This document shows positions 1-64,000 of a DNA stretch of 64,000 nt, one piece after another. Source of the DNA: Mya arenaria (lineage: Eukaryota; Mollusca; Bivalvia; Myida; Myidae); assembly GCF_026914265.1 (NCBI RefSeq), contig NC_069135.1, positions 9,069,001-9,133,000 of the forward strand, read 5' to 3'. Under the pieces are notes generated by a model. That model was not told the origin of the DNA, made no database searches, and saw only the letters and a program-made list of their open reading frames with translations. The position numbers and the translations under genes are program-made. How positions within the stretch are numbered: position 1 is the stretch's first letter; every line of letters begins with the position of its first letter.

Positions 1-337
1 AATGTCAAGGGTTTAAACGAACGCACAAATATATATATTTAGAAACAATGCATGCAAAACAATACACAATACGATAAGTAAATGTGCTTTGAGGGGCAGG
101 AACTTTAACGGACATGTAAAGTACATTCCTAACTATGGTAACGCTTACACAGAGTAGATGGAGTATGAAAAGCCCACTGAACGCTGACCATTCAGCGTGG
201 TACTTAAAACAGGCCGATGAGTCGTTTCCTTTTGAAAATATGAGTCATATTCTACGGTTGTGTGGTCAACAGTGAACATAACTTGTCTGTGGCACGAGCC
301 ATAATGAAGACGATACCTAGCGTGGTATTGGACATAC

Positions 338-3300
338 TTGTTTGAGCCACCGGACCTTGCAATGGATGGCGGACTGCAGTATACACTCGTATAACAGACA
401 GTTACCGAGAAATATAAAGAACAATAGTGTTACAGAAAGTAGACTGATTATATTTAATTGTGCATATGTTGAACCTAAATCAAAATTTACAACTAGACAT
501 TATCTTTCATTGCGTAGACCTCTCGATTATCATAACTATATATATATCGCTACTTAAAATGCATAGGGAACACTTACCATCCACTTATTGACGATAACGT
601 TAAGCTTTTCCGGAATTTCAACGAACTGAAAACAAATTAAGAAAAATCAACTTATATTTTCATTAAGAAATATCATGTTGTGTTCCTTAACTTTAATTCT
701 GACTATCAACGTACGTACTTCAAAATCAATTACAACGTTTAGCTATGATATGATTTTGACAAAAAAATCCCAGAAAAACAGCATGCATCGTTCACATACA
801 CCAAACGTATTGACTACTTAAAATGAAAACGTTGACTAAGCTCTTTGATAAATCATAAAAAGAGACGACTGAGAGTATTCTTATTTAGAATAAACGACCT
901 CTTCCTTGTGATATCGACGACCACGATGATAGTACACGAGCACAGCTGCTTGTTTCAGTGTGTGGTTTCACCGAGAAAGCAAAACAAGTTATATTTCACG
1001 AGAGGCTGGGGTGAATTTATTGCCGTCTGAAACAAACTATTTTTTCTCGTATAGCATGTATATGCCTTCAAGTGATTTTTGTTTCTTTCTTCAGAAAACC
1101 AACGCAAATATTGTGCAAACCTTAGATGAGATCAAATAAAAATATAACAGTGAACAGATTCAAACTAATATTCATTTTGAATCAGTAAACCTATCATGTT
1201 TTGTATAATAAATGACAAAGCTTCATGAAATTGCCTTATCAAATAGTTTGATAATATTCATATGTTAGAGTGATAATTTACTGTAGAAATTTGTTCACGC
1301 TATAAATGATTATAATTTGCACATGGGATATCATCATGGTTCGTGACGGCGATTACGGACTTTCTCAAAATAGCCGACAAAAACGAGTACCGCTCTGACG
1401 ACATCTGAACAAAAATAAAAATGGTCGACGTAAAGGCAATATCGGCGTACTTTAATCTTTAAAGATTTGATCCGAAAATAGTAATGAAATTAAATTACAT
1501 AAGGTTTGCCATAAATAAAACGTATTGTGTGTTTTAATGACTGTTTCCGGGAACGGTTCTTCGAACGGAAGTCACTTTGACCTCAAGGTAGTGAAGTTTT
1601 AATAAAACATATTAAATATTCCAGCGAAATTACTATGGTCATTTAAGTATTGATTCTGACTAACTTATGTCCTAGTTGGGTGGACCCTAGCCCTTCTTAG
1701 CATAATGAAATCAACGTAAAAACATCCGATGTAATCAAGAAAAATATGTGTAGAATGGAAGAACTGAGACTGCGAATGCCACAAAACACGATGAATGTTT
1801 TTGCTAACATTTCAGGAAATACGATCATTATTTGCGGATGTTTCGCCAAGTTGAAAGAGGTGCGATATTTGTCGAACAAAACAACAGCAATTAGATTAAA
1901 CTGCTTTTTTTGATTCTCAAATGCCTTCATGTTTTTTTTTTAATGTCGCGGAACGTGTCGTGGTATTTACAGTTTGGTAAGATGAAAGTGCACATAGAAA
2001 CCTTTAAAAGAACGGTTCATTCAAATTGGTTGTTGATAACGGTACTTTACAGATAAAACAGTTTATCAGGATAATAGTTATTCCATGAATCAGGTTTCAA
2101 GGTTTCTTATAATAAATTATATATTGGAAGTCCTTCATTCATTATCGCATATCCGCATGTCATTACATTGAACAATTTGGCCATTTTGGGGGTCAACCAA
2201 AAACATGAATATGTTGGGTTCCTGTATGCAGAAGAAAGATGTGATATCCGTGGCATTACTTTCTTGGCGCCGGCCTGTACACAAAAGACTAATAAGATAC
2301 CGATGCCAGCTCCAAAATCCGCTGCCACGCCGTATCTGAGACGGCTGTAGGATTTTTATGAATGCTAAGTAATGTTATTAAAGATTTAAATTGATATAGC
2401 TAGCGGAGGCAGTGGTGTTTCTGGAAGTCTGGAAAACTACGCGCTCCATTCTCGCTGACAGCCACTATAAACACATAGTGGATATCTATTCCCGGTGCAC
2501 AAACACAATCAAGGTAAGTCCATTGTGAGTGCAACTATTCGTAGTAAAGCGTATTCGGAATCGACACATGGTGGTTTCAATGTTTAAAGATAATTTTATA
2601 GCAGCTTACGAATATAAACCAGAAATACTAAGCCTAACCTACCAGAGACAGCCGCTCAGAATATTTTTTAGTTAAGGAATGCATTATAAAACATAAACAT
2701 TCTTATTGTTTGGGAAGATTTTATCATTTGGTTAATGCTGTTTATGTTTTCTATTTCATTTTTTAAGTGCCAAACATAAATAAAAAATTTCATTAAGGAT
2801 GATAATACATCATGAACACATGCACAGGCATGCGACAGACGGGATACTTTAGTCGGGCTTGTTATTGACAGCGCATCTATTGCACATGATATCAACACGC
2901 AATAAGTTAATAATGTAAAAGTTAAGCATGTAAAATACATAAAGGAATGTGGTCAGTAAAAACGGTTAATGCAATTCAAGAAATACACGTATAAATTGTA
3001 CAGCAAAACATAGTTACGTAAGCAATTTATTTTCAATGGTGAATATAACAGATCCATATTTCATTCAAATTGTCCACAAATGAACCATTACGCTTAATCG
3101 GCAAACAAACTTCACGAACGGTCACAAAAAAATGCTAGGCTAAAGTAGAAACAAGAGATAAAACTTCAGCACAAATATGAAATGTAAAAGGCTCTGGAAA
3201 CTGTACCCACCACTCCTTGCAACGAGTTAGAATGAGCATGAACAGTTTTAACATATACAGAGCGACATCAAATTTTACTGCAAGTTAATAAATACTGCCC

Positions 3301-4582
3301 ATACATATTTAAGAACTGATAATGTGTTAGAACACCCAAACACTTAAATGTTTGAAATACGTATCCGAAGTTCTAGATGATGGCAATGCAATGTTCTATG
3401 GAATTGAGATGACTGTCACTGTCATTTATAGGGTGGATTTTGACGGCTGACACTTCATCTGATCAAAACCTTGACAGCGAGGAGCATTGGACACGATAGT
3501 GTTCGTCCATAGGGTAACGTGAACGTTGAATAATTGCTTAAACTGAAACGAAACTAATTCAACAATTGAGACACGTGTTATATACGATTCGTTTGAACCG
3601 TACAGACATGTGGTCGTCTTCCTCGTCACTTTTAACTGGTTCCCTACACACATAAGAAAAAAACATTAGTTTATAATTGATGTCTATTCGATGTTCCATT
3701 CCAGCCGCAACAATACTTGGCTGTTCGTTTCAATTAGCAAAGTTCATAAGAAGCAGGTTATTACAGCAAATGGGTTCTGACAAGTATATATTGGTTTTCT
3801 GATTCTACAAAGTTTTCAGGCTTAGTCTTTAAATACCGTCGGTTTTGAAATTGCGATTGAAATCTGGCTTTCAGAAGGTGTCGGCTCTATTTAAAAGCAC
3901 TCTGATGAAATGCAGAGGCTGATATATCGGATTAAAATTACATACGCGTATTGGTAATTAAATTTCCAGTCTTATATTGTTTTGAATTATTGTTATACCA
4001 TATAGCGCGTGAATACATTTTTATGTAGAATTGAATCTCATTCACAGTTTCCTTAAAGATAATATAATGTATAGATACAGCATACCCTGGAAAACCCGAA
4101 AAGATGATGGTTGTACCCCAAAGAAAAACCGATAATTGTTCTAAATAAAGTAAATTCAATCCGATATACTACAATGATACTAATGTTGAGAGCGACGGAG
4201 TGTGTTATTTAAATGATATAGATTTTTACGAATTAACGACTATAATACGAACTGACATATACCCGGTATTTTTTCTTGAATAAGATTGATTCAATTCGTT
4301 TGACTTTATAACAGTTATTAATTAAATAGGAAATCTCAATTATTCTAAGGACCCTTACAAATAGCAAACAAATAGGTGTTGAAATTACCCTAGATAATCC
4401 AAGGAAATACATGTATAGCAAATGATATTTAATTAAGAATTATTCGTGGCGCAACTCGGATCTGCCTGAAATAATAGAAGAAGTCAGGACAACTGTCCAA
4501 AATGCATACAGCATACATGTAGGCGTTTGTCCGCACCGTGTTGCTTAAAATTTCCTCGTGCACGGTAATGTCCGCGTAGCTC
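338..4582 (-). pseudogene. PRMT6-like pseudogene, copy A (partial, runs off left edge)
   Basis: Minus-strand remnant of the arginine methyltransferase gene whose whole copy is D (26909-40193). Recognisable exons are exon 6 (338-406), exon 5 (578-625), part of exon 3 (about 2260-2345, with DFGAGIGILLVFCVQAG in place of the SAM-binding motif) and exon 2 (4517-4582, SYADITVHEEIL). Seen faults: exon 4 is missing where it would lie between exons 5 and 3; exon 1 is missing (D positions about 39390-40190 have no counterpart near 5300); the acceptor AG of exon 6 has become TC; and exon 5 reads NKWM where active family members read SEWM, so the first double-E glutamate is lost. Exons 7-11 would lie left of the window. 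By family knowledge this cannot encode an active enzyme. Confidence 0.82.
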
Positions 4583-7483
4583 CTGCAAGAAACCATGGCA
4601 TATGTCAGCCTTCATCACATGGAGAAGGAGTCTGTCAGATAACTGTTCCTTATAAGAAACAAGCATGCTTATATGGAGAGCTAACTTTGTACATACTGAT
4701 ATTGCGGATGCTGACTTTTCTATTAACGACTTAGAACTTCGTGACTTGCGTGTAACTTTAAACATGGAATTAAACGCTGGGGCTAGGCCATTTTCATTTA
4801 AACACTCCTAAGACGATCATCGTTTTTACTGTATTTTCCGTTCGGACGCCGAAGTGAATAATGTAAGGAAGAGTTTGTTAACTGTATAAATCATTCCATG
4901 GAGTCTGGTATCCGTTCATTATCCTGCAGTTATCAATGGAACCATGTTTTCCACGCGTTATTAGTTTTTACCAGACAGGAGTAACAATGTCGCTAATGAA
5001 AGCTAATTTGCTGCGTTATTATGTCTGTCATTTTACGAGCAAACGATGGAATTGATGTTTACACACCAGGTTTTGGTATGAGATTTTTGACGTATCGAGA
5101 GGTAATATAGCAATATTTAAAAGCTTTTTGTAGTCGTAAGTAATGTTTCAACAGCAACAGTTTAAAACAAAAGCATATAACGCCGTTAATGGTGCTCGTC
5201 AAATTGTCTCAGTTAATTAAGGGACATTACACACATAATTCTAAAACTCTAATTTCTTTTTTAATGTTCAATTAAGCTAGCATCCTTTCATGCAGGGTCA
5301 AATTGCGTGCATCCTTAAATCCGGCCGTTAGCAATTCTACGATCTTTAGATAACAAAAATCACTCTAGTGTAACGTTTCATTGTCAAGAACGTTTGAATG
5401 TCATTCACATATCTATGGTTTGAATGTACTATATCAATGATCCATTCGCCATTGAAATAAAAAGGCATTGTAAAATCCATTAGAAATATCGAATTGCAGA
5501 AAAAAATCAACCAAGCCTGAAATATCCTCTAAAACCTGATCAAATACTCTTTATCCATCTCATTGACTATCGGAGACGTTCAATTCACGATAAAAGCCAT
5601 TAACACAACAATAACAAAATTCATTTCAGCTCAAAACAAATTCCCATGTCAAGCAACCATAGATATCGCAACGGTTTAGTATGTGCCGTACTTGCATGTT
5701 ATTTAACAACAGAAATCGAATGTTCAGAACAGAAATAAATATTGTATTAAATAGTATTGGCCAAATGTGGCTAAATCTAAATATTTGATGTCAGTTAAGA
5801 GTGATTTATTTCACAAACTTAGATAAAAACGTATATAGTGCTATGAAATTGATACCAGATAAGCCGGAAGTATAGATGCTTCTATTGGACGTAAAAATAG
5901 GGGTGATATTTTCTTATTTATTAGTTGGATATTGCTTTTGTAAATATATGTTTTTGAAATGACGCAATTGCTTTATCATTATACTTTTGTATTTTGGCCA
6001 AAAGTAGAAAGTTTATATGACGATTCGCCTATCATGAAACTCTGAAACTCCCCCGGTTAACAAAAGTATTTCACGAACGATATCCTTATATCCAATACAT
6101 TACGTTTGACGCATAGTTATCCAATATTGTCATCTTTCGACATCAACTATAATACAATCTAAATGAGACAAAGCAAGGGTTGGAGGAACTGCTAAATAAC
6201 GCGATATACACAAGACATATTACATGAACATTTGCAACAATACGAATAAATGACGACTTACGAAAATAAATCATTAACAGGTAGTGCTCGTTAATTCACA
6301 GGAATCTCATTATCTTGTGTGCGTGGGCTTTGGCAACAGTTGTACCTTTATTGCAGAATTAAAAACCCATTAAATGGAGTTGATTCAATATCTGATATAC
6401 ATTATAACGATGACGCTGCCTTCAGTAAGTTTCTCAGTCGTAGACAACAACTAATTTCCAAATACAGTGCCTGTCCTAACGAAATTTTAATTGTGATCCT
6501 GGTTTGTGGAGTTATGAGAGATCGCAATTTTAGACATAGAATTAAGCATTAATAAAAACAAGACCTTCCTTCCGGAAGAAATTTTATTTCATTTTTCTAT
6601 TTTGAATTCACCGCAAAAAATGCGATTAGCACCCACTTGATACCAATTCCAAGAATAAATACATACCGGGCCTGAAAAACTAACTGACAGATGTATGCTG
6701 CCGTACAAGTTATGATTGTGAGATCTTCAACAACAAATGTTTTGTTAGTGTTTGTATTTGCCAGTAAAACAATTATATCGTTTCATAAACACCACCAAGG
6801 CAAATATATCCACATTAATTCTTTGATTTTCCAATTAATTGTCAGTTTCATGTATCTAATTTAAATATGATTCAGCGATGATCAATTGCTCTGGTGTAAT
6901 TGAAAAAGTATTGCAAAGCGTTTAAAATATTGAATAGCAATAATTAACTAAATAATTCTGATCGCTGGATTCAATAGCCAACCTAAGACGTGCAAGGTTT
7001 TATCAAAACAAGTCCTACACAATCTGACAATATGATAAAAGAGTAAAATTATTCAAGATTTAAGATTATGTGATATGTGATAACAGTAAAAGAAAAGCAA
7101 AGATCAATGCGGCTGAAATAACTCCTCAATTTATGGCATATTTTATCATATTTACACCTCAACTTCCATTACTTAAATGAACCTCATTTCGGCAATTGCG
7201 TCCATCAATCGATGAACACAACATCTTCGGATATGTTCGGATCGCAATTCATTGCATAACAATATACATGAAAAATATTTATCTTGTTATTGTTTGTATT
7301 GTGTCAGAAGGTCCCGTAAAATATAAATCAACATTTTAGAAGGTGTTAGTTTTTTAAATTTTAAATGTGTAGTTGCCATAACTGTTTGAATTTTACGTTT
7401 AAAAGTGATTTCAAGTGGTTGATCTTTTCCAGCGATATTGTGACGTCATTTGAAAAAAATGCTTCCGGTTAGAGTCGGGTCTT
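4583..7483. other. Intron 1 remnant and 5' flank of copy A, no gene seen
   Basis: Stretch 4583-5260 matches intron 1 of copies B, C and D. From about 5290 to 6650 it matches the 5' flanks of B (16810-18640), C (21450-22270) and D (40190-41320), for example the shared word around the lost start codon near 5305-5340. From 6.6 kb rightwards it is the A-to-B spacer. Only short chance open frames are present. Confidence 0.6.
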
Positions 7484-7492
7484 TCTATTTAC

Positions 7493-7824
7493 CATTCGGA
7501 ACTCCTCGGCCATTTTTTCAAAAACAACCTCGGATGTATATGGACGGTTTACATACTTAAAAAGTAAGTTCAAGTCCGCTGCAAATAGATCGCGTAGTAA
7601 TCTTATTTAGTAGTTAAAATTTATGACTTAACTCTTGGGAATCGTAATTATGTTTGCAATAATACACTTCACTGGCAATCAATTTAAACTGAGAGCAATG
7701 AATACAACTCTTAAACACTACATTTAATTAATGCTTTTATTAAAAAAAATACGGACTACTTCAACAGATGTACCGGCATACATCCGAGGTTGTTTTTGAA
7801 AAAATGGCCGAGGAGCTCCGAATG
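7493..7824. mobile_element. 332-bp MITE with 47-bp terminal inverted repeats and 9-bp target duplication
   Basis: The left end (7493-7539) and the right end (7778-7824, reversed) match over 47 bases with one mismatch; both begin CATTCGGA and contain CCTCGGCCATTTTTTC. The element is flanked on both sides by the same 9 bases TCTATTTAC (7484-7492 and 7825-7833), a clean target-site duplication. It has no coding capacity. A 9-bp duplication fits Mutator-like transposases best; Merlin or P-type cannot be excluded without a reference. The near-perfect ends suggest a fairly recent insertion. Confidence 0.88.
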
Positions 7825-7833
7825 TCTATTTAC

Positions 7834-10312
7834 AGAATGGGTAGGAATGGGTTACTGAGAATTTTTTTTTTTAATGAAATTAAGTTTTTTTAACAATTCT
7901 TGAATGAAATAATGAACTATTGGTGTAAATATAAGTAATGAATTGCGGGCATTCCTTAAATATACAGTATTTATGTATAAATATTTAGTTCGCAGTCAAA
8001 CAATGCTATCATTTTTTTAATATTTACAAATCTTACTTTATTTATTAAAGACGAGCGGGTGTGCACGTGTTGTATGCTATTACAAACATTCATCAAATAT
8101 GCGATGCAGTAGTTAATGCTTGGCAATTCTTTTACGAACATTTGCCTTCCTAAAATGATGCTGTATTCAAACATTCGAACAATATGAACAGAAATTAGAC
8201 TTTAGCAAAGTCGGGCTTATTAATATACAATTATTTATTGGAATGATTCTAAAAGTGTTGTTCGATTTGTTCATATAGTATGTTCACTTTTCCATGTGTA
8301 ATAAACAATGATGACATTAAAACATACGGGACAAGTGAAGAAATTGTTGTTGTATTAAGTTTGTTGCTGGGTTCTCTTTTCTTTGGTGTTTGGAGTTTGT
8401 TACGATATAATTATTTAGCCTAATGAATTTCCGAAGAGATGCATTTTCTGTTTATTTATTTCTTTAAAAAGCCTTTTCCACAAAGTAATTGCTGAAAAAA
8501 GATGTTTATACTATGATTTTTTTGAATTTTATAATATGTTTTTTAGTGATTTATCAGTGAAAAAAAACACACGATATTTACCACTCTCAATTCCAAATCA
8601 CCTCGTGAGCACCAGTCGGTGGTGGTCAATCGCCGAAATATAATACGATCTTACACTGAAACAAACCATAAACTTCTATATAATGTCAGCGTCATGTGTT
8701 TATATTACAAGTACGTTTTGTTGAATAAATTTGAATGCCATCGTCAATTCCGTGCGTTTTAAAACATTGAAAGAAGACTATTATAAACAAATCGTGCTCG
8801 TTAATTCAGAGGAATTGCATTATCCAAAGTGAGTGTTGTTTGGTATCATATTTAGTTAGGACTAAACCACACAATTATAAGACAGAGCGAGATTACCTGG
8901 AAGCAGATAACTTAAGATACGAGTACATATCAGCCTGGCCAGGAACATGTATTTATTCTTACTGCAATTAATTCAATTGGCTTTAATTTCTTACCCATTA
9001 TTTACGGAAAAGAATACAGAGAACGAGTTTTATGTGTGCATATAAATATTAACTTGATATTTTATAAAATAACGACATACAAGTAAATGCACGTTTGCAT
9101 CAGAAAGGAAGGAGTATCGCTGTCAAAAGACATTTAGATCCTGTCACATCTTATTCGACAGTAAATAAAACAAAAACGTATCCCTGTCATGTATATGATT
9201 ATTCTTACAAACAAAGCAAGTCATGACATGATATAAGAACTAGTTGACACGTGACCAATAAAGTACTTGTTCCAGTACATTTGCACGCTAAATGATCAAC
9301 AATACTCTCTACAGTGTACATGTACTTTCCCTATGCTGTACATACAAACACATATTTCATATGGCTTTTATATGACGTTTTAGTGCATATCATATCACAA
9401 TGTTCAAGGCACAAAATCAAGTCAGTGAGACTAGAGGTCTTGACCTAGAATATTGTCCACTTTATGAAGTACTTGACTATTGGTATTCACTTAGGACACC
9501 TTGATGGAGAAACTATAGTGTACTGATAAGAGACCGTCACTTCTATTCTACAAACACTTGTAGCGCGGCTCTTGGTAAAGAATATAAATGAGCTCACAAG
9601 TCCCCGTACAACAATCTAGATATGAAAGGTCATATTTGCTCAATCGTGGGCAACCGTGTGCAAAATAAATAGAAGGCTAATGCATAGTTTCTTGAAAGGA
9701 GCTGAGGTGTTTGCATATAACAGCTTCTGTCTTGGAGGCTTTACTGTCCCTCATTAGATATAAAATGCTCTTCTCAAATGTCTTGTAGTCATCAGACAAA
9801 GCAGTCGTTCATGAGATGCGTCCTCGTGTGTTTTGGTCCGTTGTTCACTTGGTGCGTGATACTGATATCTAGGAACCTGAAACAAGTTAAATTTAAGATA
9901 GCGCATTTTCACCTTCATATTCCGCAGTTTGTTCATGTCTACGTTTAAAACAATTTTCAGGTGCTGCAAATGTCACAGAAACCCAATTCATGCATTGTCC
10001 GCTTTGAATGCAGATTTCGATTTAGGAAAATGAAACATTTCCAACTTAATACATTTGAATGTTCGTTCATGAAAAGAAACACTAACTTAAAAATAAGATA
10101 CAGGTGCTGCAAATGTGCATTGTCGCAGAAACACAATGAATGCATTTACCTTGAATAAAGATTTCGGTTAAAGGAAAATAAAAATAAATAAATTACGTTG
10201 TACAGAAAAATGGACGACGTAAACAGACTGGTAAACTAATGTAGGCGTTTTCTTTAGTTTTCTCTAATTTTATTTAAACAAAGTCATTGATGTACAGCAC
10301 GTTGCGAAACGA
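7834..10312. other. Spacer between copies A and B, no gene seen
   Basis: Non-coding sequence that matches the C-to-D spacer (about 22.3-25.4 kb) in order and orientation, for example around 8260-8600 against 23220-23600 and 9420-9560 against 25040-25180. From about 9.9 kb it becomes the 3' flank of copy B and matches 26560-26900. I see no supported gene. Confidence 0.6.
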
Positions 10313-13077
10313 TTATAACATGCTCGCAATTAACCTTGCGGCTTCCCTGTGTGGCCGGATGTCGATGGAACCGGAAATACACGTTTCCTGGTCAACCGGA
10401 AAAGGCTCCTCCACGTAAAAGGCCTGTCTGTGACCAGTGCGTCTCCCTGGCAAGATTAACAAGAAATTAAATGGTAATGGAAGTTTGATGCAAAATATGT
10501 TGGGCATTACTCTCGTTGTTATAACACAGCGAGACCAATACCTTAATTGCTAGACAATAGTCCGTGTGAGATTAAGCCATGACTAAAACACATATTCAAT
10601 GAGAAAGCAGACGGCATCCAAAGTTATATGTTCTAAGCACATGATTTTTAATGAATTGCAATCATAAACAAATCATTTTGAGACTTAGATGCAGAATATA
10701 AAGTACACAGAATAACACACTCTGCGTAAGGCGATGTTGTCAAACTGACGCCTTCTGGAAAGCCGACGTCAAACCACGTGCAGAGTGTAGAACCCGTGAA
10801 CTTGCGTCTGCCCGAAACACTGGAACCGGAATTCTCCCTGACATGTAGTTATTTCATAATTGTATAATCTGTTAACACACATGATTCCGCAGAAATTCGT
10901 AATTAATGAAGTCATGTGAAAATTAATCATATCAGCTCAAGATTCTACATGTGTTCGTTTTCTGATATTTGCGTGATGAAATTTATAATGCAAGAACTAT
11001 TTAAGATTATGCACAGCACGCAAACGAAAACTGAATAATTCGAATTATTTAATTAATTAATTGATCTTCTCTGTTTCTGTAATGACCAAAAACGCACCTG
11101 GACATTTTCAAGATCTGATGCCTGTACTGTGAGCAGGTCGAGGTGACAGATTTTCTGCGCATGCGCTCGTATAGCTTTCGTTGGTATGGTATTCACGTGC
11201 ACCTGCTCTGACAAAAACCATACGTTAATGATCAACAACGAATACAAATATTTTAACTACTTGAATGTTCGTTAATATAACATCACGGTTACTATTACAC
11301 AATGCAATACGAGTTGTCCTCAATTGTAGACTTTTGTTTCATTGCATGTGTCGATCATAATGTACGGCACCTGAAATTACCGGCAGTTTTTATACACAAG
11401 AGAAACGTAAATATTTATATATTTGCCCACTCAGGTGCATAGCAAACAGTCACCGTGATGTGTGGTATTGACGATCACATAATCAAAGTTTATTCCGACA
11501 GACCATATAAAGGTACCTGTTATCATACTCGACTACGTAGAATGGGGGAATGTACAGTGTAGCGGTTGACGGGAACCTCAAAACATCCTGGAAGAAAAAG
11601 CACCTATGTGCTATAAGGGCCAGTAGTTGTTGGTCAGCAATGGACTATTTTGATATATCCAGGGTTTAAATGAATGCTAAAATAAATATTTCCTTAAAGA
11701 ATGATAACGAGCGATACACACAACGATAAGTAAATGTGTTAGGAAAAGCAGAAACTATAACGGACATACAAAGTTCATTTTAAAATGTAGAAGGTGGACT
11801 TTGAAAAGCACACTGAAAATTGAAATTGTTAACCAATAAGCGTAGAACTTGATATAGGCCAATGAGCCGTTTCATTAGATAAAATGGTAGATTATAGTCT
11901 ACGGGTATCTGGTAACAGCCATAATGAAGACGACATTGAGAGTGGCTCTGCAGTATGCTGCACCAATCATACTACAGTCAGAAAAAGTGATACGGGTATT
12001 GATGTACCTGTTTGAGCCACCGGTCTTTGCAGTGGATGACGGACGGCAGCATAGACTCATAGAACAGGCAGTAACCCTGAAATACGGAAGAAAATAATGT
12101 AACACAAAGTGGAACGAGTACATTTACTTGTACAGATACTATAACTTATACAAAAAATATTATCACCGGACACTGTTTTTTATTGAATAAACCGCACGAT
12201 TGTCATAACTGCATGGATATATAATTGCAAGGGGTCACCTACCATCCACTCACTAACAATAACGTCAAATTGTTCCGTAAATTTTACAGACTGAAAACTC
12301 ATTAAGAAAGATCAACTCATTTTAACATAAATACATGAAAAACGAATATAAAAACTTAAATTTTGAAGTTTAAACGTACGTACATCAAAATCAATTACAA
12401 GGACTATGTACCAAACAAAACAAATCTCTGAAACAGCATAGACTCCTACTCCTCGATATAAAACCATTCACATACACGAGACGTATTGACTACATAAACT
12501 TGATCCTCGTAATTGGAGCGACTAAAATTAACAACAAGCACGACAATTAAGCGAGGATAATTGTTTGTTTCAGCAAAAGATCGCAGTATATTTCACTGAG
12601 TGAGCACCGACAGTAATATACCACGAGAGGTTTGGGTGAATTTGTTGCTATTGCGATCTAATGTGAAACAATCGGGTTTTCTTCGTAATGTATGACTTAA
12701 AATTATTTCTACTGTATCAGAAAACAGTAAATGGATTCTGACAAGTGAGTGTTTTTCGTGTTTATACATACAGAACACCTGCTGATTTCCATATTTGAAT
12801 CACATGTTTTAAACCGACGGTATTCAAAGAAAAAGAAAACTGTAGAATCAGACATCTGATAAAGGGGAAGTGCACGGTTGATTTTTTATGAACACTACAT
12901 AATCGCATTGGTATTCTTTATCCCGCGTGAATACATAATCATGCAGAATGGAATCTCATGCTCAGTTTGCTTTAAGGTTATATAATATAAATATTGTACT
13001 CTAAAAAGACGAACAGAGAGTGGTTATATCCCAATGGAATTACATGTCCTTGTTCGTATTAGAGTAAGGCGCACTAG

Positions 13078-13240
13078 CAACATCACAACAATGATCATTG
13101 TGACGGCGGACAGACTGACCAGCAACATCTCAACAATTATCATGTGGGCGGCGGACAGACTGACCAGCAACATCTCAACAATGCTTCTGTTGACGGTGGA
13201 CAGATTGCCCAGCAACATCCCAACCATGATCATATTGACG
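13078..13240. repeat. 45-bp minisatellite, about 4 units, in intron 2 of copy B
   Basis: Tandem units of 45 bp with the core GGACAGACTGACCAGCA and CTCAACAAT.ATCATGT. It is the same family as the large array in copy D (33861-35500) and lies at the matching place in intron 2. Because 45 divides by 3, all frames stay open and produce apparent ORFs on both strands; these are not genes. Confidence 0.88.
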
Positions 13241-13675
13241 GTGTACAGACTTTGGAACTTGATATGACCTTGATAACTTAAATGATAGTTTTAACGGATT
13301 ACCGATGATAAAACAAACTGATATACACCCGTGTTTTCTTGAATAAGATTGAATAAATCTCGTCTGACGTTACAGCAGCTATTTTTTAAGCAGGAAATCC
13401 CATGCATTCTAGTTGCCACAAACCAAAAAGATCAGTCTTGCAATCACCCTAGATCATCCAAGGAAAATACATAATAACAGATCATTTATTTACCAGAAGA
13501 TCGTAGACCGAATATCATACAAAAATAGTGACAAGTACAAAACATGTGTGAATATTCATACATTCTAAGTTCGAAAGCCTTGTATATAAACATACTCAGA
13601 TTGTTTTAAAATAGTTTCATTTTCTGTATTGATCAACGCAATTAATTATACATACTAGGGTGTTGTCTATAATAC

Positions 13676-13906
13676 CTAAGTATAAATCTCATTCTTAGTT
13701 GAAGCATAAACAATAAGAAATATTTTAAACATATCAACATCTATGCCATCTAGGCCTTTGTGTATAAACACATCTTCTAAATCATTTAAAAACATAGAAA
13801 ATAGGAAGGGTGACAAACTCTCGCCTTGCCGTACACCTAACATACAGTCAAACCCTTCTCCTGGTAAATTATTGTGTTTAACTTTCGATTTGACAGTATC
13901 ATACAT
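13676..13906 (-). mobile_element. LINE reverse-transcriptase fragment
   Basis: The minus-strand translation contains GVRQGESLSPFLFSMFLNDL, the conserved B-motif region of non-LTR reverse transcriptases, followed by a decayed version of the LLYADD catalytic region (LIVYAS). It is a short 5'-truncated scrap next to an AAT microsatellite. It lies within intron 2 of copy B at a point (about 13490-14010) where copy D has no such sequence, so it entered after the B/D split. The LINE clade is not determinable from so little. Confidence 0.85.
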
Positions 13907-13908
13907 TG

Positions 13909-13910
<2 letters not shown>

Positions 13911-13982
<72 letters not shown>

Positions 13983-14007
13983 GATTAATAATGATAATAA
14001 TAATAAC
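13911..14007. repeat. (AAT)n microsatellite
   Basis: About 70 bases of perfect ATA/AAT repeat (13911-13981), then imperfect repeats to about 14007. It directly abuts the LINE fragment and may have grown from that element's tail. The long poly-Ile, poly-Leu and poly-Tyr frames here are artefacts of the repeat. Confidence 0.95.
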
Positions 14008-14519
14008 ATTAAGGATCTGCCTATAATAATCCAAGCACTCAGGACTGATCGCCCACGTACATACCTGTAGGCGTTTGTCCGCACTGTGTCGCTTAACATT
14101 TTCTCGTGCACGCCAACGTCTGCGTAGCTCCTGCAAGGAAACATGGTAACAGTAAGCGTCAATCACATGGGAATAGAGTCTGTCAAATTTTGTTTTTATA
14201 GTAAACAAACATGCTTATATTGAGAGCAAAGTTAGTACAAACTTACATTTCTCATAAACTGAACGGCTTTTTACTATGTTACTTGTAAACATGACAAGAG
14301 TTGTCATAGTTGTCGATTATACACAAATTTGTCTTAGAAATTAAAACAATAACGGTGCACTACGTTCCTTTGAAAAGTAATAAAAAAGGAGTAAACATGA
14401 AACGCACCAATACGACGAATCAAAGGGTTTTAATGATTGACAAAATAATTTTCAGCATCCGTTGTGAGATTCAGTTTCAACTGTTTGAATTCATTCTATT
14501 TTTGTTACATTGACCTCGA

Positions 14520-15075
14520 CTTTGACCATAGAGGTCTAAAACTGTGTTGGCTGTAAACAACTGTGTGAAGTATTGTCCATTGAATGACGGATATCGAAGT
14601 AATAAGTGAAAATCCTACCTTGTCCTAAATTATAACCGGACTCAATGTGCTCTATTACTTTAACCTAAGTTCCTAAGTCAATCAATAACTTGTATTTAAA
14701 ATGAAATGGTGTAATGTAACCTAATGTAACCTTATTGAAAAAATGGTCGTCAACAATTGTGTGAAGTATTAAGTCAATTGAATGAAGGGTTTATAAGTTA
14801 TCAACGAAAATTCCCTTTTTGCCCTCAAACTTTAACTCGACACAAATTGCTCTAAAACTTTAACCTAAGTCCATCAGTTAATTTGGTGCCATAATTTGTA
14901 CTAAGGATAAAACGGAGTTATGTAACCTCCTGGTGTCATGATCCTGAATTGAATGGAATAAAGGGCATTGGAGTTATAAGTGCAAATGCCAAACTGCCCT
15001 ACATTTTTAGCCGGACGCCGATGCAGACACCGATGCAGACGCCGACGCTGAAGCCGGGCGTATAGTATAGCATAC
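14520..15075. repeat. Interspersed repeat ending in GACGCCGACG-rich segment, copy B
   Basis: Repetitive block with two similar sub-units (CTAAAACTTTAACCTAAGT repeats) and a right end made of GCCGACGC-type words (15013-15056). The same block occurs in intron 1 of copy D (36085-36453 plus 37665-37795, split by a later insertion) but is absent from intron 1 of copies A and C. No coding region recognised; probably a non-autonomous DNA element. Confidence 0.7.
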
Positions 15076-15925
15076 TTTATCTTCTATTTATATTCATTTA
15101 TATAACATACTCGTAAAAGGTTATCGTTTTTACCGATTTTTCCTTTCGGACGCCAAAATTAATAAGGAAGTGTATGAAGTGCATTTATAAATCATTATAA
15201 ATTATGGAGTCTAGTATACATTTATTATCCTGGAATTATCAATGGAAACATGTTCACAGTTTATTAGTTTTTACCAGACATGAGTCACAATGTCGCTAAT
15301 GAAAGCTAAATTGTAGAGTAATTATGTCTGTTTTGATAACCAAATGATACTGTTGTGTACAAGTCATGTTTTGGTATGAACGTTGAGGTTTTTTTTAATT
15401 TAAACGAGGTAACATAGCAATATCTAAAGGGTTTTTGTCGTTGTTTGTAATGTTTCAACAACAACAGATTAAAAACATGGGCATCTACGACAGTTAATGA
15501 CGCTCGTCTATTTGACTCAGTTAATCATGGGGAATTATTAGCATTTAAGCCAGCCTTGGACCTATTAGCACCTTTGTTTGTCACAATGCAAAATCATGTG
15601 TTTGATGAACCCTGGCATGTTGCAAAATTTGCCAAAAAAATTAAACCAAACAACTAAATGATAGCTAAATTTGGAAACGTAATAAAGTTGGGCTTTTAAT
15701 TGAGGAAGTTTCTTAAAGATAAGATTTACCACAATAAATAATACTCTTTTAATATTCCAAAAAGGATTAATAAATGTAGAAAACAATGGTTCTGAAGGAT
15801 ACCAAGTTTAATTTGAAACAAATGAGCCTAAAACACAGTATTTCTACCTTATGAGATCATAGTATACCACAGTGAATCTTTAAGCATTTACCAATCATTC
15901 AATATATTTGCGCGTTCTGCTTTTT

Positions 15926-16174
15926 AAGTTTAAACATATTTATTTTACAACGATTGTGAAACAAGTTATTACAACATTATATTAATCACTCTCGTTGGCA
16001 CGATTTTACGCGAGAGTGTGGTCTTGTGTTGTGGGGGAAACCGGAGAACCCGGAGAAAACCCACTTGTCCGGCTTGGTGACCACAAACCAAACTCACATG
16101 CGCCCAAGCCGGGAATCGAACCCGGGTCGCCTAGGTGATAAGCGAGTGCGCTAACCACTGCGCTAACCGGACAA
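15926..16174 (-). mobile_element. tRNA-derived SINE
   Basis: Read on the minus strand, the head has a tRNA-like A box (TTAGCGCAGTGGTTAGCG) and B box (GGTTCGATTCCCG), then a tail domain with the words GGTTTTCTCCGGGTTCTCC typical of tRNA SINEs in molluscs and other animals. It is flanked by a target duplication GCGTTCTGCTTTT (15912-15924 and 16175-16187). About 250 bp, in intron 1 of copy B. The tRNA part is not a functional tRNA gene because it is fused to the SINE body. Confidence 0.88.
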
Positions 16175-16812
16175 GCGTTCTGCTTTTAAATGCACGATTA
16201 CAATCCTTTTATCAGTAATTAATATTTTATTATTTAAATCAATTATTTAGTAAGTAGTCAAAATTCATATTTGTTATAAGAGTGAATTTGAATAAGTGTG
16301 TCACTTAAACATATATGCGCAAAGACAGTTTAACGGTTTTCAAATGGTAACCAGTATGTAAATCGTTGAACGACAACGCATTAACGCTCGCTTATATGCT
16401 CTTTTACTAATGCAAGTTCTACATCTGCCTTCAAAACACGGGTTTAACACTTATTATTCCTGGAAAACGGAAATAAGATATTTCATCGTGTTTAACGTTT
16501 TCAAAGGATGACACCATTTGAGCTTGGTTGTTTTTCCAAATTTTAAACCGTGATATACAGACGTTGTCAAATTCACTTAATGTCAGACCTTTTGCGAAGA
16601 AGTAAAAAACAAAACGTTTCCACTTTTAATAGCAAATTAGAAATAGAAAACAACGCTTACTTGAAGTAGCTACAGTCATGTCTCCGCCTTTTCCGGTCTG
16701 CTTCTTCGCCTGATGGCATCGTGTCTTCTGTCCGCCTGAAACACGACCGGAAGTAGTCAATGAGCTCCATCAGCACGCACACGACGGCCGTCCACATACA
16801 GAGAGCCTGCAT

Positions 16813-17357
16813 CCTAACATCCGTCCTCCACCGGCCGTTAACAACTCTATGACTTACATATTAAAATAACCACTCCAGTTTAAGGTTACATTGTCCACAC
16901 CGTTTCGATGTCATTTATCTGAATGTGTTTCAGCAATGATGTATTAGCCGTTAAAATAAAAAGGTATTGTACAATCCATTAGAAATATCGAATTGCAGAA
17001 AAGAAATAATCAAGCGTACAATATCCCTGAAAAACTGATAGGCTGCTTTGAGAGCCAACTTCTCAAATCATCTTAATCCAACACAGTCACGATTGCAGCA
17101 ACTTGAAGTACAGCTATCGGAGACGTTAACCGATTCTACCTATTTCTCTCCACGATAAGAGCCATGAACACAACAATAACAAAATTCACTTCAGCTCAAA
17201 ACAAATTGTCTTATTCCCCTGTCCTGCAACCATAGAAATGGGACCGGTAAAGAATGTGCTATACTTTCATGGTGTAAAATACATTGTCTAAAACCTGAAT
17301 CGCACGTTACAAGTATTTTATAAACGACCTCTTTATTTTCACCAATACCTTCCGTTC
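16813..17357. other. 5' flank of copy B, no gene seen
   Basis: Matches the 5' flank of the intact copy D (40194-40757) closely, so it holds whatever core promoter the family has. I cannot point to a convincing TATA box or initiator by eye. Confidence 0.55.
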
Positions 17358-17365
17358 GGCGTACA

Positions 17366-18174
17366 CACAGGGGCAGGTTGCGTTGTTTTGACACACCACG
17401 CCCCCGTCCGTTTTTGGAAGTCAAATATCGTCCAACAGAGCCGTGCACACGATTTACAATCTTTGTTTATTTCTTTACGCATATGCTGACATGGACATTG
17501 CGCAACCGGAAATTATTCACGGTGCATGCGTTGGTGCCCTGCTTGCATCTACGATATAGTTGCGTTGCGTGGGTAAATTTGTTCGTGTATACACATACTA
17601 GCTGGCATGTATAATTATTGTAAACAAAGTATGAACATTGTTTTTTAGCATGCACGGCTCTATGGGACGATATTTGACTTCCATTTCACCTGTATCGTGA
17701 TAGATATATTGTTTCTCTTAAGCACACGTGTTAAATTTATGATGCAATACCGGGATAATGCATTTTAGTCTGGAAAATTTCGGTGAAATTTGCGGGTAGT
17801 TGGTTCGTCGAGTAACATGTTTTAGGAAACTCGGGTTTGAAATTGCATTTGTTTTCGTTAAAACTGTACATTTTCTTAAAGATTGACACTAACTCTACAA
17901 GGAATATCCAAAAATGTAGAGTTTGGTTAAGATTTGATAAAGTTATGGCCTCTTAAACAGGGTCATGTCGGCAAATACATGGAAATTCAGGGTCAAGTCG
18001 TCACCCTTTACAAAGATAATAAAATAAAAAATAAAAATAAAAAAAATAATTTTTTTTTGCCAATTTTCACAAGTTACAGTTACCACATCTTATTCTTACT
18101 AAAATTTCATAAAAAAAATGATAAAAAAACGGACGGGGGCGTGGTGTGTCAAAACAACGCAACCTGCCCCTGTG
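17366..18174. mobile_element. 809-bp TIR element with 8-bp target duplication (hAT-like)
   Basis: Ends match as inverted repeats over about 50 bases (17366-17416 and 18124-18174), beginning CACAGGGGCAGGTTGCG. Both sides carry the same 8 bases GGCGTACA (17358-17365 and 18175-18182). An 8-bp duplication and CA-GGGG ends fit the hAT superfamily, though this is inferred. No transposase is recognisable inside. The corresponding place in copy D (about 40758) is empty. Confidence 0.88.
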
Positions 18175-18182
18175 GGCGTACA

Positions 18183-18960
18183 TATGTCCGCCAGAAATAC
18201 AACAATACGAATAAAGGAAGACTTACGCAAATAAATTATTAACAAGTCGTTCTCTTTAATTCACTGCAGAAATCTCATTATCAATTGTTTGTGTCTTTTG
18301 GCAACAATTTTACATTTATCAGTCATGGAATATTATCGATACAATGTCTGATATACATAATTACAATGATGCCGCTTTCGATAATGCTTAATGTTACTCA
18401 GTAACTTAGTCATACACAACTGACTCTTAAATACAGTACCTGCGCTCACGACAAAGGTACACAACGATTGTAGTTATGGTTCGTGGAGTTATGAGAAATT
18501 GCAGATTTTTGTGACATAAAAAAGGCCATGAATAAAACCAGAGCATCTCCTGGAACTTAAATCTCCGGGGTATTCACAGAACATTATCATATTAATAACA
18601 GCATACACATGCAATTAGCACTCAATTTATACAATTGATACTAACTCCGATGCCAATATTATATACTTAGAAAAAATGCGTTATATATTGGTTCATTTGA
18701 ATGACGACATGCACGTTTTGTTTGCTATCATACGAATGTCTCAGAATGAAAATTTTACGGGCATTGAAATTAAAACGCTTGACTGATTAAATAGTGACTT
18801 TAAAATCACGTACATTTTTCAATTTTAAATCCCATCAGAACGATTCCTGTGGAGCAATATTACCTGACAAAATATTATGTCCTGTATATCATATTGATCG
18901 TAATTTGATTTTCTAATACTATGGCGTATTAACAATGCGCTAGTTTGTTATATTTAGATG
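18183..18960. other. Upstream flank of copy B, no gene seen
   Basis: Continues the match to the upstream flank of copy D as far as about 18930 (D about 41680). No gene or RNA recognised. Confidence 0.5.
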
Positions 18961-18974
18961 CATACAACTTGTAA

Positions 18975-19310
18975 TCTACTTATGATTTACGAATATCACT
19001 TAGCAAGTGACTTAATACGTGATTACACGCATCTTATCTAGGTTACCAGTAAGTATTTTACTTACTAAGTTGAGTTCGTGAACCATAACTGGATAACATG
19101 TGAGTGCCTGATTTTGGAATGCATTTTTAGGTAACTGGTAACACGAACCTTATTCATTAAGCCAGTTATTATGCTACTTAATAAGTGGAATTCACAAATC
19201 ATATAACGAGTTAGTGCTAGAATTAGAAGCCACAAATGCATTTATAGATAACTGGTTACACGCATCTTACCTAGTTAACCAGTTAGTATGTAACGTATTT
19301 ACCGATGTGA
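18975..19310. repeat. About 117-bp tandem repeat, 2-3 units (dispersed family)
   Basis: Diverged units about 117 bp apart containing AACTGGTTACACGCATCTTA-like words and AATTCACAAATCATA (for example around 19081 and 19198). A further single unit in the opposite orientation lies at 59165-59270. Each unit mixes short inverted words such as TAACTGGT and ACCAGTTA, so it may be a foldback MITE or a small satellite. Confidence 0.65.
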
Positions 19311-19319
19311 GAATCATGC

Positions 19320-20012
19320 TGTGTGTCGTCTGCTTGGCGGTTTTTACATTTGAAAAACATATCATATTAGACTTCTATAGTTTCCATAGCAGTATGTCAA
19401 TACTGTTATACAGCATCCATTTGCCATTGGCATTGGACGCATGAAACTTGCGTCGTAAGTTCACTTATTCAGGCCTCAATTTCTCAAAAGTATTAAACAT
19501 GAGTAACAAGCTTTAGTGGCGATTTACCTAATCAAATGTTTTCACTTTATATTCGTGATACATATAAAAAAATGGTTTACCGTCATCATCATATATCATA
19601 TGATTGTTTCCTTAAATGTAAAATAAGCTTTAAGAGTGAGATCCAAACACAAATTATACTTACACAGCAATAGTGAGCTAAGTCTGTTATAAGGGACTTA
19701 AGATGTTTCGAGAAATAGTGGGGTGGGAGTGTACTCATACAGTCAATATTCTATTGAAATATCGAGGCACTCTTTTACGAACTCATTGATTGTCCCATGA
19801 TTTGAAAGTGTCCACACTGACCATTAGAAGCTATTCGACGTTTCAATAAAGCCGTCTCGTAAATTGGCTGTTCATTTCAATTAGCACAGTTAACGTGAGA
19901 CAACGAAGCAGCATATAACATCCAAGAGGTTCTGACAAGTGAGTATTTTAGTGTTTAAATAAAGAACATCTGCTGAAATCCGGAAGGCAATCGCAACTTT
20001 CAATAAGGTAAA
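19320..20012. other. Non-coding; right part is intron 2 remnant of copy C
   Basis: From about 19700 to 20012 it matches D 33240-33540 and B near 12720-12800. Exons 3-11 of copy C should lie to the left but none is detectable, so the 3' two-thirds of copy C has been lost. Confidence 0.6.
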
Positions 20013-20056
20013 GCAGCAAAATCACGATAATGATCATGTTGACGACGGACAAACTG
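20013..20056. repeat. Single 45-bp unit of the intron-2 minisatellite, copy C
   Basis: One unit of the family expanded in copies B and D (AATGATCATGTTGACG then GGACAAACT), at the matching position in intron 2. It shows the likely ancestral, unexpanded state. Confidence 0.8.
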
Positions 20057-20362
20057 TGGAACTAAAATGATATGTCTTGACGAGTTACCGATAACATAAC
20101 GAACTAACATATATTGAATAATACTGATACAATGCGTCCGACGTAACATCAGCTCTATTATCTATAATCAATATCATGCATTCCGGTGGCCAGACCCCAC
20201 ATACTAGTTTTGCCATCACCAAGATCATTAATGGGAAGACTACAATTTAGATGTATAGCAAATGATATTTAATTGAGCTATAAATAACTCAATGAATCGT
20301 CGAGCAACTTATATGTGCCTATAATAATACAAACATTCATGAATCATGGCCCACGTGCATAC

Positions 20363-21456
20363 ATATAGGTGTTGATCCGAACCACGTTGCCTAACATTTC
20401 CTTGTGAACGCAAATATCCGCATAGCTCCTGCAAAAAACATGGCAACTGTCAGCGTCCATCCCGTGGGAATAGAGTCTGTCATAGAATGTTTTTTTTATA
20501 TAGAAAACAAACAGTCTATGCCAATATGGAGATCCAATTTTGTACATACTGACATTTCGGATGAACTAATAATGTCCACATCACGTTTTATGGACGACTT
20601 TGTAACTTGCGTGTAACTATCAGCCAGAGTTTATGCAATTGTCATCATTACATACTCGTAAAAAGATGATCCTATTTTCTGTTTTTCCTTTCGGACACCA
20701 AAATCAATTATACAAGGGAGTGCATTTTACTGCATGAATCATCCTATGGAGCCTGGTATACATTTATTAACCTGCAATTATCCATGGAACCATATTAACC
20801 ATGGTTTGTTAGTTCTAACCAGACATAAGTAACAATGTGGCTAATGAAAGGTAATTTGCGGCGTAATTTTCTATGTCTATTTACGAGCAATTGATGGAAT
20901 TGTTGTGTACAGCCGAGGTTTTGGTATTAACGTTGAGCTATTTAGATGGTACACCAGGCCGTATAGCAACGCTTTAAAGGGTTTTGTTATTTTGTGTAAT
21001 GGTTTAATCAACAACAGTTCAAAATATCAAAAGGAGCTTTTAAAAGCGGTGGATAAGCTCGTTCAACTATATCAGTACAAAGGGGCATGACAAGCATTCA
21101 GCCAAGCCTTGGTGAGACTTTCGAAAACTGTGAACACTGTTTGTTTGTTTTATCGCTACAAAAAAGTTGTAACTGAGGAATAATAAAAATTGAAGCATTT
21201 TGAATTTTGGCTTTAACCGCGTGCTTTTTAATGATGAAGGTCCTTGCACGACAAAGCATAGACGGTCGCTGACATGAATTATAACTATCGACTTTTAAAA
21301 TTAAGGTTGAACATAACTTAATTCTTTAATTGGGATGTAAGATATTCCGGTCTGTTTCTACCCATGGTGGTATCTCGTCGTCTGTCCACCTAAAACACGA
21401 CCGAGGGAGTTGATGAGCTCCAGTAGCACGCACGTCCACACCCAGAGAGCCTGCAT
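20363..21456 (-). pseudogene. PRMT6-like pseudogene, copy C (exons 1-2 only)
   Basis: Minus strand. Exon 2 (20363-20428) reads SYADICVHKEMLGNVV with decay at conserved positions: HEEM has become HKEM and VRTNAYR has become VRINTYM. Exon 1 (start codon 21454-21456) begins MQALWVWTCVLLELIN and then loses frame through a one-base deletion relative to B and D; its 3' part encoding the basic RKRRRHD segment and donor is gone. No later exon is detectable. It cannot make an enzyme. Confidence 0.84.
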
Positions 21457-24400
21457 CTTAAAAACCCGGCCTACACCTGTCGTTAACAATTTTACGATCG
21501 ACAGTTCACAAAAAACATCATGATAGTATAGGACTATATTGTCCAGAACGAGAGCTACTGCGTTTGAATGTAATTTAGACAAAAAATAACGGAGCTTATC
21601 ATATCACCTTAAAAATGACTTTGATAGCCAAAGTCTTAAATCATCTTAATCCAACTCATTCATGGTCCGACTTGAAGCACAACTATCGAAGATGTTCAAA
21701 GTCTTACCAAACCGATTCTAGGAATTTACCTCATTTCCTTTCTCGCTTCACCATAGGAGTCATTAACACAGCAATAAATAAATTGACTTCAGCTCGTACT
21801 TTGATGTTTTAAAATACATGTCTGAAACCTAAATCGCTCGTTTAAAGTATTTCATGAACGACATCTTTATTTTCAATATATTACGTTCGCATAGTTATCC
21901 AATACAGACATCTTTTAACATTAACCGAAAAAACAATTTATATTAGACAAAGAAATGTCAAAGAGGCACTTAACAATTACGTGATGTATGCAAAGCATAT
22001 TTTATAAACATTTGTCTTCTAGCAAGGCAACTGTATGAATAACGCAAATAAATCATTAACAAGTCGTTTTCTCTTGTACATGTGTATTTGCAACAGCAAA
22101 ATTCGGGACGTGATGGAATGTTGTCGATACATTATCTTATATACAAAATAACAATGATGCTGCCTTCGATGATAATTTATTCAACTCAGATACTCAGTCA
22201 TGATATTGAATTGATAATTCACAACGAAAAAATGCAATTAGCACCCCATTTATATCATTCTCAGAATTGATAAATGCCCGGTCTGAAACAATACTGACTG
22301 ATTTACACTGCCGTTTATATAATGATTGATCGGTTTTTCTACAACTTTGTGCATTACTTTTGTCCGAATATGCCATAAATGTCTCCATAAATGTCTAATG
22401 ACAATATCTTACAATAAATATTTTCATGACTACATTAGGCAAGTATATCCACCTGCTGTCCTTTGAGCTACCTAATAACCTTACCAGTGGCACGTTACGT
22501 TGTCTACGACGAGAGCGCACCACATTGAATGTCAATTACCTGTTTATGATTTAAATTTGTTTCATCGATGCTCCATTGCGCTGTTGAAATCAATTAAGGG
22601 TATTTCAAAACGTTTAAAATAGTGGACTGCAAAGAAATCAAACCAATTGCGATGTTGAAATCAATTAAGGGTATTTCAAAACGTTTACAATGGTGGACTG
22701 CAAAGAAAACCAAACCATTCTGATAGTAAGATGCCAACGTTTTGGCTGCAGCGACAAAGATCACTTGCTACCGGAGAAGTGCAAGATTTTATCAAAACAA
22801 AACCTGTACTCCCTATTTCGCTACAGGACATTAGAGCAATATTATAGATAATAGAACAACAATAACAAAGAATACTGTAGCTGGAAAAAATCGTCTTGTT
22901 GCGTCACCCATTATCATATACATGGAATAAGCCCTAAGTCTACGGTTCAGATTTTAAGGTTAAACAGTACTAGTCCTTACCCAAAACTAAAACCTTCTGT
23001 CAGTTTTGAAGTTTTAACCGTGACACCCTTCCCCAATATTTTTATATAATTAAGGTCGTAGGATGCCATCATATTTATTATTTACAAATTCTTTTTTATT
23101 CATTGTAGACAAGCTAGTGACTGTGTACATGTTGGTATGCTGTAAGAAACGATATATATGCGATACGGTAGTAATTCTGGCTAGGAACATTTCCAGTTTT
23201 CAAGAATTGAAACAATATATGTTGTTCGATTAAAGCAGTGTTCATCAAATGTGTTCAATTGTCCTTGCCGATTAAATGATGTGGACATTAAAACATATCA
23301 GGACCAGTGACGAAAATTGTAAACTTTTAGACTTAATTATTTATGCCAGGTATTTTATTTTTCAAATACTTAATTGAAATAAATTTTGTAAACTGGTATA
23401 AAAGTGTTTTGTTATTTAAAGATTGTTGTTGGCTTCTCTTTCCTTTTAGCGTTTAGAGATCGTTACAAGTGAGTTTAATGTATTTTCGGCGATGGGCACT
23501 TTCTGTTTGTATAGCCTTTTTCACAAAGTAAATGCTGAAAATGTTGCTTTAACTATTAATATGTGTATTTTATAACATGCTTTCCGGTGATTGAAAGAGA
23601 TTTATCAGTGAAATAAAAAGGATATTTAACTGTATGAAATATTGAAATTATATTTTGATATGTTTTACTGTTTTAAAACTTTGGACCGCTCTCAAATCAG
23701 AAATGACATTGGGTTGGCTGGCATACAGTATGGCGCGTTTTTATGAAAACAATAACAATTAAATGTCATTTTATATCCTTGTAGGCATATAATATAAAGC
23801 TTTTTTTGTTTCCGTGTAAGATCGCAATATATTTCAACTTGTGAGAGCGGTTACTATCCTACGCGGCTTATTCGTCAATTGCGTTAATAAAACCTAAAAA
23901 GAGTAGATACGCAAACATCATAAACAAGTCGTGCTCGTTAGATCATAGGAATTGCATTACCTCATGTGAGTGTAGTTTGACAGCATATTTTGTTAGGATC
24001 AAACTACACAATTGTAACACAACGAAATATTATTTAGAGGCAGACCACTTAAGATACGGGTACATATCAGCCCTGCCAGGAACATCATTTTATTCGTTCT
24101 TCAATTATTACAATTGGCTTTAATTTATTGGCCCATTCCTTGTTGAAAAGGAATACAGAGAACGGCTTTCAGACAGAAAAGTAAATGCAAGTTTGCATCA
24201 CAAAGGGGGGAATGTCGATGGCAAAGGACAATACGATTCTATTACACATCCTATCTTTATTCGATAGTTAAAACTTAACGTTTCCCTCATGTGTTAGCTT
24301 CTTCTTACAAACAACACATATAATGACATCACATAATAAATATAAGAACTAGTTGACTTTCTACCAACGGAGTACTTGTATAGGTACATTTGCAGGCGAA

Positions 24401-25459
24401 ACAATGTAGTGGACATGTTTTTAGTTAATCATAAAACATGGAAATGAAGAAACAAAAGCGTCCGGAAAGTGACGAATAAAAAAAGTCACAATTATTCTGA
24501 ATTTCTGAGCGGTTCAGGAGAAAACAATCCTAGCTACCAAGTACTGACAAACTGTTCAGGTCAAATTTATGAACCTGTACCAACATGCACCGTCTGTTAC
24601 ATTAAACAAATGCCGGTAACATTGTAAATATATAATGTAAAGGAAGATGCTGTGTCTCGTGTTTCACTATCATTATTCGGCTCTAAATGATCTACGATCC
24701 TCCCGGAACTGTGCATTTACTTACCCTATTCTGTCGTTAAAGACCAACTCATTGTGTTCATGGTTTTTATACGAAGTTTTAGTGCATTTTACATCACATA
24801 CACGGTTGCCTTAAAACGTTCAGATATGTAAGCTGCATATTTACTATGGTTCGTGTTAACATCTATAAATGAATCAAACGCAATCCAAGTGAAATTCGAT
24901 TTCCATTTTTTATATCAAATATCAACAGTTAATGGCATAATTAAATTATGACATAAGAAAACTAACTACTGATTTAGGTTGCGTTTAATATGAAAATGTA
25001 ATGTAATGGTTAGTCATATCACACTGTTCAAGGCACAATATCAAGTCGTTTAGACTAGACGTCTTGACCTAGAATAATGTCCACTTTATGGAATACTTGA
25101 CGATTGGTGTTCAGTTAGGAAACCTTGATGGAGACAAAAGTGTACCGATTAAGTGACCGTCACTTCTATTCTACAAACACTTGTGGCGCGCCTCTCTCTC
25201 TCTTGAACAGTCTCTGTATTGAAGGCTTAACTATCTTTCGTCAGATGTATAATACTCTTCTCAATTGTATTGTAATCATCAGACAAAGCAGTCGTTCATG
25301 AGATGCGTCCTTGTGTGTTTTGGTCCGCTGTTCACTTGGTGGGTAATACTGATATCTAGGAATCTGAAACACGTTATACTGAAGTTAACATATTCCTACC
25401 TTGATATACTGCAGTGTGTTGATGTCAACACTTTAATCACAAGAGATGTTTGTCAAACA
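21457..25459. other. 5' flank of copy C and C-to-D spacer, no gene seen
   Basis: Matches the A 5' flank and A-to-B spacer (5.3-9.96 kb) in the same order. It contains no recognised exon, RNA gene or conserved frame. The only internal structure noted is the 72-bp tandem duplication listed separately. Confidence 0.6.
22576..22720. repeat. 72-bp tandem duplication, 2 units
   Basis: Two nearly identical neighbouring units containing TTGAAATCAATTAAGGGTAT and GTGGACTGCAAAGAAA. The matching A-to-B spacer has only one diverged unit near 6890-6950, so the duplication is local and recent. Confidence 0.85.
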
Positions 25460-26543
25460 TTATGCCCCCCCCCCCCTGAGCGCCATGTTGTCAGGATTAT
25501 ATGGACAATTGAATGAAATATGCATGGACCGAAATGACAGCTGATTTGTTGCTGTTAAGGCAGTTTTAAGATTATGACCATTAAAGTGGGAGGATAGAGT
25601 GTGTTATGACCATGACCTTTGACTCTATGAACTCAAAATCCAGAGTCATCAGCTGGTCACCAGAAACCTAAATGTCAAGTTTGAGGGCCATGGATGCAGG
25701 CATTGTCAAGTTATCACTCAGACAACCTTTTATCATTCAAGGTCACTGTGACCTTGACGTTTGGCCCAATGACCCGTAAAATCAATAGGAACCATCTTCT
25801 GGCCAGGCCCAACCTCCAAGTCAAGTTAGAGGGACATGGGTGCAGGCATTGTCGAGTTATCACTCTGACAACCTTTTACCATTCCTGGACACTGTGACCT
25901 TGACCTTTGGCCAGATGACCCCCCAAAACCATAGGGGTTATCTCCTGGTCAGGCCAATTCTCCAAGTCAAGTTTGAGGGCCATGGGTGCAGGCATTGTCG
26001 AGTTATCACTCGGACAACCTTTTACCATTCAAGGTACATGTGACCTTGGCCTTTGGTCCAATGACCCCCAAAAACAGTAGGGGTCATATACTGGTCAGGC
26101 CCAACCTCCAAGTCAAGTATGAGGGTCATGGGTGCAGGCATTGTCAAGTTATCACTTGGACAACATTTTATCATTCAAGGTCACTGTGACCTTGACCTTT
26201 GGCCTGATGACCCTCAAAACAATAGGGGTCATCTACTGGTCAGGTCCAATTTCTATGTCAAGTTTGAGGGCCATGGGTGCAGGCATTGTTGAGTTATCAC
26301 TCGGACAAGGATTAAAATTATTTTACCATTAAAGGTCACTGTGACCTTGACCTTTGACCTGATGACCCCCAAAATCAATAGGGGTCATCTACTGGTCAGG
26401 CCCAACCTTCATGTGAAGTTTGATGACCATACGTCCAGGAATTGTTGAGTTATCACTCGGACAAGCTTTGGTCTACCGACGGACCGACATACCGACATGC
26501 CTGTGCAAAGCAATATACCCCTCTTCTTCGAAGGGGGGCATAA
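25460..26543. mobile_element. Non-autonomous TIR element with internal 146-bp tandem repeat
   Basis: Ends are inverted: TTATGCCCCCC at 25460 and GGGGGGCATAA ending 26543. Inside are about five units of 146 bp (for example starting near 25694, 25840, 25986 and 26132) rich in GTCACTGTGACCTTGACC, TAGGGGTCATCTACTGGTCA and GAGTTATCACTCGGACAA. The 3' end carries a short GACGGACCGAC-type run. The equivalent site in copy B (near 9950) lacks it, so it inserted after the block duplication. This type of repeat is common in mollusc genomes. No transposase seen. Confidence 0.82.
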
Positions 26544-26908
26544 TAATTGCAGCTGCTGCAAACAGTCGCATAAACACAATGTATGCAATGTCTTTGTTAA
26601 ATGCAGATTTCCATTTTAGGAAAATGAAACAAGTTTTACTTAACTTAAGGATTAAACATTTCCATCTTAATACATTTGAATATTCGTTCATGACCCAATG
26701 TTTTAAAAAATATAAGATACAGGTGCTGCAAATGTTCATAGTCGCAGAAACCCAATGTATGCATTCTCCTTGAATAAAGATTTCGATTAAAGGAAAATAA
26801 AAAAGAACAATATATAAATAAATTCTACTTAAAATGGATGACGTCAAATGACTGGCACAATAATATAAGAGACTAATTTTATATCATCAAAGTCGTTGAT
26901 TTGAAACA
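26544..26908. other. 3' flank of copy D
   Basis: Matches the 3' flank of copy B (9960-10312), with repeated words such as CAGGTGCTGCAAATG. It should hold the 3' UTR of copy D. I did not find an AATAAA on the minus strand close to the stop codon. Confidence 0.5.
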
Positions 26909-40193
<13,285 letters not shown>

Positions 40194-41700
40194 CCTAACA
40201 TCCGGCCTCTGCCGGCCGTAAGTATACTACGACTTACGGATTTCAATAACCACTCCAGTGTAACGTAGCATTGTCCAGACCATTTTGATGTCAATTATCT
40301 GTTTATGATATTAGAGTGTTTGTTCAAATGATCTATTCGCAGATAAAATAAAAAGGTATTGTACAATCCATTAGAAATATCGAATTGCAGAAAAATTCAA
40401 GCCTACAATATCCCCTGGAAAACTGATAGGCTGCTTTGATAGCCAACTTCTCAAATAATCTAAATCCAACACAGTCACGGTTGCAGCAACTTGAAGCACA
40501 ACTATCGGAGACGCTTACTGATTCTACCTCTTTCGTTTTTCGATTTGAGCCATTAACACAACAATAACAAAATTCCCTACAGATCAAAACAAATTGTCTT
40601 ATTCCCCTGTCCTGCAACAATAGAAATGGAAGCGGTAAATAATGTGTTATACTTTCATGTTGTAAAAATACATTGTCTAAATCCTAAATCGCTCGTTACA
40701 AGTAGTTCATGAACGATATCTTTATTTTCACCAATACCTTCCGTTCGGCGTACAGTTATCCAATACCGTCATCTTTTAACATCAATCGAAAATACAATTT
40801 ATTTTCGACAAAAAAATGTGGTAAAGGCACTTATCAGTTACGCGATGTATACAAAGCATATTTTATGAACATTTGTCCGCCAGAAAGGCAAAATAAAAAT
40901 AAAGGAAGACTTACGCAAATAAATTATTAACAAATCGTTCTCGTTAATTCACTGCAGAAATCTCATTATCAATTGTATGTGTGTTTTGGCAACAATTTTA
41001 CATTTATCAGTCATGGAATACAATCGATACAATGTCTGATATACATAATTACAATGATGCCGCTTTCGATAATGCTTTATGTTACTCAGTAACTTAGTCA
41101 TAGACAACTGACTCTGATATACAGTACCTGTGCTCACGAAAAAGGCACACTAATTGACATCATGGTTCTGAGTTATAAGAAGGTGCAGATTTTTGTGACA
41201 TGAATAAAAAAGAGCTGTACTGGGGGTAAACTCTCTGGGGTATTAATAGAACACTTTTTCTATTCAATATTCTCAGCGTACACATTCAATTAGCACTTAA
41301 TTGATACCAACTCCGATGCCAATAATATATTCTTAGAACAATATGCGTTAAATACTGGTCCATCTGAATGACGACATGTCCGTGTTGTAAGCTATCTTAC
41401 GAACGTATCAGAATGAATATTTAGCGGGCCTAAAAATAAAACAACTGACTGATAAAATGTTGTCTTCCAAATCACGTACAAATTACAATTTTAAGATCCC
41501 ATCAGAACTATTCCTGTTGAACAAGATTACCTGGCAAAAGATTATGTCCGATACCAGGTGCCGGATACACAGTTACACAGCTAAATTTTCTTTAATTAAT
41601 GAGATCATTCCCAATGGAATAGAACGTAGACTAGTATATATACTATTGATCGTAATTTGATTTTCTGGCACTAGGAGGTATTTTCGATACTAGAACATAG
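40194..41700. other. 5' flank and presumed promoter of PRMT6-like copy D
   Basis: Shared with the flanks of B (16813-18930, apart from its TIR element) and, for the first 1.2 kb, with A and C. The region just upstream of the ATG (40194-40330) is well conserved among copies. No TATA box is obvious and no coding exon is recognised. Confidence 0.5.
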
Positions 41701-42100
41701 TCCTAATTATTTAACAACTATCTCAGTGGTACGACGAATAAAATTATATTTGGAATAGCGGTATAATATCCTTAACTTAAGATGTTGTCAAGTATGATTT
41801 ATGTTGTGAGTACCTGTACATTGCAAAACATTGGGGGAGAAATAGTTTACATGTGCACAATGGCACTGAAAACAAATCAGGTCAATGAATACTTGTTGGA
41901 CTTTTAAGATTTTCTACTAATCATCTGTGTCTTATTTATCGTCTTGGCCTGATTTATCGGCCCTTTATCGTAAAATGTACTGAAGCGTAAAATATTTGTT
42001 TCCGATTTCCTCCCAGACCCGTTGTTTTAGCACCCGACCCTATTTTTATTAATGCTATTAAACCAATGATATTATTCCTGACCGTCATTTCATTATTATA

Positions 42101-42139
<39 letters not shown>

Positions 42140-43300
42140 TGCATTTTAACGATACTTTATTGAATCCGGGAGACACGTAAATGTACAGTTTCTAGCACTC
42201 CCTTTAATGGTACCCATACCATAAGGAACTTTACGCTTCAGTGCCTTTTAACCTGGTGTTTGTGAATGAAAACATGTTGATATTTAATGTTTTATTAGTG
42301 TTTATCTGTTGACATGAATCCTCATTGTTGGCATGTTATTGTATGACTACTAACAGCCACTTAATGACATACATGTACATATCTGCAAATATCATGATAT
42401 CAACAAAGTGAATTAACCTGAGACACATGATGATGATTGAATAAAACTTAAACTAATATATTTGCTTGTTAATACTCGATACAAATATTTACATGTATTA
42501 TTGAACAAGTTACAATGAACAATGCAACATCTTTCAGATAACCGTCTATAAGGTAAACTACAACGTTCATTCAATCGATATTTACCTTTTCATGTGATCA
42601 TTTAGGGGCGCGGCCATTTTGAATGTTTACCTTTACCTTCGTACTCACTATGCATCACTCACTTTCATTCGCTCCGATAACAAAACAACGGTACTGTTTC
42701 ACCCATTAAGACCATGTTGTCATTCTATGCGCTTTAAATCCTGTACTATAAATAAGAAGGTAAAAACACATTATTTGGGACGTAGAATCCAGGTGCTTCT
42801 GAGCAACGACTGTAGCAATTACTAAATTTACGTTCACCTTACGTGCAACTTAGTGAAAAATTCAAAATTTACAATGATTAATTTTAAGCCCCTTAATTGT
42901 TCAAATATGTGTATGCATTTATTTTATAAACCAATCTTTTGTTCATTTTCGTATTTTTGCTGTACAAATAGTGTCCCGGTTTCCTGTAAATTCGAGCCCT
43001 GATGATTAGTTTCAGAAGTCAGTAAGGACCACTTGTTGAATTATGAATATTTGTTCAAGAAAAGAAAACTGTCAGTAATGCCAGTGGTATAATCATAAAA
43101 TGTAATGTTTTCAAAACACCATAATTGAACTACTGAAAATATGTTGAACTTCGCGAGGTATATTTCGGACTATTTCTAAAATGGTAGTTATTTGCATTCA
43201 TTTGAAAACGCTTCAATGGTGAAACAGTGTAGAGTGAAACCATTTTATTTGAATTTGATTAATTACAAAAGCTTTTATTACAACTTAGATGTAACACACA
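41701..43300. other. Intergenic, no gene seen
   Basis: Unique-looking AT-rich sequence beyond the PRMT array. It holds one (ATT)n microsatellite. Short chance frames only; no exon with plausible splice sites recognised. Confidence 0.55.
42092..42140. repeat. (ATT)n microsatellite
   Basis: About 49 bases of ATT repeat with one interruption near the left end. Confidence 0.93.
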
Positions 43301-43306
43301 TTTATT
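43301..43306 (-). terminator. Candidate poly(A) signal for the cadherin-like gene
   Basis: AATAAA on the minus strand, about 215 nt past the stop codon of the cadherin-like gene. Position and spacing are plausible; the cleavage site itself is not defined. Confidence 0.4.
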
Positions 43307-43520
43307 TTGAAAAAGCGTTTAATATTAATAACGCCGAAATTTCACTTTACACGACTTCACAGTATCATAAACGTTCGTCAGAATAAATTCGCAAAGAGGA
43401 CATACGTCCGTCACACCACAGGCTGGCTTGAGATCGTATCATCATTAAATTTCAACTTTAACGTCATCATCAGGCCGTGGCTAGAGTTGTAAAATGTGTG
43501 CGAGTCTAGTAACACTTATC

Positions 43521-46500
43521 TCAGAAATTAAGTGATTTTCTCCGGTCAGCAAAGTTGTTTGAAGGCAGGTTCATTTTATCCCTGCCAGTCCAGTCTTTAC
43601 TCTGGCGGCCACGGTAGAAGTTCTTAAAGTCGGAAATGGACCACGGTTTCCATGGAGACGCAGGAAGTTGGTCGGTTTTTGTATGGATATCTGACAGAGA
43701 AATCCGAGATCTTGCTACCACTGGTGGCAGGTCCTCAGACGAGAGTTTCGAAACCAAGGAGTGGCGCCTCCTAGCGGTGTCATACGTTGTGTTCTCAAAC
43801 ACGTTGATTGGACTTCCGCTTTTAAGGTTAGTTGTCAACTGTTGCCATGTGGCATTCGAAATGCCGCCTGTTTTTAAATGTTTCAATGAGGCATTATTTG
43901 AATAACTATTTTTCTTTGACTTTGGGATATAGTCATCTATGGTGTTGTCGCTGTTGGCCGGGGATACAACAAACACGCTTGGTCTCCGGTCACCATTAGC
44001 ATCCAAGTCATTCCAGACGGATGGACTAACAATACGGCGGTCCTCATATTGACGTAAACGTACTGTGCATTTGAATGATCTTCCACACAAGTAAACCAGT
44101 AACATCAAAAGGAGTAGCAGTAAATGTAAGGCGGAAACAAACCAGGCGATGTTTTCTGGGAGATCAAAGAATGTTTTCTCTTCCACAAGAAGTGACGTCA
44201 CTAATGACGTGTGATCGCCGGCAAGAACAACCACGGTAACAGGCACAGTGTCCTTGCTGCCGTGGTTATCTTCAACACTTAAGGACAATTTGAAAACCGT
44301 CCCTATGGACACATCAGTAAGGTCAGCTATGAGATAAATGGTCCCATTGTCGTCTACGACAAAATCGATTGTATCTTCTAAGAAAGCGTAAAATAACTTC
44401 CGATTTTCAGGTGCCGTATCAATGTCAATGGCTGTAGCTGATCCAATGACGGAAAACACCGGGAGGTCTCGAGTGGTGACGAAGAGGTAGCTTGTCCTTA
44501 TAAAGTCTGGATCATTGTCGTCTTCGTCAGACACGATGATCTGCAGAGTGGCATTGGAGGTCAGCCCAGACTTGTCTGAAGCAAACACAACGCAGTCTAC
44601 AACTAACTCCCCAAGACCTACTTTATCAACATCGAGTTCGTATGCTTGTTCAATGTCACCATTCTTCTCGTTGATCTTGAAGTAGTTCTCCATAGTGGCG
44701 CAGGTGAGGCTGTATAAGACCACATCATCTTTGTCTTCATCCTTTGCCTTCACCGTTCCCTTGACAACTACATGATCCGCCTTCCCCTCTGACGTCAGAA
44801 CTGTGTAGTTGCTGCGTTCGAAAACAGGCGCTTCATTTATATCAATGACCGTCATCTTCAGGGTTTGTTTGTCTGTATGGATACCATCAGACACTGTGAT
44901 ATAAAGCTTTACGCTTTTTGACGACAAACTCTCAAAGTTCGTTTCCATTGTGATAAAGATTAGTCCCGAAGATTCATTAATGGCAAAGAACGTTGACATG
45001 GTTGTAGGTTTCATCGTCATCGAAAACTTGAGGATGTCATTAACATTTTGGTCAGCTGCAGCGACCTGGAATATCTCAGTACCGACTGGCGTGTTTTCCT
45101 CCATTGGAAGTTTCAAACCACTAGGGATGTTGAAAATGTATGGCGCTACATTCAGTCCAGTGACGTTTACCAGAAGTATGGCAGGTCTTGCTTTGTTGTA
45201 TGAATCAAAAGCTGTTATTCTTAAATTGTACGCGTCGATCTCCGACAATCTAAGGTCTTCTGATATGAGCACTGTGCCAAGGTCGGTAATACTAAAAGGG
45301 CAATTGGATTGTTCACACGTGACGTTGAACGCCACTTGGTCGTCCTCCCCGTCCACCCAAGTTATGTAAAATATGGCGTCACCAACCGTGCTCATGTTAG
45401 CGTTCACCGTGGTAGAGGCCGGGAGGTTGCTCACATGAGGGACAGCGTTTGGAATAACGTTGACGAATAGCTGGGCAGTATCAGACTCCTTTCCCGCAGA
45501 ACAACGGATCGTCAATTCGTACGTGTCCGCCGCTCGGTAACTTAGTTCCGCCGTACTTTTTAGGTAGACGGCCGGGGCTGATGTATTGTAGTTTCGGGCG
45601 AGAAAGTGGGTCTTACCTTCTGGTGGGTCAGAGCCTCTCAAATCACATGCAACATCACTCGAATGGACAACAGAGATCTGAAAGAGGAGAATCTCCACGT
45701 TCCGGATGTCTTCACGGACCGAAACCGCAGACGGCAAGTTCAGAATTGATGGTAGTTTGCGCTGAACTTCAACCTTAAGTTTTCCAGTATCTTCATTACC
45801 ACAGTGATCGCGGATTGTAAACTCGAGTGTATACTTGCCATTCTTTGGTGTTAACGTTACGAAAACAGAATTCAAAGTTTGGTTGTATGAAAAATATTCT
45901 GAGGTTATGTGCATGAATACAGACGCTGAAGTGGGCAGCTCATTTTCACTTGTGTCTTCAAATGCTAGTTTGTAAACCTCTGTTCCATTTAAAATGTTAT
46001 CAAATATTTGGATGTCATTGTCGAGATTCTTTATTTTTGGACGTAATACTTTCGTAACAACCGCCTGTAGGGCGTATCCCCTCGGTTCCGTTGACTGGAC
46101 GTCACTCCAGTCCATCAGAGCCCCTATGTCGACTGGTGTCCGGCTTGTCTGGATCAAAGCGCCTATCCCGGACTTAAGTTTTGCATAGCCAATCATTGGT
46201 GCCCGATTATTGTACCAGCCAATAAGATCGCCCTCACGCACGCCCACCTGGTCCCCCACCTCCACGTGCACCGTAAACACGTTGTCCTCTTCTCCCCGAT
46301 TATACGTTGCCAGGTTCTCACCAATAAGGTCATAAGATCCATTTCCAAATGGACGCCATATTTGAAACCTTATGGTTCCGGGTTTTTTAATGTACACCGT
46401 CCATTGTGACACCGCTCCACAACAGGGGACGATGTAGTCCTGTCCGCGCATCATGAAGATTTGCCCGGATTTGGAGTCGACCTTATCGCCAAGCGTCTGT

Positions 46501-46767
46501 GGTTTTGATGTACCAATCATGGCATCTTTCGAGCACTCTGATGCTGAAAGTAAACAATATCTAAAGTTCTAATTCATTTTACACACGAAACAAGAGACAT
46601 TACAAAAGTGTGATTTATCTATTTAAAATTATAATTTGTAAAATAAAGTAGCAATTTAATAAATGCTTTGCTCTTTACATTTGACGTTTAATTCATTAAT
46701 ACATACCTTCAATATACTCTGTGTATATTTCAAAAATAATTAACGTAAGGAAAAGGCTATGTGGCAT
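43521..46767 (-). CDS. Cadherin-related single-pass membrane protein (2 coding exons)
   Basis: Exon 1 (46707-46767) encodes a signal peptide (MPHSLFLTLIIFEIY). Exon 2 (43521-46543) encodes the rest; the join is GT-AG in phase 1, total 1027 aa. After about 45 residues comes a roughly 140-residue domain with PCCGAVSQWTVYIKKPGTI and FQIWRP, probably a beta-sandwich. Then about six cadherin-type repeats (about 195-796); the later ones are clearest, with the calcium-site motifs DINEAPVF (588-595) and DEDDNDPDF (693-701). A strongly hydrophobic helix lies at about 819-840, followed by a Ser-rich cytoplasmic tail of about 187 residues with no recognised catenin-binding motif. Likely role: calcium-dependent adhesion or recognition at the cell surface. 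Nearly the whole protein in one exon recalls clustered protocadherins, but I do not assign a named subfamily. Confidence 0.9.
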
Positions 46768-47555
46768 GTTGGTCTAATCCTCATATGGGTGTAACATAAC
46801 TACTATTCGTCGGGCGGCGTTAGCGCTGTTTCCGGGGGCAACGCTGACCTTTGGCTCGGAATGTCATAATTGGATCATTATTGCATTCGTAAAAAACGTA
46901 TAGAGAGCGAAATGAATTCCGATTCACAATCATGATTGTCTGATTAAATTTAATTTGCCTGCCTCCTGTTGCTTTAATGCTCTGACAAAGTGAAAGGAAT
47001 CGCAATATCTATTTCTAACAAGATTTGAGATGCAAATTAATTGTTGTTGTTTTTTAAAGAAATTACATACTTGCATGGTTCATGACTTTATCTACTTTGA
47101 CATATTCTTTCTTTCAAACAAAATCACATAAAACGTAGGTTAGAGGCCTATTTTAAGCTTTCTATAAGTGACCCCCCCCCCCCCAAGTATGCTAAACTAT
47201 GCTTCACAATTGGATACAACAATGGTGACCATGCATTTAAAATGTATTTAATATATATATATATATAAATTTATGTTAAATAACTATTCATAAACTTATC
47301 ACTCTTATTTGTTTATTTCCAATCGGTTTTATTAATAAATCACTAGCTATGCATATTATGTATTAGGGAGAAAATGAGATTATCTACTCGAAAAGTATCA
47401 ACCCTAAATCGGCCCTGAGCCAATAAACAAATACACAGGAAATAGCCCCTACTGTGACACCAGTGCAATAAACAGGAGAAGCTCAGCAGGGGATTTTCAT
47501 GCCAAACTAGGCTTTATAAAAGTAGCTGTTTCTATGTTTGTCTGGGAATAAGATA
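46768..47555. other. Intergenic 5' flank of the cadherin-like gene
   Basis: AT-rich, with a C-run at about 47170-47184 and a short (TA)n at about 47254-47268. No exon recognised. Confidence 0.5.
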
Positions 47556-48341
47556 CTGTGAAATCATTAATGTTCGTGGGGCATTAATGTTCGTGGTTTT
47601 CGTGGGTTGGGTGATCCACGAATTCAAGATCCCACGAAATATAAACCCTTTATTCACTTTTTCAATTGCCTTGTTTCGTACATACTCTAGTATATTACTT
47701 ACAGAGGTCGCAGTATATAGTGTTAAAACCTGTCTCACTGTATAACTTACGATCATTATTCTGTTAATATATTATAACTGCCTTTAACAAATAATGAACC
47801 AAATCAATTAAATGTGTTTTATGCAGCAAATGACAGTTATAAGCACGTGTTTAAACGTGTGCTTTTAATGAAAATCTCAAAGTTTACAAGATGTGCGTGA
47901 TGAGTGTCTGTACTCGATTTTTTTATTTAATGAAATAATTAATCGATTACTAGTACATTGAAGGTTACTAAGCACCGAACGTGACAATATACGCACCTTT
48001 TCGGTGTTTTCTTAATTGGCATTCCATGGCTTCCCCTATCTGTATTTATGATCAGGGTACATCTTCTTTTATTACCTTTATTCCCAATTAAATCGATAAG
48101 TGACATGGGTATATGCACTAATTGGCATGTCGTACCACATTAGCGAGTGTCATAAACCGAGTGACGTAGAAGATGGAAATCAGGGGCCAGCGCGTGGATA
48201 TTATGCAGACGATCTAGGACGATCGCATCTTCGATTTTTTTTTCAAAAATGAAAATCCACGAATTCAAGTACCCACGAAATTGTTTTTTTTTTTCGGCAA
48301 ACCACGAAATTTCATGCCCACGAACATTAATGATTTCACAG
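47556..48341. mobile_element. 786-bp TIR element with TA target duplication
   Basis: Ends CTGTGAAATCATTAATGTTC and its reverse (48322-48341), flanked by TA on both sides (47554-47555, 48342-48343). The arms continue inward with repeated CCACGAA words (for example ATCCACGAATTCAAG near 47612 and 48256). TA duplication fits the Tc1/mariner-type group. No transposase recognised, so it is non-autonomous. Confidence 0.87.
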
Positions 48342-48408
48342 TAATGCATTCTTTATAAATGATTCCATTTTAGCCATCTAAGCTATTCAAAAATTAAAAA
48401 TAGTATCT

Positions 48409-48560
48409 CTAATTTCTGGCCTTGATGGTGGATAGTATCGAAACAGCCACAACTACAGCAGAGTTGGTTGCCATGACGACTGTGAAAAACGACTTTGCTG
48501 TTTTCCTGTCGGACTGCGGGATGGGCGTGCTGGAACCGTCTGCCCCTTCGTCTTTATCTT
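48409..48560 (-). CDS. Likely terminal exon of an unidentified minus-strand gene
   Basis: Open from an acceptor (CACCAG, cut after 48560) to a TAG stop (48409-48411): 2 nt plus 50 codons. It encodes an acidic stretch (DKDEGADGSS), then a basic linker and a hydrophobic end (FFTVVMATNSAVVVAVSIL). The layout suits a GPI-attachment signal or a membrane tail, as in the C-terminus of the esterase next door. No upstream exon found between 48561 and 49134. It could also be a chance frame. Confidence 0.35.
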
Positions 48561-49134
48561 CTGGTGCCGATACAACACAGTAAAGTAATAATTATGAGCA
48601 TCATCAATTCAGTCATTCCGAACTCTGCCAACTTAACGCTTCCACCAATCCAGTTTACATAACACCGACCACTGCCACAGCCCCATTCACTCAGAGTTAC
48701 ACTAACCCAAAGCGGCCGAACATTACCGTTCTCGGCCTACGAACCGCCGAGTATGTTGAGTATGAAGACAAATGAAACAATCTTTATCCCTTCAAGTATG
48801 ACAAATAAACATTAAATAAAAAGCTAACAATTTCATAGCAGTGACGATAACGTTCTCGTCACATACAGTATGCGGCGATAAATATTTGTGTTACCTTCAA
48901 TACTGGTATGCGTGTGTGACATCTAAAACAATGGACGTAATAATTTGGAGGTACTGATAATAAAATAAATGTGACCATTGCGATACTAGTATACAAGTGT
49001 TGGTTCATTGCGCATAATGTCAAGGATATTAAGCAATAGTTATATATTATAAACAACTGTCTAGAACTTTTCAGTTCTCAACTTTTTCCGTGTACATTGT
49101 CTATAACTTGCAACGGGTTTTCATTTCACTTACA
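48561..49134. other. 5' flank of the esterase gene
   Basis: No exon recognised. A TATA-like stretch (TATATATTATAAAC) lies near 49040-49053, about 85 bases before the esterase start codon. Confidence 0.4.
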
Positions 49135-51180
49135 ATGCTTTTCGTTCAAAAAATAATTCCGTGTTTGGCGGTTTTGATTCATATCATATCCGGTGGTGAA
49201 CAAGAGTCTATTCATGTGCGAACTAACTATGGTACCATTCAGGGTTACCGGAAGTTTTATAACGGAAGTTCAGTTAACCAGTTTATTGGAGTGCCGTACG
49301 CAGCGCCGCCTGTGGGAGATCTCCGCTTCCGGAAGCCCAAACCGCCGCAGCTGTGGGATGAAGTGTACCAGGCAGATTCATTTCCACCTTCGTGTATGCA
49401 AGATCTTCTACAGAACGACGCATGGCTAATACCTAATCAGAACATTTCGGAAGATTGCTTGTACCTAAGCATCTATGTTCCTGGAAATAATATTTCTCTT
49501 AGTAACAAGTCGCAGAAATCTGTAATGGTGTGGATACATGGCGGAGGTTTTACTGCGGGCCAGAGCTCGACGTTTGACGGCTCCTACCTTGCGCTACAAG
49601 GCGACGTCATTGTGGTGACGATCAATTACCGTCTGGGTTTGTTTGGCTTCCTGTCAACAGAAGATGAGCACGCGCGTGGTAACTATGGGCTCTGGGATCA
49701 AATCGCGGCTATAGAATGGGTGCATGAAAACATCGACAACTTTGGTGGGAATAAAAGCAGCGTGTGCATCTTCGGCGAGTCGGCAGGTGGCTATAGTGTT
49801 GGCCTACATACTGTCCTCACTCAGAACAGGGGGCGGATTCACAGGGCCATCTCCGAGAGTGGAGCTGTGTACAGTCCCCGAGCCGTCGCCCAGCAATCGG
49901 TCGTTGTGGCAGGCAGGGCGGCAAGAAGCCTGAACTGCTCCACCTCAAGTAACAAAGTAATAATAAACTGCTTGAAGACCATTTCGGCCAGCGCTTTGTT
50001 GAAGGTTCAGGGTGATGCCGCATTCGGCTTCCAGGAGAACGAAACTTTTATCAATAGACTTGGTCCTGTGATTGACAATGAGCTAATTTTACAAAACCCT
50101 GTCGATATTTTGCGTAACAAAAGTTCGCCATCATATGAGTTTTTCAAGGAGCTGGATATAATGGCAGGGACAAACAACGCCGAGGGCGGCCTAATGTACT
50201 GGCGAATGATGAAATACCAGCAACCATATAGCTTCAACATTTCGGAAGGTATCCCACAAAAGGCTCTCTGCGACATCGTTGCTCCGGCAGCGGCTTCGGG
50301 ATTTTCAGCTTACCGTGACCAAATTTCAAAGGCAGTCTGCGACCAGTACAGTGTTTCAGATGTCTCCCTTGCAGATCAGGCAAGAAGCACAGTCAATGTG
50401 TACGCAGATATCCAGTTTATCATCCCGACCGTCCAGACGCTGGACGCGCACTCAGAACAAACCCACGGCGGCCGAAGCTACCAGTACATATTCACCCACG
50501 AGCCTTCGTTCACTTGGATCCAGGACCGGCCGCCCTGGTTGCGGGGGGCCAACCACGCGGGCGAGCTGCCGTTTGTGTTCGGTCTCGACCATTTCTACCC
50601 GCCAGGCCGGGATAAACCAGAAGAAGAACGAAAACTTTCCGACACCGTCATGACCTACTGGACGAACTTCGCCAAAACAGGGTGCGCAAATTTAGATATT
50701 TATTATGTCATGCATGTTAAAAATTATTCTCTTAGTGAGGAAAAATGTTTTAAGTAGACACGAAATTGCACATTTAATTTACTCGTGGTAAGAAATGATA
50801 TGTAAGGTTATTTATGGCGATTGATCGTTTTGTAGTGCTTTTCGATCTAAAAACAAATCGATATTTCACAGTTATTTATGTGATTCTCTCATCACAGGGA
50901 CCCTAACGGAGCGGGCAATTCCTCCCTACCCGAATGGCAGGAGTTTAACCCCGAGTCCAGGGCCTACATGAATCTCTCCCTCACCCCAGGTCCGGGCAGA
51001 CACCTGTACGCTGAAAGGGTAGTATTCTGGACTGAAACTGTGCCAGAGATTATGCAACCTCCATTGGCGAATCCATCAACCACGAACATTCCCGGAGATG
51101 ACGGAAATAACGGATCGATTTTAAATATTAGCTTTACATTATTATTGTCTGTTTTAAGTTTTAAATTTTTAGTGCATTGA
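49135..51180 (+). CDS. Secreted cholinesterase/carboxylesterase-type hydrolase, probably GPI-anchored (2 coding exons)
   Basis: Alpha/beta-hydrolase of the type B carboxylesterase family, which cleaves carboxyl esters; the true substrate is unknown. Exon 1 is 49135-50681 and exon 2 is 50898-51180; donor GTGCGC and acceptor CACAG join in phase 2, giving 609 aa. The start is the ATG at 49135, which opens directly into a signal peptide (MLFVQKIIPCLAVLIHII). Catalytic triad visible: Ser216 in FGESAGG, Glu350 in AGTNNAEGG, His474 in GANHAGELPF. The oxyanion-hole motif WIHGGGF and the family signature SEDCLYLSIYVP are present. The C-terminus is a small-residue spacer (GDDGNNGS) and a hydrophobic end (FTLLLSVLSF), typical of GPI attachment as in invertebrate cholinesterases. 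Several NxS/T sites. Whether it is a true acetylcholinesterase cannot be told by eye. Confidence 0.93.
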
Positions 51181-52383
51181 TTTGTAAGCACCAAATGTTT
51201 ATCGGAATTGTAACAATTCATTTATATGCAATATATTTTGTTTATCATCTTGTATAAGGAGCGAAAGACAGCTTGTGACCACGTCGAGGACGAGTGTTAA
51301 TGATGGACAGCGGTGAGAAGGTTGTGTCACACCTAGACTATGGGGATATAGTGGCGGTTTTGGCGCAAGATCACCGTTTTAACTTATTATTGCTACAGGT
51401 TTCATATTAACAGTGGCATGGATTTTAACTTGAAAACAGTCCCAATTGAACAAGAAATTGGCAATTGTAAAACAACGCAAGACACAAACATCTAATCGCA
51501 TGCAAACAGTATCTTGACCATTGAACCGGCAGAAATACATTACCATAGCTACAAACGTATTTACACTGGAAACTATCTTTTTTTGCAATATAGAATGAAA
51601 TGAGGGTAAGTTCTCTGCAAAAAGAGCATATGTTTCTTCTCTCTCATTCAACTTAAAGAAAATATTGATACACAAGCACTCATTCCGTCAACGAGGGGCA
51701 GATAACTGTAGCCAGAGCGATCATAGAATGATTAGACACAACCTCTATTATTGGATAATCTAGTGCAGTTAGCTTGTGTATTACCAGTTTAACAAGATTC
51801 TGATTGTACATTTGACTTTTCAAATTATATATCATCACGTGTTTTGTTTTAGTTAATACAGTACCTGATTATTGCCGTATGCATCTTCGTAAATATGTTT
51901 TAAAACTCTATATTACCACGTGCAATGAACCTATTCATTGTACATATATAATACATTCATATTGTATATATACATATACAGCTAAATGAGTAATGTAGAC
52001 ACACAATAACATGTAACCTAACGTATATAGCATATACTGCTTCTGTTAAAGTAAGGTTGGCGTTTTCAAAGCAACTTTCAAAAAATCCACAGCATTTTGA
52101 TGCAAAATACACAGAACTTTACTTATCTTGAAAAATGATGAGACTTTGAGATATTACATAAATGTGATCAAATGATACCAAATTTACATGTTAAAGTGGG
52201 TTACCAGGCATCAAAATTTAGCATAAAGGTTCATGGAGCTTTACAACACGGTGTATCAGAGAACTGACTTATTGTAGAAAGGAATATAAATATCCCAAAG
52301 TTATACGTACGGGACGTTAATACAGTTTGTATATGTTTGATTGAAACCGGACGTAAAATCACTTGTTTTGACCAGCATTTAAA
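51181..52383. other. 3' flank of the esterase gene, no gene seen
   Basis: Includes the presumed 3' UTR; no convincing AATAAA found. Otherwise AT-rich with short chance frames. Confidence 0.5.
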
Positions 52384-55240
52384 TATATAAGGGCATCCAA
52401 CATTCACATATATTAGGGTATCCAACATAAACATATATTAGGGTATCCAATATTAACATATATTAGGGTAATCAACATTAACATATATTAGGGTATCCAA
52501 TATTAACATATATTAGGGTAATCAACATAAACATATATTAGGGTATCCAATATTAACATATATTAGGGTAATCAACATTAACATATATTAGGGTAATCAA
52601 CATTCACACATATTAGGGTATCCAACATTTACATATATTCGGGTATCCAACATTCACATAAATCAGGGTATTCACCATTCACACATATTATGGTATCCAA
52701 CAAGCACATATATTAAGGTATCCACCCTTCACATAAATTGGTGTATCCAACATTTACATATATAAGGGCATCCAATATTCACATATATAAGGTTATCCAC
52801 CATTCACATATATTAGGGTATCCAACATCCACATTTATGAGGGTATCCACCATTCACATATATAAGTGTATCCAACATTCACATATATTAGGGTATCCAC
52901 CATTCACATAATTTAGTGTATCCACCATTCACATATATTAGGGTATTCAACATTCACATATATTAGGGTATGCACCATTCACATAATTTAGTGTATCCAC
53001 CATTCACATATATTAGGGTATTCAACATTCACATATATTAAGGTATCCACCATTCACATAATTTAGTGTATCCACCATTCACATATATTAGGGTATCCAA
53101 CATTCACATATATTAGGGTATCCACCATTCACATAATTTAGTGTATCCACCATTCACATATATTAGGGTATTCAACATTCACATATATTAGGGTATTCAA
53201 CATTCACATATATAAGGGTATCAACTATTCAAATATATAAGGGTATCCACCATTCTCATATATTAGGTTATCCATCATTCACATATATCAGGGTATGCAC
53301 CATTTCCATATACAAGGGCATCCAACATTCACATATATTAGGGTATTCAACATTCACATATATTAGGGTATTGAACATTCACATACATTAGGGTATCCAC
53401 CATTCACATATATTAGAGTATCAAGCATTCACATATATAAGGGCATCCAAAATTCATATATATTAGGTTATCCACCATTCACATATATTAGGGTATCCAA
53501 CATTCACATATATTAGGGTATCCACTATTCACATATATTAGGGTAATCAACATTCACACATATTAGGGTATCCAACATTCACATATATTAGGGTATTCAA
53601 CATTCACATATATTAGGGTATTCAACATTCACATATATAAGGGTATCAACTATTCAAATATATAAGGGTATCCACCATTCTCATATATTAGGTTATCCAT
53701 CATTCATATATATCAGGGTATGCACCGTTTCCATATACAAGGGCATCCAACATTCACACATATTAGGGTATCCAACATTCACACATATTAGGGTATCCAC
53801 TATTCACATATATTAGGGTATCCACCATTTACATATATTAGGGTTTCCACTATTCACATATATTAGGGTATCCAACATTCACACATATTAGGGTATCCAA
53901 CATTCACACATATTAGGGTATCCACTATTCACATATATTAGGGTATCCACCATTTCCATATACAAGGGCATCCAACATTCACACATATTAGGGTATCCAA
54001 CATTCACACATATTAGGGTATCCACTATTCACATATATTAGGGTATGCACCATTTCCATATACAAGGGCATCCAACATTCACACATATTAGGGTATCCAA
54101 CATTCACACATATTAGGGTATCCACTATTCACATATATTAGGGTATCCAACATTCACATATATTAGGGTATCCACCATTTACATATATTAGGGTATCCAA
54201 CATTCACACATATTAGGGTATCCACTATTCACATATATTAGGGTATGCACCATTTCCATATACAAGGGCATCCAACATTCACATATATTAGGGTATTCAA
54301 CATTCACACATATTAGGGTATCCAACATTCACACATATTAGGGTATCCAACATTCACACATATTAGGGTATCCAACATTCACACATATTAGGGTATCCAC
54401 TATTCACATATATTAGGGTATCCACTATTCACATATATTAGGGTATCCACCATTTACATATATTAGGGTATCCAACATTCACACATATTAGGGTATCCAC
54501 TATTCACATATATTAGGGTATCCACTATTCACATATATTAGGGTATCCACTATTCACATATATTAGGGTATCCAACATTCACATATATTAGGGTATTCAA
54601 CATTCACATATATTAGGGTATCCACTATTCACATATATTAGGGTATCCAACATTCACACATATTAGGGTATCCAACATTCACACATATTAGGGTATCCAC
54701 TATTCACATATATTAGGGTATCCACCATTTACATATATTAGGGTATCCAACATTCACACATATTAGGGTATCCACTATTCACATATATTAGGGTATCAAC
54801 TATTCACATATATTAGGGTATCCACCATTTACATATATTAGGGTATCCACTATTCACATATATTAGGGTATCCAACATTCACACATATTAGGGTATCCAA
54901 CATTTACATATATTAGGGTATCCACTATTCACATATAATAGGGTATCCACCATTCACATATATTAGGGTATCCACCATTCACATATATCAGGGTATTCAA
55001 CATTCACATATATTAGGGTATTCAACATTCACATATATCAGGGTATTCAACATTCACATATATTAGGGTATTCAACATTCACATATATCAGGGTATTCAA
55101 CATTCACATATATTAGGTTATCCACCATTCACATATAGATGGGCAACCACCATTCACATATATCAGGGCACACACCATTCACATATATCAGGGCACACAC
55201 CATTCACATATATATTACGGCATCCAACATTTACATTAAT
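52384..55240. repeat. 25-bp satellite, about 114 units
   Basis: Near-continuous units of 25 bp, consensus CATTCACATATATTAGGGTA plus TCCAA/TCCAC. Variant units recur at regular distances. The ATTTAGTGTA variant returns every 75 bp (52911, 52986, 53061, 53136), and a TTTCCATATACAAGGGCA variant returns at 100 and 200 bp (53951, 54051, 54251). A longer block near 53160-53310 recurs near 53590-53740. Units embed TTAGGG by chance of the consensus; this is not telomere repeat. Non-coding. Confidence 0.95.
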
Positions 55241-55244
55241 ACTA

Positions 55245-55400
55245 TCTTCTAATTACGACTTACTTTCTCCTTATTAGGAGATACTTCCTCATAATTATGA
55301 CTTACTAAGTCCTAATTATGAGATACAAAATTCTAATTGCGACTTACTACCTATTAATTAGGAGATACTAACTCATATTTATGACTTAGCTTATCGTTAT
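55245..55400. repeat. Short tandem/foldback repeat of TAATTATGAGATAC words
   Basis: About four imperfect units of roughly 30-35 bp alternating CTAATTA.GACTTACT and AATTATGAGATAC-like words, with mutual inverted complementarity. It directly follows the 25-bp satellite. Confidence 0.7.
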
Positions 55401-56685
55401 AAAGGTGTACAAAAGACTTTTGTGAGAGTTTATCTAGGCCATCATGAACCCCTTTTATAAGACAATAACATTCGAGTCACTGAATTAACCGCTTATTCAT
55501 TTTCTTAAATTTCTTAACTGAGCAACATAGTAGCAATTGGAAGCTTAATTGGGTGTACGAAATGATTCAAGACTATTGAATAATGTGAATATGTAAGGTA
55601 CGCGCATAATTTATGGGTGAGTTAGAACATAATTTACAGGTATGATGATCAAAATATGTTCTGTACGCACACAATTTAAGTGTGTTGAGTAATCGACGCT
55701 CTTTTTCTGTCTCACTCGCTCACATCTGTATCTCCTCATAACTAGTCCATATTAGAACTGCAAGCTCCAAGGCGAACAGGAAAAAGGCGATAATATATGA
55801 ACGTTTTGTCGAGTAGTTCGAACGAATAAACTTTGGTTTATGAGGCTCAGATGATGACTCCCGGATTATATCTGACTACTACACAGTATATGGCGTTTAA
55901 CACAGTGCATCTGTGCAAATTCATATTTGTTTATTACGATTCCACCCACAGTTACCTGGAATTTGGACTGCAGTTTTGGCCAGTCGAGCTATCTGATTTG
56001 AGCGATTCGGTCCCTGATCTCTTGGTCTGGGAATTAAAAAAAATGTGTTCATGTACTTTATGATACACATAATAAACAAATTATTCACTTTTGGTAGTAT
56101 ATTTTTACATGATTTTTATTAAATATTTTAATATTTCATACAATCTTCATCGTCAATAAAACGAAATAATTCCGTAAGTAAAAACTCTTACCCTAGCGTT
56201 TGGCAGCATTTAAAACATAAAACGTTTTGTTGAATTCAGTAGCGTATATCACTTTATCATAAAGTGTACGTAACTTTAAACTGCTAACTCGTGATTTCCG
56301 CTGATAGACATACCGTCACGGAATTCTCGTATACTCCGATCATAATTTGCAGTGACGTATTGCACATCAAAATGTCCACATAATGTAAAGCCCATTGGGG
56401 AAATTGGCAGAGGATCAGACTAGCCTTCAATATAGTCCGGTTATTTGGTTTGTTGTGATGTTTAAAATTTAAATACATGCTGTTTGTGCTTGTTTTCTTC
56501 TGCTAAAATAAGGTGCTTTGCTATTTCTTACAAACACTTAAATTTATGAAAAAATAACATGGATTGAATAGTTATTTGCTTCGGTTGTTTTCTAGTTAAT
56601 AAGGTCAAGCTTGCAACCTGCAAAAACTTTTAGCAATAATAAGCCATAACGCGCCTAGCACCACGCCTGAAACCCCTGTCCCACC
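55401..56685. other. Intergenic, no gene seen
   Basis: AT-rich sequence with short chance frames. The 76-codon plus-strand frame at 55833-56063 has no family resemblance or clear splice context. Confidence 0.5.
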
Positions 56686-56689
56686 TAGC

Positions 56690-57680
56690 CTCGTTGCCAC
56701 TGCGATTGACGGTGTTGTTAAATTTTCAAGAGCGCCGTGAGATCGCAGAAAAAAATGATACCTTTCATGAAGTTAGCGATGTCACGGCGTTCTCACGGCG
56801 ACCTTGGTGTTTCTACGGAATTGCATGCCGTTCTACTGCGTTCCTATGGAGTTCTAGTTGGCGATTGTCTGCGCTCTCATGGCGCTATCACGGCGCTTCC
56901 ACTGCGTGTATCGAGTTGTCACGGCGCGCGCACTACATATGTACTGCGCTTTCACGGCGCTCACACATCGCTGACGGCGTGTTGCTTTGCACTACATATA
57001 AAAACGATTTCAGTATTTCATTCATTTTGCAACGCCCGGCTAATTATGGATGGAGGAAGACCCCGGATACCCAACTGTTAATGATAACAGATACTGAAAC
57101 ACGTCAGGGGTTTTCCTGCATATAGGCATGCAGTAAGCCCGCTTGCTTTTGCACATCAGTTATGGTGAAATGAATGTTTATTGCATATATCATTCCTATG
57201 CACTGTTTTGTTGAGTTGGTACGTTGTCATACAAACGCTGTTTGACGCAGTACACACGCATTGGGGGCGCAATGGCCGCTGTGACGGTTCCGTGCAATCG
57301 TTGTAATAGCACAGTAAGAAAAACAAAACTCCGTGTAAGTGCCGTAGACGCACCGTAGACGCGCGGTAGAGACGTACTGTCAGCTCAGAGAACGCCGTAC
57401 GATCGCCGTGCAAGCGCCACCGATGACCATTGCGTTCGCACTGCGACCTCTGTGCGCACCCGCGGCGATCCAGTAGCATTGAAGGAGACATAACTGCGCT
57501 GCTACGGCGACCACTCGGACCACTGCGTTCTTATCAGAATGCCGAGCGACGGAGTTTGATTTTGACATGCTCAAAGTGCACGCCGTCGCTCGGCGTTCTA
57601 TGCGATTACACCGAGTTCGCTGGCAAGGCCACTGCGGTGCCGCGACGATGCTTGCGAGTCCAGTGCACGCACATCGGTAT
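56690..57680. mobile_element. GC-rich element with two opposed arms of degenerate ACGGCG/CGCCGT repeats
   Basis: The left arm (about 56690-56985) is packed with words like TCACGGCGCT and CTACGG, the right arm (about 57245-57680) with the reverse type (CGCCGTGCAAGCGCC, CGCCGTACGATCGCC). They flank an AT-rich centre (about 56986-57244). Composition differs sharply from the surroundings. This layout suits the subterminal repeats of a DNA transposon or a foldback element; exact ends and target duplication are not resolved. The open frames in the arms come from lack of AT, not from a gene. Confidence 0.6.
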
Positions 57681-57929
57681 AACTCATTGTAAATTCATTA
57701 GATACTGGATCATGGTAACTTTATTAACGTTTTTAGTTTTTACTCTTTTTATCAGATGGAATTTCATCTTACTATTGATGAATTTGTTCTATATTATAAA
57801 ACATATCACAATGCCTATGGAGCAAGCGCCCAAGTCAATGCTTGCCATATATTCAAAATGAATGTATTTCAATTCCGATAACCGATGTTTAATTGTGAGT
57901 CTACAAGTTTAATCACACAGTTCTTTCTC

Positions 57930-58280
57930 TGTTCCAATCATGTACGTTCCAATCAAATTGCTGTCTTGGATTTAAATGGTGTCTGGCTCAAGGTCCCCTC
58001 TTTGGTTTTAAGTTATAACTTATCGGGCAAGATTTTTCTCCTTTGATAATAGCACGAGTATTTCACGATTTGATGTGAAATTGGATAAATACATGCCGCC
58101 TTTACAAGCATCGATTTATGTAAAACATTATTGTAGTTAATGTATATTTCAAAGTAGTGTTTCCGTAGTACGCGATGGAACCGTGCGATATGGCGGGAAA
58201 CAAGGAGGCGGTCGTACACGGACGCATTGTTGTCATCCAAAACGCAGTGGAGGTAAAGCTCGTTAAGTGATTACGTCGAT
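57930..58280 (+). pseudogene. Orphan PRMT6-like fragment: intron 3 part and degenerate exon 4
   Basis: The exon part, 58169-58252, reads YAMEPCDMAGNKEAVV then RIVVIQNAVE, followed by GTAAAGC. Copy D exon 4 reads YAIEASDMAGQTEAVV and ends DVIHNAVE, also followed by GTAAAGC. It is 5 codons shorter than D and has lost two bases at the 5' edge. Upstream sequence 57940-58010 (TTAAATGGTGTCTGGCT, CCCCTCTTTGG) matches D intron 3 read on the minus strand (near 31090-31030). So a piece of the methyltransferase gene was copied here in the opposite orientation. No other exon is near. Confidence 0.75.
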
Positions 58281-58886
58281 CCTTTACCATGGGCACCATT
58301 GTGGTCTGGTCGTGTTCCTACTGACTATTTCTTTTGAAAATCAGGAGTATGTGAACGATATCAAAGCTGAAATGTATCACAATCTATTTCATTGACATTT
58401 CGTTACACATAACAGTCCATATTTTAGATGGCCTTACACACTTTGCATGCATCAATTTCTGAAAACTTATTATGATCTTAGAAACAAAATATAAAAAAGT
58501 AGCACGCTGTTCGTTCTTGGACTACTTAAACAATCGCGAGCAAATCAGCCGAAAATACAAATTGCGAACACGACGATTATTTAAGTTCAAATCCTTTAAA
58601 ACATTGCACAGTCATAATCACCTATTAATGCAGGGGTGATCAAACTGATACAATTCTATCGCACACAGATAGTTCCATTGAAAAATATGTAAACTATTAA
58701 ATAGCTCATTGACCTGCATGGTTATCATTCCAATCATTTGTTGAAGACTTCAGCAACTTAGCCTTACATGGAATCATATGTTAGCAAGGGAATTCCCAGT
58801 TTAAAATAGAAACAGGTTGGGGTTTGGAATAAGTTTTTGTTGCTGTTCTAAAATACTTGTTTTCTGTATTTTATGCTTGGGATATC
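58281..58886. other. 5' flank of the coiled-coil gene
   Basis: No exon, RNA gene or clear core promoter recognised. Confidence 0.45.
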
Positions 58887-60177
58887 ATGGCTAGTGGAGA
58901 TCTTGAGGTAAGTTACAATAAAACCGTGTGATTCATATAATAATGTGGTATTATAGACATTGTTAAGAATTATGGTGGCATATGACTGTCGTTAGATAAC
59001 CTGATAAAGTTCTCGAATTGTTTCGTGTTAACCACTTAATTTTCGTGATAATTATCTAGCTTTAAGTTAATTTTCGCGAAACGATTTTAGAAAGATAAAT
59101 ATCATAAGATTAAAAACAGACCTGAAAGTGCTCAGAGCTGCCACCTGTTACCTTTTCATGCTGTACAACACTAACAGGTTATCTAGTTATGGTTTGTGAA
59201 TTCCACTTAGTAACATAATAGCTGGTTGACTATATAAGATTCGTATTACCAATTATCTATAAATATATGTATACAAGTGTTTGATTGTGAAACAAAAATA
59301 TTGTGATACATTAATGACAATGTTTTATAACCAGGCTGATGAAATGTACCTTGGATTGGTCGGAGCAAGAATTCCGTCAACCCAAGACGCTTTACTGAAT
59401 GTTACTAGAGATAATAACAACCTTCGCCGGAACCTAAGTAGACTACAAGTTCAGTTCACCAATACAGTAAGTTGTTTGAAAATGAAAGTTAAGTTTCTGC
59501 AGCAGTCACTCTCGGAACAAACCCAAGAGACAGAAGTTGTATCCCAAATGAAAATAGAAAATACTTCTCTGCGATTGCAATTAACACAAACTGAGCAAGA
59601 TTTCTACGACCAACAAATTGAACTGAAAAGAAGTCAAGAAGAAATAGCTGGCCTTGAAGAGGAAATAGAAGCCTTATCTAACCAGCTTGATTATTTAAAA
59701 GGAATGATCTCAAAAACTCCACTTGAAAGCCAAAAACATGACTTGATGGATACCCGAAACCAATTACTAAATCTGAAAGAAAGTCTGAATGAGCTGGCAG
59801 ACCTTGTTGTGGTCAATAAGAGTCTATCGGACAATCTCACGGGAACCATGTCATTTCTGAAGAAATTAGAAGATAAGACTGAAAGTCTGCAAACGATTGT
59901 AAAGGAAGGGAACGAGAAACTCGAAAAAGAAAGAAGAAGAGCTGAAGATGAAAGAAGACTTAATGCTGAATACAGACACAAGTCTGAACGCAAGCAACGC
60001 AAGACGGATGAAAAACTTGACAATGTGACAAAGATGTTGGAAAAGATGCATAATCTAATGGCTAACCGAAACTTGACATCATCACTTGCAAGGCCGGCAG
60101 ATGTGAAGAAAACAAATAAAACATTCTGGATGCCGAATGCGAAAAAACCGGGGTTTCCATCGGTAAATAAGAACTAG
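58887..60177 (+). CDS. Coiled-coil protein of unknown function (2 coding exons)
   Basis: Exon 1 (58887-58907) encodes MASGDLE and ends GAG|GTAAGT. Exon 2 (59335-60177) starts after an ACCAG acceptor; the junction is phase 0. Total 287 aa. The open frame extends upstream of 59335 but the acceptor and the clean MASGDLE exon favour this model. The protein has no signal peptide or membrane helix. Residues about 30-255 are almost continuous heptad-type coiled coil (for example QEEIAGLEEEIEALSNQLDY and KEGNEKLEKERRRAEDERR), with a basic Pro/Asn-rich end (MPNAKKPGFPSVNKN). It is probably a cytoplasmic structural or scaffold protein. I do not recognise the family. A further 5' exon is possible. Confidence 0.75.
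59165..59270. repeat. Inverted single unit of the 117-bp dispersed repeat
   Basis: The reverse complement matches 19040-19290 (AAGTGGAATTCACAAACCAT, TTATAGATAATTGGTAATAC). It lies in the intron of the coiled-coil gene. Confidence 0.65.
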
Positions 60178-60178
60178 G

Positions 60179-60214
60179 ACACACACGTACACGCACACAC
60201 ACGCACGCACGCAC

Positions 60215-60245
<31 letters not shown>
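60179..60245. repeat. (CA)n / (CACG)n microsatellite
   Basis: CA repeat with CACG interruptions starting right after the coiled-coil gene's stop codon, so probably inside its 3' UTR. Confidence 0.95.
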
Positions 60246-60319
60246 AGTGTGTATATATATATTGTAGTGGATGGATTGCTAAAATGATTCAAAGGGTGTA
60301 CGACTTTTGATTTGTGTCT

Positions 60320-60600
60320 GTGTATGTTATATATTTGTAAATGTTTTTTGGTTGGAAGCATGGGCAGTAGTCTAATTGATAATGTTTTAACATCAGAAGA
60401 CATCTCATGTATGAGAGTATCAAATGCTTTTTTATAGTCTATAAAGGCACAGTACAACTTGGATTTAATATTTATAACATTCTAAATAACAGTTTGTAAT
60501 ATAAAAATAAATCTGGTGCTACGGCTATTTCTAAAACCAAATTTTGATGAGTTTTAATATATGTTCTCGTTCACACCACTTGTTTATTCTAGCCCGTTAG
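60320..60600 (-). mobile_element. LINE reverse-transcriptase fragment, minus orientation
   Basis: The translation contains KLYCAFIDYKKAFDTLIH, the A-motif region of non-LTR reverse transcriptases, preceded by a decayed FxFRNSRST-type region in another frame. A plus-oriented piece from an earlier part of the same kind of protein lies just to the right. Decayed, not functional. Confidence 0.82.
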
Positions 60601-60689
60601 GTAATTGAAAATATTTTTGCAAGAATATTTACTAATTTATTCTTCTATAGCTAGCAGCACAAGAACGATCACCCTTCTTTAAGGATCAG

Positions 60690-61090
60690 GATAAATTTCT
60701 TTGTCCTAAATATGATTAAAATTCTTTACAAGGTAGTAGGAAATAACATGCTTTTGCATATTAGGACTTTTACACCATATTTCAAATTGGGAATAGTTTT
60801 CAATTGTATTGTAATCGTAAAAGGTCAGTCTTATTCATCAACATTTAACGAACGTTTGCAAACAGTGAATTTCAAGTCATGTTTTCAGAATTATACTCAG
60901 ACATATCTAAAGAAAATATTTTTAAAGCCATCAAGCACTTGAATCTGGCAAAAGCTCAGGTCCAGATAATATGCTAAATAGTTTTTGATGTGGTTAAGTA
61001 TGAAATGCTAAAAAGTCTACATGCAATTTATAATAAAGTGCTAGATTTAGGCCTTTTCCCAGATAATTGGTATAATTTACTATAATAAGT
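60690..61090 (+). mobile_element. LINE reverse-transcriptase fragment, plus orientation
   Basis: A degenerate plus-strand reading with DISKENIFKAIKHLNLAKA, then VLDLGLFPDNWY, equals the start of the reverse-transcriptase domain of non-LTR elements. It has at least one frame break. Its opposite orientation to the neighbouring A-motif fragment suggests inversion during insertion or two separate insertions. Confidence 0.7.
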
Positions 61091-62110
61091 ATTATTAGTT
61101 TTTTTTTGAGCGCTGTTTAAATAATTATTGTGTGCCTTTTCTTAATCTTGTATGCGTATATATCATTGTAAATATTTGTAAATATTGTATTTGTCCTCAT
61201 GGGCCGTACGGCTGATTGGATTTGTAAAAAAACCTAAATGTAAAGGCTGCACTCTCACAGATTGACCGCTTTGACCACGTGTTGGATCTCAGTTTTGTAT
61301 ATTAACGTTCAAAATTTGATGTTTTATACCGAAAACCTGATCTACTGTTACTGTTAGTACCGCTTTTAGCCATTAAACAAAAATATTCTTAATTACTTGG
61401 TTTGAATTTTGCTTGTATTTATTGATGCAATCCTTGGCAAAAAAACAACTTGACGGAATTTTGTAGAAAGATGCAATGCTTTTGGCCAAGGATTCCATCA
61501 TTAAAATATATGCAAATCGAAAAAAAGTTCTACTCAAGATATATAATATGTACATGATGCAATTCTAAACGTTTTCTTTGTCTTGTTCTATGCCTTTTTC
61601 GTTTTGTGATTACTGTAAATAAGCTCATTATACATATATACTGCTACAAATATACGGTAAGCGTAAGTATTTGAAGATGTTTTTCAATAGTATTAAAATC
61701 ATGCGTTCCAAAATATATCCGACTTAAAAAAATAAACATGTTAAAACAACCTCTTTCAATAGTATTATTAAATTGTTTTATAATAAACTTTTTTTCATTT
61801 TTTTACTTTAAGAAAGTTGAAGTAAATGTTTGTTCGATCCTTAGCACGCTTACAGATAGCACATAAACACTTCTTTCATACATTTTTAACATCTTTTCAC
61901 GTTGCTGTGAATTTATCTTTAGAAATGACGATACAATTTATTTAAAGAAAATTGTAGTATGTAATATATAACTAATTTTGACAAAAGATATGTGCCTGAT
62001 TGTAGAACATATAATATGTTAAATATAACTCTGTTCACTATATTTGCTGCTGTACTAGCATATTTACAACAACGTTAAAATATGCCTATTAAGTCTGTGT
62101 ATCAATTTCA
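61091..62110. other. AT-rich non-coding stretch between LINE pieces
   Basis: Contains TTTGTCCTCATGGGCCGTAC (61191-61210), wording I associate with LINE 3' ends in molluscs (weak memory). It may be an insertion that split a LINE, since reverse-transcriptase words resume at 62112. Confidence 0.4.
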
Positions 62111-62111
62111 G

Positions 62112-62150
62112 GCTCAAGACGTTAGTGAATATAGGCCCTTAACCCTCGAG
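62112..62150 (+). mobile_element. Short LINE remnant
   Basis: The plus-strand frame reads QDVSEYRPLTLEP, which resembles the NYRPISL motif that follows FPxxW in non-LTR reverse transcriptases. In an unbroken element it would lie only a few tens of codons after the end of the 60690-61090 piece. Confidence 0.5.
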
Positions 62151-62710
62151 CCCTTTTATTTTTTATATTTTAAACTTAACTCAGGCACCATTCAATGGAA
62201 AACAGTTGCATTGGTGATGTCATCATTCTAGTTATTGTTGCGGAGACACCAAGACCGATAATCTAGCAGAAGACAATGTAAATAAATAACAATAAACTAT
62301 ATTTGAAACTTAGAACAGGTCTTTATTTGTAATGCATAATTATGTTTGTAAGGTCCAAATACTTAATAAATCGATGCAAACAAATTAAGGGGGGACCATC
62401 CATAGTGTCGATTTAGAAGCCATGTGCATGCACTGGCTACATTTGCTACAATGTGAAGCTACATATATTTCATCACTACTATGGGATATAAATGTATATT
62501 ATATTTTGTATAACCATTGATACAACGCATAAATATAGATACTAATTGAATAACAAAAATCCAAAAAACATTACAAAGAATTAAGGAATATTGGTACAGC
62601 ATCTGTCCACCGTCGCTCGGTTTGAGGTTCAAACAATAACTACAACTGTGTGTAGACGCAAGTACTATGTTCAAAATACAACGTCAACTAGGAATGTAGA
62701 AGCGTAGTTC

Positions 62711-62783
62711 CTATAGTTTCTTCAACAACGAATCGACCTGGTAGCGGAGTGGGTCATCTTTCCTGGTGGCAGTGCGCCGTAGC
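62711..62783 (-). CDS. Likely terminal coding exon of an unidentified minus-strand gene
   Basis: After a TATACAG acceptor the frame reads LRRTATRKDDPLRYQVDSLL and ends KKL with TAG at 62711-62713 (1 nt plus 24 codons). It looks like a basic C-terminal helix. The required phase (2 nt carried from the previous exon) fits the GCTTG|GTAAGT donors in the 43-bp array just upstream (62965 onward), giving an NYAIM...KAW-LRR join. The family is not recognised and the upstream gene is outside the window. Confidence 0.5.
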
Positions 62784-62964
62784 CTGTATAAAACATTCAT
62801 GTCAAGTCATTATTTGTTGTCCGTACATGCAGGAGAACCAAATAATGTCACTCGACATTTTCGAGTTTTAAGCACATTAAATTTAAGGAAAGTCTGATAT
62901 AACGATTGGTACTACTATGTCTTTATAGCGTATACAAAAACGTATTTTGGGAAGTATGTACTTA

Positions 62965-64000
62965 CCAAGCCTTGGGTCACATGATGGCGTAGTTGCGTGT
63001 GTACTAACCAAGCCTTGGGTCAAATGATGGCGTAGTTGCGTGTGTACTAACCAAGCCTTGGGTCACATGATGGCGTAGTTGCGAGTGTACTTACCAAGCC
63101 TTGGGTCACATGATGGCGTAGTTGCGTGTGTACTAACCAAGCCTTTGGTCACATGATGGCGTAGTTGCGTGTGTACTTACCAAGCCTTGGGTCACATGAT
63201 GGCGTAGTTGGGTGTGTACTAACCAAGCCTTGGATCACATGATTGCGTAGTTGCGTGTGTACTTACCAAGCCTTGGCGAACATGATGGCGTAGTTGGGTG
63301 TGTACTAACCAAGCCTTGGCGAACATGATGGCGTAGTTGGGTGTGTACTAACCAAGCCTTGGCGAACATGATGGCGTAGTTGGGTGTGTACTAACCAAGC
63401 CTTGGCGAACATGATGGCGTAGTTGGGTGTGTACTAACCAAGCCTTGGCGAACATGATGGCGTAGTTGCGTGTGTACTAACCAAGCCTTGGCGAACATGA
63501 TGGCGTAGTTGGGTGTGTACTAACCAAGCCTTGGCGAACATGATGGCGTAGTTGGGTGTGTACTAACCAAGCCTTGGCGAACATGATGGCGTAGTTGGGT
63601 GTGTACTTACCAAGCTTTGCCGCACATGATGGCGTAGTTGGGTGTGTACTAACCAAGCCTTGGCGAACATGATGGCGTAGTTGGGTGTGTACTAACCAAG
63701 CCTTGGCGAACATGATGGCGTAGTTGGGTGTGTACTAACCAAGCCTTGGCGAACATGATGGCGTAGTTGGTTGTGTACTTACCAAGCTTTGACGCACATA
63801 ATGGCGTAGTTGGGTGTGCACTAACAAAGACTTGACGCACATGATGGCGCAGTTGGGTGTGTACTAACCAAGCCTTGGCGAACATGATGGCGTAGTTGGG
63901 TGTGTACTTACCAAGCCTTGACGCACATAATGGCGTAGTTGGGTGTGCACTAACAAAGACTTGACGCACATGATGGCGTAGTTGGGTGTGTACTAACAAA
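62965..64000 (-). repeat. 43-bp satellite carrying exon-end plus splice-donor units, about 24 copies, runs off right edge
   Basis: Units of 43 bp. On the minus strand each reads CCAACTACGCCATCATG, a variable 6-base part, then AAGGCTTGGT(A/T)AGTACACA. Several units keep the perfect donor GGTAAGTAC (62967-62975, 63175-63183, 63604-63612); most read GGTTAGTAC. The variable part encodes FAK, CGK or CVK in units nearer the right edge and contains a TGA (ATG TGA CCC) in the leftmost units. Because 43 is not a multiple of 3, long ORFs cycle through three frames; I do not count these as genes. Confidence 0.85.

Follow-up and report, generated by a model that had tools for sequence, protein, structure and literature searches.

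A mirror-image PRMT6 cluster in Mya arenaria with two complete gene copies, apparently both under purifying selection

The genome of Mya arenaria carries a mirror-image PRMT6 locus of about 100 kb, in which at least 10 exon-bearing units, two complete (D and E) and eight partial, can be recognized in the 144 kb searched. We give a probability of roughly 0.82 to the account as a whole, namely that the cluster is a mirror image, that the genome has no PRMT6 genes found outside it and that two of its copies are under selection. D and E are each predicted to encode a type I arginine methyltransferase of the PRMT6 family, presumably expressed and enzymatically active. Histones and other proteins would be the expected substrates of both, with asymmetric dimethylarginine as the product.

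The window is the whole stretch of 64,000 nucleotides that was analysed (C14:9069001–9133000). Searches with the D protein and exons covered 144 kb of joined sequence (the window plus 60 kb to its left and 20 kb to its right), and whole-assembly searches covered 1,216,080,610 bases in 18 contigs. The cluster is known from one assembly, and repeat clusters can be misassembled. Its outermost PRMT6 matches lie at C14:9026893 and 9127259; it extends ~42 kb to the left of the window start, and about half of it lies inside the window.

A first-pass annotation of the window had described four head-to-tail PRMT6-like copies in positions 1–41,700, one of them intact. Self-BLAST of the window bears out the arrangement: colinear repeat units that include exons, introns and spacers run through positions 1–41,700, with all genes on the minus strand. 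Within the window, D is indeed the one copy that is complete, with its catalytic residues kept, but as a description of the locus 'four copies, one intact' falls short, since the second complete copy and further fragments outside the window bring the count to at least 10 units. The order along the chromosome is G, F, H, E, I and then A, B, C, D. F–H–E–I lie on the plus strand and A–B–C–D on the minus strand, with G minus and J plus, and the head-to-tail arrangement is found only within each half. The units are as follows:

Left of window, minus strand: copy G, exon 3, part of exon 4 and pieces of exon 8 inside a 55-bp tandem array
Left of window, plus strand: copy F, exons 3, 4 and 11
Left of window, plus strand: copy H, exons 1 and 2
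C14:9047403–9058388, plus strand: copy E, complete, 11 exons, 350 aa, 10.6–21.6 kb left of the window start
Left of window, plus strand: copy I, part of exon 1 and exon 2
C14:9066707–9067756, minus strand: copy A exons 7, 8 and 9 and a portion of exon 10, beyond the left edge of the window (C14:9069001)
1–6600, minus strand: copy A, cut by the window edge, with exons 2, 3 (part), 5 and 6 inside the window
8780–19000, minus strand: copy B unit, exons 1, 2, 5, 6, 7, 9, 10 and 11, with 3, 4 and 8 missing
19600–22650, minus strand: copy C unit, in which only exon 1 (21345–21472) and exon 2 (20350–20442) are recognizable
26909–40193, minus strand: copy D, a complete PRMT6 gene with 11 coding exons and a 350-aa product
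58157–58259, plus strand: fragment J, a degraded exon 4-like piece (70.6% identity, 17 gap columns)

The earlier view that A, B and C have each lost exons stands for B and for C. For A, the seeming loss is partly an artefact, because the window edge cuts off its exons 7–10; its exons 1, 4 and 11 gave no DNA match at E 0.01. Indels are present in exons 9, 10 and 11 of copy B and in exons 5, 7, 8 and 9 of copy A. Spliced-alignment scores are 620 for D, 631 for E, 279 for A and 305 for B, compared with a range of 138–199 among eight shuffled queries and a score of 153 for the opposite strand. With scores of 80 and 132, respectively, C and F do not rise above chance by this measure and therefore rest on their DNA matches. 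At C14:9029428–9030655, a piece of PRMT6 exon 8 is repeated in a 55–60-bp tandem array (~13 copies of 55 bp), a case of coding sequence turned into a satellite.

Could the extra copies instead be haplotypes left uncollapsed, or errors of assembly? High heterozygosity is typical of bivalve genomes (PMC10663159), and a concern of this kind is natural. Nonetheless, the units are just 68–82% identical in the main pairwise sums (where the F–C and E–C sums include F–D and E–D sequence, the spacer at 23878–25439 belonging to D by synteny with the B 3′ spacer), they have lost different exons and they lie in two orientations. Divergence of this size is far beyond that usual between alleles, and we regard such an origin as very improbable indeed.

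The structure of D was recovered with exactly the coordinates and length that the first-pass annotation had given, and its spliced score lies above chance. Its 11 coding exons run in one frame from an ATG at 40193 to a stop that ends at 26909, and all ten introns have GT–AG borders. By position, all on the minus strand, the parts of D are:

40042–40193: exon 1, begins with the ATG and encodes the hydrophobic N-terminus
35862–35927: exon 2
31526–31635: exon 3, with the SAM motif (10 residues)
30718–30818: exon 4
29416–29463: exon 5, ends in SEWM, first half of the double-E loop
29155–29223: exon 6, second half of the double-E loop
28468–28538: exon 7
28113–28195: exon 8, GT-donor model
27721–27830: exon 9
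27354–27463: exon 10
26909–27041: exon 11, with the THW loop, then the stop
23878–25439: 3′ spacer, which pairs with the 3′ spacer of copy F outside the window (tree 99/97, mirror chain)

A GC–AG intron after exon 8, which fits the human length, was considered and rejected, since in D and E alike the frame is preserved by an AA/GTAAGA donor that lies 11 nt upstream together with an acceptor that lies 5 nt upstream. No extra C-terminal exon of D was seen by eye. The D and E proteins are identical at 333 of 350 residues (17 differences), and neither gene has a premature stop, an indel or a lost splice site.

The assignment of D to PRMT6, made earlier from the window, was checked against the other PRMT families. 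In a PDB search, the 10 highest-scoring rows are all PRMT6 chains (297 to 293.2 bits), PRMT2 follows at 229.7 bits, and PRMT8, PRMT1, PRMT3 and CARM1 come after it. The product also groups with PRMT6 by tree: with 12 rows covering the catalytic half, one of them a PRMT6 reference, D and E join human PRMT6 with support of 95/94. Pfam PRMT_C is above its cut-off in both proteins, with the match reaching position 151 of 164, and an NCBIfam search returned general methyltransferase families only, all under their cut-offs.

The human-numbered residues Y47, Y51, R66, E141, E155, E164, S169 and H317 are kept in both D and E, and cover the tyrosine dyad, the SAM- and arginine-binding sites and the double-E and THW loops. 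We take E155 and H317 to be catalytic positions, and the human sequence has H at 317. The other positions (Y47, Y51, R66, E141, E164 and S169) come from PMC12153100, which writes E317. The same paper gives a range of 340–380 residues for PRMT6, and D and E fall within it. At the C-terminus, the alignment of D and E stops at human residue 357, 18 residues short of the human end.

The N-terminus begins with a hydrophobic stretch (residues 3–21) whose Kyte–Doolittle mean of 1.74 over 19 residues is the highest in the protein. The segment of exon 1 that encodes it is conserved in D and E, is readable in B and leaves remnants in C and H. Exon 1 is identical between D and E at 147 of 152 nt (96.7%), against 82–84% in its flanks. 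Because it is conserved between the complete copies, readable in B and more identical than its flanks, exon 1 is very probably coding. Cues to whether D and E are nuclear conflict, with the hydrophobic N-terminus on one side and a later RKRRR stretch on the other.

No match to PRMT6 was found outside C14 in assembly searches with the core protein, the exon 1–2 protein and exon 11 DNA, in which the best candidates were scored. The core-protein search gave 52 matches, and those off C14 fall at PRMT loci on C4, C6, C7, C13 and C10, except for two weak matches at C7:13.4 Mb and C5:62.4 Mb with E above 5. In the tree, the C4 locus groups with PRMT1 (100/99), C6 with PRMT3 (90/94), C7 with PRMT2 (99/97) and C13 with CARM1 (100/99). 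The C10 locus (C10:11171461–11172498) is a type I PRMT gene with one exon, whose 447-aa product includes an acidic stretch and scores highest in the PDB against PRMT1 (246.6 bits, compared with 211.5 for PRMT6). In the 12-row tree this gene sits on a long branch at an open fork and falls clearly within none of the named PRMT families. A further match, on C3, carries no family assignment.

How did the two halves arise? The left-hand order F–H–E–I mirrors the right-hand order D–C–B–A, and a block was therefore probably duplicated in inverted orientation. In the left arm, 28 inverted hits form a mirror-order chain of 14,464 bits that covers 17,693 bases. The best opposite-order chain scores 4,969 bits, a lenient control since the order within units already favors the mirror. 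In the 3′ spacer tree, F pairs with D (99/97) and E with B (100/99), and in the tree of exon 1 and its 5′ flank, H pairs with C (100/99) and I with A (100/100).

A plain inversion of part of a single array would likewise yield two orientations, with copies in the two halves being as similar as any two copies. This reading gains something from the 5′ flank tree, in which E, B and D fall together in a single clade (99/97) without internal resolution, and from gene-body trees that break the mirror pairs: A joins C and H (86/93) rather than I in the exon 2 region, where H/C is again recovered (100/99), and D groups with E, leaving out F (99/97), in the tree of intron 2 to exon 4, in conflict with the mirror pair F/D. 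The exon 11 tree is weak (67/68). What a plain inversion does not predict is that the closest pairs H/C, I/A, F/D and E/B occur in reversed order, each with 99–100% bootstrap in at least one tree. Because of the 3′ spacer tree and the mirror chain, we consider plain inversion quite improbable, and return to inverted duplication of a block.

The disagreements among gene-body trees probably come from gene conversion. B and D reach 91% identity in some gene parts where B and E are at 74–77%. The mirror partner of E is B and that of D is F, both of them broken; the two intact copies do not form a mirror pair. At the start of intron 8 (27963–28106), D and E are identical at 140 of 144 positions (97%), as high as in the exons, which suggests a D–E conversion tract; a constrained element would be the alternative.

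Tandem copying of an 11-exon PRMT6 gene would have come first, followed by inverted duplication of a four-copy block (F–H–E–I giving D–C–B–A, or the reverse). Later, portions of the gene bodies would have been mixed by gene conversion or unequal exchange. Exon loss and frameshift would have degraded most copies, with D and E staying intact under purifying selection. We infer this order of events, and the occurrence of gene conversion in the cluster, from the sequences of the units.

Two comparisons bear on whether D and E are constrained: (i) exons against flanks and (ii) nonsynonymous against synonymous change. For the first, D and E are identical at 1009 of 1053 exon positions and at 2359 of 2783 flank positions (Fisher p 3.5e-24; 22 flanks of ~150 bp, one of which yields only 2 aligned columns). 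For the second, dN is 0.023 and dS 0.112, for a dN/dS of 0.20 (codon bootstrap 0.10–0.38), with 0.07 over codons 51–190 and 0.28 over codons 191–350. For the broken copies, dN/dS against D is likewise below 1 (0.49 for B, 0.45 for A), which in part reflects the constraint on D, and no in-frame stops occur in A or B among the codons compared with D. D and E thus apparently are both kept intact by purifying selection.

It is also conceivable that only one of the two genes works and that the other is a recently silenced pseudogene whose frame is still open. The divergence between D and E is greatest in exon 11 (118 of 133 identical) and in the last four residues. Against this, the D and E flanks differ by 15%, which would have allowed time for decay, yet both genes retain every splice site and an uninterrupted frame, and there are just 18 nonsynonymous differences over 809 sites. 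We therefore judge a silent partner unlikely and retain constraint on both copies as the better description. The suggestion that PRMT6 genes are born and die locally is upheld by this set of linked copies, some decayed and some under selection.

Several other elements lie among and beside the PRMT6 units. In unit B, ~810 bp at 17366–18179 lie between perfect 50-bp inverted repeats (17366–17415 and 18125–18174) and are missing at the matching place in D; the stretch appears to be a terminal-inverted-repeat element that was inserted once the copies had separated. A 47-bp inverted repeat pair (97.9%) at 7493–7824, ~330 bp across, is perhaps a second small element of this type. Intron 2 of D holds a 45-bp minisatellite of 36 copies (33860–35493) in which several frames are open (ORFs up to 250 aa), and the same minisatellite is shorter in B (13076–13251) and in intron 2 of E. 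Directly downstream of D is a 146-bp tandem repeat (25674–26469), with a related block in D intron 1 (38322–39070). Beyond the copies lie an open frame of 1015 aa (43521–46568, minus strand) that has cadherin domains and what looks by eye like a transmembrane stretch, a 574-aa open frame of the carboxylesterase family (49033–50757, plus strand) and long satellites at 52372–55236 (25-bp unit, ~114 copies) and 62957–63997 (43-bp unit, ~24 copies).

PRMT6 writes histone arginine marks and, to our knowledge, is usually a single gene in each genome. Here, two selected copies stand beside dead ones in graded states of decay, and shared introns and spacers make them comparable; the cluster is a natural record of a chromatin-enzyme gene multiplying and being pruned. 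It also illustrates that the reading of a single window can undercount intact copies. PRMT6 paralogues would matter for expression work on Mya arenaria and its transmissible cancer. More speculatively, and in our estimate rather unlikely to hold in full, the selected paralogues may be a pair, one in each arm of an imperfect palindrome through which they exchange sequence, with a shared hydrophobic start that could anchor them to a membrane. If true, the membrane would be a new location for PRMT6.

In domain order, in the catalytic residues tested and in best sequence match, the clam genes resemble single-copy PRMT6 such as the human enzyme (PDB 4y30, 4hc4), with 148 identities to the human sequence among 331 aligned residues. 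They differ from it in having two intact copies, a hydrophobic rather than charged N-terminus and a shorter C-terminus. The N-terminal extension of PRMT8 attaches that enzyme to membranes. D and E share with PRMT8 (PDB 4x41, 5dst) the type I PRMT class; unlike PRMT8, they match PRMT6 better than PRMT1/8, and their N-terminus is a hydrophobic stretch and putative anchor. In mouse, Prmt6 is a single exon according to PMC11516099, whereas the clam gene has 11 coding exons.

The clam cluster itself has no report that we found in the open-licence literature, where the only account of PRMT6 copies in a spiralian that we met is PMC12153100. It describes four PRMT6 genes in the annelid Dimorphilus gyrociliatus that are said to be without the tyrosine dyad, to have many catalytic sites changed and to be likely catalytically dead. 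That published expansion tempers the earlier view of local PRMT6 birth and death as unusual, leaving the birth and death itself in place. The two cases are alike in being lineage-specific multiplications of PRMT6 in a spiralian, and they differ in that the clam has many decayed copies in a single cluster and two that keep their catalytic sites and appear to be under purifying selection. The Mya arenaria locus is thus a birth-and-death cluster of a known type, in a family whose expansion was already known elsewhere.
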